Origin: Polytrichum commune
Taxonomy: Eukaryota; Streptophyta; Polytrichopsida; Polytrichales; Polytrichaceae
Length of the DNA: 64,000 nucleotides
Assembly: GCA_950295325.1 (NCBI GenBank)
Contig: OX485807.1
Span: 45,166,440-45,230,439, forward strand
Direction: 5' to 3'
Shown here: one piece after another, positions 1-64,000 of the stretch
Numbering within the stretch: the first letter of the stretch is position 1
Layout of the letters: each line of letters starts with the position of its first letter
Notes under the pieces: generated by a model
What the model saw: the letters and a program-made list of their open reading frames with translations, nothing else
Databases searched by the model: none
What the model was told of the DNA's origin: nothing
Position numbers and translations under genes: made by a program

Positions 1-2344
1 TGAACGGAGCGGGTCGCAAGGTCATCACCCTTCAGAGCATAGACGTGTGTTGTACGGCATGGTACATCATTCACGGTGTGTCGAAAGCGGAATTTTATAG
101 ACAAGCCGCGTATGCCAAGGAAGGCCGCCGGTCCCATCACCATGGGAATACGGGCTTAAAGAAACCAAGGGAAGCAACGAGACAAGCAACCGCCACTCTG
201 GCAACCATCATTGTCCCCCTTGCCGATGCAATGCCACACAAAACACGCACACTCGCAACCGGTGAAAAGGTTGTGGAGAAGGTTCTTCCTACAGGCATGA
301 AATGGAAAGACATATTGTTGGACGTAAACGCAGTTGGCGAGAAGGCTGGGTTGGACCCTATTTCGTTGTCGAAACTGAGTGCAATAAAAAAATCTCACTT
401 TAGCGAATACATCACAAAAAGACGAGGCGACAAATTTGCGCGTTGTTCTAAATGCGAGAAGTTGAAACGCCTTCGAGATGCACACACGATGGGGACAGAG
501 TCCTATGCCGCACATCAAATGAACTATTTCAAGCATGTGAACATGCAAGAGGCACACCGTAATGATTACTACACAAATAGAGCTTTGTCCATCTCTAGGC
601 CTTTGGAGGTCCTTACAATCATCCATGACAAAATGGACCATGCCAAAACAACCTCACCATGTTTTGCAAATCGAATCAAAGCCACGGACGGCCTTTTTAA
701 GCTTCCTGTATCGGTTACAGGTGATTTCGATAACAATTGCATTGCATTACCTAAACACAAATTTGTGCTTTAGGTTTGTACTTGGGACCATAGATGTACA
801 GCAGGTGAATTTTTTGGTGTCATAGTTGAATATTAAACCATTGCGTTGGCTTTGCAGGGATGATTGCACATGGACATGGTGATGTCAAGTATGCTCATTA
901 TGCTCTTGATTTGTATCCGGCGGATTCAAACCACACGATAGGGTCATTTGCAAAGCTTTTACGTGATTTGGAGAAACCGCCGTCCTATTCATCAAGATTG
1001 TTATTTGAAAACTCGGGATCAACACCTCTATATGAAGCGGTCTTGGATGGAAGAGATGTATGCGTGCACTCCTTGCCGGAGCCACCAAGTGAAGATGTGA
1101 TTGCCAAGAATTTGCCCCCAACTCTGCGTGTCCAATTGGACAATTGTGCCAAGGACAATAAAAGTAGATATGTTTTTGCATATTGGTCGTTGTTGGTTGC
1201 GAAAGACATTTTCAAGGAGGTTTTTGTGTCCTTTCTATTGGTAGGCCACACGCACGACGATATCGATGCATCTTTTGGGCGGTGGAGCATGAAGTTGCGC
1301 GAGGAGGATTTTCCAACAATCCCATTGTTGATGAAGTCGTACATGGATTTGGAGAACATTCCCGTCATCCCCCATATGATCGAGGAGGTTCCCGACTTCA
1401 AGGCATTTATAGAACCGTATATTCGAAGCGGAGCTCACCGATTGATCGGACATACGAAGGCACAACAATTTCGGTTCTACGTGCGTGACGATGGTGTCCC
1501 CGCCATGCAATACAAGTTGTTGTGCACGTCACAAGACTGGAGCCCGCCGGAGGGTCTCCTTGTATGGCGTGTTGATGGGGAGGGAAGGACGATGTTGCCT
1601 GACGGAGAGCCTAAGCCTTGCAAACCAATACCCATGAAGAATTTGGAGGACATTTGTAAAGGCATATCAGGCTTCATACAATATTGGGAGAGTTTGAGGG
1701 TAGCGGATGTTGGTGGATCGTGTTGGCTTCGTTACGGAAGTTGGATACAATATTGGACACGTGTTCGTGGCGCTTTGGCAAACCTTCATCAAGATACACC
1801 CCTTACTTTAAGGCATGGGTTTTGGCCACAAACACGTGTCAATGTACAAGCTTCGGAGGCTAGTCTTTTGGGAAATGGAGAGGTTCGAGAGGAGTTTGAT
1901 GTGGACGACCATTACGTGGGGCCTGCTAGTAGTCGTCCGCCACCATCTTTCCGCATTGCAGTGGATTGTCATGAAGGTTATATGCTCATTTTGCGTCCTG
2001 GAGATGAGACATATGCAAAGCCAGTGTGGGTGGCAAGAGCTTTGTCCAATCCAAATTTTGTAACTTCCAGCCCTCATTTTCGACAAATACAAGTAGAGTA
2101 CTACCGACCGACAACACGGAATGAAGATGTTGTTCGGCATTATACAGGCTGGGATACAAACCAACACTTTCGGTGGAAGGTGGATTCTGAGCACGGTCCA
2201 TCTTGGGTAGATACAGATTCCATATTCATAGCATGGAAACCACGGAAAAATCATAGTGGATCAGTGTCCATCCCTCAAAAGTACATAACTTTTGCAAAAG
2301 ACAACCTTGCTCGGATCGCAGAAGAAGCAACCCACGTTGAATGA
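1..2344 (+). CDS. A gene of E0: DUF7869-type transposase-like protein, 5' partial
   Basis: This is the coding 3' portion of the transposon A gene, joined as 1-720 and 858-2344. The GT-AG intron 721-857 interrupts a Gly codon (G from 720, GG from 858-859), and the same junction is seen in the three other copies. The visible protein has the Cys-containing DVCC segment, the CSKCEKLKRLRDAH zinc-ribbon-like segment, HDKMDHAKT, then after the intron MIAHGHGDVK, LDNCAKDN and GHTHDDIDASFGRW. The Asp-bearing motifs are typical of RNase-H-fold transposase-like DUF7869 proteins; calling it the transposase is inference. No stop interrupts the visible frame, which ends with THVE and TGA. It is closest to the A gene of C2. 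The start codon is outside the window. Confidence 0.85.
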
Positions 2345-2862
2345 GAAGTTGGTAGGATTGTGTTAGCATGATTATAGTGTAATATGTAATTCGACAAATA
2401 TATATTACTCATATGTGTGCTCCTCAAACTTGGGGCAAAGTTTGGGTAGAGCTTGCGAATGCTATATTGTTTGGGGTTGGATGAATATCCATTTACTATA
2501 TTTCAATGCAGTTGTGAAGTTCATTTTTTTATTAAGTTTGGGACTAAATTTTCCAGTGAAGAAAAATGCATTTATTGCATGTACTTTGTATGTTGCAATG
2601 TCTATATTTTATTGACCATGCTAATAATAGAAATCATTTTATATGTTTCTTGGGTGAAACTAGTTTGGAGTGCTCTACCCAAAGTGTTTTTGTTGATGAA
2701 GTTGATGTTGAGTGCTCTACCATATGTGCTTATGTACACACATAATAGATTTGGGATATTAGAACATATAATATATTTGAGATTGTTCGCAATATAGTTT
2801 CGGAACACGGAATGTTGTTTGATCCATATATTAATTTGAGACTAGAGAAAGTCTCAATTTAA

Positions 2863-2875
2863 CGAATATAGTGTT
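2863..2875 (+). repeat. Right terminal inverted repeat of E0
   Basis: CGAATATAGTGTT is the reverse complement of the AACACTATATTCG left ends of C1 and C2. A short inverted repeat (GAGACT, 5 bases, AAGTCTC) lies just inside at about 2837-2856. The following ATTT (2876-2879) is the candidate 4-bp target duplication. Confidence 0.75.
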
Positions 2876-2886
2876 ATTTGGTTTTG

Positions 2887-3293
2887 TTTACGAACGTGCG
2901 TTCGTAAGTATGTCCATTTGGTCTATCTTTTCGGACATTTGGTTGATTTATCTTTCGTAAGTACATGTGAGTTGTTTTATTGGTGTTCGCAAATTTATAT
3001 TTGTTCTTTAGATATTCGTAGAGGTTCATATTAAAGTTAAGGTTCCATCTGAGTGATATTTTGCGTATATTTACGAACGTGCGTTCGTAAATATAGATCA
3101 TTCCAAAGAAAGTGGAGTGCGTATTTACGAACGCACGTTCGTAAATGGAGGTTCGGTATGCAGTGTATGTCCATTTACGAACGAGCGTTCGTAAATGGAG
3201 GTGGGTATGCAGTGTATGTCCATTTACGAATGAGCGTTCGTAAATGGAGGTGGGTATGCAGTGTATGTCCATTTACGAACGAGCGTTCGTAAA
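2887..3293. repeat. Type I palindrome cluster (6 sites)
   Basis: Sites start at 2887, 3070, 3124, 3174, 3223 and 3272. Each is TTTACGAACG, two free bases, then CGTTCGTAAA, with minor arm changes. The central pairs are TG, TG, CA, AG, AG and AG. The last three lie in a 49-bp tandem unit. By position this matches the cluster upstream of the ParB-like exon in C2 (48690-49239), so it probably belongs to the leader of E1's B gene. Confidence 0.85.
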
Positions 3294-3369
3294 TGTGATG
3301 GTTTTGGGATCCCCTGTCCGTACATATATGTATTCATATATATACGAATACGTGTATATATACATATAT

Positions 3370-4390
3370 GTATATAACTCACTTATTAGCAACTCTGCTT
3401 GCAGCCGTGCCTGCAAATCTTGGTCAGAATGATGCAAATCTTGAATCATAAAGCAATTGAGATGCAGAATGAGATGCAGAATGAAACATGAAGAAGAAAG
3501 TGATAATTCACATTGCATGTAACAAAACAAATTGAATTCAAGAAGCAACATTTTCAGAATGTGAGAGGAGTTGAAAAGGATAACAAATTACATTGAAATG
3601 CTGCACACTTCAAACCCTGCTTCTTCTCTTTCTGAAAATCCCAGAAATCCTCACAACTGCACACTCAATTGCCTTTCAAATGCACACTCAGATAACTCTC
3701 TAATGCAGACCTCAAGCCTTCACAGCTTATATACAAACCCTAGTATACTCCCATGTACACAAAACTCACAAGCTTGTAGCTCTCAAGCTTCTGAACTCTT
3801 AAGCAAACCCTTAACTCTCAAGCTTCCCTAAACTCTCAAGCTTCAACTCTGAAGCTTCCTTAAACTCTGAAGCTTCTAAAGATCACCCTCAAGCTCTCAA
3901 TCCGAAATTCTGAAGCTTTCCTACTCAAGCTCTCAAGCTTTTGAAACTCACAAACTGTCACACTGAAAGCTTTCACAATCTCACAAGCTTTCACAATGAA
4001 AGCTTTCACAAACTCAAAAGCTTTCACACAAGCTCTCAATCTGAAATCTCTCAAAACTTGCAACAAAACTAATTTAAAACTTCAAGACTAAAAAAAGCAA
4101 GAGCTTCGCTCTCTAAGCGCTCCGCTCCTCCTCTCGTCGAAATGACAAATGAGGAGAAGAGGAAGGGGCACGGGGAGGTAGCTGCGTCGCTAGGGTTTCC
4201 CAGCACCTGCCACGTGGCACAACTCCACTGGCTAGGGCTGGGAGGGAGATGGGATGGGGTGGTATGGGAGGTGATGGGAAGGGATGGGATGGGATGGGAA
4301 GGGATGGGATGGGATGGGATGGGATGCGATGGGAGATGGGAGATGGTTGTATATTGGAACCCTTCATGTTATACTCATACTTTGACATAT
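3370..4390. other. Leader or low-complexity block between palindromes and telomere-like repeat
   Basis: No gene was found. The first part is rich in CTCAAGCTT and AAGCTTTCACAA-like words (about 3700-4070). A GC-rich segment follows with the inverted pair AGAGCTTCGCTCT near 4100, then a short GATGG-type minisatellite at about 4228-4330. A comparable block occupies 49300-50340 in C2. In both it lies between the B-side palindromes and the telomere-like repeat, so it may hold the B-gene promoter or leader on the minus strand. A solo LTR is an alternative, but I see no matched ends. Confidence 0.4.
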
Positions 4391-4939
4391 TTATATGTAA
4401 TGGACGCGTTTAGAGCATTAACTTGAAAAGCTTAGTTCAAATACATGAATTTTACTCCTTTTATTTCCTTAGTACCTCTACATTTGGATTCCTTGTAAAC
4501 ATATTTTAGAAAAGTATGCTCAGTTAATTCGTAATAAACAATGCATGTCATTTCCTAGGTTGTCAATGTAGAATCCACCCCCAAAGATATGTATATGGTG
4601 TTTTAAAATATAGTTTATGTAAGAGCTAGATATCTTTCAATTAATTCGATGGTTCCTCAAATAAATATTACATGCAAAAAGGAATTCATAATAATATGAG
4701 ATTGCGGAGAGTTGCTATACGATAGGATGTCAATTCAAGTTCCAATATTAGGTGTTAGCTTGAACTAATGCATTTCTGGAGTGGTCAACTATTTTGCTAG
4801 CATCAACTACGACCTTGCGATGAATGAAGTTAGTGCAATTACAAGGGTTTTTGAGGAGTCAATATTGTTTGTGTGTGTAATGTATCCTAGTAACAATCTA
4901 AAACCTAAACCCAAATACCACATACACAACTTTCACAAA

Positions 4940-4985
4940 CCCTAAACCCCTAAACCCTACCCCCAAACCCTAACCCTAAACCCTA
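4940..4985. repeat. Telomere-like CCCTAAA block in E1
   Basis: A short run of CCCTAAA and CCCTAA variants. Similar blocks lie at equivalent places in C1 (22276) and C2 (50816), and the flanking DNA is alignable with C1 (GTTAGTGCAAT upstream of both). It is therefore part of the element and not a telomere. Confidence 0.8.
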
Positions 4986-6367
4986 CATCCCTGCATCTTT
5001 TTATCTTACCAACCTTTCTTATATGTGGCCATGTTGTTGTCTGAGGGCATGTCAAATTGGTCTACCAATGTTGGTTGGATGGAGAATGCTTAATTCCGTT
5101 CATAACAACTATAATAATTGATAATGATGCCAATTGTTATTTTCACATTCCAAATTAATAGATTTGAGATAAAACTTTGGTTTAGGTGATAAGTGAAATT
5201 TCAAATATTCCCTCTTTCACTTTAATAGTTCTGAGTGAAATTTCATCACACAATCCACAATCTTATTATAATAACATGCATGTCTTAAGACTTCAATTTA
5301 TATCAACACTTTAAGCTATGATGATGCACATCCTTCTCAAAGGATGCAAAACATATATTAATTGTAAGTACATACTATTGTATGCACCATTCCAAATTAA
5401 TAGTGCATTTCCCCAAACCCTAAAAGTCTATTTTCAATAGGACCTCAACTCATTTAATCATGTGTCAACTTAAACTAACAATCGAACAATGCATTCAACT
5501 ATAAATATCACCAATGATCTAATAAACATTTAACCAATGTGTATCCGTACCCTTACAACAAGTGGACGAAAATTCAATTTCCAATAGGACGTCAAACACA
5601 TAATAATTGTAACTATGATTCAACGTTACGGTAGCTAGTATGGTTTCAAGTCTCAATGATCATTACGCTATCATACTATGCAGCATTACAAATTGATTAA
5701 TCCTTCCTACTCATGCCATTTTAATTCCTTATTTTCACACCTAGATACCATTTGAAAAAAGACCTAACTTACATATATTATTAGGTATAATTAGTTCATA
5801 ATGTCCTCAATCTACCCTAGTGCAAGCCATTATGGATTAACCCGATTTTTTAGTTGTATTCATGCACTTGGTGACCATATTACGGTCATTTTTTGATGTG
5901 AAACATATGATACCTATAATTTTAGGGGCGTCCGCAATATGTTCTTAGCCACTCTGACCTCATTGTGTATGTGTGTGTATATGTGTATATATGTATATAT
6001 ATATATATATCTATAACTTCGACATTCATAACTTTATTAGGCATCAATTGTCAATTAACTTGGACTTCATACCTTAGTCGCAAATCATTAAATATTCAAT
6101 GTTAACCATCTCCATATTTAGACATTATGTGTATATGTATATATATATGTATATACATATATTTCGATGAGACCTTGGTCACAACTAAGGTGTACAACCG
6201 ATTTATATATTTTCAATATGTTGGCGTGCATGCAAGGCATGTTCCATACATGACAATGCTATTTATATAATTCCGCATGGATGGAATGGGAGATTGTTAG
6301 GTCAAAGAAGGCGGCGGGAATCCGCTTTTTAAAGAGCATCCAAGGGATTTTGAACCAGCGGGGTGAA
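4986..6367. other. AT-rich non-coding stretch of E1
   Basis: No coding signal. It contains TA/TG microsatellites at about 5965-6010 and 6130-6170, matching AT-rich runs at the same relative place in C1 (22660-22920). The last 100 bases (from about 6270) align with C1 from about 23060, including the shared words GGCGGCGGGAATCCGCTTTT and AAGGGATTTTGAACCA. Confidence 0.6.
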
Positions 6368-6377
6368 GTACTTAAAG
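6368..6377 (+). promoter_or_regulatory. Candidate core promoter of the E1 A gene
   Basis: GTACTTAAAG followed by a C-rich run is conserved with C1 (23151-23160) and resembles GTATAAAG in C2 (52187-52194). It lies just upstream of the palindrome array in all three copies. A TATA-like role is inferred from conservation and position only. Confidence 0.35.
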
Positions 6378-6537
6378 CTCTTCCCCCCACAACAAAGCTC
6401 TTTTCAGCGGTACATGCAAGTGTGCGCTCTACAGACCTCACCGAACGCGCTCAAGCCATTTCGTGTGCGCCAACCCTACACCACCCAGGTACAGTACAGG
6501 CTCTACCTACCGCATATACCGCCGTAAATACCGGAAC

Positions 6538-7789
6538 TTTACGAATGTGCGTTCGTAAAGATGAGAAGCTTCAGGTTTAGATAAACGATTCGGACTTGTA
6601 CATGGCAAGGATTTACGAACGTGCGTTCGTAAATCCCACATGAGAGCATGTTCTGGATTGAGCTACTCATATGGATAGTCACATGCACGTAATCCATGTC
6701 AGTTATTTACGAACGTGCGTTCGTAAATATTCCTTCGAGGACCATGCAAACATATTTGACCCTTATCTATTGGTACCTGATGGTCGGTAATTTACGAACG
6801 TGCGTTCGTAAATCCCACATGAGAGCATGTTTTGGATTGAGCTACTCATGGATAGTCACATGCACATAATCCATGGCAATTATTTACGAACGTGCGTTCG
6901 TAAATATGCCTTCGAGGATCATACATACATATTTGACCCGTATCTATTGGTACATGATGGTCGGTAATTTACGAACGTGCGTTCGTAAATCCCATAGGAG
7001 AGCATGTTTTGGATTGAGCTACTCATGGATAGTCACATGCACATCATCCATGGCATTTATTTATGAACGTGCGTTCGTAAATATGCCTTCGAGGTTCATA
7101 CATACATATTTAACCCCTGTCTATTGGTACCTGATGGTCGGTAATTTACGAACGTGCGTTCGTAAATCCCATAGGAGAGCATGTTCTGGATTGAGCTACT
7201 CATATGGTTAGTCACATGCAAATAATCCATGACAGTCATTTACGAACGTGCGTTCGTAAATATGCCTTCGAGGATCATACATGCTTATTTGACCCGTATC
7301 TATTGGTACTTGATGGTCGGGAATTTACGAACGTGCGTTCGTAAATACATGTCATTATTGTCTACGCATCCAACAACACATCTTCATTCATACACATCAG
7401 TATGGCAGTAATATACGAACACAGAATAGCAAGAAAAATATGCTCATCGCTCGTCCATGAAGGATGTGAACACGGGGTCGCACCCATTTACGAACGTCCG
7501 TTCGTGAATGGGTAGGTACGCAAAAGTCAACATAATCAAATTCACAATATGAAGGTGCTCAGTGTTCAAAATATTGTTGGAGTTGATTCAAGCATCATCT
7601 GCAGATTTACTACTTTTGTGCGTATGGACAAGTGTTCTCTTGTGATAGTATATCGCGCAGGTTCCTAAGTCAATATGGTACTTTGACCTACAAAACCGAT
7701 ATTCCTGAGGGTGCTCTCAGATGAGGTATCTCGAAGGCCGCCGGATGCACATGGAGAATACACTGAGGTCACGAACGCGCGTTCATAAA
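6538..7789. repeat. Type I palindrome array upstream of E1 A gene (12 sites)
   Basis: Sites start at 6538, 6612, 6706, 6791, 6883, 6968, 7070, 7145, 7239, 7324, 7487 and 7768. The central ten lie in a tandem unit of about 177-179 bp that carries two palindromes, nearly all with central TG. The array lies between the candidate promoter and the coding exon, which begins after a 3' splice-site-like TCTAG at 8102-8106. It is therefore probably in a 5' leader intron. Apparent small reading frames here simply translate the palindrome. Confidence 0.85.
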
Positions 7790-8111
7790 TTCGTGTGGCG
7801 TTCTCGGATTTGTGATTTCGTCGTCTGTTGTATGGGGACAGGCGCTGGTCCGAACAGCAGGGCCCTCCTGGACGACTAACGATTGTTCTCCTCTTTGTCC
7901 ATGTATTGTTTACATTAGTGAGGCTCCTAGATGTATGCTTAAAACGTTTTTTTGGGACACGCGTTCGTCTTTGTGCGTGAGGTTCTCCAATGGTGCACCA
8001 AAATTTGTTTGTCAATTTTGGGCCATGTATCTCCACATATATTCTATCCTCTCTTGTATGCATTGCGGTGGTGGTTGGGTTGATCATTTCCTAGTTGTTG
8101 GTCTAGGCGGT

Positions 8112-11100
8112 ATGGCGTTGCATGTGGGTGATAGTTCATTGGAGTTGTCGACGTATGCATCGTCATCCGATGCTGAATGTGAAGTGTCTTCCCCGTCGGC
8201 AGATAGTAATGGTGTGCCGAACGTGAGGGGGGTGTTTGTGGATACATCCTCCCATGAATCTTTGGAAGTCCACGAACAATCTCTGCATTCCGGAGATGAC
8301 CACGATGACATTCCGTTGTGTGCCGGTTTCAGGAGGGAGCAATGGGTTGGCCTTGACGTCGTTCTACTCAACGAGGTTGGTGTCCCGGTGGCAGATGGCA
8401 TATGTAGAAACTCCAATCCCCGTGATTGTGTCGATGCCAACGCCCTAGGTCTCGATGATGTTGGCGTGTGCATCTTGAACTCTTTGCTTCCGCTAGAGGT
8501 CCCGGTGACATGGAGATTTTCCTTGCGTCGATGGCCGCTTCGTCAAGTTCTACATGAGGAAGTGAGTTTGTGGGATCATGAGCGGCGGCATAAGCAAACA
8601 CAATTAGCTTTGTTGGCCAAAACACGTCCTCGCAAAGGCCTCCGTAGATATGATTCCAACCGTGTGCCTCGCGGAGATAAGGAGCGTCGACGGGATCGGC
8701 TTTTGGGGGACGAATCTATCCGTCTAGTGTCCGGCAAGGATTGTTGCGCGAGGAAATGTTGCCAATTTTTCCCGCGGGAGAAAATTAGGTCTCTGCGTCA
8801 AGAGATGTGGCTTGCGGATTTTCGTATGAGGTCGGCTAAGAAACTCGAGGTCCACAGAAATTTGCACCTTGATACATATGGGCATAAGGTGGTGACACTT
8901 AAGAATGTTGATGTGTGTTGTACAACGTGGTATACCATCCACGCCGTCTCCAAGGCTGACTTTTATAGGTTTCGAAAGTATTCATCGTTGGGTCGCCGCT
9001 CTCGATTTCATGGCAACTCGGGCACAAAGAAACCTAGGGAGGCTACACTGCAAGCGTCCGCGACACTATCCACCATCATACTGCCATTGGCCGATGCAAT
9101 GCCCCACAAGACGAGGATATTGTCGTTAGGGGAGAAGGTTGTTCAAATGGTGTTGCCCACGGGCACAAAATGGAAGAACATCTTAACGGACATCAATGAA
9201 GTGGGTCGCATAGCGGGATGTGGGCCCATTTCTTTGTCCAAGTTGAGTGTGATTAAAAACCAGCAGTTTGCGGAATACATTCTGAAAAGACCTGGGGACA
9301 AGTTCGCTAGATGTACGACGTGTGAAAAATACAAAGGTCTTCAAGACGCCCACCTCATAGGCACTGAATCTCATTCCAGACACCAGAAAAAATATATTGA
9401 ACATGTCAACAATCAAGAGGCACACCGTCAAGATTACTATAAGAATCGTGCTCTATCCATAATGAGGCCCACAGAGGTTCTAACAGTCATCTATGATAAA
9501 ATGGACCATGCCAAAACCGCATGCCCTTGTTATGCACGCAAAATAAAGGCCACGGATGGTCTCTTCAAGTTGCCCGTAGCTGTCACAGGTTTGTATGAAA
9601 TCACAACTACGTGTTTAAAGTCTATCCAATTTTCGTGGGTGTGTTTGGCAAATGTCCAACTCCATACATCCGTTTAATGGTTATTTGATTATTTTGGTCA
9701 CGCATCGTTTGTTTTTTCCAGGTATGATTGCCCACGGCCATGGGGACGTAAAATATGCCCATTATGGTTTGGATTTTTACCCTGGGGATGCTAACCACAC
9801 GGTGGGTTCATTTGCAAAACTCTTGCGCGATCTTGAGAAGCCACCGGTACATTCTTCCCGTGCACTTTTTGATGGTTGTGGAACCACATCCCTTTATGAG
9901 GCAGTGCTTGCGGGGAAGGAGGTTTGTATGTCGTCATTGCGAGAACCACCCGGAGAACCCATTTGTGCAAAACCATTGCCTCCAACTCTCCGCGTTCAAC
10001 TTGATAATTGTACGAAGGACAACAAATGTCGATACGTATTTTGTTTTTGGTCATTGCTCGTGGCGAAAGGAATCTTCAAGGAGGTGTTTGTGTCTTTCTT
10101 GATGGTGGGACATACACACGACGACATTGATGCATCATTCGGACGGTGGAGCATGAAGTTGTATGAAGAAGATTTTCCAACCATACCTTTTCTTATGAAA
10201 TCGTATATGGTACTGGACCATATGCCAGTAATTCCGCACTTGATTGAGGAAGTACCAGATTTCAAGGCCTTCATCAAGCCATACATGTTGAAGGGAGGGG
10301 ACCGTTTGGTGGGGCATACCAAAGCACAACAATTCCGATTCTATATAAGGGACGATGGTCTCCCGGCCATGCAATTCAAGCTTTTGTGCACATTTCCTAA
10401 TTGGGGCCCGGATGATGGTATACTCGTATGGCGTCAAGACAATGATGGCAAATGTTTGCTTCCGGATGGGGTTCCAAAGCCTTGCAAACCCGACCCCATG
10501 AGGAATGGGCCGGAAATCATCAAAGGCATATCCGGATTCATTGAATATTGGAAAGAGTTGTGTGAGGACGACATCACTAGACGTGTTAGAGATACTCATG
10601 AACCTTTGATTGCGTATTGGGATCGCATTCGCTCGGCCCTAATGACACTTGGTGGCGACACCCGTACAACTTTAACACAAGGATTTTGGCCACAAAGCCG
10701 TTTAACGGTTGTCGAGTCCGACACCATGTTTTTTAGCAATGGAGACGTTCGTGAAGAGTTCGTAATGGACGAGCATTACGTTGGCCCTGCCCGCAATTGA
10801 CCGGCACCGTCGTTTCGTGTAGGTGTTGATTGCCATGAAGGTTATTTGGTCCTTGTACGAGCAGGGGATGAGGAACATCCCAAGCCAATTTGGTTGGTGA
10901 AAGCATTGTCTTCACCCAATTTTGTTCGAACTAGCCCCAATTTTCGTCAAATTGAGGTGGAATATTGTCGTCCAAGCACTAAAGACCAAAACGTGCTACG
11001 CACTTATTTAGGTTGGGACACCAAAAAGAATTTTAAGTGGACAATGGACTCAGCGTACACACCGGTTTGGATAAACATAGACACTATATTTTGTGCTTGG

Positions 11101-11241
11101 AAGCCGCGTAAAGGTTCCAAAACAAAAACAATGACCATCCCCCAAAAACATATAGATTTTGCCAAAGACAACTTGGCACGTATTGCAGCGGCAGAAAATG
11201 ACGCCGAGAATGGATATGAAACGGAAGATGGAGATGTGTAA
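8112..11241 (+). pseudogene. A gene of E1: DUF7869-type transposase-like protein with one premature stop
   Basis: Exons are 8112-9588 and 9722-11241. The 133-bp GT-AG intron splits a Gly codon as in the other copies. The ATG at 8112 aligns with the C1 start (MDMGDSAFELS) and follows a splice-acceptor-like TCTAG. The order is an acidic N-terminus, an NxxPxDCxDxN segment, a CC-CC cysteine segment (CCARKCCQFFP), HAVSKADFYRF, KFARCTTCEK, YDKMDHAKT, MIAHGHGDVK, LDNCTKDN and GHTHDDIDASFGRW. A TGA at 10798-10800 replaces the Arg that C1 encodes with CGG, consistent with a CpG transition from CGA. The frame then stays open to the normal TAA. It is clearly of the C1 subfamily. Confidence 0.88.
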
Positions 11242-11630
11242 ACATAACATAGGTGGGAGTTAATGGCGAAAAACATGGACGCTTAGTAGACTTGGTTTTT
11301 AATAGACTTAGTGGACTTGTCACATTCCATTGTGGTATACGTTTGGGATGTGCCATCCAAATTCATAAGAGCCTTACTTATGGGATGCGCACCCCAAACT
11401 CTATAATGACATAAACCATTTATTTTTTAGAGTCGATTGTTATTTTCCACATGGAACTCACGTTTTCATTTTAATTGAAATTCTTTATTTTTAGTAATAA
11501 GAATATGCTTTACGTGCGAATTTTTAAATCGTCATGTTCTTGATGTTCCCAATATTCCGTATGCCCACAATATTGGCATCCCAAACTATGGGCATATTTT
11601 ATTTTGAGACTTTCAAAAGTCTCCGATTAA

Positions 11631-11643
11631 CGAATATAGTGTT
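11631..11643 (+). repeat. Right terminal inverted repeat of E1
   Basis: CGAATATAGTGTT, preceded by TCTCCGATTAA as in C1. A GAGACTTT...AAAGTCTC hairpin lies just inside at about 11605-11623. ATAT at 11644-11647 is the expected target duplication. Confidence 0.75.
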
Positions 11644-14037
11644 ATATCTGAGGCCTTCTTTTTTATAGCGTCGGGTCTGTATTCCCTACTTTTGATTCAT
11701 GTCTTCGGCTCATTCACAGTATTTACTGGACCTTAACACTCCAAAAGCCTTGCGCCTTCTTTCATGGTTTACTGGTTACCTCTATCTGTAACTGTTGTCA
11801 TAGCCTTGACACTTACGAGGGTATTATGTGCTATGACGATCATGTGAGACTCATGTGGTCTACTGCTTTGCTGATGTTGAATGGGGGAAGTGATTTGTTG
11901 ACTACTAGCTGAATCTGATAGATCCCACTTACAAACTTGTGGCAGATTGTTCCTGGGAGCTTGTTGCGTACATGAAAGAACTCTCCACAGACATTACCAA
12001 CAAAGGGCAGTTCTGGATACCAGCTGATAGCGAAGGATGGCATCATGGTTTCACAATCTCAACCATCAAGTCAATGCAAAGTGAGATTTTGGACTTGCAG
12101 TTGTATGTAGAGCATCCTGTTGAAGAACCATCAAATAGAAACTGAAAAGAGGACCAAGACAATGTGAATGAAATATGTTTCTGGAATGTGGGTGGCCTAT
12201 CAACATGCCATATTAATACATCGTCTGGTCCTCACTAGACACCTAAAGGACAGAAATCGTAATGACTACTAGTATAAGTGTATATAGGACCAAAAATTGT
12301 GAGAATATTTCAGGCATCCATCAACTTGAATGTGTTGACATACATAGTGTGTGTGGTTACCACAAAGAGCAATTGCTATCTGCAACAGAATAGCTCAGCA
12401 AGGCAACATGACAATAGCAACATGCAAAAAACAATTCCATTTGAACACCTAAATCACCCAAATTTTGGTACAAAAGTAATTTAAAAACTCATTGTGCAAC
12501 TGTAAATTTTGCAGAATGATGTGTTCTAATACTGCCTATAATAGAGAGTTGCAAATCTTTCAAGCAAAGGCTTTGAAGAACCTCAATCCGGCCGCACTTA
12601 TTTGTGTAGCCCTTCTCTATTGCCTAGTTCAAAGACGATGACTCCATCAAGCCCTTTACCGTTTTCAATCTAGAAAAAATGCTATATACTTCTGGGCCAG
12701 AAATGTACATCCTTCATAGATCATAGAACCTTTCCTTCGCCGCTCAGGATGAAACTCTTGAGGCCATAGTAAGGTTAGGGTTTAAGAAGAGACTCTTTTG
12801 GACAGCTCCGAAGTCTGGTAGAAGAGATTGCAAAGAGGGGTTACGCTAGAGATTTTATTGTTGGTGAAGCTGGACCAGAGGAGGACAGTGGTGTAACCCG
12901 AGCATTGCTCTCCAACTACTCTCGAACTCCGCTTGGGATGACTCCATTGCCAACTTCTCAACGAACTCCTGGTCGCAAAGGAGATGCAATCATGATGGAG
13001 GCAGAGGTGAGTACTCTTTCACATTCAAGGACAGTAATGAGAATCGCAAGGTGGTTTCTTTTGTCATCACCATACTGCAAGAATAATAATGCAGCAGTAC
13101 TCAGAAGAGTCCCTTATGTCAATATTAGGAACAAGTTCCACCAAGTTTAACACAATGTGTATTTGGTATAAGGGTACATTTTAAACGTTGATGGTGGATA
13201 GTCTAGTTATCATTGTTTCTTTGCTAAGTGATGTGGGGATCTATGTAATGTTAAAGATTGAAGCCCTTATATGAATTTCATTTTGAAGGGATCTCAAATT
13301 TCAACTCTTGAGTTCAAGGGTTCAAATCCAAGACAGCAATTCAAGAATATAGAAATGAAATACAAAACTCATATTAAACTTGTGCATGAATTATATGGTA
13401 CATGTTTCCAGTACAATGTACAGAATTAAGAATCAACCATCTAACTCTACTTCTTGTAGTGACAATGCCCTATGCTTGTTGGTTCTTGTGGTAGACATAT
13501 TATAATGAAGACTTCAAGTGACATCTTCATTTCCAATTTGGGGTTGTTTTGAAAGAGGTATATTTTGAAGGGCCAAATCGTGTTTGAAGGGCATTGAAGA
13601 CTTCAATCTTGGAACACTGGATGTATAATGACCAAAGTAATATCAAGTGTGACCACTAAAGGATGCACAAATCTTAGTAAGAGCGTCTGTTTGTCATCCA
13701 ACATTTATTGAGAATGGGGTGCAGTGGCCTTGCTAGCAACGGGCAGCTGGCCAAAAACCTCGTGGCCTCCTGAAACTGATCTTTTTACTGCCCGCCGCCC
13801 TACAGTAAGATAAATATTGGACCTCATGCCGTCCGTCGGTTGCCAACTATGTCAATGGATATCTTGGATCACTACATTAAAGTTATCTATGATCATGTAG
13901 ATAAATATCAAGCAAATACTTACATATTGGGGATTTAAGTTGTACAGGTGTAACTATAGATACTGTACAGCTGTAGTAATATGCATATATATGCCCACGC
14001 ACGCACGCGCACGCGCGCGCACACACACACACATATA
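11644..14037. other. Unique DNA between E1 and C1
   Basis: No element sequence is recognised. A short open frame at 11939-12145 (69 codons, containing GQFWIPADSEGWHHGF) looks coding-like in composition but has no recognised family. The CDC5 exon relic lies at 12803-13006. A CA/CG-type alternating run (GCACGCGCGC then ACACAC) at about 13996-14033 lies directly beside the C1 insertion site. Confidence 0.5.
12803..13006 (+). pseudogene. CDC5: CDC5-like splicing factor exon fragment
   Basis: The frame reads VEEIAKRGYARDF, then TRALLSNYS, GMTPLP, SQRTPGRKGDAIMMEAE, and stops at a strong donor GTGAGT at 13007. This order matches the conserved middle of plant CDC5 (EEIAK...TRALL.NYSQTP.QGMTP...KGDAIMMEAE), a MYB-related core component of the Prp19/NTC spliceosome complex. 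No other CDC5 exons are visible nearby, and residues usually conserved (TPMRTPQRTP) are altered. It is most likely a stranded exon or part of a decayed gene copy. A real exon of a gene split by transposon insertions cannot be excluded. Confidence 0.8.
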
Positions 14038-14041
14038 CTTT
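14038..14041. repeat. Left target-site duplication of C1 (CTTT)
   Basis: CTTT lies directly before AACACTATATTCG and is repeated at 28105-28108 directly after the right end. Confidence 0.7.
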
Positions 14042-14054
14042 AACACTATATTCG
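14042..14054. repeat. Left terminal inverted repeat of C1
   Basis: AACACTATATTCG, identical to the left end of C2. Inside it comes GGAGACTTTTTG then GAGAC at 14080-14084, that is, a direct GAGAC repeat. The right ends instead carry an inverted GAGACTTT...AAAGTCTC. The left end of C2 has the same direct layout. Confidence 0.8.
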
Positions 14055-14443
14055 GTATTTGGAGACTTTTTGTTGATTATGAGACTATATAAGGATGCAC
14101 ATTTCAAAATTGGACCAATAATGACGACTAAAAATCCCATATGTATAATGGTATGCTACTATTATTATACATAAAGGCATGGAAGTGAAAAAAAATGTGA
14201 GGCATACATGAAAATAGTTGCGTATGAAATGACAACTCGTTATGAATGGAAGGGAAGATGCGAAGAATGAATGGAAGTTGAATGAATTAATTGGGATAGA
14301 AATACAATTATAATGGAAATACCATCAATGTCTTGAGTAACTTGGAATAGCATAGAAAGTAAGCACTTAAATATGTTCTACACCTAAGCCCATTTAGGGA
14401 GTCCGTCCCACTAGTACGCTTCTAGTCACACTAGTCCGACCCA
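14055..14443. other. Left subterminal non-coding region of C1
   Basis: AT-rich, with no gene. It probably holds the 3' untranslated end of B-II, which reads leftward toward the terminus. Confidence 0.5.
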
Positions 14444-15351
14444 CTATTTTTTTTTTGCGGCTAAGTCCTTTTTTTGGGCGGCCTCCATGGCTCTAAAAAT
14501 CTCAGGCCCACGACTGTATCCTTGTGTGTTGCCTGGAAAGGAATATGTGTCGTTCTTGCATGTTTCAGGACGCGCTCCCGAATTGTACGAGGTGGTATTA
14601 TAAGTAGAATACGAGGGCGTTTGCGAAAGGGAACGTCTTGCGCTTCTCCGGAGGGCCAGAGAACGATCGGACTCGGAAGATGCGGCCTTGAGGGCGTGCC
14701 TTGGCACTGACGAAGTCGAGGAGGGTTGGCCACCAAGCGAGCGGGGAGCCACCTGCCAAAAAACGCCATAGGAAGATAATAATAAGAACGGAGTGGGGAA
14801 ATGAGGAAGGGCGGTTTGGGATGGGCGCTCGTAAACCTCTTGGCACGCGCAGACAAAGAGGAAAGCAACGGTGAATATGGGTTTAGGGACAAAGAAGGGC
14901 ACCTTGGATTTGGTGACGTCGATCCCGGGGACGATGGGGGTGTCGAGGAGAGCATACGAATCCGGTTGAATTGCGGCACTGTTCAGTAATGTGGGGGAAA
15001 CATGGCAAGGAGGGCCAACGACCGGGGATGGGTTTGCAGGAGGAGGAACGGGGACGACGGGGGAGGGGTCGCACCGGGTTGCTTCCAGGTGGAGACGTCG
15101 GCTCGGCCCACGACGAGCGACGGCGTCGTCCCTCGAGGGCGACACATGCCCCAAACGAACGAGCGTCCGCTTCTCCTTGGAGAGGGGGGAGGGCGACGGG
15201 GCGAATGCCCGGGGGACAACCCTGGGGGGCGGGCTGTTGACAACACCGTCGTCGACGTCCCGGGAGTAGTCCACGGCCGAGGCTGCATCCACCGCCGAGA
15301 AGTGGTAGAGTGAGGGGATCACGGAATACGTCACGCCGCGGGAAGGGGAGC
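14444..15351 (-). CDS. B-II gene of C1: small Pro/Ser-rich protein, unknown function
   Basis: The exon with the 3' acceptor at about 14753-14755 (CAG, exon from 14752) encodes VAPRSLGG, SYNSGARPE, GYSRGPEIFRAMEAAQKK and a Lys-rich end. An upstream open stretch to about 15351 encodes SAVDYSRDVDDGVVNSPPP and SPSPLSK. All of these recur in the C2 copy (SYNSGGR, GYSRGAEIFRNVEA, DYSKEPLDAGVVDSPPP). Conservation between diverged copies argues that it is a real coding unit. The exact splicing of the first part is not resolved, and no convincing start ATG is seen. It begins about 175 bp after the B stop codon, so it could instead be alternative 3' exons of B. A degenerate type I palindrome lies at about 15154-15170. 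Confidence 0.55.
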
Positions 15352-15525
15352 CTGGGGACGAGGGGGGACGGGAAAGGCCGTGGAGGACGGGGGCGTCACA
15401 TATGGGGGCAAACTATGGGGAACAACAACAATAACAACAACAACACAGACAACAAAGACATCCAAAAACGGATGAAGCGTTAGATATGTGAACCAAATGA
15501 TAACACGCACATACATGAAGATATT

Positions 15526-16293
15526 TCAAATGAGTTTATTAAATTTCGCGAGCCTCATGATGCTCTTGTATACATTATCGCGGGGGCTTAGTCCCGCATT
15601 GCCGATGGGGTTGGACCTAACAAAAAAGGGGATGCTACCGGCGTGGAGGACAAGCCTTCTAAGGTACGGCGCTAGCGTATCGACCAAAAATGCGTCCTTC
15701 CTATCTCCGGTCCACGTGTCGGGAAAGATGACGTTGCCCGGGGGGTTCAAAACGCTCTTGGCGGGGCTGTCGTCGACCAGGAGGGTGTTCTCCGGAGTAG
15801 GCCACCACCCGTGGGGGGTCCCCTGAAGCCGGGGGACGCCGCGCCAAAGTCTGGACCTTAGGACCTTGAGGAACTGTTGCCCTCGGCCTCGGCCGCCGAA
15901 CTTGGGAACCGGTAGACCCTTTTCGTCGAGTAGTTCATCGCAGTCCTCTTGCCCGAGGACAAGGCAAGGGCTCGGGAGATCACGGAATAGGAAGTCGACG
16001 ATGGGTTCCGTGTTCTCCATGACCATTGAGCTCCACACAATGACGTGGGCGAACTCGACAACCTCGCGAAGGAAGTCCCGCAAGCCGGGACGGGCGCGGA
16101 CAGCCTTGCGGTTTATTAGGGTGTCGAGCTCGCCGTCATAGTCCCTTTCGTCGGGGTGACGGAAGGGACGCGTGGGGACCCTCGGGATGTGTTCGGTGTG
16201 ACACAACACCCCGTTGAGGTCAAACACGATGAACGGCTTGTTTCGGGTCTGAGGTCCACTCGTGGAGGGGTTGCGACCTATCTCCGGGGGGTC
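15526..16293 (-). CDS. B1 exon 5: FCP1-like HAD domain, C-terminus
   Basis: The acceptor is ATCACAG at 16294-16300. The exon encodes a 255-residue end: motif I FDLNGVL, motif II VIVWSSM, a Lys-bearing QQFLKVLRSRLW segment, and the DDS motif as NTLLVDDSPAKSVLNPPGN, ending KFNKLI and TAA. This is the FCP1/NLI-interacting-factor branch of HAD phosphatases, whose members dephosphorylate phosphoserine proteins such as the RNA polymerase II tail. The second motif I Asp is Asn (DLN) in both element copies; as I recall, a family of plant FCP1-like proteins also has DLNG. Whether it is catalytic is unknown. Confidence 0.85.
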   Translation of the reverse strand, partial: DPPEIGRNPSTSGPQTRNKPFIVFDLNGVLCHTEHIPRVPTRPFRHPDERDYDGELDTLINRKAVRARPGLRDFLREVVEFAHVIVWSSMVMENTEPIVDFLFRDLPSPCLVLGQEDCDELLDEKGLPVPKFGGRGRGQQFLKVLRSRLWRGVPRLQGTPHGWWPTPENTLLVDDSPAKSVLNPPGNVIFPDTWTGDRKDAFLVDTLAPYLRRLVLHAGSIPFFVRSNPIGNAGLSPRDNVYKSIMRLAKFNKLI

Positions 16294-16397
16294 CTGTGAT
16301 TAACAATTCGACTAGTTTAATGCTATGATCCAATAAAGAATTTAGCAAACATGAAGATGCAGTATGGAAAAAGACGAAGGGCGAGAACAAGGGTACA

Positions 16398-16551
16398 TTT
16401 GCGAACGATCGTTCGTGAAAGGCCAGCAGTGACCATGCGCACCATTCACGAACGTTCATTTGTGAATGAACCCTATAGTGCATTTACGAACGGGCGTTCG
16501 TGAAGGAGATGGTCGCGGGGTGGCATCCTTTTACGAGCGTCCGTTCGCGAA
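16398..16551. repeat. Type I palindromes in B1 intron 4
   Basis: Sites start at 16398 (central AT), 16483 (GG) and 16530 (TC), plus a degenerate site near 16444. They are all within the intron between the coil and HAD exons (16294-16883). A further site with central CG lies at 16833-16854 in the same intron. Confidence 0.85.
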
Positions 16552-16832
16552 CGAGGCAGAAATGCACAACAGATTTGAACCCGCATGAACATACACAAAA
16601 CAACCAATGCGAGACGACGCGATTCGATGCAAAAAAATGTTTCATTTATATGAATTCCGTGAAAATTTACAGTTTGTCTCAGATGATAATCTATCGTACA
16701 GGTTCCTAGGGCAACAAGATGCCGTGTCCTACAAAACTGGTCGACCTGAGGAAGCACGCAAAAATGGGCTATCGGAGGTTTCGGATGCCGATGTATACAA
16801 CGCGCCAAAACACAACGCATGTGGTTAGAGAT

Positions 16833-16854
16833 GTTACGAACGCGCGTTCGTAAA
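16833..16854. repeat. Type I palindrome near the 5' end of B1 intron 4
   Basis: GTTACGAACG, CG, CGTTCGTAAA. It lies about 30 bases inside the intron from the donor at 16879-16883 (minus-strand GTAAC). Confidence 0.8.
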
Positions 16855-16883
16855 TGCATGCGGTAGTCTCAAAGATGAGTTAC

Positions 16884-18326
16884 CTCGTCATCGGAGGGAG
16901 GGGCAGCGGCGCTGGATTGAGCGGCAGCTCCCTCCTCAGCGATTAACGAACGCGCGTTCGTCACATCCGCCGCCGCAGGTGCCTCAGTCTCCATTACGTC
17001 GTCAGCACGCGCCGCCTGAGACGTCTGGGTTTGCTGTATGTCGTCCTCCTCGCCACCCAGGTCGAGAGTCTCCATGTGCACGTCCCCAATGCATGCGGGG
17101 GGATGTCGGTCTTCCGCAGGGCTGTCCTCGACGTCCATCCTCTGGACGCCTGCGGTGTCACTCGGGCTCCCCTGCGTGTCCTCCACAATGACCAAGTCAG
17201 TGTGTCGCGCAGTATCATCGCCCCTTGTCCTATCTAGTAAACTGGGGACGACGGTGAAAGGTGCCGTGTCCGTCTGTGAAGGCAGTCCTACCCTTGGTGG
17301 GGGTGGGGTGAGGACTGTTGGACCTGAAGATTCACGAACGTGCGTTCGTAAATCCTCGTCCTCACGGATAGCCGCCGAGATTGCGTCGTGTATGTTGGCG
17401 GTGTCCGTGGGCATTGTAGGGGGTGGAGGAGTCCCCACCGGCGTTGGGTGGGGCGCTGGCTGGTAGGAATGCCTTCCCGGGAAAGGAGCGTGCATGGGGT
17501 ATCCCGCAGGGAATGGGAATGCTACCTGAGGGGCCACTGCAAAGTTCTGCAGCCTGGTCAGCATCGCCAGTATGGCGTCCGTCTTCTCGTTGGAGGACTT
17601 CAGCTCCTCCTCAATTTTTCTCATTTTCCGGGCATTCTCCTCTGCAGCCGCAGCCATGTCTTCCTTCATCTTCTGCTCGAGCTTTGCGTTAAGCTCGGCG
17701 ACGGAAAGGGCCTCCTCCTTGACCCTCTTGTTCTTGTCGAACTCCACCCCAAGCTCGACCATAATGTCAATGTCCCCCTCGTCCTCGTCGGAGACCTCGA
17801 TGATCGCCCCCTCGGGCAACTCCACGTACGGGGTCTTCTTCATCCTCCGTCGCGTGTTGCGGAACAGGTCCAACGTGGGACGGGAGCGTTGGTCGAGGAC
17901 ATCGAGGGTCTCCATTTTCGGGACCGCCAGCCTTTGCTTGGGGGACACTGACGTCGAACAACCTCCTGGCGTGCCGAAGGGCTCCGCGCCTGAGGTAAGC
18001 GCGGGGAGGACATCCTGGGTGGCACCCGCCGAGGATCCAGTACATCCAGCCGGGGTCCCTTGGTATTCTGAAGGCTCCCCCGATGGGGCCAACAACCGGA
18101 GAGGAGTGACATCCAAAGCCTGGAGGATGGCATCGACGTTGACGGAGGGGCCAGGCTCGTCGTCGTCTGTTTCCATGGGCGGCATGCCTTCCTCGGCCGG
18201 CATGTTGAAGTCCGTTCTGGGCACGGACATGTCAGCTAGGTCCATCGTCGACGCTTTTGTCCTGTGGAACTTGTAATCCTCCTCGTCGACGGCGTCAATA
18301 TATGTGTTCACGCACAGCCCCAGCAT
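16884..18326 (-). CDS. B1 exon 4: acidic, Pro-rich low-complexity and coiled-coil region
   Basis: The exon starts at the ATG right after acceptor CTCAG (MLGLCVNTYIDAVDEEDYKFHRTK) and ends DDE at donor GTAACT. It is 481 codons, phase 0 at both ends. The order is a conserved N-terminal segment (C2: MSGLNIYSYVEDADVQFYRTQ), an acidic Pro-rich stretch, RNTRRRMKKTPYVELPE followed by an acidic EVSDEDEGD-type segment (C2: RERRRMKGKKLYG, then SSEDEDDMEL), a Glu/Lys/Ala coiled coil (KEEALSVAELNAKLEQKM), then Pro-rich and acidic tails. Two type I palindromes (16943, 17331) are translated inside it. No enzyme motif is seen; it may be a linker or partner-binding region. Confidence 0.75.
16943..17352. repeat. 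Two type I palindromes inside a B1 coding exon
   Basis: Sites at 16943-16964 (central CG) and 17331-17352 (central TG) lie in the open frame of exon 4. They are translated as TNARS and RTHVRES. The equivalent C2 exon carries two type II palindromes instead. Confidence 0.85.
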
Positions 18327-18354
18327 CTGAGATAAGAAGGCAAAGATTCAGTCA

Positions 18355-18493
18355 TTTACGAACGCGCGTTCGTAAACATGAAGGCTTTGAGCGAGGAAAT
18401 AATAAAAAAACAATTCACAAAACAATCATAAGTATCGGCTGCCCATGGTAAATTGTTTGGAGCATGCAGTGTTTACGAACGAGCGTTCGTAAA
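18355..18493. repeat. Two type I palindromes in B1 intron 3
   Basis: Sites at 18355-18376 (central CG) and 18472-18493 (central AG). They lie in the 188-bp intron 18327-18514. The equivalent 175-bp intron in C2 also has exactly two palindromes, of type II. Confidence 0.88.
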
Positions 18494-18514
18494 AAGTGGT
18501 GTGAGATGGCTTAC

Positions 18515-19110
18515 CATGGCCGCGTACATAAATTTGCTGCCTCCAAATACGTTGTAGACAGTCTCGCCAATCATTGCCAAACCCTGCAATATGGAGACGT
18601 AGAACTCCATCCTCAGCTCCAGCGCCGGGAAGACAGTGTACAAAGTCTCCTGGAAGAGATCCTTTGGAGGTGGGTGAGGGATGCTGTATATCTTCTTGAA
18701 TGTGTTGATCGCCTTTATGGGTGCTCGCCCATTCCTAAGCGCATTGTATGTCAAGAAGATGAGGCTCACCGCTCCCACCTGCCTGTTGCCTCTGGCCTCG
18801 TTTACGGCAACAATTCCCTCCGTCTTCGCTGGCACGTATGTGCTGTGGAAGATGTTGTACTCGAACTTGATCTTGTTCTCATACAAATCGATGACGACGG
18901 ATTGCTTCTCCTGCTCCACAATCCACAGCCATACGTGCGGCTCCCTCATGGTCGGAGATTTGTGCTCCATGAATCTCGCCATGAAAGGGTTGTAAAAAGG
19001 CTCTGTGGTACTTTTGGGCCACCCCCTTTCGAGGGAGCCTAAAAGTATCACACAAGCCCTTCGGTGAAGGTGGCCTGCATTTGCAGGCGCCCAAGCCGAA
19101 CCCGGATGAT
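18515..19110 (-). CDS. B1 exon 3 remnant: DNA-methyltransferase-like C-terminal part
   Basis: The frame from about 19080 reads FYNPFMARFMEHK, REPHVWLWIVE, LELRMEFYVSILQGL and ETVYNVFGGSKFMYAAM, ending at donor GTAAGC (18509-18514). The NVFGGSK...AAM end resembles motif I (DPFxGSGTT) of N4/N6 amino-methyltransferases, which follows the catalytic motif in that class. The usual DPPY box is not visible; WLWIVE may occupy its place. It is therefore called methyltransferase-like only. It aligns with C2 over its whole length; the exon's 5' half is lost here. Confidence 0.6.
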
Positions 19111-21893
19111 AGGTGTATAACGTGAGTAGTTAGATTTTTAAGGGAGATTAAATATGCGTCGTAGTACCTCCGGAGGTTAGGCCTTAGTTTTTTACTAGTG
19201 TGGCTTTAAACTCCACTAACCAATTTCATATCTAGTTCTAACCTTAACCTACAACCTATTCTACGCGCAGACGCACCAGCCTTGAAACCAAGGCAATCCT
19301 AATTTGTGAATTGGGATGGTTCTGATACACCCAACCGGGTGTGACTCATACCACCCCAACTCAACGAACGGAATAACGACAATTTGATGGACCATTCAAT
19401 TCTTCCTATTTCTTTATTTATTTCTATTTAGTTTTCTAAGCGGGGGAACTTGGCCTAAGTCCCACCCTTCACACAAATTCCTTCTTAATTACTTACTTTT
19501 GTTTGCACGTCCTAACTTACTACATTAACATATTAGGCATCACCCCTTACCTCGGGTCTCTTGCCAACAAGGGTTTACGATTTATTTTGTATGTTTTGAT
19601 TGTTAAATGTGTTTACACTGGATAGACCACGAAATGCAACTCAATGGGACCAGGGTGACGGGCGACCTGTAGGTTCAACCTGTTGCGCAATCTTCATAAA
19701 TTGGGGCCATTACTCCCAATCTATGGGGCCAACAACATAATAGTGGATTCGCGGGTCATTAACCCCACCTTTCCACCAACAACATTCAGAGTGGTCGTGT
19801 CGGTGATTAATCCGACTTACCACACACGAAACTTGCTAATAAATGAAGCTACTACCACAAAACATACCAAGGGCCCCGAAAACAATGGAATTGGGTACTC
19901 CCTTGGCGGTCAAGTGGTCAAGCCACTTGACCTTACGAGATAGGTGAGTGGGTTTAGAGATGCGTACCTTAGCCGTGCTCCCTCCAATCCTAAATGGAAG
20001 GCTTAAGGTTAGTTAATTTACCTCAATTTTCCTCGGTTGATTTGGGCTTGATGTAGGCCGAGCCGCTACCTCCTTCCTTGCTCCACTTTCCGAGCGTCGA
20101 CCTTGCCTCCTTCTTTGTAACTAGTTTGGTAGTAAGCGTACCTTAGTTAACAATTAAAATATAAAGTGTTATTCTGCCCTGTAATTTAATCCTAAGCATA
20201 ATATTTATACTTAGTGCACCAAATTATCTTTCCAATGATCTAAAAATCACTCTAATCGGATAAGAAATGCAAAAGTTATGAGGGTTGGAAGTGTGAGGTC
20301 GATTCAACCGACCCTTCCAACCCACCTATCTACCTTCTAACTTCAAAAATTCATAGCACATTCCTTACTACTTGGATCTAGGCTTTCCTTATACCATTGG
20401 AAAGCTATGAACAAGCTCTAACTAGAAAAAATTATGACATCAGCAGGTTAAGCTAATAGAAATTCAGCGGACTCCTTGTAACACAGCAGTCAATCAAGAA
20501 GGCTTAAACTATGTATCTCGCCTTCAACAATTCATATCTAATTCAAATCTTAGTCAAATCAAACGTTCTATATGACCCTGGAGAGATATTAAAAAGATGT
20601 ATTTGATAAAAATATGTGATTAGAAAGGTAAGCCGAAGTGAACCCAGCAGGTCCTCTGTAATGCAGCAGTCAACCAAAAGTTCTCAAACTATGTGTCCCA
20701 TCTTGCACAATTCATATCTAATTCAAATCATGCTCAAATCAAATGTTCTAAGCCATTTTGGAAAGCTACACAAAAGTTCTACTTGGGAAAAATATAATTT
20801 CTTGGAATTAAAATTCCTATTGGGCTCGCAGGTCTGATCCAGCAGCCGCTACCCACAAGACCACCCAGTTTTTCTACTCCATCTTTGAAAATCCATAACT
20901 AATTGTCATCTCAACCAAATCACAAATGGGAAACGGCTATGGATAGCTATATGAAATCTCTCTAAGAGAAAAATGATAAGTATCTTGTTCTAGCTTTTGA
21001 ACTAAGCCTTCAGGGCATTGGCAGATGAGGTCTATAATGCCTCTACTCAAAACTCTACCATCCAACCTACCTCTACAAAAAAAGGAATAATTTTGTTGGT
21101 GTGTTAATAAACACACAACCTAATTAGGAGAGAGAGAGTAGAGGAGGTTCTCAAGCCTTTCTTTTAGACCATTGAGAATACATGCTAAAGGATTTTTTCC
21201 TAACTACATTAAAGCAGGGCTTCGCCCAAAAACTAGAGAAAGAGAGAGAGCTACAAGGTGGAAGGAGGGGTTTTTAAACCCTCTCACAAAAGGGTTGGAC
21301 CCCTCCTCCACCGGATCCATTTTTCAAACCCTTTCCCGAAATTTTGGCTCGGGGGTTTTCCCGGTTGAGGTTGCCACCCTCTCGCCGAGGTGGCTCCGAC
21401 AAAAAACCTTTAGAAATCTTTCTAATTTTTCCGCCATCGAGTTGGCAAGGGGGCAAGTGGGCAAGTATCCCCCTTGCTCTCTTTCTTTTTTATCTTCAAA
21501 ATTCTTCACGCCGATTTTATCTTCTTACGTAAAACACCTCCAATAGTCTTGTGTGCCTCACACTAACTAATAAACTAACACTTGCTTAGCTAGCATCTAC
21601 TAACATTTGCTTAATAACTAGCATCTACTAATATTTGCTTAGCTAGTTGTTTTTACTAGCTAGCATATTTTTTCTACTTTGCTATCTTCTAGCACTACTT
21701 AGTTTCATTTTGACCTTCCTTCTTCTAGGCTAAATGCTAAATGAACTAATTTTCCCTAAATTCCCTATCAATTCTAACTTTTAATGCTAACATTCTAACT
21801 AAAAGTGATCCCGCAGAGTGGTGGACCACTCAAAGGGTTCACAGCTTTCAATTCAGTTTATTATGTGTGAACTTGAACTACTGCATTAAATTT
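19111..21893. other. C1 middle region without genes, not shared with C2
   Basis: This holds no convincing coding frame. It includes a diverged repeat of about 180 bp (20281-20990), a GA-rich and GC-rich block at 21128-21560, and TAGCTAGCATCTACTAAC-like short repeats at 21580-21670. It begins where B-gene homology is cut off, so it is either an insertion that replaced the 5' half of B or a different leader. No target duplication could be paired. Confidence 0.5.
20281..20990. repeat. Diverged tandem repeat, unit about 180 bp
   Basis: Two neighbouring units share CAGCAGTCAA, then about 40 bases on CAATTCATATCTAATTCAAATC, followed by CAAATCAAA and GTTCTA (about 20485-20565 and 20664-20750). Weaker relatives flank them on both sides. 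Confidence 0.5.
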
Positions 21894-21939
21894 ATTATTA
21901 TATTTGTTAATCCGAGACTTTGGAAAGTCTCAAAATAAA
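21894..21939. repeat. Decayed internal terminal repeat (A-end type) inside C1
   Basis: This 46-bp stretch is the inverted counterpart of the C1 right end (28059-28104). Its inner 33 bases match with one change, including the hairpin GAGACTTTGGAAAGTCTC. The outer 13 bases match 9 of 13, and three of the four differences are C to T. It suggests that an A-only element with ends on both sides once existed here, or that a related element was inserted. Confidence 0.6.
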
Positions 21940-22275
21940 TGCAAATGATTTAATATGTGGTTCAAATTCTTATTCGGATGAGATGTATTTGTGCCAAATT
22001 GGTTAGTGTTGCCCATGCAAATCGCTTTATTGTGTCACATTGAATGTATTCTTGTATTTTACTTGTTCTTTATTTGAATACCATGTTCTGAAATAGTATC
22101 CAAAATCATGAAAATGTCCCCAATTACAGAATATGGTGATCGTTGAAAGTTTGGCTCGCATCAAATGTAAGCTACAAATAAATTAAGTTAGTGCAATATG
22201 GATTTATGAGTAGTGAATATAGTTTGTATGTAAACCCTGTTATATGAACTACTGGACATGCACATCCCTCACAAA

Positions 22276-22302
22276 CCCTAAACCCTAAACCCTAAACCCC
22301 TA
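22276..22302. repeat. Telomere-like CCCTAAA block in C1
   Basis: About four CCCTAAA units. The upstream flank aligns with E1 upstream of 4940. Confidence 0.8.
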
Positions 22303-22659
22303 GTTTTTTTTACCATCCGCACTATATGGGGGAATGTTGTGATCCAACCTAATAGTGTTGAGTGCATTTTAATTACACAATGCATAAGTGGGACTCCATA
22401 TAGGTATGGTTTCAATTCATATCATTACACTATCTTATGCACCATTCCAAATTAATTCAACATTTCCACACAATGTTGAATCAATTCACTATTTGCAAAC
22501 CTGGAGTTGCATTTGAATTAAGATATAAAGTATATCTAGGCATGGTTTGAATTCATCTCCTTAATCTACCTTAGTAGCTTGCATGAATTCACCAGACTTT
22601 TTATTGGTGTTCATGCACTTGGTGAGTATTTGCCGCAATAATGTACATAAATGTAATGT

Positions 22660-22854
22660 AGATACATGTAATGTATATATATGTAAAGTATAGATATGTA
22701 AAGTATAGATATGTAAAGTATAGATATATGTAAGAAACATATATATAGATATATATTCACACATATATATAGGTATATAGATATATATTCACATATATAT
22801 ATAGGTATATAGATATATATTCACATATATAGATATATATTTACATATATACAA

Positions 22855-22891
<37 letters not shown>

Positions 22892-22925
22892 AATATATGT
22901 AAATATAAGTAAATATATACATCGA
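22660..22925. repeat. TA-rich microsatellite
   Basis: Repeats of GTAAAGTATAGATAT and ATATATTCACATATATATAGGTATATAG lead into a pure TA run at about 22857-22888. It is at the same relative place as the TA runs of E1 near 6000. Confidence 0.8.
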
Positions 22926-23150
22926 TATGTATATAAGAATATACATTTTATTTTTTGGTTCGGGAAACCTTGGTAACACCTAAGGTGTGGAACGGATGAA
23001 CATATTATCAATGCGTGCATGCCATACATATTCAATACAGAAAGTTATTTATGTCCCGCATGAATAGAATGGCATATTGTTAGGTTAAAGTAGGCGGCGG
23101 GAATCCGCTTTTCAAAGAGAATCCAAGGGATTTTGAACCACGGTAGAGGA

Positions 23151-23160
23151 GTACTTAAAG
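23151..23160 (+). promoter_or_regulatory. Candidate core promoter of the C1 A gene
   Basis: GTACTTAAAG, then CTCTCCCCCCC, conserved with E1 at 6368. It lies about 160 bases before the palindrome array. The role is inferred. Confidence 0.35.
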
Positions 23161-23318
23161 CTCTCCCCCCCATTGCAGAGCTCTTTTTTGCGGGAGACAC
23201 CAAGTGTGCGCTCCAGACACCCGATGGAGGGCGCTCGAGCCAGTTTCCTGTGCGTGAACCGTACACTCATAGGTGGCAGACAACCTTATCCCGCAAATAC
23301 CGCCGCAAATACCGGGGG

Positions 23319-24412
23319 TTTACGAACGCGCGTTCATAAACCTGCAGTGCGCGCATGTGTTTGTGGATGAGATATATCGAGGTTGGTTGGATGTTTACGA
23401 ACGTGCGTTCGTAAATACCGCCTTGGCATATATGTACATCCATGAATGTATAGACCCATATACCATTATGCATAGGCACAGACAATATGAAAGTCATATA
23501 CGAACGAACGTTCGTAAATGTACATTTTGGGCATCCGCCGAACATTGGGAATGTGCAAGAGTTTACGAACGCGCGTTCGTAAACCTTCAGTGCGCGCATG
23601 TGTTTGTGGATGAGATATATCGAGGTTGGTTGGATGTTTACGAACGTGCGTTCGTAAATACCGCCTTGGCGTATATTTTACATCCATAAATGTACAGACT
23701 CAGATACGATTATGCATAGGCACAAACAATATGAAAGTCATATACGAACGAGCGTTCGTAAATGTACATTTTGAGCATCCGAAGAACATTGGGAATGTGC
23801 AAGAGTTTACGAACGCGCGTTCGTAAATATTGAATGCGCGTAAACGGTGTATGGTACATACTGAAATGACATTAGAGTTTACGAACGTGCGTTCGTAAGT
23901 GACACCGCTTATTTTCAGAATCCATATACTCATGGATATAAGGGGTATGAAGATGTAAATACAATACGATAGTAATTTGCAAACAGAAGGTCGAAAATAT
24001 CAATGATTTCAGCAGATATACATAAGATGAGCGAGAGTTTACGAACGTGCGTTCGTGATTTCCACCTGGGAGTATGTCGATGCATACATCACGCCTCCCT
24101 GGGCACGCACACAAATATATATGTATTTACAACAAAATATTAGACATAAATACGAACGTGCGTTCGAATTCATTCAGGGAATGTATCTGGACATTGACTG
24201 CGGGATGTGGGAAAATGCTCCATTTGCTCCACATACACATAGTATGGGCGAGGGATGTGTATTTGGGGCACATGGAATAATACATTCATATGCGTCAATG
24301 ACTCTCGGAAGTTATGTGTAGGCATATAACAGGTAGCCCTGCACAATTGAAACGGTCCATGTTTTAGTTGACATACAGAATGACGGGGAACATTCGAACG
24401 CCCGTTCGTATA
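23319..24412. repeat. Type I palindrome array upstream of C1 A gene (11 sites)
   Basis: Sites start at 23319, 23394, 23497, 23562, 23637, 23741, 23806, 23878, 24038, 24148 and 24391. The first six lie in a tandem unit of about 243 bp with three palindromes whose central pairs are CG, TG and AA or AG. The later sites have decayed arms. The array sits between the candidate promoter and the coding exon, whose upstream ATTAG (24561-24565) looks like a 3' splice site. Confidence 0.85.
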
Positions 24413-24576
24413 TATGCCCAACTCAAACAGAAGCGTGTTTGCATGCAGACGATCGTTCTGTTATTCCCACTGTGACTTGTGCTCTATTGTGACTTAGGTT
24501 TACTAAAATCTTGTTGTATTTGTGATTGACTTATATATGTTGTGATTCCATGTTCGCGTCATTAGGTGGGTTTGCG

Positions 24577-27500
24577 ATGGATATGGGAGATAGTGCATTT
24601 GAGTTGTCGATGAATGCATCATCGTCGGATACGGAATGTCGCCTCTCTTCGCCTTCGGAGGATTATATTCGAGGGGCTAACGTCCTGGGTGTGTCTGGGG
24701 ATACATCCTCCCATGAATCTTTGGAAGGGCAGGAACATTCCCAACATTATGGGGATGATAACGACCACATTCCATTGTGTGCCGGTTTCGGGAGGGAGCA
24801 GTGGGTGGGCCTTGATGTTGTTCTTCTGAACGAGCATGGTGTCCCTGTGGCAAATGGCATTTGTAGAAACTCCGATCCCCTTGAATGTATTGATGCCAAC
24901 CCCCTTGGATTGGATGATGTTGGCGTTTGCATCTTGAATTCTTTACTTCCGTTGGAAGTCCCGTTGACTTGGAGATTTTCCTTGCGGCGATGGCCCCTGC
25001 GTCGAGTTCTCCATGAAGAAGTAAGCTTGTGGGATCATGGGCGACGGCACAAGCAAACGCAGTCAGCTTTGTTGGCCGCAAGACGTCCTCGCAAAGGTCT
25101 GCGCAAATACGATTCTAGTCGTGTGTCTGGCATACAAAAAGAACGTAGACGGGATTCCATACTTGAAGAGGACTCTATCCGTCAAGTATCCACAAAGGAC
25201 TGTTGTGCGAAGAAATGTTGTCAATTCTTTCCGCGTGAAAAAATTAGGTCCCTTCGGCAAGAGATGTGGCTTGCGGATTTTCGTATGAGGTCGGCAAAAA
25301 AACTCGAGGTCCACAGAAATTTGCATGTTGACAGCCATGGCAATAAGGTGGTTACCCTTGAGAATGTGGAAGTGTGTTGCACAGCATGGTATTCCATCCA
25401 TGCAGTCTCCAAGGCTGATTTTTATAGGTTTAGGAAGTATTCTTTGTTGGGACGCCGTTCTCGATTTCATGGCAACTCGGGCACCAAGAAACCTAGAGAG
25501 GCTACACTCCAAGCCTCCGCGACACTCTCCACCATCATAGTCCCGTTGGCCGATGCAATGCCCCACAAGACGAGGACATTGTCCTCCGGGGAGAAAGTTG
25601 TCCAAATGGTGTTGCCCACGGGCACAAAATGGAAGAACATCTTAACGGACATAAACGAAGTGGGTCGCAAAGCTGGGTGTGGGCCCATTTCTTTGTCCAA
25701 GTTGAGTGTAATTAAAAACCAACAGTTTGCGGAGTACATTTTGAAGAGACCCGGGGACAAGTTTGCCAGGTGTACGACGTGTGAAAAGTACAAAGGTCTT
25801 CGAGACGCCCATCCTATAGGCACCGAGTCCCATACAAGACACCAAAGAAAATACATTGAGCATGTCAACAACCAGGAGGCACACCGTCAAGATTACTACA
25901 AGAATCGTGCACTATCCATAATGAGGCCTACGGAGGTCCTAACTGTCATCCATGATAAAATGGACCATGCCAAAACCGCATGCCCTTGTTATGCACGCAA
26001 AATTAAAGCCACGGATGGTCTCTTCAAGTTGCCCGTAGCTGTCACAGGTTCGTATGGAATCACAAATGTGTTTGAAAGGATTTCCAATGTTTTTGGGTTT
26101 GTTTGTCATATGTCAAACTTCATCCGTCTGTTTAGTGGTTATACCATATTTTTGTTGTTCATCCATCGTTTTTTTTTCTCAGGTATGATCGCCCACGGCC
26201 ATGGGGACGTTAAATATGCCCATTATGGTTTGGATTTTTACCCTGGCGATGCCAACCACACGGTTGGTTCATTTGCAAAACTCTTGCGCGATCTTGAGAA
26301 GCCGCCGATTCACTCTTCCCGTGCGCTTTTTGATGGTTGTGGAACGACACCCCTTTACGAGGCAGTGCTTCAGGGGAAGGAGGTTTGTATGTCGGCATTG
26401 CCGGAATCACGTGGAGAACCCATTTGTGCAAAACCATTGCCTCCAACTCTCCATGTTCAACTTGATAATTGTGCTAAAGACAATAAATGTCGATATGTGT
26501 TTTGTTTTTGGTCATTGCTTGTGGCAAAAGGCATATTCAAAGAGGTGTTTGTGTCTTTCTTGATGGTGGGGCACACACACGATGACATTGATGCGTCATT
26601 TGGACGTTGGAGCATGAAGTTGCATGAAGAGGATTTTCCCACCATACCGCTTCTTATGAAATCATACATGGATTTGGACAATGTGCCCGTAATCCCGCAC
26701 ATGATTGAGGAAGTACCAAATTTCAAGGCCTTCATCAAGCCATACATGCTGAAGGGAGACGACCGTTTGGTGGGACACACGAAAGCACAACAATTCCGCT
26801 TCTATATGAGGGATGATGGTGTCTCTGCTATGCAGTTTAAGCTTTTGTGCACATCTCCTAATTGGTGTCCGGAGGATGGGATACTCGTGTGGCGTCAGAA
26901 CAAGGATGGAAAATGTTTGCTCCCGGATGGGGATCCAAAGCCTTATAAACCCGATCCCATGAAGAATGGGCCGGAAATCATCAAAGGTATATCCGGATTC
27001 ATTGAATATTGGAAAGAGTTGTGTGAGGAAGACATCACCAAACGTGTTAGGAATACTTATGAACCGTTGATCGCGTATTGGGATCGCATTCGCTCGGCCT
27101 TGATGACACTTGGTGGCGACACACGTATAACTTTGACACAAGGATTTTGGCCACAAAGTCGTTTGACGGTTGTGGAGTCCGACACCATGTTCTTTGACAA
27201 TGGAGAGGTCCGTGAAGAGTTCGAAATGGACGAGCATTACGTTGGTCCTGCGCGCAATCGGCCGGCACCGTCGTTTCGTGTGGGTGTTGATTGCCATGAA
27301 GGGTATATGGTCCTCGTACGAGCAGGAGATGAGGAGCACCCCAAGCCAATTTGGTTGGTGAAAGCATTGTCTTCACCCAATTTTATCCGAACTAGCCCCA
27401 ACTTTCATCAAATTGAAGTGGAATATTGCCGTCCTAGCACCAAAGACCAGAACGTTCTCCGGACCTATTTAGGTTGGGACACCAAAAAGAATTTCAAGTG

Positions 27501-27708
27501 GACAGTGGACTCAGCATATGGACCGGTTTGGATAAACACGGATACCATACTTTGTGCTTGGAAACCGCGTAAGGGCTCTAAATCGGAAACAATGACCATC
27601 CCCCAAAAACATATAGATTTTGCCAAAGACAACCTGGCACGTATTGCAGCTGTGGAAAATGAAGCCGAGAATGGATATGAAGCGGAATATGGAGACGGGG
27701 AAACATAA
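24577..27708 (+). CDS. A gene of C1: intact DUF7869-type transposase-like protein
   Basis: This is the only uninterrupted A gene in the window. Exons are 24577-26047 and 26183-27708, with a 135-bp GT-AG intron splitting a Gly codon; the product is about 998 residues. The ATG at 24577 (MDMGDSAFELS) matches the E1 start, and an acceptor-like ATTAG precedes it. Visible order: Ser/Asp-rich acidic N-terminus; EQWVGLDVVLLN...GVPVANGIC domain; CCAKKCCQFFPREKIRSL with an adjoining basic helix; HAVSKADFYRF; ADAMPHKTRTL; KFARCTTCEK; HDKMDHAKT; MIAHGHGDVKYAHYGLDF; LDNCAKDN; GHTHDDIDASFGRW; then a conserved C-terminal half ending at TAA. The spaced Asp/His motifs fit an RNase-H-like transposase core. The intron length is a multiple of three and lacks stops, so unspliced RNA also stays in frame. 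Confidence 0.9.
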   Translation: MDMGDSAFELSMNASSSDTECRLSSPSEDYIRGANVLGVSGDTSSHESLEGQEHSQHYGDDNDHIPLCAGFGREQWVGLDVVLLNEHGVPVANGICRNSDPLECIDANPLGLDDVGVCILNSLLPLEVPLTWRFSLRRWPLRRVLHEEVSLWDHGRRHKQTQSALLAARRPRKGLRKYDSSRVSGIQKERRRDSILEEDSIRQVSTKDCCAKKCCQFFPREKIRSLRQEMWLADFRMRSAKKLEVHRNLHVDSHGNKVVTLENVEVCCTAWYSIHAVSKADFYRFRKYSLLGRRSRFHGNSGTKKPREATLQASATLSTIIVPLADAMPHKTRTLSSGEKVVQMVLPTGTKWKNILTDINEVGRKAGCGPISLSKLSVIKNQQFAEYILKRPGDKFARCTTCEKYKGLRDAHPIGTESHTRHQRKYIEHVNNQEAHRQDYYKNRALSIMRPTEVLTVIHDKMDHAKTACPCYARKIKATDGLFKLPVAVTGSYGITNVFERISNVFGFVCHMSNFIRLFSGYTIFLLFIHRFFFSGMIAHGHGDVKYAHYGLDFYPGDANHTVGSFAKLLRDLEKPPIHSSRALFDGCGTTPLYEAVLQGKEVCMSALPESRGEPICAKPLPPTLHVQLDNCAKDNKCRYVFCFWSLLVAKGIFKEVFVSFLMVGHTHDDIDASFGRWSMKLHEEDFPTIPLLMKSYMDLDNVPVIPHMIEEVPNFKAFIKPYMLKGDDRLVGHTKAQQFRFYMRDDGVSAMQFKLLCTSPNWCPEDGILVWRQNKDGKCLLPDGDPKPYKPDPMKNGPEIIKGISGFIEYWKELCEEDITKRVRNTYEPLIAYWDRIRSALMTLGGDTRITLTQGFWPQSRLTVVESDTMFFDNGEVREEFEMDEHYVGPARNRPAPSFRVGVDCHEGYMVLVRAGDEEHPKPIWLVKALSSPNFIRTSPNFHQIEVEYCRPSTKDQNVLRTYLGWDTKKNFKWTVDSAYGPVWINTDTILCAWKPRKGSKSETMTIPQKHIDFAKDNLARIAAVENEAENGYEAEYGDGET

Positions 27709-28091
27709 CATAAGTTGGATTTAATGGCTCAATGTAGGGGGACTTTATAGACTTGGTATTATTGCAATTATTATATAATAAATTTATAATATTCAAATTT
27801 ATAAATACGTTTGGGATGTGCCATACAATCCCATAAGACCCTTATATATGGGATGCACACCTTAAACTTTATAATGACATAATACTATTTGATTTTGGGA
27901 TTGGATTGTTTTTTCCACGTGTAGTTCATGTTTATGTTATGATATGAATACTTACTATTTTTAGTAATGTGAATATTCTTCGCGGGCGAATTTGTAAACC
28001 GTCATGTTCCCAAAGTTCCATATGTTCACAATATTGGCATCCCAAACTATGGGCGTATTTTATTTTGAGACTTTCCAAAGTCTCCGATTAA

Positions 28092-28108
28092 CGAATATAG
28101 TGTTCTTT
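28092..28108 (+). repeat. Right terminal repeat of C1 and its target duplication
   Basis: CGAATATAGTGTT at 28092-28104, followed by CTTT at 28105-28108, matching CTTT before the left end. The subterminal hairpin GAGACTTTCCAAAGTCTC lies just inside. Confidence 0.8.
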
Positions 28109-28810
28109 GTCAAGAGTGGTGCATAGACCTTTCTCAAAACATTGGATAATCTTCATACAACTCCATCACACCATATACTTTCATGGAACAGTCTTTCATG
28201 GCTTCGTGTCAAAATTTTATGTGGTTAATCTTAATTTTTGTGTGAAGCATGTCTTTGAATTCCTACATATGTTTTGGGTGGAGTTGGGAGCAATCATGGC
28301 AGGAAAATGGTTTACTGGCATTTGCTTTTGAGATACAAGTCAGAAGACTAGAAACCATAGTGCAGCTATGAATTTTTTAGCTTGCTGGGACCAATTGTTT
28401 TGTTGAAGTTGATGTGTACTTTGCTTTGCTACTCGGTTGCTCTAATTAGGTGTATTTGGGTTGATTTGGAGGTCTTGTATCCTATCTTTATTTCGCAGTT
28501 GGCAACCTATGTACACAAAGATAAGACGCCTCGTGTACATTCTCATTGTATTTGAAATTCAGAAGGCTAATGCAAGATTATTGCAATAACAGGGTTTGCC
28601 ATATAGCATTGTGTGGGCCAAATTTCAATACCAAGAACAAAGGTGAAACAATTCCATATTGTTTTGTAGTTGTTTTGATGATTTTTTTGGTGTAAGCATC
28701 AATACCTATTACCCAAATAAACTCTATGCTTTGCCAACTTCCTTGCGGACTTCTTCTTCCACCAGCGGTGGGCCTTTGGCCCCTAGCGGCTCATTTTCAA
28801 GAGGCCTTAA
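28109..28810. other. Host DNA right of C1
   Basis: No gene, RNA or repeat could be supported. There are only short scattered open frames. Confidence 0.4.
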
Positions 28811-29295
28811 GGTAGACAAACCCATTTCCGATAACATAATCAATTTAGCATGTGTGGTTATGTGTGATAATGGAGTGATTTATTATAGGCTTGGAAATTG
28901 ATATCATGATGTTTAACAAAGAAAATCGTATATATTTTTAGTTTATGAAATTACAATAAATTTCTCAAGACAAGATTTTCTTCCAACCCATAACGTACCA
29001 CATGTTGACTTATTTCCGATAAGTGGTAGACAAAAACTTGAGTGGCCTTTCCAAGGAACTCAAATCCCTGCCCTTTGAACTTACTTTTTCCATCACTCTA
29101 AAGTCGTCAATGACTATTTTCCCTCTCTCACTTGGTCACTACTTATTTCCAACATTCCATATTAGAAAATGACTACTACTTATGTGAAACTGCTACTGTA
29201 ACATGTGTGGAACTACTAAATGATTACTACTTCACAACTTTAGGGGATTTTATGTATCAAGATTAGGATGGTTATTGGAAATGGGTTTGTCTACC
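28811..29295. mobile_element. MITE-like element, 485 bp
   Basis: It is bounded by a 19-bp perfect inverted repeat GGTAGACAAACCCATTTCC; similarity continues with ATAAC after one mismatch. The interior has no coding capacity. No clear target duplication is visible (flanks TTAA and ATAG). Confidence 0.55.
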
Positions 29296-29354
29296 ATAGA
29301 ATAACTTCATGGTCATGGCTCTTGCTCTATGTGAAGAGCACCTCTTTAATAAAG

Positions 29355-29367
29355 TCTTCTCATGTTC
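29355..29367. repeat. Left target-site duplication of LINE
   Basis: TCTTCTCATGTTC, repeated exactly at 34389-34401. The ATG at 29362 is inside this host sequence and is not the retrotransposon's own start. Confidence 0.85.
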
Positions 29368-32300
29368 GAAAGTTCCCTAGATTGCATACAGAACTCCAAT
29401 GGAGACATCCTAACTAAACCCCCGGATATAGCCAACGAAATATATTACACACAACAAACATCTTTCCAGAGACAAGCCCCACTATGCACTGACATCACAG
29501 ATCACCCAAGCACATGCCAATGTGCAATCCGTAAATACCCTTGGCACACACACAATGGCATAATACTAGACAAAAGAGCCCCCCTTAACACATCCATAGG
29601 CACCCAATTCACAAGGGTAATCTACGACAACTGCGTCAAAAGATTAACCAGAGGCAAAGCTCCTGGCCCCGACAACATCCCCAACGACATACTTAAAGCA
29701 CTACCATCACAATGCCAAGACCTCATTTTCCTATTTTTTCAACATTGCTACAAACAAAGGAAAATCCCAACCTATTGGAAACATAGTAAAACCATCCTAC
29801 TCCATAAGAAAGACAACCCTATACACCTCGCCGACTATAAACCGATAGCACTAGCCAATACTATATATAAGTTATACACTAGCACCTTAACGGCTCTCCT
29901 CACGAGCTACGGGGAACAACATAAAATAATACATTTTAGTCAAGAAGGTTTCCGACCACAACGAAACACCTCCAGACAATTACAAACAATAATCACAGCC
30001 CTAGAGGACGCCAAACTCACCAATAAAGACATTTACCTCACCTACATTGGTTTCCGAAATGCCTTCGGATCCATCGACCACGCAAGACTACTAGCCCTAA
30101 TGGAGGATCTAGGCTACCCCGCTGACGCCGTTGAAATAGTCGGCAACATATACAAAGATTCCTCTACCTCTTTCACAGGCAACCACTTCGGCACAGCACC
30201 CCCGATAACAATCAGCCGGGGCACCATACAAGGGGATACACTTAGCCCATACCTATTCATAATATTCCTCGAACCATTGCTAAGATGGTTAGAAAAAGAT
30301 GACATGGGTTATCACTTTACTACATCCACCGCCACATGTACCACTACCGCCTACGCCGACGATCTCGCGATCATCACCGACAATATCAAACACATCCAAC
30401 CACAAATACTTAAACTACAAAAATTCGCCGAATGGTCATATATGGACCTCAATCCCTCCAAATGCGCCATTACGGGATGCCCCAATAAATCAAAACTTAA
30501 ACCAAACACCTTCAAAGCCTACATACAATCACAAAACATCACCTACAAAGAAAAAAATCTCCCCACCCTCACACAAAATGAATCATACGCATACCTAGGC
30601 ATCCAACTAATACCATCCCTTAAATGGAACCTCCAAAAAGAAATTACACTCCAAAAGGCCAAACAACAATGCACACTACTAACTCTCTCCCCAGCCAGTC
30701 TTAAACAAAAAATTAACATTCTAAACACGGTCATAAAACCTCGCATAGCCTACGCATACTATGCAGTTCCTTTCTCCAAACCCGATATCATAAAACTAGA
30801 TAAAGTCATAAGTAGACTAACCAAAGAAATCTGCAACATACCCAAAAGTACGGCCAATATCTTAATTCACCTCCCCCATGAACACTTTGGCATAAATGTA
30901 ACCTCCCTCCTACCAGACTATATACACTGCATAGGCCAACAACTCATCCAAGCCCTTAACGACCCCGGCCAACTAGGACACATATACCAAGGCCTAACTA
31001 AATATATAGTAGCCAAATACGGAGGCTCGCTACACCTCTCTAAACTCAAACAACAAGCATGCACAAGATCTCCCATAGCAAGAACCCTCTTCCTATTAAA
31101 TAAAGAATATGAGATCCACGTCACCACAACAAATCGCGGATTCCCCCTCAAGAAAACCCCCATAGAACAAATGTGGATAACCCAACAAACATACGCCAAC
31201 CTCACCGACGCCTCCAAAATAAAATCACATAAATATCTAGCCAAACTATACACACACGGAATAACAACAATAACGCAAATTCAAAATAAAGAAACCACGG
31301 CTATCCTAACCTCTGAAGAATTCCGGGCCATTTATAACCATACGTCCAAAACCATAAAAGAAGCACTACAACACGCCTCCACAATATTCCCACCAACAAT
31401 ACCACCCACACAACACTTAAATCACACCCAACAAGCACAACCAACACCCACAAGCATAATACACACCCCCAACCCCCCCTCACAACCCACCCTAGGACGA
31501 GCAATTCACAAAATAACCCAAGAAAAAACCTCCACTAGAAAAGACAAATGGGGAGCACAAGCCATCACAAAGCAATACTTATGCCAATGGCAAACCTCAC
31601 ATGGAACCACACTACAATGGCGAAAAGAGGAGGACCTCCTACATCCGGACAACATACTACTAGACCACAATCTATTACTCATCACACAATTCCAAAATGC
31701 AACAATGGAACTCCAAGCCACTCAAAGATATGCCACCCACACCACATACACCCAATCAAGAGATAAAAAATACATACGTCCCCCCATCCACATCACCAAC
31801 CTACAAACCAACATACAAGAATGCAATCCGGACAAAGACATTCTTAGTACCAAACCTACCATACAAATACACAATCTAGAATCCAACATACACGACCATA
31901 ATGGTAAATACATAGCCACAATTACCACAGAAAGACTACATTGGTTATGGAACCAATTCATCCACAACAACCAACCCCACATAACCAACTTCCTACAACC
32001 GCCCCCACAAGACTTCGAAACCGAAATAGTATGGCTCATGCAAAGATACATATCCATACTCCCTAAGAAGAAACCAAAAATCATACAACCCAAAAATCAA
32101 CACCACACGCTACACCTGGACATCACTAAACTACTCATAGAGACATTCCACATCACACACTCATACTACTCATCCCCACTCACCTGTCCTATCCAACTCA
32201 CACAATACAACTCACCACACACCCGAGACATAATATTTGGCTCACTAGGACACGCCCAATCCTCTAAATGGAATGGTATAGGCCTAGCATTCCCCACAGA

Positions 32301-34119
32301 CCATAACACGACGATCGAAGCCATACACTGGGCTAGAATGGCGGCCAAAGAAGACACACAAACAAGTACCATATTAATAATAAATCACGATGATTGGACA
32401 CCACAGAGCATCACACTTAACAAACACCCAGACATACACACAATAGTAACCATCCCACCACATAGCATCCACTATAACCCCATGCCCGAATGGCCCAAAT
32501 ATTACCAATACACAGAACCATCCCTCACGTCCATCATATACATACATAACCAAGCAACACTCACAACCACCCCACATATCCCACAAGAACTAACAAACAT
32601 ACTAAAAAGAATAACAACCACAAATATTGACATACACCCTATTAAACCTACCCACGCACAATACAACGTTAAACTCTCAAACAAATGGAAAAACGCCCCC
32701 CAGGTGAAAATCCTCCCCTCCCATAACACCACCCCCACACCCCTACCTCCCACATACCACCACATTCACCCCCTCAAATTTGACCCATTATCATGCATAT
32801 ACACAAATGGCTCATTCATCCCGCCATCCAAAAACTCCGAGGGACAAATAGTAGGCAATCTCGCAGGGTCGGGAGTGTATAGCCCCAATAACAACACCCA
32901 AATCTCATAAAGACTACCCGGATATCAAAACATCCTAAGAGCCGAACTAAATGCAATCCTCATAGCTATAAAAACCATCCAAACTACCCAAAGAGACACA
33001 CACATATTTACAGATAGTCTTAATGGCATATACTTAATCAATAATCACATACAACACCCAACATCCCAACACCACCACCCCGACAAATTACTCATCGCTG
33101 CCATTATCAACCAAATATACTGGACCCCACAAATGATCTACATACACAAGGTAAGAGCGCACACATGCATTAGTGGAAATGAAATGGCGGATACACTAGC
33201 AAATGCAGGAACACAACAAAACAAACCCGACATCACACCAAGAATCCACATAGCCCGCACTACCCCATATTGGCTAGCAAGTTGCCCAACCGGCACACAC
33301 GACGGAGCAATCCGTAACCTCCGCACATTCATAACAAAAGCACATGAAAGTCAAGAATCCGCATCAGCCAACCAAAAATACCTATACGTCAACAAATGTC
33401 TATCAAACGAACAAATAAACCAAAAATTGTCAAATCACATCTGGAAAAGCAAGCAGGTCCCCGACACACAAATTACCCAAACCCTCAAATTTAGATATGC
33501 ACAATACATGGGCAACCATAGAAAGCATATATTTTGGCCCCTCCAATACCCAAATCCCAACTGCACACTATGCCAAAGAAATGACAGAGACACATGGCCC
33601 CACCTACTATCAACATGCGAACACCCTTATTTAAAAGGGCTTAGAATCTCAAGACATAACAAAGCTGTCCATCTGATCACACAAACACTACAAGCCAACA
33701 AAAATACCCGATTCTTTACACTGGCCAATGCTGGTAACCTCAACAACCAACTGCCAGACAACACAGTACCCGGTTGGCTCCTAGCATGCACATGCTCGCA
33801 AACGCCATGCCACTGCCAAGCCAAACTAAGACCTGACATAACGTGCATTATAGGAGCCCACAACCAATCACCAACACCGATGCTACCCTCCCCTAAACAT
33901 ACAATCCAATTCATCGAATTTACATACTGCCATGACAGATTTCCTGAAGAAGCACTCACCCATAAACACACCAAATATGACCCACTCATCAACACCATAC
34001 AAAGTAACGGATGGAAAGTCAACCCCCTAATCACCATCACAGCCGGAGTAAGAGGTGCTATCCACGAACATTCCATGGAAAAAACTAACCAACCTAAAAA
34101 TCCCAAAACACAACATTAA
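29368..34119 (+). pseudogene. LINE ORF: reverse transcriptase / RNase H / zinc-knuckle-like end, inactivated
   Basis: The frame is continuous from 29368 to TAA at 34119 except for one TAA at 32908-32910. RT landmarks: RGKAPGPDNIPNDILK, SQEGFRPQRNTSRQLQTI, GTIQGDTLSPYLF and the catalytic YADDLAI. Motif A reads TYIGFRNAFGSIDHARL, with Gly where the catalytic Asp is expected. The RNase H domain begins IYTNGSF (Asp to Asn in the usual TDGS), is cut by the stop, and goes on with FTDSLNG and HKVRAHTCISGNEMAD. The C-terminus has CTLCQRNDRDTWPHLLSTC, a typical CxxC-H-C element of LINE proteins. Two lost catalytic residues, the stop and the 5' truncation show it is dead. Confidence 0.9.
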
Positions 34120-34388
34120 AACCCTCATGAAGAAAATACATGAAAATGCCATCAAATATCTCACATACCTCGTCCTAAACAAAAGAAAACTCGATAACAA
34201 ACAAACCCATGTCCCCCCACCCTAACTAAACTTAACTAATATAATATGATATAATGTGATAACAAGAGCCCACCTCCCAAAGAGGCATAACGCCCTATAT
34301 TGCATCACGGGATACCGTGATCAATACAGGGCTAACGGGCTCGCATTCATGCCGGTATGCAATACCGGCGTTATTTTTTCTTTTCTTT
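29368..34388 (+). mobile_element. 5'-truncated LINE (non-LTR retrotransposon)
   Basis: The insertion is bounded by a 13-bp duplication. It holds one long frame for reverse transcriptase, RNase H and a Cys/His end, and then about 270 bp of 3' untranslated sequence with two hairpins (ATCACGGGATACCGTGAT near 34305 and GCCGGTATGCAATACCGGC near 34352) and a T-rich tail. The endonuclease part is missing. The coding strand is extremely A+C rich and poor in G, unlike its surroundings. Confidence 0.88.
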
Positions 34389-34401
34389 TCTTCTCATGTT
34401 C
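34389..34401. repeat. Right target-site duplication of LINE
   Basis: TCTTCTCATGTTC, an exact copy of 29355-29367, directly after the T-rich tail. Confidence 0.85.
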
Positions 34402-37400
34402 ACAAGATCGAGTCTCACAAATCTCATCCTCTTGAAAGTTTAAAATAAAATTGAATTGTCAAGCCAACCTTGTAGAATTGAGCAATTTGTTTGCCAACTT
34501 TTGCTCCCATGACAAATTAATTACACACACATTTGCAAATATTCTTAAGTACTTGCTTTAATAGCTTGAGAATAGTTTTCACAATTTACAAGAAATTAGA
34601 AACCCAACTCAATTGAAAGGTAGAGAAATTTTAGGCAATGAAGTTCCATGTACAATTTTGAGCCCACATTGAATGAGCTCAAGATTCTTGATCCTATAGA
34701 TTTCACCAATTCATAAAAATAAACACAAACACCAACATTTGCACTTGGTTCATGAATGGCTACATAGAGGGTTTGCGAATTGCCTCTACATTCATGCTTT
34801 TCAAATCCTCATGTGAATTTTCAATGCAAAAAATGAATATGGATGGATGATCATGAATCCACACATAGGTGTGTGATGCCTCCTAGCCACAGCGGAAGAC
34901 CATAGCCACAAAAAGGTGTACCCATTTTACAATTCAAATCAACTACAATCATGAAATTACATACCAAATTGTCTATAGGGAAACTTGCAAATAAAGTTTG
35001 GTGGGGGGGTATGGCCGATCTTAGTGTTTTCTCAAAAAAACTTGTAGCAAAAGATTACCAATTTAAATTTATGGCCATGTCCTTATATTTGTTATGAAGA
35101 AGGTATCTGATATGTAAGTAGACTCACTCATGCTCTTGCAAAATTTGGGCGTGTGTCTCTTCAATATTTCTTGGATGTCTTCCTTGTGTAGCTCTACATT
35201 CGGAGTAAAAATAATGCCAACTTGCGTCCAAAAGTTTGATATGCCACAATAAATGATTTTGGAACAACGAATTTTTTATTTCTCACAAGTTCAATAAATT
35301 TAGAGATAAACAATATATATTTTGGGATACAAATTGAGGTTTATTGATGTTGTACATGAGAAGACATTAAATTTTACCATCATTCAATCTTTGGGAAAAC
35401 AACATTATTTAATATTCATGATGAATATTAAATTATTTATTTGTGATCCCCTTCAATGCTAGTTTAGGGAATTCATTGTCAGGTCATTAACTATGATGTT
35501 GTTGAATACAATGTCACTTAAATTTTTTTTTTGAATTAGACAATCTTCCATTCTACAATGATGACGTAAAATCGAATGTCTCCGTATGTGATGCACTTCA
35601 ATTCATCATAAATACAAAAAAATTAAATGAGTACGTCTCCATCACACAAAAAGTAATGAAAAGGCGTTAATGATAACTTTGGATTCCATGTATTTACACA
35701 TAATGGGAGATGAAGATCACATATATCCATATTGGATATATTGCACACCTACCTGTATTTTCCAAGAATATTCTATTGAAAAGAAAAATTTATTAGAACA
35801 TGTCCAATGATCAAGGACCTCCAATCCAAACTTATGCATCCATACATCCATGTCAATCATTTGAATGGTCACCGATGGATCTCTCATTGATGTTGTCATA
35901 TTCATAAATGTTGGATCAAAGTTTGTCAAATTAGCAATATGAACCGAACGTGTATGCAGGAGAAGATGTCTTAGTGGTCTTGTCTGCAACCATATCCAAT
36001 TCATGCAAAGTAGAGCAACTTTGCTTAAAATTAGGTACAAAAGGCTTCAATTGGAAGGCCTAGAGCAACCAACAAGAAGCTTAAGATCAATGAATGCAGA
36101 GAACATCAAAGTCATAACAACCAAGAATCAAACTAAGTTCAAACTTAAGGCTTAAGCATGTAGCCAAGAAATCAAGACTAGATCGAATGCCACAAGGCAA
36201 ACTTGGAAAAAAACAAGCCATAAGCCCAAAGCTTGAGATAGATACAAGAAGTTGAAGTCTAAGCAAGTAGCCAAGAGATTTTTTGACACACCACATCTTC
36301 ATGACATATTATATGGTCATCACAATGTAATGTGAAGGCAAAATCTATAAAGGTGCAGAGAATATAATTCATGCATATTGATGAATAAATTGAAATATAA
36401 ATTTTTTGGACTTTGTATGAAATTTTGAAGATGGTTGATGGAGGGTCACACAAATATTTGAGAATATTAGACTTGAATGACAAAGCTCATATAAATATGT
36501 AGTGGAAAAATTTCAATCACTATTGAAACAAAAAAACTGCAATCGGAGTTCATTTGCACTTTGTATGAAATTTTGGAGATTGAGGGCTTGAGGTCAGCAC
36601 AAGTGTTGAATGAAAATAATCTTATAAATATAGAGGAGAGAATTTCATCAATATTTTTAAATTTTAAAAAATCACTCCCGGCGCGGCTCTAAACCCTAAA
36701 CCCTAAACCCCTAAACCCCTAAACCACTTCAGTACATTGGTAATGGTAGATATGGTGGGTAGATGTACTGTGGGAGGTTCTCATGCGTTTGTTGAAAGTT
36801 TCCATGTCATTTACAGCTACACTATGTAGCGACATACTAATTCCACGTTGAAAATAGTGTAGCCCACAGCTAACGCATATATATATATATATAGAGAGAG
36901 AGACAGAGAGAGAGAGAGACTTGACACTATGAGTGTGGGATACAAAGGGAATGTAGCCACAGCACAAGGTAACATGACAAGATTAAGACTCATACTTCAT
37001 GATTTCTCCCATGCATGATTGTGGTCGTTAAATCTTCATTGAAAAAATCGATTCAATTAATCTTGAAGATCCTGAAGAGTTATTGGACTAATCCCAGTCT
37101 TTTTGCATGATTGTAGGTGTTAAATCTTCATTGAAAAAAATCAATTCAATTATCTTGAATATCCGGAAGAGTTATTGGAGTAAGCCCAGTCTTTTTGTAT
37201 AAGGCACACCTCTTTAGGTTTTTCATGATCATGAGGACTAACCTAATCCTAAGAATTCAGGAGCCCACGAAGGTATATATCCAAGTACACATTGATGAGT
37301 AAATTTGAAACATTAAACTGATCAACAAAGACCAACTTACAAAGAGCCTGATGTGCTATCTGACAGCTTTATGTTGAGTCATTTGAAAGAGAGACAAACG

Positions 37401-37513
37401 TAGTACCTGTGAACCGTTTGCAACTAATCACATGACTAAAACTCTCCACACTTTCAGCCTATAAAGATCTAACATAAGATCTTGTAAATTCACTACATTT
37501 CAGTCTTGGACAT
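34402..37513. other. Host non-coding DNA
   Basis: No supported gene. It contains a diverged direct repeat around CACTTTGTATGAAATTTTG (about 36400-36660), a telomere-like block (36691-36725) and a TA/GA microsatellite (about 36876-36920). Confidence 0.45.
36691..36725. repeat. Telomere-like CCCTAAA block outside the elements
   Basis: Five units of CCCTAAA or CCCCTAAA. Unlike the other three blocks, no transposon structure is recognised around it. Confidence 0.75.
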
Positions 37514-38442
37514 TTAGAGCATCTCCGCCACCATCTCCAAAATAAGAGCATACGGGGTATTTGTGAGAACATACACCCCTGAGTTGCGTACATGGAAACC
37601 TCTGCTCTGCACAATCCTCAATTCTTTGATCAATGCCTCCACATAGGATTTCCAGTTGGATATGATGTCTTCATCATCATTCTTGATAATTGATTTGTTT
37701 CTTGGAGGAAGGACTTGTATTTCCTTTCCTATCCTATGTAGCATTTTCTTCATCCAAATTTTGTTGTGACATGGAGGTTCACGTGCATGTTGCTCAAGAA
37801 CACTCGTCAAAAATTCAATACAATCACCAACATTGATGGAGCGTGGGAGGGTGATAGCTTCTCCCTCAAGCCTTGGCACATTCTTTTTTGCACCTGCCAC
37901 TGATCAAGCCATGAGGGAAGTCATCAAAAAAATTTAATTGAACAAGGACAATATATTATAACCTAATTTAACTTGTACAATTAAAGGTAGATGGTGAACA
38001 ACACTCACATTTAAAGTAGGATGAAGATGCCTAACCCAAATGCCACACAACTTAGAAGACCAAAACAAAACCTGCATCCAGTAGACTTTACATGATGTAC
38101 CCATGCCCAACCCATTGATTTTAAAACATGTGCAACGATGTTTAGTGAATCTTCTTTGCTTCCTACATTAGTCAAATAAATGAAGACATGGGGAAAGCCT
38201 CACTTACGGGAGGAACTTGCTTCACAAATTTGATGCCCCTCCTCCATCATGACAGGCATAGCTTCATGGCCTCCACCGACTTGTTCAACCACTTCCACTT
38301 CCTCTTCCTTGATTTCTTGGAACACCTCCATTTGTTCAATTTTCAATGCATCGTCAAGTAACATGACATCAACAGAGCTCATGACATTCTCCATGGTTGG
38401 TTTGGATTGAACAGTAAACTGAACAAGCATGACGAATGTCAT
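37514..38442 (-). CDS. Two-exon small protein of unknown function
   Basis: Exon 1 is 38442-38208 and exon 2 is 37893-37514. Donor GTAAGTG and acceptor TGGCAG are good consensus sites, and joining them completes an Arg codon. The predicted protein is 204 residues: an N-terminus with MENVMSSVDVML, an acidic Glu/Val helix (EEEVEVVEQVGG), then SINVGDCIEFLTSVLEQH, WMKKMLHRIGKEIQVLPP and SWKSYVEALIKELRIV-like helices. No family is recognised. The start may be the ATG at 38442 or the internal one at 38394. It lies between transposons and may be the only intact host gene in the window. Confidence 0.5.
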
Positions 38443-39156
38443 CAGAAGAAAACTTTGAGTGAAACAGATGAAAAATGAGTACCTTTCAATTCATGCACTT
38501 TCCCCAACCAAATTGAATCTATTTCCATGCCACATCCACTGTATCACTGCTTTCGACCAATCGTTGTGTGACAAGTGTGAAATGCGGCATTGCCACTCGA
38601 GAAAATTTATCTTGTTCGGAAATTGATAAGGTTTTGGGTTCCAAAATCAAATTTCAAGGAATTGACACATTGAATACCTTGAATACCCTCTTTGATTTAC
38701 AAATGCACAAAGTTATGAAGGACACGGAACAAGCTCATTCTCAGCATGGACACATGTGAGTGGAAGATTCAGGCACTGATAAACGTTACACTGGAATTTC
38801 GAGCTAAGAATACACGAATTTTCAACCCAATCACCAAGCTCGCGACAAGTCGTTTCAACTGGCACATCCTCGGGGGGGGGGGGGGGGTAGTCATTGGTTG
38901 GAGTAGCAATATACGTGCGAACAAATGAAAGGGTATTTTTAAAATATGGGGGCTAAAAATTATAAATGGACTTAAGAGTAATATAGGGTATCAAAAATGG
39001 CATTGGACATCTTTAAAGTACTATATGGTATGGAATAATAGGTAATTTGGAATTATAAGTAATGCAAGTCATTTTTCTATTAACCCAAAGTAGAAATTTA
39101 CATAATGATAGCATGTGAAAAAAAGAAGAGAATTGAAAGTAATACCCCCCTTTAAA
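38443..39156. other. Host DNA before C2
   Basis: Nothing coding is supported. A run of 16 G at 38872-38887 is the only notable feature. Confidence 0.4.
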
Positions 39157-39160
39157 ATAG
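39157..39160. repeat. Left target-site duplication of C2 (ATAG)
   Basis: ATAG directly before AACACTATATTCG, repeated at 57880-57883 directly after the right end. Confidence 0.75.
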
Positions 39161-39173
39161 AACACTATATTCG
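39161..39173. repeat. Left terminal inverted repeat of C2
   Basis: AACACTATATTCG, then TTAAATTGAGACTTT as at the C2 right end, then the left-type layout with a second direct GAGAC at 39200-39204. Confidence 0.82.
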
Positions 39174-39746
39174 TTAAATTGAGACTTTTTGGGCATTTTG
39201 AGACATTCACATAAATAAGAACAAGGATAAATGGAACACATATTGGAGAAAGTTGTAAGATGCGAACACTTTGAAGCAGGTGTTTAGACCAAGAACCCCA
39301 TAAATAACTCATATTTGTGATGGTTTAGGGTGGGCAATCCAAATCTTAGACCACATTTAAGGGGAAACCTTAAAACATTCATATTATTGCACACAAAATA
39401 TTAGAGCTTGTATGAATATGGTTTAGGTAGGGCAATCCAAACCATAGATCTTATTGAAGGGTTAATATGTTAACCAATATAATATTGCATACAAAATATT
39501 CCAAACTCATATTTGTGATGGTTTAGGTAGGGCAATCCAAACCTTAGACCATATGGAAGGGGAAATCATGTCTAACTTGTATTATTGCAAAAAAAAAACA
39601 TACAAAGTGTGGCATGTAAAATGCATATCATGCTAACACCACACATGCATTGGATAGTGCGACCCAAAATGTTCTTGCCTATGGCCCAAAACCCTACGCC
39701 TACTATGGCCTATCTAGCCTCGGATACTACCTCTTTTTCTTTTGCT
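39174..39746. other. Left subterminal region of C2
   Basis: No gene. Three imperfect copies of TGGTTTAGGTAGGGCAATCCAAACC lie at about 39319, 39419 and 39519, spaced about 100 bp. It probably holds the 3' untranslated part of B-II. Confidence 0.55.
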
Positions 39747-40534
39747 TCATTTTCTTTTGCTTTTTTTTTCTTTTGCCTCTTTTTCTTTTGCCTCTTTTTC
39801 TTTTGCTGCAGCTTCTTTTGCTCGCATTGCTTCAACATTCCTGAAAATCTCCGCCCCGCGACTATAGCCATTCTTGGGGTGAACGCCATCAATAACACAT
39901 TTTGTATTCCGTCGGCCGCCCGAATTATACGACGAAGAATTCGAATACGATGAAGTGGACTGTCTTGCATTTCTGGTCATGGAGTAGAAACGCTCCAACT
40001 CGATGGACGCACTAGACCGCATAGGTTTACGGGTGGGAGCAACCTGCAACGCGTCAACGCAAGAACACATGTGTTAGTTTAGGGAGGAAGACCCAAACGT
40101 GTCACACATTCATTTTTTAAGTGCAAAATGATTGTAATGCGTGGATAACCATGTTTTTTTGGGGGGGGGGGGGGGTTCACCTTGTCACCGGGGGCGTTCC
40201 CGTCGGAGTTGGCGAGGAGGGGCAAGGCATCCCGCAAAGGAATAGGAAGGGTTCCACTCTTCGTAGGCCGAGCGTCCATCCGCAGCCGCCATTGAGGTGT
40301 ACTACTGCCGCCGGGCCGAGAGGGGGATGTCCGGACGCATTTGCGATTTATGCCTTTGAGCGGTGACGGGGACGCAGATCGCCGGAAGATTTGCTTGGGT
40401 GGGGGGCTATCGACGACGCCGGCGTCAAGAGGCTCCTTGGAGTAGTCGATGGTTGACGCGGCGTCGTAAACGGTCTCGTAGAAGAAGCTCCCCAAGTCTG
40501 ACTCGCTGACGACGTCAATCGAGGGCTCCAAACG
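39747..40534 (-). CDS. B-II gene of C2: small Ser/Pro-rich protein with Lys/Glu/Ala tail
   Basis: Exons are 40534-40181 (acceptor CTCCAG, donor GTGAAC) and 40043-39747 (acceptor TTGCAG); phase 0 joins GDK to VAPTRKPMRSS. Conserved with C1 are DYSKEPLDAGVVDSPPP, SPSPL, SYNSGGR and GYSRGAEIFRNVEA. The end is a highly charged KEKEAKEKEAKEKKSKRK helix-like tail, likely nucleic-acid or protein binding (inference). No domain is recognised. It starts 144 bp after the B stop, so it may be a second gene or alternative last exons of B. A run of 15 G (40161-40175) lies at the donor side of the intron. Confidence 0.6.
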
Positions 40535-40677
40535 CTGGAGCCAAAATTGGAACAAAACAAAACCCAAGGAAAAGGGGGGAGATAGAGCGCGTGAAAATCA
40601 AGATACATATGAAGCGTAAATTACACAAAATGGGTAGGCGCATATACACACACACACATACAAACACACGTACTGTC

Positions 40678-41490
40678 TCAAATGAGCTTGTTAAATTTCG
40701 CGTGAGATAACAACTCTCTGTACAAATGGTCTCGTGGATCCAAGTATCTCTCGCCTATGGGATTATTCCTAACAAAATTGTTTACGGGAAGTCCGCTTCC
40801 CCAGAGCGCCTGGAGGTATTTACTAAGGTCTAACAAAAATCGGTCCCGGACCTTCTCGACCGTCCACGTAGGGCACACTATGAAGTTGGCCGTCGGGTTC
40901 AACATGTTCTTTGCGGCGCTGTCGTCCACCATGAGCGTGTTCTCGCGGGTGGGGCGGACGTCGTAGGGGACGCCTATCAAGGACGGTCGCTGGTCCCAAA
41001 AAATGGGCTTCAAGACCTTGAGGTATTGGGGGGAAGCGGGGTTGTTTGGTTTTTTGACGACTTTGCCGTCCTGTGTGTACAATATTCTACAGGCTTCCTG
41101 TGCTAGGACCATGCAGGGGGGCTCGATGCCCTTGAAGATGAACTCCACGACCGCATTGGTGTTCTCGGCCGTCATGGAGCTCCACACGACCACCCACCAT
41201 CGTTGTTGGGCGATCTGGAGGAAGGTCCGAAGCCACGGGCGGAGGTGAACTAGTTTGCTCTTTATGAACGTGGGCGGCCCGTCGTAATTAGCGTCCTCGG
41301 GCTTGCAAAAGGGCACCGTGGGGGTCCTAGGGCAATGAACGCATTGGACGAGGACCCCGTTCAGGTCTAACACCAGGAATCGTTTCTTCGGCAGCGGGGG
41401 CGGGGCGGGTAAAACCGGGGGCGCCGCCGCGCTGCCCTCTCCGCTCCTTGGGGAAGAGCGTCGGGGAGCCGCTACGCTATGCTCCGAGCC
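40678..41490 (-). CDS. B2 exon 5: FCP1-like HAD domain
   Basis: The acceptor is CCGCAG at 41491-41496. After a Pro-rich linker the domain starts KKRFLVLDLNGVLVQC (motif I, DLN), then VVVWSSMTAENTNAVVEF (motif II), PQYLKVLKPIFW (Lys motif), NTLMVDDSAAKNMLNP (DDS motif) and ends KFNKLI and TGA, as in C1. The length (270 residues) fits an FCP1-type domain. The conserved motifs between two diverged element copies suggest past selection on this domain. Confidence 0.87.
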   Translation of the reverse strand, partial: GSEHSVAAPRRSSPRSGEGSAAAPPVLPAPPPLPKKRFLVLDLNGVLVQCVHCPRTPTVPFCKPEDANYDGPPTFIKSKLVHLRPWLRTFLQIAQQRWWVVVWSSMTAENTNAVVEFIFKGIEPPCMVLAQEACRILYTQDGKVVKKPNNPASPQYLKVLKPIFWDQRPSLIGVPYDVRPTRENTLMVDDSAAKNMLNPTANFIVCPTWTVEKVRDRFLLDLSKYLQALWGSGLPVNNFVRNNPIGERYLDPRDHLYRELLSHAKFNKLI

Positions 41491-41949
41491 CTGCGGATAC
41501 GAGCGAGAGAAAACGGGGGCGACTTATGTCATGCTATGTCCAAACGAAGCATTAAGGAAACGAGCGTTCTCGGTGCAAACACAAAAGCATTTGATTCATT
41601 TTGGAGGGGGTGCAACAAGGGATACAAGGGATACAAGAGCATACAAAATACATTCAAACACAATATACAAGTATATAGGAGTCAAAAATGGTGATTATAT
41701 TATATACAATGCTCTATGTACATCTTGATTGGGGGAGCCGCGTTGAACGATGCGTTCAAACTAGCCTACTTCTACATCTAGAAAAAATTGAAGAGACGGG
41801 CCGCCGTGATGAAGACTTCGTTGCAAAGCCGGGGGTAGGTGGACGAACGAATGGTCGCTGGGGGTGACGAAGGGCGCGAGTGCCGGGGGGGGCCTAAGTT
41901 CGTCCTAGCTAGGGGACACGACCAAGGCAAGAAGTCAAAGACCCAGGAA

Positions 41950-41971
41950 GTTTGGGTCGGCCGACCCAAAC
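41950..41971. repeat. Type II palindrome in B2 intron 4
   Basis: GTTTGGGTCG, GC, CGACCCAAAC, about 20 bases inside the intron from the donor. Confidence 0.88.
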
Positions 41972-41992
41972 TGAGTGGGGTCAGTGCATTAC

Positions 41993-43476
41993 CTCGCCTT
42001 GGTCGTGCCTTGACGACGTTGATGCCGGCATCGCGTGCGCTGCCCCACCTCTGTCACCGCCGCCTCCGACGACGCCGTCAGCCGCAACCTGCTCCTGCAA
42101 AGGCTGACTGTCAGGCCTTTGTCCCAACCCAACCTCCGCATGCGCATCATGCATTGGTTCATCGACTGGGTTAGGAGTAGAGGTATCACCAGGCCCTTGC
42201 GGGCCTTCAACATCTAGCATAGGCTCGTCGACCGGGGTCTGATGGGGGACGGGGTTTGGGTCGGCCGACCCAAACCCTGCTGCTTGGCGAGGGTCGCTCT
42301 GCGACGCTGCAACGTCGGCACTGTTTGGGTCGGACGACCCAAACATGTGGGGGTCGTCCCGCTGGTGGTGTGGGGGCAAGAGGATGGGAGGCCGGAGCGG
42401 GGGGGGGGGGGTGCCAACGAGCTGGACGCTCCGGGGACGCGCCAAAGGTTTGGATCATCCACCTGCTGCACAGGCGCGTAAGGACGGGCGTGCGGCTGCA
42501 GCAAATCCGCGAAGCTGAAGGAATGCTCCAACGCCGGCCGCGGGCGGATATCCTGTGGAGGGAAGCCTGCGGGCAAGTGAGGGAATGAACTCGGGGGAGC
42601 CATCACCAATCCCTGCGCCAGCATGCCCTGGATCACTTGCGTGATGAGGTCCGCTTGGGACGGAGTTTGGGACATCGCCCTTTGCCGCTCCTGCTCCAAC
42701 AGGAGAGCCCTCAACTCCGCGACTTCGTTGCGGACAGAGGGTTCCTCGGCGGCAGCCCTCTGCAGTCGCACACGCTGCTCCTCGTCTCGGAGCATTTTTG
42801 CGTTTGCCTCCTCCACGGTGAGGACCTCCGGTTTCACCCTCACATTCCCGGCGAACGCTCTGGGGGAGGCAGGATCAGACCTCAGCTTCTTGGCGAGTTC
42901 CATGTCGTCCTCGTCCTCGGAGCTTATTGCGATCGTCTCCTCCACCGCATAGTCCCCGTACAGCTTCTTCCCCTTCATCCTTCTACGCTCCCTGAAGGTG
43001 GCCGTCGCGTCCCTCGAGTACATATCCTTGGCGTCGTCCACCGTCAACGCGGGCACCAGCCTGCTCTGCGGCGTGGCAGGCCGCATGGCCTTCTTCCGCT
43101 GAGGGGCCTCGGATTCTTGAGTGAATCCTGTTGCCCCTTCCTCCACCTCCCCCTCCACTTTCTCTGCTTCCTCCTCCGCCTCCTCCTCGTTTTCCTCCCC
43201 CTCCTCCCCAACCCTGCCACCTGCTCCCATAGACGGATTGCCCGGATGCAACCCGATGAGCGGCTCTGGCAATTGAACGGGGGCCCGCATGGCGAATTCA
43301 CCCGGGTTGATTCGCCTCGCAATATCCAAAGGATTCTCGCCCCCCTCGACGATCTCTTCGACGTAGGATCCGGGTATCCAGTCGAGGATGTCCATTCTCT
43401 TGGCCAGCGCCTTTTGGGTCCTGTAGAATTGAACATCGGCATCCTCTACATAGGAGTAGATGTTCAACCCAGACAT
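41993..43476 (-). CDS. B2 exon 4: low-complexity and coiled-coil region, frameshifted
   Basis: It begins MSGLNIYSYVEDADVQFYRTQ at an ATG right after the acceptor (TTGTGCAG) and ends CAAGGCGAG at donor GTAATG. Regions: conserved N-terminus, a very Glu-rich stretch, RERRRMKGKKLYG, acidic SSEDEDDMELAKK, coiled coil (VEEANAKMLRDEEQRVRLQ), and a Pro-rich tail. The length 1484 is 3n+2, while the C1 exon is 3n. The frame changes across the 13-G run at 42399-42411, so a mononucleotide indel (real or a sequencing error) is the likely cause. Two type II palindromes are translated within it. Confidence 0.72.
42254..42344. repeat. Two type II palindromes inside a B2 coding exon
   Basis: Sites at 42254-42275 (central GC) and 42323-42344 (central GA), translated as FGSADPN and FGSSDPN. 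Confidence 0.88.
42399..42411. repeat. Run of 13 G at the B2 exon 4 frameshift
   Basis: The upstream and downstream reading frames of exon 4 meet here. Similar G or C runs of 15-16 bases occur at 38872, 40161 and 57924. Confidence 0.7.
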
Positions 43477-43559
43477 CTGCACAATCAAAATCAATACTAT
43501 TAGTAACACCAAATGAACATATAATGGAAAATGACTTCCAAACAAAATAAGAATAGTTA

Positions 43560-43617
43560 GTTTGGGTCGCTCGACCCAAACTATGCATGGCCCTAGTTTG
43601 GGTCGCTCGACCCAAAC
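43560..43617. repeat. Two type II palindromes in B2 intron 3
   Basis: Sites at 43560-43581 and 43596-43617, both with central CT, in the 175-bp intron equivalent to the C1 intron with two type I sites. Confidence 0.9.
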
Positions 43618-43651
43618 CGAACGTATAGGGACTTCTGGGTTTTCTGCTTAC

Positions 43652-44983
43652 CATGGCTGCAAAAATCGGTTTGGACCCCCCGAAAACGTTGAAGATGCAG
43701 TCCCCTCTCTTCGTGAGGGTCCTCATCATCCGCAGGTAGAACTCCATGCGCAGCTCATCCGCGGGGTAGTTGGCGTACTTCGCCTCGTCATATAAGCTCC
43801 TGCTGGTACCCAACCCTTCTTGGACTTGGAAGAGCTTTTCCATCCTGGCTATGGGATGGTTTGGCACCTTAAGCAGCTCAGCTTTGTACACGAAGTACAA
43901 ACACAGCACGTTGACGATCTTCGTCTTCTTGTCTTTCAGCGTGCTGTACGCCCCCTCCGCCGGTGCAGCAACGTAGTGAGATTTCGAGACGGCATACTCC
44001 GGCTGCAATTTGCGCACGATCTCGTAAACCTGCTCTGCCCTTCTGTCCTCGACAATCCAGAGCCAGACGTCGACCTCCCTGAATTTGGGGCTGGCGTAGT
44101 CCACGAACTTTGACAAGAAAGGATCGTAAAAAGGGGTGCTCATAGTCCCCTCGAATGAGGCTCCAGGGATGTTCCTGAAGTCTATCATTCCGAAGGGGAA
44201 GCGGTCCCCGGCTCTAGTCCTGATCGCCTTCCTTGACTCAGAACCCGGCCAACCCTGGATCCTGAGAGGTTCGACAGTGACCATGTTGAATTGCGCATCG
44301 CCTTCGAAACTGACGATCTTCTTCTACTTTATGAAGTTGGAGAAGGCCCGCACTGAGTGTTCGGGAAGCGCCCGGTTCCTCCCCCCCTTCACGAGCTTGG
44401 ATCTGAGGAAGTCGTCTCCCGCCTCCCTCATGAGTGCCGCCATGGACGCACTGGTAAACTTATATTCGGCTTTGAAGGCCCTCCAGTGCGCCTCGTCGAC
44501 CTCTCCGTCCACGATGAGCTTCTTCTCTGGCACAAGCTTGTGCAGCTCCTGGACGATGGTCGTCTTCTTCTTCTTGTTCTCCGTCCATTCCTTCATTGTG
44601 TAGCATGAAGGGACGAAGATCTTGGGTTTGGTGAAGACGATCTTAGGGTGGACCCAGCATCTCTTCGCCGTCGTCTCCACGTGTAGGATGTGGGACGCCG
44701 CTTTTCCCATCTCTGTCTCGGAGAGACCTTGAAGCGCTCTGAAGAACTCCCTCACCAAAGGCTTCATTTGCTTGAAGCGCGTAGTCTGGTTGAAGAGCAT
44801 GCCGGTGTCGGGGTCCATGAGGTCCCCCGTCTCGTGTTTTTCAAAAACACTCTTCCATCTTGCCCATACGGAATCGGACGCTGTGATCAAATAGATTTCT
44901 CCTCTCAGCTCGTTATACTTTTTCTGCTTGTGGCTAGCATTGTCGATCGAGGAGAATTTATTGATCATTTGATATTTGAAGTC
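43652..44983 (-). CDS. B2 exon 3: DNA-methyltransferase-like region, one stop
   Basis: Acceptor TGTGCAG, donor GTAAGC, 444 codons, phase 0. The first half (DFKYQMINKFSSIDN, WARWKSVFEKHE, KEWTENKKKKTTI) has no recognised motif. The second half reads FRNIPGASFEGTMSTPFYDP, REVDVWLWIVED, ELRMEFYLRMMRTLTKRGD and CIFNVFGGSKPIFAAM. The end resembles the (D/N)xFxGSGTT motif I of amino-methyltransferases, but the catalytic DPPY box is not obvious, so activity is doubtful. An in-frame TAG at 44324-44326 (after AFSNFIK) interrupts it. The second half aligns with C1 throughout. Confidence 0.65.
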
Positions 44984-45045
44984 CTGCACAGGAAGACATT
45001 AGCACATGTTAGACAACACATAATGGAAAAACAAATGCAACAGCA

Positions 45046-45238
45046 GTTTGGGTCGAACGACCCAAACTATGAACCTGGCGAAAACATCTTAACAATTTCA
45101 GAGTTTGGGTCGACCGACCCAAACTATGAACCTGGGGACAATATCAAAATAATTTCAGAGTTTGGGTCGACCGACCCAAACTATGAACCTGGCGATGACA
45201 ACAAAACAATGTAGGAGTTTGGGTCGATCGACCCAAAC
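45046..45238. repeat. Four type II palindromes in B2 intron 2, 57-bp unit
   Basis: Sites start at 45046, 45103, 45160 and 45217, exactly 57 bp apart, with central pairs AA, AC, AC and AT. The last lies immediately after the GTGAGT donor of exon 2. Confidence 0.92.
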
Positions 45239-45246
45239 ATACTCAC

Positions 45247-45545
45247 CTCCCATTTGGGGTTCTTGTCTTTAGCATTCTCCCTTTCCTTGGGAGGCCTTCC
45301 ATAAAACTCCCACACCTCCCTCGAGGCCATGATGTTTCTGATCCACGATGCCTGATAGGCCCTCTTTTTGTTCCCCATGTTGAAGAACCTGGAGATGTCG
45401 CTGAGGACCGTCTCGTTGTCCGACCAAACCACCAAAGCCTTCCAAACTTTTAGCTTCTCCTTCTGGTTGTTCGGGTCGTCCCACTGTGAGGCCAAACCCC
45501 CCACCCTTAAGCGTCCGTAGTCCGAGTAGTGGGTTTGGGCTCACA
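45247..45545 (-). CDS. B2 exon 2: continuation of the ParB-like region
   Basis: The frame reads HYSDYGRLRVGGLASQWDDP, KLKVWKALVVWSDNETVLSD, ISRFFNMGNKKRAYQASWI, then KNPKWE at donor GTGAGT. No named domain is recognised, but it directly follows the DGQH segment of exon 1 once the insertion is removed. The upstream boundary is set by the 12-bp repeat at 45534-45545. A TGA lies in that repeat in the same frame. Confidence 0.6.
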
Positions 45546-47557
45546 TTCCTCCGCGGTATTGGATTTGGACTTGGATGAGTCCATAGTGCAAGGTTCACCC
45601 TTCAAGTGGTCTTGGATTTAACTGGAATTTCACTTTTAACAACTCAATGTACGATTTCAATACGTATGTGGAGAATGCACAAGTTAACTATGTTATTTTA
45701 ACCTCCTTATGCTCGGGTGCTATTTTGTCTTTGTTTGCTTCTAACGTCCATCCGGCTGCTTTAGCTACACAAGCCCTTAAGGATATCCCTCTCCTAAATG
45801 GAGTCCGTGCCGTTGACTCTATACTACCACTTGAACTATCACTTGTGTATTCCGTATCGCTACTATAAGAGGTTTCACTTGGTGTCTCCATACCGTACAT
45901 AAGCCTTTAAGTATTAAGAAATACTTATGTGACTTATGTCAATCTCTCCCTCGCACCTTTGGTCTTTGCTTCCTTTGTCTTGCCATCGCGAGAGTGCTCC
46001 ACATTCTCCATTAAGTTGTGCACGTGGTTTATTTTTAAAGAGAGGATGCAAGTGTTAAAAAAAATACTATTCTCTATAGTCAATCTCAAATACATTTACT
46101 TGTGAAAGCCACACATAACACTAACTAGCATAATGTAACTAACTACTTGTCTATGAGCTAATTAGGTAGGCTATCTACTAAGCTCCTTCATGAACCCATC
46201 TCTTTACTTTCTAATTACATAAACCCAGCTCCTTCATGAACCCAGCTCCTTAGCTTCTAACTAAACAAACCCAGCTCCTTCATAAACCCAGCTCTTTACT
46301 TTCTAACTAAACAAACCCAGCTCCTTCATAAACCCAGCTCCTTCATGAACCCACAACTTTGTAGTCGTAATCCCCAACTACCTCACTAATTATTCAAGCC
46401 CTTAACTAATCTTCCTACCTAATTTCCCTAATTCTACTAACAACCCCTTTCTAATCACACAATTCTTCTCTAATCCTAAAATCCTAAAATCCTAGAGAGG
46501 AGAGGGGGAGAGAGAATTTCCTAACTTCACTAAGACTAACTAATCCACACAAGTATATTTTTGCACTCATCACAACATCAAGTGCTCAACTCTTAAACAT
46601 GGAACTTGCAACCGCGTGTATTCAAAACATGAACTTTAAGTACCACAAATTGGAATCATGAATTAACTTTAAAATCCTTCACGTCAACACTAATTTTACC
46701 AAGAGGTCAAGCCCTCTTCAAGGCTAACAAGCCTTGGCTCTCAAACTAAAAACTAAGCACACACATGTGCTCCAATATGGCTTCCCACACCCACACTTAT
46801 AACTCGTGGGGTGCCTTGGAGCACAAAGGAAAGAGAGGATGAGTGAGGGAAGAATGAGGGATTATATAGTAAGCTTGAGGGGGTGAGCACCCTCAAGGCT
46901 CACGATAAGCCCTTGAGATTTCCTCCTACTTAGTAGGCGCCAATCCTATCTTCTAAGTCTTCCTCCCTCAAATGATCAACAAGGATCCTAATTCGAACAT
47001 TTAACTAGCCTTGGCTTTCTACCTACCACACTTTACCAAACTTGGGATGCTTCAACCCAAACTTAGCCTCCTTCGCTTTCCGCCGCCATAACTTTCTCCC
47101 CTTACTTTCCCAAATCGTCGCTCACCACTTAATTCAAACCACGATGCTTAACTCGTGATTTGATTGGTGCTTTGAGAATTTGCTTATCCTCCACCTTGCA
47201 TTCTTCCTTGGGCCTTCCCCATTAAGTGGCCATGATGAGGTGGTCCACTTGTGCGCTCCATGTGATCCTCCATTCATCCCAATTCGAATGCACTTGCCTC
47301 TTGAGTCACTTTGGTTGTCTCCATCCATTTGTACTAGCCTACTCACTAACTACTCAATCCAAGTTCTCCTTACCTATCCTCATTCACTCAAATCCTTCCG
47401 AAGGTAAAAACACAATAACAACTCACATCCTAGCCTCTTACAACATGGTACTTCTAAGGCTAACATTTCACTCTTTTTATATTTTTGTGAAGTAACATGC
47501 TACTTCAAAGTGCATCAACTAACGTTTCAAGGGTCTAAGACTAAATGTGGGCACCCT
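45546..47557. mobile_element. 2-kb insertion inside the C2 B gene
   Basis: It is flanked by a 12-bp direct repeat TTTGGGCTCACA (45534-45545 and 47558-47569). It contains a tandem AACCCAGCTCCTTCAT(G/A)-type repeat (about 46220-46350), GA-rich sequence, and on the minus strand a 70-codon frame (45688-45900, METPSETSYSSDTEY...) that could be a retroelement gag start. No terminal repeats are evident. An LTR-derived or other retroelement fragment is possible. It separates exon 1 from exon 2. Confidence 0.5.
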
Positions 47558-47569
47558 TTTGGGCTCACA

Positions 47570-48662
47570 CCCACTCGGTCATCAGCTGGATTTTTTTCGA
47601 GGCCTCCACACTGTGCTGCCCGTCAATCAGCCAGAAGTCTCCTTTAGAGATTGCCGGCCACATCTCAGGCGTCGGCATTCTTTTCAGCCCTTGTGGCATG
47701 ACAACAATTGTCTGCCTGTCGTCCTTGAACTGCCCGCCCAAGATTTGAGCGACCATCCAGTCGACGTAGGCGTCCTCCTTGGCTCGGACGCACTTCTCTG
47801 GTGGCGCAAGGTGGCACTGCGCAATGTTGACCTCGAATTTGAAGTCCCTGCCCATGAAGAAGCAGTGCAGGCATTTTGTCTCGAAGTTGTTGTTTATTTT
47901 TTGTATTTCGCCTGCATCCACCTCTTGGCCAGGCTTCGGCATCCGGAGCTCCGGGGAAACAGGCTCGTCAGTCATCCCCGATGACTCTCTTCCCCTCTTG
48001 GAAGGGGTCGTCTGACGGCTTCCTGATGGCGTTGGCGTCTCGCTGTCAGCCGGCGTTGTTGTAGTGCTCGTCCGTCTCGAGTCTGCAGGGACCGCCCGCG
48101 GTTTCCTCACAGTTTGTGGTCTTGAGGACCCTGCGCCTTCTTCCGTCGTTGCCTTCCGCCTCACAGGCTGCTGCGTCTTGGGTTTGCTTTGCAGCGCCTT
48201 GTTGAGAACCGTGATAGCCTGTTTTAACTTTGTGAACCTGCTCGCAACCTTCGTGTTCGTTACACTACCATCTATGAATATGGCCTCCGGTTTTATGGTT
48301 TCAGGGTCGACGCAAGTCTCCTTGGCGTACAGGGGGTCGAAGGGCTCGGAGAACTGGTGCATGAACATGTGGACGTTCTGCACGGCGGAGTTCTCCAGTA
48401 TCACGTCTACGTAGTCCCCGAGAGACTGGACGGACGCAACCTCCCATCCCGTCAGCGTTGCCCAGGTGTGCTGCTCGTGGGTCCCCACCTTCACCACGAA
48501 TAGCAGCTTGAACATGGATGCCTTCACCACCTGAACGGACCATGCCAAAACGACGCCATCTTTTGGGACGTAAGAATCGTCCTGTGGAGTTTCATACTCC
48601 TGCCAAAGGTGGTCTGGCGCGAGCATGAACCACCTTTCACCTGGTCTCTTTTTAGGGGCCAT
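47570..48662 (-). CDS. B2 exon 1: ParB-like domain
   Basis: The ATG at 48662 directly follows a splice acceptor (GATTGCAG), so translation starts with the exon, and the palindromes upstream lie in a leader intron. The protein starts MAPKKRPGERWFML; a Ser/Thr/Pro-rich basic linker (about residues 165-235) is followed by MPKPGQEVDAGEIQKI, CLHCFFMGRDFKFEVNIAQC, KEDAYVDWMVAQILGGQF, TIVVMPQGL and GDFWLIDGQHSVEASKK. The LIDGQH box and preceding strands resemble the N-terminal ParB/sulfiredoxin-like fold (IxDGHHR), found in plasmid partition proteins and in nucleases. ParB-like is a motif-level call. Confidence 0.65.
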
Positions 48663-48689
48663 CTGCAATCCAAGAAATCGAAACTGTGA

Positions 48690-49239
48690 GTTTCGGTCGA
48701 TCGACCCAAAGTATTGCAATGTGCATTTAACATTTGGAGGATTGACCCAAACATTTACTTAATTTTCAAAGTCGTTTTAAAAGATCTTTTAGATTTTAAA
48801 GTGTGGTTTAGGTGGTCACCCTGTAATGTTTGGGTCGAGCGACCCAAACATGATGAGGCTGCAAATTTAGGTATCTCAACACATTCATTTCAGACTGCAA
48901 TGTTTGGGTCGAACGACCCAAACAATTACTTAATTTTGGAAGTTCTTTTATATTTTACAATGTGGTTTAGTTCTTCTCCCTGTAATGTTTGGGTCGAGCG
49001 ACCCAAATATGTTAGGCTGCAAATTTAGGTAGCTCAACCCATTCATTTCAGACTGCAATGTTTGGGTCGAACGACCCAAACAATTACTTAATTTTCAAAT
49101 TTCTCTTTTATTTTACAATGTGCTTTAGTTCTTCTCCCTGTAATGTTTGGGTCGAGCGACCCAAACATAATGAGGCTCCAATGTTTGGGTCGCTCGACCC
49201 AAACAAGAGGCTGCAATGTTTGGGTCGAACGACCCAAAC
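48690..49239. repeat. Type II palindrome cluster in B2 leader (8 sites)
   Basis: Sites start at 48690 (one arm changed), 48828, 48902, 48987, 49060, 49145, 49183 and 49218. There is a half site near 48739 and a degenerate one at 49291. Central pairs are AT, AG, AA, AG, AA, AG, CT and AA. Part of the cluster is a tandem unit of about 158 bp. It mirrors the array upstream of the A gene. Confidence 0.9.
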
Positions 49240-49309
49240 ATTTAGTTCATTTTAGGCTGCAATTCAAATATTTATTATATTTTAATATGAGTTTGGGTCG
49301 TCTCCCCAA

Positions 49310-50360
49310 ACTACTGTGTTTCCAGATGCATGTTTAATGCTTGGGCAACATATACAATGCTTATGCATTGTATATGTAACAAGAACCTAAAGGGAATGAT
49401 GCAAATTGTGTGCACTGATGCAAATTGCTTACCTTGTCTTTCAAACTCTTGAAAGCTGCTCTCACAATCTGCTTCTTACAACCAGACTCAGAAACTCTGT
49501 TGTGGCACTAAAGAACAACTCTCACAAAGATCTCAGAAACACAATGAATCTCTCAAGCACCCTAAAACTTTCTCACAAACCCCCTGATTCTTGCAAACTC
49601 AGGCCTAATTTGAAAGACCTCTACCTTTCTATCACACTCGACCGTGCTCACTTCTACTCAACCTAAAATCACTCCATGCATGAATTTTACAAAACAAGTA
49701 AGGAGTTCAACACAATAAACCGCTCCGAACTCACTCAAAGCTAACACTCTGGACCAAGAAGAGAGAATAAGAAGAGGAAGACAATAACACGAGGAATAGA
49801 ATGAGAGAAGAGGAGGAGAAGCATCAGAGAGGAGGAGAGGAATGAAGGAGAAAGAAGAATGAAGGGAAGCGGCGCGACCAAGACAAAAGCAAAAGGTGCG
49901 AGAGGAAGCGCTTGGCGCGGCGCTATGGAAAGCGGCGGCGGCGTTTCCAAGAACGGCGCTTGGCGCGGAGGAAGAGAGGAAGAAAAAGAGAGAAAGAAAA
50001 AAGAGGAGGGGAGAGAAGGAGAGAGCGGAAGGGGTCACCCTAAACCCTCGAATCCAGGCCATTAGATTGCGCCGGGCCCATCAACGACTCAGAAGCCTCG
50101 CGGGCCAACACCTTGCCAGGTGTCGACACCTCCTTGGTTTAGGTGGTTGCCCGCGAGGCTTGTGGTGTTGACACCTGCCACCCTAGGGAGATTGCCTTCC
50201 TGGTTGTCCTTGCCCCTAGGTGCGGGACATAGGAGGCCGGCGCCTCTCTTGGCCGCCCGGCCCCGGCCTTCTAACCCGCTATTCATTAGCGGCAATTCAA
50301 TACCAGTCAAAAACCTACGTGGACTAAGGTATTCCACAAAATTAACACCATCACCAACTC
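49310..50360. other. Central GC-rich block of C2, probable B leader or promoter region
   Basis: No convincing coding frame. It has CTCTCA/CTCACAA-type simple words (49420-49640), a purine-rich stretch (49745-50030) and GC-rich DNA to about 50280. It resembles the block at 3370-4390 in E1 by position and composition. A promoter for the leftward B gene is expected here but no box can be named. Confidence 0.4.
50093..50161. repeat. GC-rich stem-loop
   Basis: A 13-bp perfect inverted repeat AAGCCTCGCGGGC / GCCCGCGAGGCTT spans a 43-base loop that holds the palindrome AGGTGTCGACACCT. Confidence 0.8.
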
Positions 50361-50815
50361 ATATTTTAATGGTATTCAATTGAATGATCACCCGTTGGAA
50401 TTGATAACATCGTTGAATGTAGCCATTATCGTTTTGGTGTATGAATAATGTAATTTATGGAATCATATGAGAGTGTTACAAAGTCTAAGAGGAGTAAGTC
50501 ATAATTATATTGCAATCCACAAAGGCAATTACACGGTGCAATAATATAAATATGGTAACCATTCACATGGTTAACAGTTTAGGATTATGTATTGTAATTT
50601 ATATGATGGTTGTTGGTAGAGGACAATGCTCTAGTCTATAATGGATACCCTAACAAGTAGCATTAGAGTGAACATTAATATATGTACTTAGAAGTTCACA
50701 TTTGAAGTACATGGGAGAAACAAATGATTACAAATGTATCTACTGCAACCCCATGGAGTTCACATATCATATGAAGTCATTTAAACATTCAGTTTGATGT
50801 TTGATGATGCCTGAA

Positions 50816-50844
50816 CCCTAAACCCTAAACCTTAAACCTTAAAC
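50816..50844. repeat. Telomere-like block in C2
   Basis: CCCTAAACCCTAAA, then degraded CCTTAAA units, at the place equivalent to those of E1 and C1. Confidence 0.75.
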
Positions 50845-52187
50845 AACACAAACCATAACTGGATGGCACATAGGTCAAATGACATGGGCCTTGGTGCTTG
50901 TAGTTTCCAATACAAATGTATATTGTCATCACAACATCCTAATTCACAAACGTGAAAGATGGATGTGTGGTTTTTCACGAATGAACGCACTAAAGGAAAT
51001 AAACGATATTGTGCTCACAAGTAGGTGATACAATATTAACCTATAACCTTGTCACCTGGTAAGAAGAGCATAAGAACTAGATTATAATGGATAGGATGTT
51101 GTTCATGTTAACATGTTATTTGGAATAGTGAAATATTATATATTAATTTAAGGTAGATTTCATGTTGTGAATGATATGAGGACATACCTTTTGAACTTTG
51201 CATGTTTTGCTCACACACATTGGTAGAGTTCAAGGGACTTCACGATAGGTTCAAACATCCTTGGAAGATTGAACGTGCCAAATGTCATTTGTGGTTTAGG
51301 GTTCCATTAATGACTTCCACATAGGTACTAGGTTATTGTCACACTTGGAGTCTTGAGGATGAAGCAATATTGGGTGCACACATTACAACACAACATATGT
51401 TCTTTTAATTAGCAGAAATTGAAAGTTGGCCAAATTATTCAAGTTTGTCATGGCATTAATTATTTGTTTTCAAAATATAAGTCCTCATGTGAGAGTCTAA
51501 ATAATAGCATTAACTATTATATTTAGTGACTTTTAGTATATGAAGTTTTATAATACATGCACATCTTTTGTCAATATATTGTTTGAAATATACCATAATG
51601 TTTGACTACAAGTAGAGTAAAACCCCTTAATAGATATAATCTTACATATTGTCATAGGGTTATTGGTATTCAGTGTATGCGTTCATATGTAGTGTATCAA
51701 AACCTTTATATCCTTTTTAGTTATATGATAGTTAGTGTTTGATACACTTAAAACGAACGCATACACTTCCCATTACTAACCCTATGAGAGTAAGTAACAT
51801 TAAATGTAAACTCAAACACTAAATATCCACTATGGTGATATATGGAAGTTACATATAGGGATTTAGTATTAGTAAGGATGTGAGAAAAATATACAACAAT
51901 GATAAAAGGAGAAAGGAGATGGCAATAGGGAAGGTGGTGGTGTATTCATGTATAAAACTAATTATGAAAGAGTTGAAGAATAGTGTTGACCAAGTTAGGG
52001 TGGTAACAACTTTAAATATATGTTGAATTATTCATTTGGTGGTTGGGGCAACGAAGAGCCAAGCTAAATATACATTCTCTATTATTGACAAGAAGAGGGA
52101 AATTGAGTCAGAAGGTTTGAATTAACATCCAAAGGAGACCAGGTGGGAAAGGCATCCAAAGAGGATGCCCAAAGCGGAGGCGGGTAG
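50845..52187. other. AT-rich non-coding stretch of C2
   Basis: No gene. It contains an inverted-repeat hairpin at 51653-51786 and, near its end, the hairpin GGCATCC-AAAGA-GGATGCC at about 52151. Confidence 0.5.
51653..51786. repeat. MITE-like imperfect hairpin, 134 bp
   Basis: CATAGGGTTA and AGTGTATGCGTTC on the left are repeated inverted on the right over about 50 bases. The outer limits are unclear because similarity may extend about 20 bases each way. Confidence 0.5.
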
Positions 52188-52194
52188 TATAAAG
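52188..52194 (+). promoter_or_regulatory. Candidate TATA box of the C2 A gene
   Basis: TATAAAG followed by an AGCCCAACCCCCC run, at the position of GTACTTAAAG plus C-run in E1 and C1, about 220 bases before the palindrome array. Confidence 0.4.
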
Positions 52195-52408
52195 AGCCCA
52201 ACCCCCCCAAATGCTGGTTCTTTCTTTCATGTCCCAATCCTGAGATTGCTGCAAGCTCTCTAAGTTGGAGCTGTAATACACGGTTTGTATACGCTTCCAT
52301 TCATGAGCAGCTAATTACAACAAGCATCTATGAGTTCAGTTGTCCCAAATAGGTTATAAATAGATTAATAGAGCATCACCTGAATAAATAGGCGGATTTT
52401 GCGGAATT

Positions 52409-54069
52409 GTTTGGGTCGGTCGACCCAAACCCAGCCTTACAGTGTGGGTGCTCTCTGTATTGAGCCAGAACCCATCCTGCCTCAAGGTTTGGGTCGATCG
52501 ACCCAAACCCAGCCCTACAGTGTGGGTGCTCACTGTTGTGAGCCTGAACCCATCCTGCCTCATGGTTTGGGTCGATCGACCCAAACCCAGCCCTACAGTG
52601 TGGGTGCTCACTGTTGTGAGCCTGAACCCATCCTGCCTCATGGTTTGGGTCGGTCGACCCAAACCCAGCCTTACAGTGTGGGTGCTCTCTGTATTGAGCC
52701 AGAACCCATCCTGCCTCAAGGTTTGGGTCGATCGACCCAAACCCAGCCCTACAGTGTGGGTGCTCACTGTTGTGAGCCTGAACCCATCCTGCCTCATGGT
52801 TTGGGTCGATCGACCCAAACCCAGCCCTACAGTGTGGGTGCTCACTGTTGTGAGCCTGAACCCATCCTGCCTCATGGTTTGGGTCGGTCGACCCAAACCC
52901 AGCCTTACAGTGTGGGTGCTCTCTGTTGTGAGCCTGAACCCATCCTGCCTCATGGTTTGGGTCGGTCGACCCAAACCCAGCCTTACAGTGTGGGTGCTCT
53001 CTGTTGTGAGCCTGAACCCATCCTGCCTCATGGTTTGGGTCGATCGACCCAAACCCAGCCCTACAGTGTGGGTGCTCTCTGTTGTGAGCCTGAACCCATC
53101 CTGCCTCATGGTTTGGGTCGATCGACCCAAACCCAGCCCTACAGTGTGGGTGCTCTCTGTTGTGAGCCTGAACCCATCCTGCCTCATGGTTTGGGTCGAT
53201 CGACCCAAACCCAGCCCTACAGTGTGGGTGCTCTCTGTTGTGAGCCTGAACCCATCCTGCCTCATGGTTTGGGTCGATCGACCCAAACCCAGCCCTACAG
53301 TGTGGGTGCTCACTGTTCTGAACTTGAACCCATCCTGCCTCATGGTTTGGGTCGGTCGACCCAAACCCAGCCTTACAGTGTGGGTGCTCTCTGTTGTGAG
53401 CCTGAACCCATCCTGCCTCATGGTTTGGTTCGATCGACCCAAACCCAGCCCTACAGTGTGGGTGCTCACTGTTGTGAGCCTGAACCCATCCTGCCTCATG
53501 GTTTGGGTCGATCGACCCAAACCCAGCCCTACAGTGTGGGTGCTCACTGTTGTGAGCCTGAACCCATCCTGCCTCATGGTTTGGGTCGGTCGACCCAAAC
53601 CCAGCCTTACAGTGTGGGTGCTCTTTGTTGTGAGCCTGAACCCATCCTGCCTCAAGGTTTGGGTCGATCGACCCAAACCCAGCCCTACAGTGTGGGTGCT
53701 CATTGTTGTGAGCCTGAACCCATCCTGCCTCATGGTTTGGGTCGATCGACCCAAACCTAGCCCTACACTGTGGGTGCTCACTGTTGTGAGCCTGAACCCA
53801 TCCTGCAAAAAGGTTTGGGTCGCTCGACCCAAACCCAGCCCTCTAAGTGTGGGTGCTCCCTGTCGTGACCCAAAACCCATTCTGCCAAAAGGTTTGGGTC
53901 GCTCGACCCAAACCCAGCCCCTAAGTGTGGATGCTGTCTGTAGTGAGCCTAAACCCATCCTGCCAGAAGGTTTGGGTCGCTCGACCCAAATCCAGCGCCT
54001 AAGTGTGGGTGCTCTCTGTATTGAGCCTGAACCCATCCTCCCAAAAGGTTTGGGTCGCTCGACCCAAAC
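52409..54069. repeat. Type II palindrome tandem array upstream of C2 A gene (22 sites, 78-bp unit)
   Basis: Twenty-two palindromes at 78-bp spacing from 52409 to 54069. Central pairs are AT or GT in most units and CT in the last four. One site (53423) has a changed arm. The unit length is 26 codons, so several frames on both strands stay open through the array; these long repetitive frames are not taken as genes. The array ends about 200 bases before the acceptor-like GTGTAG (54272-54277) and the A gene ATG, so it is probably in a leader intron. Confidence 0.93.
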
Positions 54070-54282
54070 CCAGCCTCTAAGTGTGGTTGGGATCTGGGTG
54101 CCGGTGTGGCCACTGGCCTTCCGAAACCTTTACAAGCCCAATGGCATAGCAGTCATATGAACTTGTATGAGCACTGAGTATTTGCAATTTTGTTTATATA
54201 TGATGGTTTTTTTGTTCTTCGATTTGAACCTACAATTTTTGTGATTTTAAGACAATGTTCAATGTTCATGTGTGTAGGCAGA

Positions 54283-57200
54283 ATGGATGGGTTTAGTGAA
54301 ATAGGGGATTGGTCATCTGATGACATGGCCACTTGGCCATCTGCATCTGATGATGACCTAGACATTGTCGGGGAGGCTACTATGGCTGACAGTGCGGATG
54401 AAGATCATTTGGATTTACCTTCGTCTTCCGTACCGCAGTGTCCCATTGTTGAATGTACGGGACTTTCAAGGGCTTCGTGGGTGAATTTGGAGGTGATACT
54501 TCTTAACGATAGTGGAGTTGTTGTGGCGGAGGGGATTTGCCGTAACACCCATCCGCAAGATTGCATTGATGAAAACCCGCTTGGCACTGAGGACGTTGGG
54601 GTTGTCATATTGGAGTCGGTCGTTCATTCCGAGGTGGATCCCACTCATAGGTTCTCCCTCCGCAGGTGGCCATTGAGGAATGTCACAATTGATGGAGTTA
54701 GCTTGCGTGAACATGAGCAACGACACATGCAAATCGAAAAGGAGGTGCAATCAAACATGCGGCCGCGCAAGGGTCAAAGAAAGTACGATACATTGGCACG
54801 TCCTGCTCCGTCTGCAACTGATTGTAAACGTTAAAGGTTGCTCGGGGAGGAGTCCATTAGAGAAGTTGCCACAAAGGATTGTTGTGTGCATCGTTGTTGC
54901 CAATTGTTTCCAAGGGATAAATTGAAGGTCATCCGCGAAGAAATGTGGCTTGGAGATTTCCGTCTAAGATCCACAAGAAAACTTGATGTCCATAGGGCGA
55001 TACATGTGAATGGGACGGGTCGCAAGGTCATCACCATTGAAAGCATAGACGTGTGTTGTAAGGCATGGTACACCATTCACGGTGTGTCGAAATCGGACTT
55101 TTATAGACAAGCTGCTTATGCCAAGGAAGGCCGCCGGTCCCGTCACCATGGTAACGTGGGTTTAAAGAAGCCTAGGGAAGCAACAAGGCAAGCAACGGCC
55201 ACTCTAGCAACCATCATTGTCCCTCTTGCCGATGCAATGCCGCACAAAACACGCACACTCACAACCGGTGAAAAGGTTGTGGAGAAAGTTCTTCCCACAG
55301 GCACAAAATGGAAAGACATATTGTTGGACGTTAATGCAGTTGGCGAGAAGATTGGGTTGGAGCCAATTTCATTGTCAAAATTGAGTGCAATCAAGAAACA
55401 AAACTTTAGCGAATACATTACAAAAAGACGAGGGGACAAATTTGCCAGGTGCTCTAATTGCGAGAAGTTGAAGCGCCTCCGGGATGCACACACGATGGGC
55501 ACCGAGTCATATGCAGCGCATCAATTGAACTATTTCAAGCACGTAAACATGCAAGAGGCACACCGTAATGATTACTACACAAATAGAGCTTTGTCCATCT
55601 CCAGGCCCTTGGAGGTTCTTACGGTCATCCATGACAAAATGGACCATGCCAAAACAGCCTCCCCATGTTTTGCAAATCGAATCAAGGCCACGGATGGGTT
55701 TTTCAAGTTGCCTGTATCGGTTACAGGTGAACTTCGAAACAATGTCATGATATACCCTAAATGTTGTTGTATTTTATTCCGTGATGTACTGGAGAACATG
55801 GATTCCTTCATAATGGTTTATTCATACATAGATGCTAATCACGTTGGGTTGGCATTGCAGGAATGATTGCACATGGACACGGTGATGTCAAATTTGCTCA
55901 TTATGCTCTTGATTTGTATCCAGCGGATTCAAACCACACGATAGGATCATTTGCAAGGCTTTTACGTGATTTAGAGAAACCACCAGCCTATTCTTCAGGA
56001 TTGTTATTTGAGAACACGGGTTCAACACCTTTATATGAAGCGGTGTTGGATGGAAAAGATGTATGCTTGCATTCGTTGCCCGAGCCACCCAATGAACCCG
56101 TGATTGCCAAGAAGTTGCCTCCAACTTTGCGTGTCCAATTGGACAATTGTGCCAAGGACAATAAAAGCAGATATGTATTTGCATATTGGTCGTTGTTGGT
56201 TGCGAAAGGCATTTTCAAGGAGGTTTTTGTGTCCTTCCTATTGGTAGGCCACACGCACGATGATATTGATGCATCTTTTGGGCGGTGGAGCATGAAGTTG
56301 CGGGAGGAGGATTTCCCTACAATTCCATTATTGATGAAGTCGTACATGGATTTGGAGAACGTTCCCGTCATCCCCCATATGATTGAGGAGGTGCCAGACT
56401 TCAAGGCATTTATAGAACCTTATATTCGAAGTGGAGCTCACCGATTGATCGGGCATACGAAGGCACAACAATTCCGCTTCTATATGCGTGACGATGGTGT
56501 CCCGGCCATGCAATACAAGTTGTTGTGCACGTCACAAGACTGGAGCCCGCCGGAGGGTCTTCTTGTGTGGCGCGTGGATGCGGATGGAAAGACCATGTTA
56601 CCGGATGGGGAGCCTAGGCCTTGTAAGCCAATAGCCATGAAGAATTTGGAGGATATTTTGAAAGGTATATCAGGCTTCATACAATATTGGGAGAGTTTGA
56701 AAATAGCGGATGTTGGCGGATCATGTTGGCATCGTTATGGGAGTTGGATACATTATTGGACACGTGTTCGTGCCGCCTTGGCAGACCTCCACCAAGATAG
56801 CCCTCATACTTTGAGGCATGGATTTTGGCCACAAACACGAGTCGATGTACAAGCTTCAGAGCCTAGTCTTTTGGGAAATGGAGAGGTTCGAGAGGAGTTT
56901 GATGTGGACGACCATTACGTGGGGCCTGCTAGTAGTCGTCCCCCACCATCTTTCCGCATTGCAGTGGATTGTCATGAAGGTTATATGCTCATTTTGCGTC
57001 CTAGAGACGAGACATATGCGAAGCCAGTGTGGGTGGCAAGAGCTTTGTCCAATCCTAATTTTGTAACTTCCAGCCCTCATTTTCGACAAATACAAGTGGA
57101 GTACTATCGACCGACAGCAAGGAATGAAGATGTGATTCGGCATTATACAGGCTGGGATACAAACCCTAACTTTCGGTGGAAGGTGGATTCTGAGCACGGT

Positions 57201-57347
57201 CCATCTTGGGTAGATACAGATTCCATATTCATAGCATGGAAACCACGGAAACACCATAGTGGATCAGTGTCCATCCCTCAAAAGTACATAACTTTTGCAA
57301 AAGACAACCTTGCTCGGATTGCAGAAGAAGCAACCCACGTTGAATGA
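54283..57347 (+). pseudogene. A gene of C2: DUF7869-type transposase-like protein with one early stop
   Basis: Exons are 54283-55726 and 55861-57347, with a 134-bp GT-AG intron splitting a Gly codon. The ATG (MDGFSEIGDWSSDD) follows an acceptor-like TGTGTAG. Order: acidic N-terminus, SWVNLEVILLNDSGVVVAEG domain, CCVHRCCQLFPRDKLKVI, HGVSKSDFYRQAAYAKEG, KFARCSNCEK, HDKMDHAKT, MIAHGHGDVKFAHYALDL, LDNCAKDN and GHTHDDIDASFGRW, ending THVE and TGA as in E0. A TAA at 54832-54834 interrupts the frame just before LLGEESIREV; C1 and E1 have a sense codon there. The rest is open. It is very close to E0 and clearly distinct from the C1/E1 subfamily. Confidence 0.88.
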
Positions 57348-57866
57348 GAAGTTGGTAGGATTGTGTTAGCATGATTATAGTTTAATACGTAATTATAGCA
57401 ATATAAATTACACATATGTGTGCTCTTCAAAATTGGGGCAGAGTTTGGGTAGAACTTACGAATACTATATTGTTTGGAGTTGGATGAATATCCATTTACT
57501 ATATTTCAAGCTGCAATTGAAGTTCATCTTATTATTATGCTTGGGACTATATTCTCGAATGAAGAAACATGCATTTATTACATGCACTTTGTATGTTGCA
57601 ATGTCTATATTCTATTGAACATGCTAATAATAGAAATCATTTTATATATATTTTTGGGTGAAACTTGTTTGAAGTGCTCTACCCAATGTGTTTTTGTTGA
57701 TGAAGTTGGTGTCGAGTGCTCTACCATATGTGCTTATGTCCGCACATCATAGATTTGGGATATTAGAACATATAATATAATTGAGATTGTTGACAATATA
57801 GTTTCGGGCCTCTTCAAGTTCTTTGATCCATATATTAATTTGAGACTAGAGAAAGTCTCAATTTAA

Positions 57867-57883
57867 CGAATATAGTGTTATAG
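57867..57883 (+). repeat. Right terminal repeat of C2 and its target duplication
   Basis: CGAATATAGTGTT at 57867-57879, followed by ATAG at 57880-57883, which matches the left flank. GAGACT...AAGTCTC lies just inside, as in E0. Confidence 0.82.
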
Positions 57884-58829
57884 TGGTTGTTCGCACCTAT
57901 ATCCTTAACTTTTTAACACACTGCCCCCCCCCCCCCCCCGAGGGCACATCCTTGCAATCATTTTACATTTCTCAAACACTACACTAAATATCCCAATTAG
58001 TGAGGGTGGGCTAATTAGTGTGTGTGGGAAATTAGTGATGGTGATACTAAATTTCTTTACACTATGAAATTAGTGCCTCCCAAAGATCTGGTAGGCATTG
58101 TTCATTTTGGCATTATTCATTGAAAATACTATTCATAACGACATTATTCACAATATTCATATCATTCGTACCACTGTGAGTTTCTTCCTATTATTTAGGT
58201 ATTTCCCCATAAAGGTTTTCATCACTCTAGAATCACCAAAGAGCACGCACTATGATTTTTCAACTGTACGGTAAATGAGGATGTATTCATGAATTTAGTA
58301 TCACTCAATAAAGAATTAGGCCCTCACTAATTTTTAGACTGGACAAATTAGTGCATGTTTTAGGAATTGGTAACATATGCACTAGTTGGGATAATCAGTG
58401 TAGTAGGAAACATGGTTCTTGAATGCACATCCATTTTGAAATGGGGGGTCATTAGAACACAATATGATGGACAAGAGCCTAGTCCAATCTACATAATTCT
58501 TAGATTTCACCGATGTTCTTACTAATGTAGGGCTACAAAAACAAAGGTATGACTCAATGTTCAAGGGGATTAGAGATCCAAGACCTTGTCCATCCTAGAG
58601 GGAGTATGCCAGGTTGACATGAGCAATTCAAAATTGAACGTGAATCTTGAATTTCACTCCTCCATTATAAAACTACACCTAGATATTAATAAATGTTTTA
58701 AGCAGTTGAGCATAATTCTTATAATAGATTACATTACTTTTTGTTGAGTCATGTTTGTAATCAAGAGAGGAATTCAATACATCTTGGCATGGAGTTTTTG
58801 ACACCATATGATTAGAGCATTAATAACAA
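57884..58829. other. Host DNA right of C2
   Basis: No gene is supported. A run of 16 C lies at 57924-57939. Confidence 0.4.
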
Positions 58830-60914
58830 AATGTTGATTATAGGTGTTCAAACTATGTTCAATTTAGGAAATAATCTTTGGAGGTCGATTTTGAAAAATG
58901 ATCACATTACCTATTTTGAATTGCACACTCCCGAGATAAATCAATTCCGTCTAGAGCGGGGGGTCCCTCGAGGTTCCATGACGGGGAGCCAGCAGAAGAA
59001 AGTAAAATTTGAAGAACCTGTGTTTTCTAGTCCCTTCCACAATATCAACACCTTCACTTGAAATCATGGTAATCTATATTACATAACATTACTGAGCTGA
59101 TGAGTTGTGTTCATGTGCAACTCAGTAGATTTGAAAATAAAACCTCCGGATGCTGAAATCGTATCCCAATGCTTAGACTGAATCTGAAGTTAGGGCAGCT
59201 CATCAGCGGAGAAATTTTGTGCACACAAAAGATTCGCCAGACACTGGCCTGCATTCTAGTGATGTTCTAGACGTGCACCATCCGTCGGAGAAGGGAGAGA
59301 AGGGAGACGAGGGTTGTACAAATTAAAGTCTATGTTGCACCCAACCATGATAAATTCAAGACTCGCAAGGCATGGGTTCATGATTCCTCGTCCACTCCAG
59401 CCGCTCCCAGACACGCAGCTGGAATCTCTGGAGTCACTAAACATTTCTGAAAGCAAGTGGTTCTCAGTTCGAGGTGCATTAGTAATCAAGCGAGGAAACG
59501 CCGTGCAAGCAGCTCCCACCGGGTGAGAGGAGAAATTTTCGGTACTCGATTTTTGAGTCAGCGCTAAAATACTCGATTCCAAACGCAAGACTGACAAACG
59601 CAAGAGTGAGTGACAAACGCAAATATGTTGACACGAACCCGTTGGATGCCAATGAATATGAATATGTTACAATGATGAGGAGAAGCTTGGGGATGATAGA
59701 GATTAAAATTAATGAAACCATAGTTCGTCTGAATATTTTATTAGATTAAACACTATTCCAACTTCCAAGCCAACAAAACAGAGGATCCTGAATATTGAGA
59801 GTCCCTTCTCTTCTTGGACAGTGTTTGTGAATTCATTACCTGAAGAGAAGGCAAACGAGGACAAGAAACCGCTCGCTCTCTTGTTTGATGATTCTACAAC
59901 CAAATGGCGTGCGACCTACTTTTGACCACGCAGCTGGGACAACACCAAACCACCAAAAAGGAAATGAACAATGAAGATAGGTCGAGAGGAGTGCACCTAG
60001 ATTCGGTATTCTGCAAATCCTGCTACATACAAGGCCGACGAATTCGTTCGGTGGTAGCTCCTGGACTCAAACTAACCACTTAACTAACAACCACCTAATC
60101 CAGAGAAAATGTCCAATGCCCACAAGAATATTAGATTTGGTATAGTGAATAAGAATTTAGTTTTACGATGCGCGAGGCACCGGAATGGGAAGGAAATCGG
60201 TTGGAGCTCAAGTGACCCCTGGTAGCACCGCTCCTTATAAAATCATAAACCCATTCCCCACCTTTCAAGAGAGTCCTTGTAAGTTACACTTACAGACCGA
60301 TTCATCCTGAGTGACTATGACGGACACAGGAAAGCAGCTTATCACTTTCTGTCTGTACCTCGACACTCCTGAGATGAAGCATGTGCGTCTAGTGAGGGGA
60401 TCCGCCTCGTTGGCGGAGAGCCAGCACTTAAGAGTGCCCGGAAGAAATTGAATTATGCAGAACCTCCGTTTTCGAGCTCCTTCCAGTCAAGCACACCGCC
60501 TTAATTGGGAAGCATCGTCATTATGTAGCAACATCAGCAAACAATCGCCTGCATCCTCGTGATATTTTACTATGCACAACTTTGTGCTGGAAAAACATGA
60601 ATGTTCCAAGCCAAGAAAACAGAGGATCCTCGAATTTGAGAGTTCGCTCAAACACTCCTTGCCAGACACTACTTGTAAATTCATTCCCTGAAGACGACAC
60701 TGAAAACGGATACAAGAAACCGCTCGCTCTCTCGTTTGATTATTCTTCACCCTAGTCAACGTAATTCCTAACACACAGCTGAAAGAGAACACCAGAAATA
60801 AAATACCGAAACAAATTAAGACAACACCGGAAGCAAAAGGCATGCAACATCAGAAATAAAAAATGATCGATTACGGAAGATAGTTTGAAAGGATCGCACC
60901 TGGAATCGGAATTG
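58830..60914. repeat. Decayed tandem duplication of a small gene-like block
   Basis: Two diverged copies are seen. Copy 1 has plus-strand TPEINQFRLERG and KKVKFEEPVFSSPFHN (58927-59060) and, further on, GAAACCGCTCGCTCTC near 59868. Copy 2 has TPEMKHVRLVRG (from 60369), then in a shifted frame KKLNYAEPPFSSSFQ (to about 60500), and GAAACCGCTCGCTCTC near 60716. The spacing differs, so about 0.6 kb was lost from copy 2. A short frame from 60318 (MTDTGKQLITFCLYLDTPEM) may be the better-preserved start. Coding strand and function are unknown. Confidence 0.5.
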
Positions 60915-61377
60915 TACTAATGGGGCTACAGAATGACTACCGAACTCGTTCGATGGTGGCTGGAGATGGTATACCAGCTCACCGTCCGTTTTCGTGGATT
61001 GCAAGAAGTTCCAAGAAGGTATACAGAAACTCTCTTAATGTATCATGGACATACTCTTGGAGTATGCGCATACTCCAAGTGCAAGTGCGCAGACTCCAAG
61101 TGCAAGTGCACATACTCCAAGAGGGTCACTGTACATAAGCTCTTGAAGTATGGACATACTCTTCAACGTTGCACTCTTTGACTCTAGACATTCTCCTTAT
61201 ACAAAACCTTCACCCTGGTGAACGTAATTCCTAACACACAGCTGAAAGAGAACACCAGAAACAAAATACCGAAACAAATTAAGACAACACCGGAAGCAAA
61301 AGGCATGCAACACCAGAAATAAAAAATGATCGATTACGGAAGATAGTTTGAAAGGATCGCACCTGGAATCGGAGTGG
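60745..61377. repeat. Near-identical 170-bp direct repeat
   Basis: 60745-60914 recurs at 61208-61377 with only a handful of differences, so this duplication is much younger than the block duplication beside it. CATACTCCAAGTGCAAGTGC-like words (61065-61125) lie between the two. Confidence 0.85.
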
Positions 61378-61822
61378 CACTATCCCAGCTCAGTGTCTGC
61401 TTGATCCCTTAAGCTTCCGTTTGTGCTTCCTTCAAAGTGACTCCTCCAACTTGCTCAGCGTATCAGGCAATGAGACTTGCGAGAGTAGAGGACGCTTCGC
61501 GTAGATCTGATCATGCATCACACATCAGAAATCATTTCATCATCAGAAATCCTTCGTTCAGTGCTATGGTCGGTAATGCGGATGTAGATTGAATGCGCAT
61601 GGGTAAGGGCTCAGCCGATTATAAATCCTTTGCATCGTGTGGAATCCGCAACGGCCCAGATTTATCGTCCGAGAGTCCGCAACATACTAAAGGCTCAGAT
61701 CTCTCGTCCGAGGGCGTCGAGTTCCTTCACTTTTGTGTCAGTACCCGTCAGAGGTTGTCATCGTGGACATCAGGACCACGTGGACAGCTTCGGCGAAGTA
61801 TACAGTGGGAAATTGGGAATCA

Positions 61823-61990
61823 GTGCGTAGAAGTTTTTGGGGACAGCTGCGGCTAAATTGGGAATCCGTGCGTAGAAGTTTTTGGGGAAAGCTGCGGCTA
61901 AATTGGAATCAGTGCGTAGAAGTTTTTGGGGACAGCTGCGGCAAAGTATACAGTGGGAAATTGGGAATCAGTGCCCAGAAGTTTTTGGGC
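61823..61990. repeat. Short tandem repeat, unit 44-45 bp, four copies
   Basis: GTGCGTAGAAGTTTTTGGGG-type units start at 61823, 61868, 61912 and 61971. The last is spaced 59 bases because of an extra segment (CAAAGTATACAGTGGGAAA) that also precedes the first unit. Confidence 0.85.
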
Positions 61991-62562
61991 ATAGTCTGTC
62001 AAGATCCTAGTGATAACAAGATCCTGGTTTAGAATCCATCGGTTACATGTTGACAACTTCCGGTTTTGCATTCATTCGTTTGAGGTATATTCTATAGATT
62101 CCTCTCAAATGATCGGTAATTCTCCTGAAGTCTCCACCTTCCGCCGGTTCTCCCCGGACATTGGTGGGAATGTAACAGCAGATCACAAACCTGGTTTACC
62201 GGCCAAAGCACTGATTCCTGGGCTCGGATTCCCACTCTATACTCCGCACTAGGGACTAAGTTAAGGCACTCCCAGTCACTTGAAATTGTCATTGACACAT
62301 TCTTGCCTGTCAAAATTTTGTATATTATTTTCCCCAAAGGTCTATCGTCGGAGGGAACTGCTGCAGCAAAAAATTTATTGTATGGTAGACAAACACATTC
62401 CCGACCTCCATCCCGTTTCCATAGCTTAGGTCAACATATTTTCGTGCAACACAATATCAATTTTTGATCAATGATGACATGTCACGATTGAAATCCAACT
62501 TAGCCAAATATTGGTGGCTAAGTTGGCAATTAGATTTACATTACAAGCATACTTAAGTGCTA
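61991..62562. other. Non-coding host DNA
   Basis: Nothing beyond short open frames. Confidence 0.4.
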
Positions 62563-62570
62563 CGATTAAC

Positions 62571-63131
62571 CACGGGTAGGTCACTCTAAGGCATTTTTGT
62601 GCACCACGTGCGGCTGGGGGTTTTTTGTTTTGGGGCTATTTACCTTTAAGGGTTGAATTAAAGCCTCCCTATAATTACTTAAATTTCAAAAATGGCCCAT
62701 TTGATTGCACCCTTCCATTACTTATATTGTCCAAGTCACTGCAATTTTTTGTACTCTATATTCCTTTTAAGTAATAAAAGCTAATCTACTTCCTAACGCA
62801 TTGACGAGTGTTAAGGGAAACCATGGAAACAAAGAAGGGTGCAAACCGTAATATCATTGCAAACAAAGTTATGAAGAAAACACATAGGAGACCATAGCAA
62901 ACATACTAAACATACCTTCTAGGATCCTTATCTTCAGCCCCTATATTAATTTTACAAAAAAATAATGGCCCACATTTTATGTCCATCTAACTTACTTATA
63001 ATGGGATTGTCTACATTTAATGGCCCCTTCATTATTTGGAATTCCTTTATAATTTTTATTTCAAATGATTTTAATCCTCTCTATATTATGCCGCACGTCG
63101 TTTTTAAAATGCACTAAGTGACCTACCCGTG
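62571..63131. mobile_element. MITE with 8-bp target duplication (hAT-like)
   Basis: A 561-bp element with a perfect 15-bp terminal inverted repeat CACGGGTAGGTCACT and a perfect 8-bp direct repeat CGATTAAC on both sides (62563-62570, 63132-63139). The interior is AT-rich and non-coding. An 8-bp duplication is typical of hAT elements; the terminal bases do not prove the superfamily. Confidence 0.88.
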
Positions 63132-63139
63132 CGATTAAC

Positions 63140-64000
63140 GATTACATGAATCAAGCATTCTCAATTATGTGATTGATTGGTGCTCAACAAGAGGATAGCT
63201 TATATCATGTGTATAGGTCGAATCCACCTAGAAACTTCAAAGAAATTTGGTTACTGCGGAAAGAATTATAGAAGAATTATGAATTGCTTCTTATTTCTAT
63301 TTCCTTTCATGAAGATTTTACCTAAATCACAAATATGGTAGGAATACGGTAGGATTGCATGGTAATGGACTCTCAAGTCTCTTGAGATTGCCCTTTATGT
63401 TGCCTATGATGATATTTTGAAGAAATTTAATAAGATTTGGTGGGGTTATGGCGTTATTGCCATTGGGAGTAATTTAGTGGTTAATTGGAAAGTTAAGCCC
63501 AAAATAGGTATTATTACTCGATGCCCCATGGGCCCCTAGGGGGTTTTTCCTTGGCGGTTGTTCTCGTCACCTCTAGCAATTGAATTGATTTTCAATTTGT
63601 ACCAAATCTTTTAATCTAAACCCATAGATATGCTAAGCTGCTTAACCGGTTGCAAATGGGTCGGCTATCTTATTTAAGGCCTCTTTACATTATACCTTGA
63701 GGGCCCTTCCCGAGGGGTGAACCTTTAATAACATGTATGAGTATGCGTGTGTGCACAATAGGGGTAATAATTTGAACTTTGTTGTACTACGTATACATAT
63801 GCTTCACAAATTGTAACTCATAGTTGTGTACATGTATGAAGGACCTCTAGAAAACGTACAACGTTTGTACTTGTATGGTAGTGTCACTAGACTTTATGGG
63901 ATGAGTATTTAATATGGGATGAAACTAGGATGAATCATTTCTCATTTCCTTATCTCATCCACGCATGTATGCAAGAGGCCGTAAAACTAGGGTTTTGGAA
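63140..64000. other. Host DNA at the window end
   Basis: No gene, RNA or repeat could be supported. Confidence 0.4.

Follow-up and report, generated by a model that had tools for sequence, protein, structure and literature searches.

Two palindrome spellings in neighboring transposons

The 64,000-nt stretch of Polytrichum commune DNA analyzed here (the window) contains several large DNA transposons studded with 22-bp palindromes, each consisting of two 10-bp arms around a central dinucleotide, in two distinct spellings (types I and II). This arrangement raises the question of what reads these palindromes, and whether their spelling addresses a protein to particular element lineages. With up to 3 mismatches allowed, the window contains 35 sites of type I and 39 of type II; 100 shuffles gave 0 of either. 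An unbiased scan for 10-NN-10 palindromes returned the type I and II arms (exact counts, GTTTGGGTCG 35 and TTTACGAACG 18), AT runs and one singleton, and nothing else. Types I and II occupy separate elements: as the preliminary description had it, site positions within the window confine type I to E1 and C1 and type II to C2 (Table 1). The central dinucleotide varies as described there, except that the CC center listed for type I was absent from the + strand in the ≤3-mismatch scan.

Type I and II elements are DNA transposons of 14–19 kb with inverted repeats and 4-bp target duplications (CTTT, ATAG and ACTT in the three copies with both ends seen), and each encodes a DUF7869 protein (A) and, on the opposite strand, a second protein (B). 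The terminal sequences had been proposed to split in the same way as the palindromes; bases further in do differ, but the outermost 17 nt, AACACTATATTCGTTAA, are common to both types, being identical at the right ends of E0 (2859–2875), E1 (11627–11643) and C1 (28088–28104, 0 mismatches) and at both ends of C2, while the left end of C1 (14042) departs from them by 2 mismatches. C1 is flanked by cttt on both sides, and the inverted repeat of C2 spans 31 nt at 97% identity, with the 17-nt terminus exact at either end. E1 aligns with G000 C1:2265805-2274536 at 96.6% over 8.8 kb. E0 matches C2 54258–57888 at 88–90%, and its remainder outside the window, which is interrupted by another type II copy, holds 20 type II and 0 type I sites (L008), in agreement with its proposed grouping with type II. 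The insertion nested in C2 has the ends TGTGAGGCC.../...GGGCTCACA and parts the two first-exon pieces of B; a second type II copy carries no insertion there.

In each of the four dialect families for which A was found, arrays lie directly upstream of it. The E1 sites at 2887..3293 are co-linear with sites 119–504 of the related copy L002, where a match to the first exon of B (813–1877) follows. Sites fall mostly outside the A and B frames, the exceptions being 16943 and 17331 in C1, within the open frame 16869–18326, and a type III site in an open frame, L059:4239. C2 sites 42254 and 42323 are in the open frame 42214–43545, beyond the point at which the second copy shifts frame, and C2 site 48690 is inside an open frame, yet ahead of its first Met. 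These positions place arrays ahead of both genes and within probable introns of B. CpG values in the window ranged from 0.40 to 0.98 and fail to separate the elements from their surroundings, and CpG depletion was rejected as a sign of methylation.

Table 1. Elements, genes and palindrome sites in the window (window coordinates).
Feature	Position	Strand	Description
E0	1..2875		right end of second type II-lineage element; remainder left of window
E1	2876..11643		right-hand part of type I element; left interrupted by E0
Type I sites, E1	2887..3293		6 sites; upstream of B judging by related copy
Type I array, E1	6538..7789		12 sites, 177-bp unit; upstream of A
C1	14042..28104		full-length type I element (14.06 kb) with inverted-repeat termini; target duplication CTTT
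B of C1, NIF/FCP-like phosphatase domain	15526..16227	-	PF03031 E=1.5e-14
Type I sites, C1 B region	16398..18493		8 sites
Type I array, C1	23319..24059		9 sites, 244-bp unit; upstream of A
A of C1	24526..27708	+	DUF7869; 1060-aa frame, probable in-frame intron; PF25273 E=4.3e-40
C2	39161..57879		full-length type II element (18.7 kb); target duplication ATAG
B of C2, NIF/FCP-like phosphatase domain	40678..41373	-	PF03031 E=1.2e-13
Type II sites, C2 B region	41950..43617		5 sites (41950, 42254, 42323, 43560, 43596); probably introns
B of C2, acidic/proline-rich exon	42214..43545	-	P0004
B of C2, middle exons	43298..44989	-	P0006, P0005
Type II array, C2	45046..45238		4 sites, 57-bp unit; between exons 1 and 2 of B
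B of C2, first exon, remaining ParB-like piece	45245..45485 (approximate)	-	translation matches L005
Nested insertion in C2	45486..47569		2.08 kb; splits B; 5-bp duplication CCCAC
B of C2, first exon, left piece	47565..48719	-	P0007; up to DGQHS motif, ParB-like domain (predicted)
Type II array, C2	48690..49239		8 sites, 158-bp unit; upstream of B
Type II array, C2	52409..54069		22 sites, 78-bp unit; upstream of A
A of C2	54190..57347	+	three frames; PF25273 E=8.2e-41 on 55863-57347

At least six dialects with symmetric switches

Across the 408-Mb genome, exact sites numbered 2909 for type I and 9231 for type II, far above chance, with 0 matches to the reversed pattern of either type. Further dialects had been predicted and were found (I', III, III' and IV), bringing the spellings in this one genome to at least six. 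The proposed CG-NN-CG architecture describes I, I', II and III', but III reads TG-NN-CA and IV reads CA-YA-TG. No ends were located for type III or IV elements.

Type I and type II arms disagree at 5 of their 10 positions, with 0 half-site hybrids between the two types, and hybrids between sub-dialects are rare: 43 for I/I' (compared with 2909 I and 1147 I' sites) and 36 for III/III' (compared with 819 and 208). Within the I family, 254 of 257 sites have A/G at position 7 paired across the arms, where 184 were expected; for T/C at position 9 of III, this holds in 67 of 68 (38 expected). These counts support the view that sub-dialects change both arms at once, as a dimeric reader would need. 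Decay among 54 distinct type II sites comprised 65 one-sided changes and 1 symmetric change. Type IV is less symmetric: its position 6 pairs in 32 of 129 sites, where 56 were expected, and its center is nearly always TA or CA.

Dialect families track element lineages

We assessed segregation in 27 stretches upstream of DUF7869 hits. A single dialect family was present in 24 of these, none in three (L024, L046 and L047), and two families in 0. Dialect family tracks the DUF7869 hit group, mirroring the split of A subfamilies noted earlier, and the palindromes are present in lineages that have B. Because the copies share descent, this co-segregation amounts to few independent events, namely about five dialect changes.

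Two observations count against strict segregation: type II sites occur at two of the seven palindrome-first loci, L009 and L011, which have no A or B genes, and a single I-core site is present in three of the five I' stretches. None of the dialects I–VI was detected in L017, L018, L020 or L021, and one open-frame group (677) contains both III (L040) and III' (L041). The genes at L009 and L011 look transposon-like, the sole support being a SWIM match below cut-off (E 0.076). We do not claim a ParB-like protein at these loci, where the sole motif is DGNHR and profile comparison gave 1.2% probability over 23 columns.

Protein B combines a predicted ParB-like domain with a phosphatase-like domain

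Protein A matches DUF7869 alone in Pfam and gave no match against phage records. B has a predicted ParB/sulfiredoxin-like domain in its first exon and a NIF/FCP-like phosphatase domain near its C-terminus. The latter is the only Pfam domain above cut-off in the B pieces (54.4, 51.6 and 43.1 bits for types I, II and III; cut-off 21.8); DUF1985 and DUF287 are absent, and no methyltransferase was found in B. The catalytic motif of NIF/FCP phosphatases is DxDx(T/V); here it reads DLNGV (I and II) or DVNGI (III), and since Asn replaces the second Asp, catalysis by this domain is doubtful. All 150 type I NIF domains scored, of 1263 candidates, are 91–100% identical, most of them without an internal stop.

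The first-exon domain recurs in type I, II, III and IV elements, recognizable by a GQH motif with related flanks; the motif is [DN]GQH[STV] in lineages I–IV, apart from one DGQYN copy (L010). The ParB nucleotide motif GxRR does not appear at this place in any of the four lineages. Five models of the type III domain were built, of which only the best was usable (pLDDT 61, mean 61.0; pTM 0.60; the others 43.8, 37.7, 35.8 and 34.5). The first 22 Foldseek matches to this model are ParB, Noc, KorB, PadC or Srx structures, the best at E 0.012 and probability 0.99, with none at E 0.001 or better. In a separate structural comparison, the first 13 matches are all ParB, Noc, PadC or KorB, and Myxococcus ParB (7bnk_B) aligned with Z 8.2 and rmsd 2.8 over 95 residues, Z 8 being close to the level that the comparison tool terms ambiguous. 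The whole type II first exon modeled at pLDDT 31, and no ParB-family match to the B domain was found in Pfam, NCBIfam, PHROGs or PDB-sequence profiles. The type III domain is predicted, from its model, to adopt the ParB N-domain fold and to belong to the ParB/sulfiredoxin-fold superfamily.

Judged by sequence, related B segments are also present in types I, II and IV. P0007 of C2 aligns with the modeled type III domain; P0006 and P0005 were matched in type I and II loci, and P0006 also in type III. Type III B is absent from the first flanks L019, L056 and L057; it turned up in L059, ~13 kb away from the array that precedes A, and we assume that B and this array belong to one element. Type IV B copies are broken. 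Between types I and II, A is 66–70% identical, two parts of B 35% and 39%, and the phosphatase domain 46%. On these identities, B diverges faster than A, which is also compatible with relaxed constraint.

What reads the palindromes?

Its predicted ParB-like domain, its faster divergence and the 17-nt terminus common to types I and II together make B the likely reader. The preliminary description had envisaged a dimeric, element-encoded binder, A or B; lineage-specific palindromes and symmetric sub-dialect changes agree with such a code, and B is the likelier binder of the two. We rate as somewhat better than even the reading in which the palindromes are binding sites of the element's own B, arms and reader have co-diverged, and anti-silencing is the most likely effect. 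A B dimer would bind each palindrome with one arm per subunit, leaving the central 2 bp mostly unread, and would occupy the many sites that precede A and B or lie in introns of B, perhaps spreading from them in ParB fashion. With arms and reader diverging jointly, each lineage (I, I', II, III, III' and IV) would address its own copies. The most likely effect would be sustained expression of the element in the face of host silencing, as with VANC, and the phosphatase-like domain may act on transcription. Binding, dimerization, spreading and anti-silencing by B are steps that we infer. A fuller scheme, which we offer only tentatively, is a eukaryotic counterpart of ParB–parS addressing, in which a dimeric clamp specific to each lineage would load at its own dialect and slide over the element, its phosphatase-like domain would sustain transcription, and new lineages would arise when both arms and the reader switch.

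B could read the palindromes and yet, instead of opposing silencing, repress or balance A and B transcription, thereby controlling copy number in the manner of KorB or other ParB-family repressors. Arrays immediately upstream of A and B, and KorB among the structural matches, fit this possibility, but sites also occur in probable introns distant from promoters, one array comprises 22 sites, and the family is abundant and recent, as the near-identical type I NIF copies attest, which would be unexpected under tight repression; we consider it unlikely. Lower still we place binding by A, the presumed transposase, which would use the palindromes as accessory transposition sites inside the element. 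The co-segregation of A hit group with dialect family and the arrays just upstream of A speak for it, whereas the arms differ between types I and II despite their common terminus, most sites in C1 and C2 are kilobases from the ends, and A diverges more slowly than B. Shared termini and slower divergence are the grounds on which we ranked A below B, and we regard this reading as improbable. Slightly less probable again is recognition by host DNA-binding proteins that the elements exploit: type II sites at loci without A or B genes would be possible for a host site, but such a site would be common across lineages, not spelled in lineage-tied ways with symmetric switches. That there is no reader, the palindromes being by-products of satellite amplification or hairpin formation, is very improbable, for although many copies sit in fixed-period tandem arrays and a switched unit can be spread by amplification, one and the same 22-mer is found in C2 arrays of 78-, 158- and 57-bp units and as dispersed singles, type II decay is one-sided whereas sub-dialect differences are two-sided, and a 2-nt center makes a poor hairpin loop.

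Relation to known systems and implications

In bacteria, ParB–parS functions in DNA segregation, with ParB acting as a CTP-dependent clamp on its cognate palindromes, and some plasmids carry ParB-type sites in tandem arrays. ParB–parS, plasmid sopC, KorB and Noc resemble the system proposed here in pairing a ParB-fold protein (predicted in our case) with palindromic sites; they differ in the segregation role of ParB–parS and in having GxRR where B has [DN]GQH[STV], and here site spelling varies between close relatives.

The VANDALs of Arabidopsis are Mutator-like elements, and supplying their VANC protein leads to loss of DNA methylation. Lineage-specific motifs in mostly non-coding tandem repeats characterize both VANDALs and the elements described here. 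According to the sections of PMC5735166 and PMC10398659 drawn on here, VANC is likewise an element-encoded, sequence-specific protein, its short motifs sit within tandem repeats that precede the transposase gene or occupy introns of accessory genes, the motifs differ between related elements, and the transposase is more conserved than the accessory protein. In the same sections, the motif of VANC21 is given as YAGTATTAY, nine bases long and not palindromic, and VANC contains DUF1985/DUF287, in contrast to the predicted ParB-like and phosphatase-like domains of B. The comparison with VANDALs drawn earlier thus holds for array placement, the targets in VANDALs lying upstream of genes and in accessory-gene introns (PMC5735166, relevant sections), while anti-silencing would carry over to the moss elements by analogy.

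For the domain, the closest parallel is Sola1-1_Ec32 of Ectocarpus, as presented in the main text of PMC12477816, a giant DNA transposon (21.5 kb) with a ParB-like accessory gene on the strand opposite the transposase; the paper also cites similar proteins from transposons of green and red algae. The Ectocarpus protein joins a ParB-like domain to a DNA methyltransferase, whereas in B the ParB-like domain is fused to a NIF/FCP-like phosphatase, and the string 'palindrom' is absent from that main text. A table in PMC6875170 lists 32 and 4 for a Salpingoeca Sola1 element; if these are, as we read them, the lengths of the repeat and of the target duplication, they nearly equal the 31 and 4 of the elements described here. 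Terminal inverted repeats with 4-bp duplications fit Sola1, although other superfamilies have 4-bp duplications too. In the open-licence literature searched, we came across no description of palindromes cognate to the ParB-like proteins of transposons.

VANDAL/VANC is the precedent for the logic, and the ParB-like accessory genes of algal transposons are the precedent for the domain. Lineage-specific palindromes together with a protein predicted to have a ParB fold suggest a self-recognition code of transposon and protein, readable from DNA alone, with thousands of sites in a single genome and a candidate reader of predicted fold. If true, this would be a second, structurally different answer to the problem that VANC solves, that of a transposon telling its own copies from others, and would indicate the kind of target to seek for the ParB-like accessory genes of algal transposons. 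It would also provide a natural experiment on protein–DNA recognition and how it switches, from which orthogonal DNA–address pairs may result.

Palindrome dialects in the window and across the genome

At up to 3 mismatches, the window holds 35 palindromes of type I and 39 of type II (22 bp, two 10-bp arms around a central dinucleotide), against none of either in 100 shuffles, and a scan of the window for any palindrome of this 10-NN-10 form returned the type I arm, the type II arm, AT runs, one singleton and nothing else. Searching the genome (408 Mb in 64 contigs, the window being on contig C5) yielded 2909 exact type I and 9231 exact type II sites, with no hits for either reversed-pattern control. 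The two palindrome types that the preliminary description had recognised are thus borne out, and the phenomenon is larger than it had proposed. Five loci around other matches to DUF7869, the domain of the presumed transposase A, were screened for further dialects, giving type III (CCACGGGTG-NN, from L014) and type IV (GGTGAGGCA-YA, from L015 and L016), with no dialect found in L017 or L018. Two sub-dialects, I' (TTTACGGACG) and III' (CCACGGGCG), were found among stretches upstream of DUF7869 matches, and exact genome counts were 1147 for I', 819 for III and 208 for III'. The CG-NN-CG architecture described earlier holds for types I and II, but not as a general rule, since the central bases are TG-NN-CA in type III and CA-YA-TG in type IV.

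Anatomy of the elements and placement of sites

A, the gene on the right, encodes a DUF7869 protein (profile E-values of about 1e-39 to 1e-41) and is presumed to be the transposase from its position and the inverted repeats. The left-hand gene, B, runs in the opposite direction and comprises several exons, seen as four open-frame pieces (P0007, from the first exon, P0006, P0005 and P0004) and a NIF/FCP-like phosphatase domain, in one gene or two. Relatives of each of the five parts occur in loci of both types I and II; the first, second and last were recognised in type III loci, and the first alone in type IV. The B gene of C2 is interrupted by a 2.08-kb insertion. In the left flank (L008, ~1124), a further type II element is inserted into E0 and is 99.8% identical to C2 (window 39161-44053) over 4.9 kb, which suggests recent movement. 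Element ends of types III and IV were not found in the fetched loci.

Transposon copies, type II site arrays and other repeats (L numbers, fetched loci; other prefixes, genome contigs)
Feature	Location	Description
C2	window 39161-57879	complete DNA transposon; 31-nt inverted repeat, target duplication ATAG
C1	window 14042-28104	complete DNA transposon; target duplication CTTT
Second type II copy	C1:610757-628840	4-bp target duplication ACTT
E1	window	partial element, type I
E0	window	partial element, type II lineage
C2 type II sites, 22	immediately upstream of A	array of 78-bp units
C2 type II sites, 8	upstream of B	array of 158-bp units
C2 type II sites, 4	between B exons 1 and 2	array of 57-bp units
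C2 type II sites, 5	later, probable B introns	
Element with ends TGTGAGGCC/GGGCTCACA, 1.35-2.1 kb	window 45486-47569	inside B of C2; 5-bp duplication
Same element	L004 ~4534-6050	inside A of second type II copy
Same element	L009 ~5450-7725	splits a type II palindrome; 5-bp duplication
~975-bp repeat, probably a long terminal repeat	L002, L003, L007, L009	several insertions in the type I copy at C1:2264001-2294000, in the left flank and in L009
Retroelement frames, reverse transcriptase or RNase H	window 29362-34119	strong GC skew; PCIF1 WW match, 26.5 bits (cut-off 31.1)
Retroelement frames, reverse transcriptase or RNase H	L014 1-2841	PCIF1 WW match, 33.9 bits (above cut-off)
Palindrome V	L009 133-2067	TGTCTCGG-TA-CCGAGACA, fixed TA centre, spacing ~139 bp
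Palindrome VI	L011 5777-8031	CTGTGCGT-TA-ACGCACAG, fixed TA centre, spacing ~64 bp

Sites are arranged similarly in type I and type III elements, with additional type III sites past the 3' end of A (L014:3751). Array units within one element vary in length and sequence, the recurring part being the 22-mer. Exceptionally, sites fall inside open frames (type I at 16943 and 17331, type III at L059:4239).

Elsewhere in the genome, part of the cytosine-DNA-methylase profile (PF00145, mostly positions 48-121) is matched repeatedly within long open frames, of which several measure 1386 aa. Of 353 candidates, 123 were scored (e.g. C6:31140883-31141131 and C4:3511535-3511792); the match looks like a repeat-borne methyltransferase-like domain. 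The chlorophyll a/b-binding family has 58 matches, from which the host is taken to be a photosynthetic eukaryote; 14 with equal best E-values cluster at C5:1751760-1846160.

Co-segregation of dialect with the A subfamily

We examined 1.9 kb upstream of 27 DUF7869 matches, picked by group from 150 scored matches among 1491 candidates, with groups defined by open-frame length and profile range and fixed before any of the stretches was read. Group 502 carried type II in 5 of 6 stretches and no dialect in the sixth; groups 539-631, for which no family had been predicted, carried the I family in 8 of 8 (mainly the I' core in 5, the I core in 3); groups 677-762 carried the III family in 9 of 9 (6 III, 3 III'); and among four matches starting at profile positions 6-8, two carried IV and two none. 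Overall, 24 of 27 stretches had one dialect family and none had two, upholding the earlier proposal that dialect family is associated with A subfamily. Label permutation over the 24 dialect-bearing stretches gave 5.7e-12, which is no probability of independent events because the copies share descent; about five dialect changes are seen. Type I was present upstream of 6 of 6 type I NIF matches, as expected from their selection. The evidence for co-segregation with A applies at the level of dialect family, since 3 of 5 I' stretches each contain one I-core site and open-frame group 677 includes both III and III'.

Starting instead from the exact type I and II site lists, we fetched seven loci and found pieces of A or B in five (L001-L003, L004-L006, L010, L012, L013). 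At 1e-4, neither A nor B was matched in the other two, L009 and L011, which carry 13 and 18 type II sites, respectively, beside other genes, with a sub-threshold SWIM match in one of the two loci. A neighbouring gene has a DGNHR motif; its candidacy as a relative of B was unsupported (profile comparison, 1.2% probability).

B as the candidate reader

Exon 1 of B encodes [DN]GQH[STV], then a strand, then an Asn-containing segment, and its rows from types I, II and IV align with type III at 20-23% identity. Curated profile searches (Pfam, NCBIfam, PHROGs, PDB sequences) gave the domain no ParB-family name, and structure prediction of the whole type II first exon produced no usable model. For the type III domain, built from an 8-row alignment, the best of five models reached pLDDT 61 and pTM 0.60 (the other four, pLDDT 34-44), with 11 of 12 ten-residue blocks across residues 51-170 averaging 65-89 and one 51. 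When this model was searched against the PDB with Foldseek, ParB, Noc, KorB, PadC or sulfiredoxin structures filled all of the first 22 places; the best E was 0.012 (probability 0.99), with no hit reaching 0.001. In a second structure comparison, rows 1-13 were all ParB, Noc, PadC or KorB, with Z 8.2 for Myxococcus ParB. Given these structural matches and a ParB-like motif noted ahead of the fold search, a ParB-like fold is likely.

Three considerations favour B over A as the reader. ParB-fold proteins elsewhere are known to recognise palindromic sites. Types I and II end in an identical 17-nt sequence, and the transposase would therefore seem to read the same end code in both, whereas 5 of the 10 positions in their palindrome arms differ. 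Identity between types I and II is 66-70% for A, 35-39% for the first two parts of B and 46% for the phosphatase domain. The corresponding figures for types I and III are 40% (A), 26% (B, over alignable parts) and 38% (phosphatase). Relaxed constraint would also fit the faster divergence of B, which therefore supports a reader role and does not prove it. The preliminary description had proposed a diversifying recognition code with an element-encoded DNA binder, A or B to be tested for binding; dialects and co-segregation lend support to the code, and sequence and model together point to B as its most likely reader.

Arm symmetry and the spread of switched units

Where sub-dialects differ, the two arms have changed in step: pairing holds at position 7 of the I family in 254 of 257 sites, against 184 expected from column composition, and for III at position 9 in 67 of 68, against 38. 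Half-site hybrids are rare genome-wide (43 I/I', 36 III/III', 0 I/II). At most remaining positions of I, II and III, pairing is not above expectation, and changes among distinct type II sites are 65 one-sided to 1 symmetric, as decay would give. Type IV departs from the pattern: pairing at position 6 is seen in 32 of 129 sites, where 56 would be expected, and the centre is TA or CA in 127 of 129. Tandem amplification would aid the spread of a switched unit, but alone it does not explain the dispersed copies.

Comparison with known systems

Closest in logic is VANDAL/VANC, where motifs in tandem repeats lie ahead of the transposase gene and within introns of accessory genes; they vary from one related element to another, and the transposase is conserved and the binder variable (PMC5735166). 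Closest in parts is Ectocarpus Sola1-1_Ec32, whose accessory gene fuses ParB-like and DNA methyltransferase domains (PMC12477816). In the literature passages compared, neither a transposon ParB-like protein paired with palindromic arrays, nor such dialects, nor a phosphatase-like partner domain was found. The effect of the palindromes may be anti-silencing, repression or another; their interpretation as a self-recognition code undergoing diversification has good support from the sequence.

Follow-up and report, generated by a model that had tools for sequence, protein, structure and literature searches.

A large DNA transposon family of Polytrichum commune with DUF7869 and NIF/HAD genes and private dyad arrays

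A stretch of 64,000 nucleotides of Polytrichum commune DNA (contig OX485807.1; hereafter the window) raises the question of whether two leftward genes, B-II and B, and a rightward gene, A, travel together in one mobile element, and what the accessory genes might do for it. This gene order, claimed in the original prediction for two elements, C1 and C2, was found in both. The reading developed here, to which we give about an even chance, is that of one large cut-and-paste transposon family with a self-recognition, probably anti-silencing, module.

Element ends, target sites and copies

C1 and C2 had each been predicted to span AACACTATATTCG and its reverse complement, and they do: the exact 13-mer lies at 14042 (+) and 28092 (-) in C1 and at 39161 (+) and 57867 (-) in C2. 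In the 64-kb window it is additionally present at 2863 (-) and 11631 (-). When up to two mismatches are allowed there are eight matches against 1.54 expected, a count reached in 0 of 100 shuffles. The perfect terminal inverted repeat (TIR) is 13 bp, its perfect part being longer in C2, while the inverted repeat as a whole extends over about 30 bp, with 25 of 30 positions matching in C1 and 29 of 30 in C2. The predicted 4-bp flanking repeats, CTTT and ATAG respectively, were likewise borne out and match only with the correct partner; none of six wrong pairings of left and right ends gives matching 4-bp flanks. Among eight edge offsets from -3 to +4, the AACACTA edge alone yields a 4-bp match in both elements, offset -1 yields a 2-bp match and the remaining offsets yield none. 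TIRs and target-site duplications (TSDs) therefore fall at the same edge in both complete copies, as in cut-and-paste TIR transposons.

The ends are polar, with distinct left and right architectures kept across both subfamilies. A direct GAGAC-N14-GAGAC is found in the window at the two left ends only, and an inverted GAGAC-N8-GTCTC is confined to four right ends and one degenerate remnant. The ends of the two subfamilies agree at 25–26 of 30 positions.

C1 and C2 stand as predicted, but the count of two does not: the right ends of two further elements, E0 and E1, make four copies visible (Table 1). C1 and E1 form subfamily 1, and C2 and E0 subfamily 2. Identity to the corresponding stretch of the complete relative is 90% for E0 against C2 and 86% for E1 against C1. 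Neither E0 nor E1 has its left end inside the window, so that two of the four copies are cut by its edge. E0 is apparently nested inside E1, whose left part would be found on the far side of E0, outside the window; the first dyad of E1 (see below) lies at 2887, 12 bp beyond E0.

Neither complete copy holds an intact A together with an intact B. The 5' part of B is missing from C1, which also contains a 247-bp same-family remnant, whose flanking 4-mers, ATTT and CGTT, do not match each other. A 2.1-kb insert interrupts B in C2, where A and B each carry an in-frame stop. CCCTAAA tracts also occur in the DNA, as would suit a plant or green alga.

Table 1. Positions in the window of the elements, their ends, genes, inserts and dyads
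Feature	Position	Strand	Details
Element C1, subfamily 1	14042..28104		14,063 bp; TSD CTTT at 14038-14041 and 28105-28108
Element C2, subfamily 2	39161..57879		18,719 bp; TSD ATAG at 39157-39160 and 57880-57883
Element E1, visible part, subfamily 1	2876..11643		right end 11614-11643
Element E0, right part, subfamily 2	1..2875		right end 2846-2875
C1 left (B-side) end	14042..14085	+	AACACTATATTCG and direct GAGAC-N14-GAGAC
C1 right (A-side) end	28067..28104	-	AACACTATATTCG and inverted GAGAC-N8-GTCTC
C2 left (B-side) end	39161..39204	+	direct GAGAC-N14-GAGAC
C2 right (A-side) end	57842..57879	-	inverted GAGAC-N8-GTCTC
B-II gene, C1	14447..15412	-	ORF extent
B-II gene, C2	39750..40597	-	extent of two ORF pieces
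B gene, C1, 3' part only	15529..19051	-	NVFGGSK, linker, NIF/HAD exon 15529-16292; PF03031 E 8.2e-16
B gene, C2	40681..48662	-	four exons; broken by insert and in-frame stop
A gene, C1, open	24577..27708	+	998 aa spliced, inferred intron 26048-26182; PF25273 E 5.5e-43
A gene, C2	54283..57347	+	one in-frame stop, exon 1; exon 2 PF25273 E 8.2e-41
A gene, E1, start codon uncertain	8118..11240	+	in-frame stop, exon 2; exon 2 PF25273 E 3.1e-38
A gene, E0, 3' part, open over visible stretch	1..2344	+	exon 2 PF25273 E 1e-40
MITE-like same-family remnant in C1	21894..22140	-	247 bp; one A-type and one B-type end, both degenerate
LTR-like insert splitting C2 B gene	45485..47569		TG...CA ends, 5-bp CCCAC repeats
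M1 dyads, B introns and linker exon, C1	16398..18493		8 sites (up to 3 mismatches)
M1 array upstream of A, C1	23319..24059		9 sites
M1 dyads, B side, E1	2887..3293		6 sites
M1 array upstream of A, E1	6538..7789		12 sites
M2 dyads, B introns and linker exon, C2	41950..45238		9 sites
M2 dyads, inferred 5' leader intron of B, C2	48690..49239		8 sites
M2 array upstream of A, C2	52409..54069		22 sites; 78-bp tandem units

Gene content and class of the element

The description of A as a DUF7869-type protein is upheld by matches to the PF25273 profile, DUF7869 being its sole Pfam match above cut-off. Within subfamilies A is under purifying selection (dN/dS 0.11–0.13 by NG86, 0.13–0.18 by YN00), and between them it is 66–70% identical. 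Acidic residues in DKMDH, QLDNCAKDNK and HTHDDID are shared by the two subfamilies, with T in place of A in the E1 copy of the second motif. A is probably a DDE-type transposase. It has no match to PDB sequences up to E 5, and structure modelling of A and of a region of B gave models of unusable quality (mean pLDDT 31 and 34). A search of the open-access literature gave no match for DUF7869. A non-standard genetic code was considered for the stops in C2 and E1; it is rejected because the stops differ in kind and the spliced A of C1 runs through 998 codons without one.

B had been described as a ParB/MTase/HAD gene. Its NIF/HAD phosphatase domain (PF03031) is confirmed, at 56.4 bits in C2 and 58.5 bits in C1 against a cut-off of 21.8, and is the sole Pfam domain of B above cut-off; both copies contain the catalytic-type motif DLNGVL. 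The ParB and MTase parts find no profile match in Pfam (E up to 10), PHROGs or NCBIfam (E up to 5). In C2 an N-terminal exon ending in IDGQHSVEA is followed by the NVFGGSK exon, a linker exon and the NIF/HAD exon (within 40681–41523); IDGQHSVEA is ParB/DGQHR-like and NVFGGSK MTase-like as short motifs judged by eye. No profile of a DNA-binding or DNA-modifying family exceeds its cut-off in B, HTH_70 at E 0.16 being at chance level. Against PDB sequences, two B pieces gave chance-level matches only (best E 0.12) and the NIF/HAD exon gave none at E 0.01. B-II is assigned to no family by profile search in either C1 or C2. In the open-access literature, searches on ParB and transposons found nothing relevant for charophytes or for moss or fern among the matches listed.

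A bacterial, phage or viral origin was also considered and is rejected, no relatives having been found in searches that reach close relatives only. At that reach, neither phages nor viral contigs hold a relative of exon 2 of the C2 A gene, the exon 2 alignment of three A copies, used with two peptide patterns, has none in prokaryote genomes, the first exon of B has none in viral contigs or phages and the NVFGGSK exon has none in phages. A search of Rfam gave no match.

As to class, CACTA/EnSpm elements carry accessory proteins, and the present element resembles them in this and in the letters CACTA near its end. In the parts of PMC12730594 that treat them, CACTA/EnSpm termini are given as CAC...GTG with a 3-bp TSD, whereas here AA precedes CACTA at the edge and the TSD is 4 bp in both complete copies. 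Membership is rejected, as far as that description goes, on TSD, termini and transposase domain (DUF7869 only in Pfam). The same source gives the CMCT group CA..TG termini in most cases and TSDs of 2–5 bp (PMC12730594), so that TSD length alone does not exclude that group. The open-access literature yielded no match on En/Spm TnpA motifs.

The element may instead be a new family of an already catalogued superfamily with captured accessory genes, Sola2 being the best candidate. This is unlikely, though the leading alternative, and it is compatible with the preferred explanation. Passages of PMC3627910 describe Sola2-type elements of Dictyostelium fasciculatum that have captured Fanzor genes and have TIRs of 12–13 bp and AT-rich TSDs of 4 bp, and the 13-bp perfect TIR and 4-bp TSD found here agree with that description. 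The TSDs CTTT and ATAG do not fit the AWWT target given there; AWWT is reported for the Dictyostelium families and so may not hold for all of Sola2. Nothing relevant on large elements with 4-bp TSDs was found in the open-access literature.

Private dyads in both halves of the element

Each subfamily has a 22-bp dyad of its own. M1, TTTACGAACG-NN-CGTTCGTAAA, has all 35 of its sites within C1 and E1, and M2, GTTTGGGTCG-NN-CGACCCAAAC, all 39 within C2; neither occurs in the element flanks in the window, in shuffled sequence (five shuffles per motif) or, as exact matches, in viral contigs. Dyads are present in all six inferred introns of B and in none of the four coding introns of A, and they recur upstream of A. 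Four sites, two in C1 and two in C2, fall in B coding sequence, and the dyads are hence not all noncoding. The half-sites of M1 and M2 differ except beside the spacer, where the centre CG-NN-CG is common to both.

The divergence of the dyads is paralleled in B but not in A or the ends, which are conserved: between C1 and C2, dN is 0.23–0.25 for A and 0.55–0.84 for three pieces of B, although the faster change in B could alternatively reflect weaker constraint. This pattern bears on a second alternative, in which the transposon is the same but the dyads are bound by the transposase A or by an ordinary transcriptional regulator, like internal or subterminal repeats in other transposons, and play no part in silencing. 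The arrays do lie 5' of both genes, as would be expected of a regulator's sites, and no protein is more clearly conserved than A. The dyads are not close to the element ends, however, and their half-sites differ between subfamilies outside CG-NN-CG even though A and the ends are conserved; the strongest change alongside the dyads is in B, not in A. We regard this alternative as having perhaps one chance in four.

It is improbable that the dyads act in RNA, as hairpins in introns or leaders that affect splicing or small-RNA production. Many dyads do lie within inferred introns, and complementary pairs (A-T, T-A, G-C, C-G) are common just outside the 22-bp core, a raw observation uncalibrated against chance and drawn from array copies that are not independent. 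Inside the core there are no compensatory changes, and the same dyad word recurs amid unrelated flanks, which argues that sequence is kept rather than pairing. Exact half-sites lie within dyads in 49 of 49 cases for M1 and 73 of 74 for M2, and the 2-bp spacer is variable, so that, with no compensatory change in the core, a dimeric DNA site fits better than a hairpin.

The B and A modules of each element have the same private dyad, which argues for one unit, and in E1 the same dyad lies on either side of a central region that is partly collinear with C1. Together with the polar ends and the TSDs of the whole unit, this supports the original prediction of one mobile unit holding both modules. 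That the two halves are separate neighbouring elements, with outer ends alike as both come from one family, is very improbable, and their separate insertion is rejected: the degenerate end pair inside C1 would be expected if an end had once separated the halves, but it reads as a single small inverted MITE that E1 lacks at the corresponding position, no internal end in C2 scores 20 or more of 30, each element as a whole is bounded by matching TSDs and the dyad is common to both halves.

A proposed self-recognition module

For the preferred reading of one transposon with its own recognition module, we propose that A acts as the transposase and that B binds the dyads, with anti-silencing as the result. 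A would pair both ends and insert the element with a 4-bp stagger. B, perhaps with B-II, would be an accessory factor, binding the element's own 22-bp dyads in the B introns and upstream of A; this binding may keep the element active against host silencing. B would thus play the part that VANC plays for VANDAL elements, with a different protein.

VANDALs are Mutator-like, and Mutator-type TSDs are about 9 bp. No Mutator-type transposase or TSD is found here; A is a DUF7869 protein, the TSD is 4 bp and the one Pfam domain of B above cut-off is NIF/HAD. Published sections on Arabidopsis VANDALs describe sequence-specific anti-silencing by the transposon's own protein (PMC5735166, PMC10398659). 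In VANDAL21, as described there, the introns of VANC21 and VANB21 and the region upstream of VANA21 hold motifs that co-evolve with the protein (PMC5735166). To the extent of these sections, the layout is like that found here, a transposase with accessory genes and tandem arrays of short element-specific motifs, both within introns of the accessory genes and upstream of VANA (PMC5735166); also alike are a motif that differs between related families and an accessory protein with highly variable regions (PMC5735166, PMC10398659). The VANDAL motif in those sections is a 9-base word whose arrayed copies share one orientation, whereas here it is a 22-bp dyad.

A partial parallel is offered by fungal DNA transposons (KDZ, Plavaka, EnSpm and others), which, in sections of PMC12730594, carry a captured TET/JBP dioxygenase thought to counter methylation. 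A similar proposal is made here, but those elements have other transposases and TSDs, and private motif arrays do not figure in the sections compared. A profile search found no TET/JBP match in the proteins of the present element.

A more specific proposal, which we hold tentatively and at rather less than even chance, is that a non-Mutator transposon independently evolved VANC-like self-recognition. A fast-evolving HAD phosphatase protein, possibly with ParB- and methyltransferase-like parts, would bind private 22-bp dyads distributed over the introns and promoter regions of the element itself, and subfamilies would escape cross-recognition through a switch of half-sites with the CG-NN-CG centre kept.

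If the self-recognition reading is true, this would be a second element with a VANDAL-like layout and another transposase, suggesting a convergent anti-silencing strategy. DUF7869, a domain of unknown function, would be placed in a mobile context and given a probable function, and the two dyads with their two B proteins would form a clean pair for testing a switch in DNA specificity.

Element ends, further copies and known families

The 13-mer AACACTATATTCG, predicted to bound two complete transposon copies (C1 and C2), was found by a search of the window at all four predicted positions, and also at 2863(-) and 11631(-). The target-site duplications (TSDs), CTTT in C1 and ATAG in C2, are exact as claimed. 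The element edge originally chosen is the only one of eight offsets that gives a 4-bp match, and this holds in both copies; when a left flank is paired with a right flank that is not its partner, none of the six combinations gives a TSD match. The terminal inverted repeat (TIR) is about 30 bp long, matching at 25/30 positions in C1 and 29/30 in C2. The ends are polar, the left (beside the leftward genes B and B-II) and the right (beside the rightward gene A) differing in architecture: the window contains two instances of GAGAC-N14-GAGAC, which mark the left ends of C1 and C2, and five of GAGAC-N8-GTCTC, four of them at right ends and one inside C1.

Two further copies have their left ends outside the window. 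E0 is 90% identical to the corresponding part of C2, and E1, over 8115-11643, is 86% identical to C1. The first dyad of type M1 (described below) lies 12 bp beyond the end of E0, so that E0 appears to be nested in E1.

The fifth GAGAC-N8-GTCTC belongs to a 247-bp stretch with a degenerate A-type end (25/30 to the C1 right end) and a degenerate B-type end (24/30 to the C1 left end) in inverted orientation. E1 does not have this stretch, though it is collinear with C1 on either side (E1 4730-4774 with C1 21848-21887; E1 4792-4876 with C1 22150-22231); these coordinates were converted from matched blocks, a global alignment having left the junction unresolved. The stretch is interpreted as a MITE-like remnant belonging to this transposon family; its flanking 4-mers, ATTT and CGTT, mismatch, and thus no TSD is left.

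Membership of CACTA/EnSpm is ruled out by TSD, termini and domain. As far as the available description of Sola2 extends, TSD length and TIR length are common to Sola2 and this element, a comparison of the ends rather than of the transposases. Fungal TET/JBP transposons, in the available part of their description (PMC12730594), are parallel in function with a different enzyme.

Features of the window and their coordinates
Feature	Position	Description
C1	14042-28104	complete copy, subfamily 1
C2	39161-57879	complete copy, subfamily 2
E0	1-2875	right part of a copy, subfamily 2
E1	2876-11643	visible part of a copy, subfamily 1
247-bp stretch	21894-22140	inside C1; contains fifth GAGAC-N8-GTCTC (21914)
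78-bp tandem unit	52409-54086	C2 upstream of A; 21.5 copies, one M2 dyad per unit
Insert in B of C2	45485-47569	2.1 kb; TG...CA ends, 5-bp repeats CCCAC
C1 stretch in expected place of B 5' part	19052-21847	2.8 kb
Long open LINE-like ORF	29362-32910 (+)	RVT_1, E 2.6e-29; weak PCIF1_WW match near C-terminal part, E 5.4e-6, below its cut-off
Interstitial CCCTAAA telomere-like tracts	4937, 22273, 36689, about 50825	three between B side and A (E1, C1, C2), one outside elements

Private dyads of the two subfamilies

Each subfamily carries its own 22-bp dyad. M1, TTTACGAACG-NN-CGTTCGTAAA, has 35 sites at up to 3 mismatches (18 in E1 and 17 in C1), and M2, GTTTGGGTCG-NN-CGACCCAAAC, has 39, every one in C2; relaxing to 4 mismatches adds two M1 sites in C1 and three M2 sites in C2. 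Both motifs are absent from the flanks, and five single-base shuffles per motif gave no sites at up to 4 mismatches. The sites form five clusters per motif, so tandem copying explains part of the counts. Of the exact half-sites, 49/49 for M1 and 73/74 for M2 fall within dyads.

Dyads are present in all six inferred B introns (GT-AG edges, from sequence rather than RNA), in the linker exon of B (two sites each in C1 and C2) and upstream of A. None was found in the coding sequence of A or its four coding introns, nor in E0, where only the A gene and the right end are visible. The 2-bp spacer letters vary, and inner mismatches include no compensatory changes; complementary bases are common just outside the core, hinting faintly at a longer dyad or pairing. 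As the cores are equal in length and both contain CG-NN-CG, M1 and M2 look like two versions of a single dimer site.

Dyad type is identical in the B and A modules within C1 and within C2, and differs between these copies; E1 has M1 on either side of its central region. This evidence, independent of the ends, supports the original reading that the modules form one mobile unit and argues against their separate insertion.

Coding capacity

The DUF7869 assignment of A was upheld (PF25273, E 5.5e-43 in C1), exon 2 matching in all four copies; at the inferred splice sites, its coding intron also keeps the same position in 4/4. Within subfamilies, dN/dS of A is low (0.11-0.13 by NG86, 0.13-0.18 by YN00), indicating that A was under purifying selection. 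One stop is present in A of E1 and one in-frame stop in A of C2. Candidate residues for a DDE/D triad are the acidic ones in DKMDH, QLDNCAKDNK and HTHDDID. DUF7869 is not named in any paper of the open-access literature searched.

Of the three parts predicted for B, the HAD part stands (NIF/HAD phosphatase PF03031, E 3.8e-15 in C2 and 8.2e-16 in C1; NCBIfam dullard-like model, E 2.9e-8, under that model's cut-off). The ParB and methyltransferase parts found no match in Pfam, PHROGs or NCBIfam, their likeness being limited to the short look-alike motifs IDGQHSVEA and NVFGGSK. B-II matched no Pfam family. Neither complete copy holds intact A and B together: C1 lacks the 5' part of B, and in C2 B holds an in-frame stop and is split by an insert that is likely to be either an LTR or a short element of the LTR type. 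The stretch in the place of the missing part in C1 matches neither E1 nor C2 clearly among the stretches compared, and its edge reads ...GGGTTCACA, resembling the end of the C2 insert.

Divergence and a proposed mechanism

Between C1 and C2 the dyads have been replaced, while the ends and A stay conserved (A: 66-70% amino acid identity, dN 0.23-0.25). Three pieces of B are 31-46% identical, with dN of 0.55, 0.71 and 0.84 (linker-exon dN is 0.83 when the C2 portion after a poly-G run is omitted), and B-II is 44% identical (dN 0.65). At this depth dS is saturated or not computable, making dN/dS unusable; at third positions A and B differ about equally. The simplest reading assigns recognition of the element ends to A and recognition of the dyads to B or B-II.

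The dyad layout, in B introns and upstream of A, matches that of VANDAL21, an Arabidopsis anti-silencing transposon. In the available parts of two reports, its motif arrays occupy introns of VANC21 and VANB21 as well as the region upstream of VANA21, and they evolve together with the VANC protein (PMC5735166; PMC10398659). In the three measured flanks CpG observed/expected lies at 0.37-0.70, consistent with a methylating host; inside the elements it ranges from 0.32 (mid-C2) to 1.52 (the C1 M1 array), so they are not uniformly CpG-rich. By analogy with VANDAL21, B may counteract silencing.
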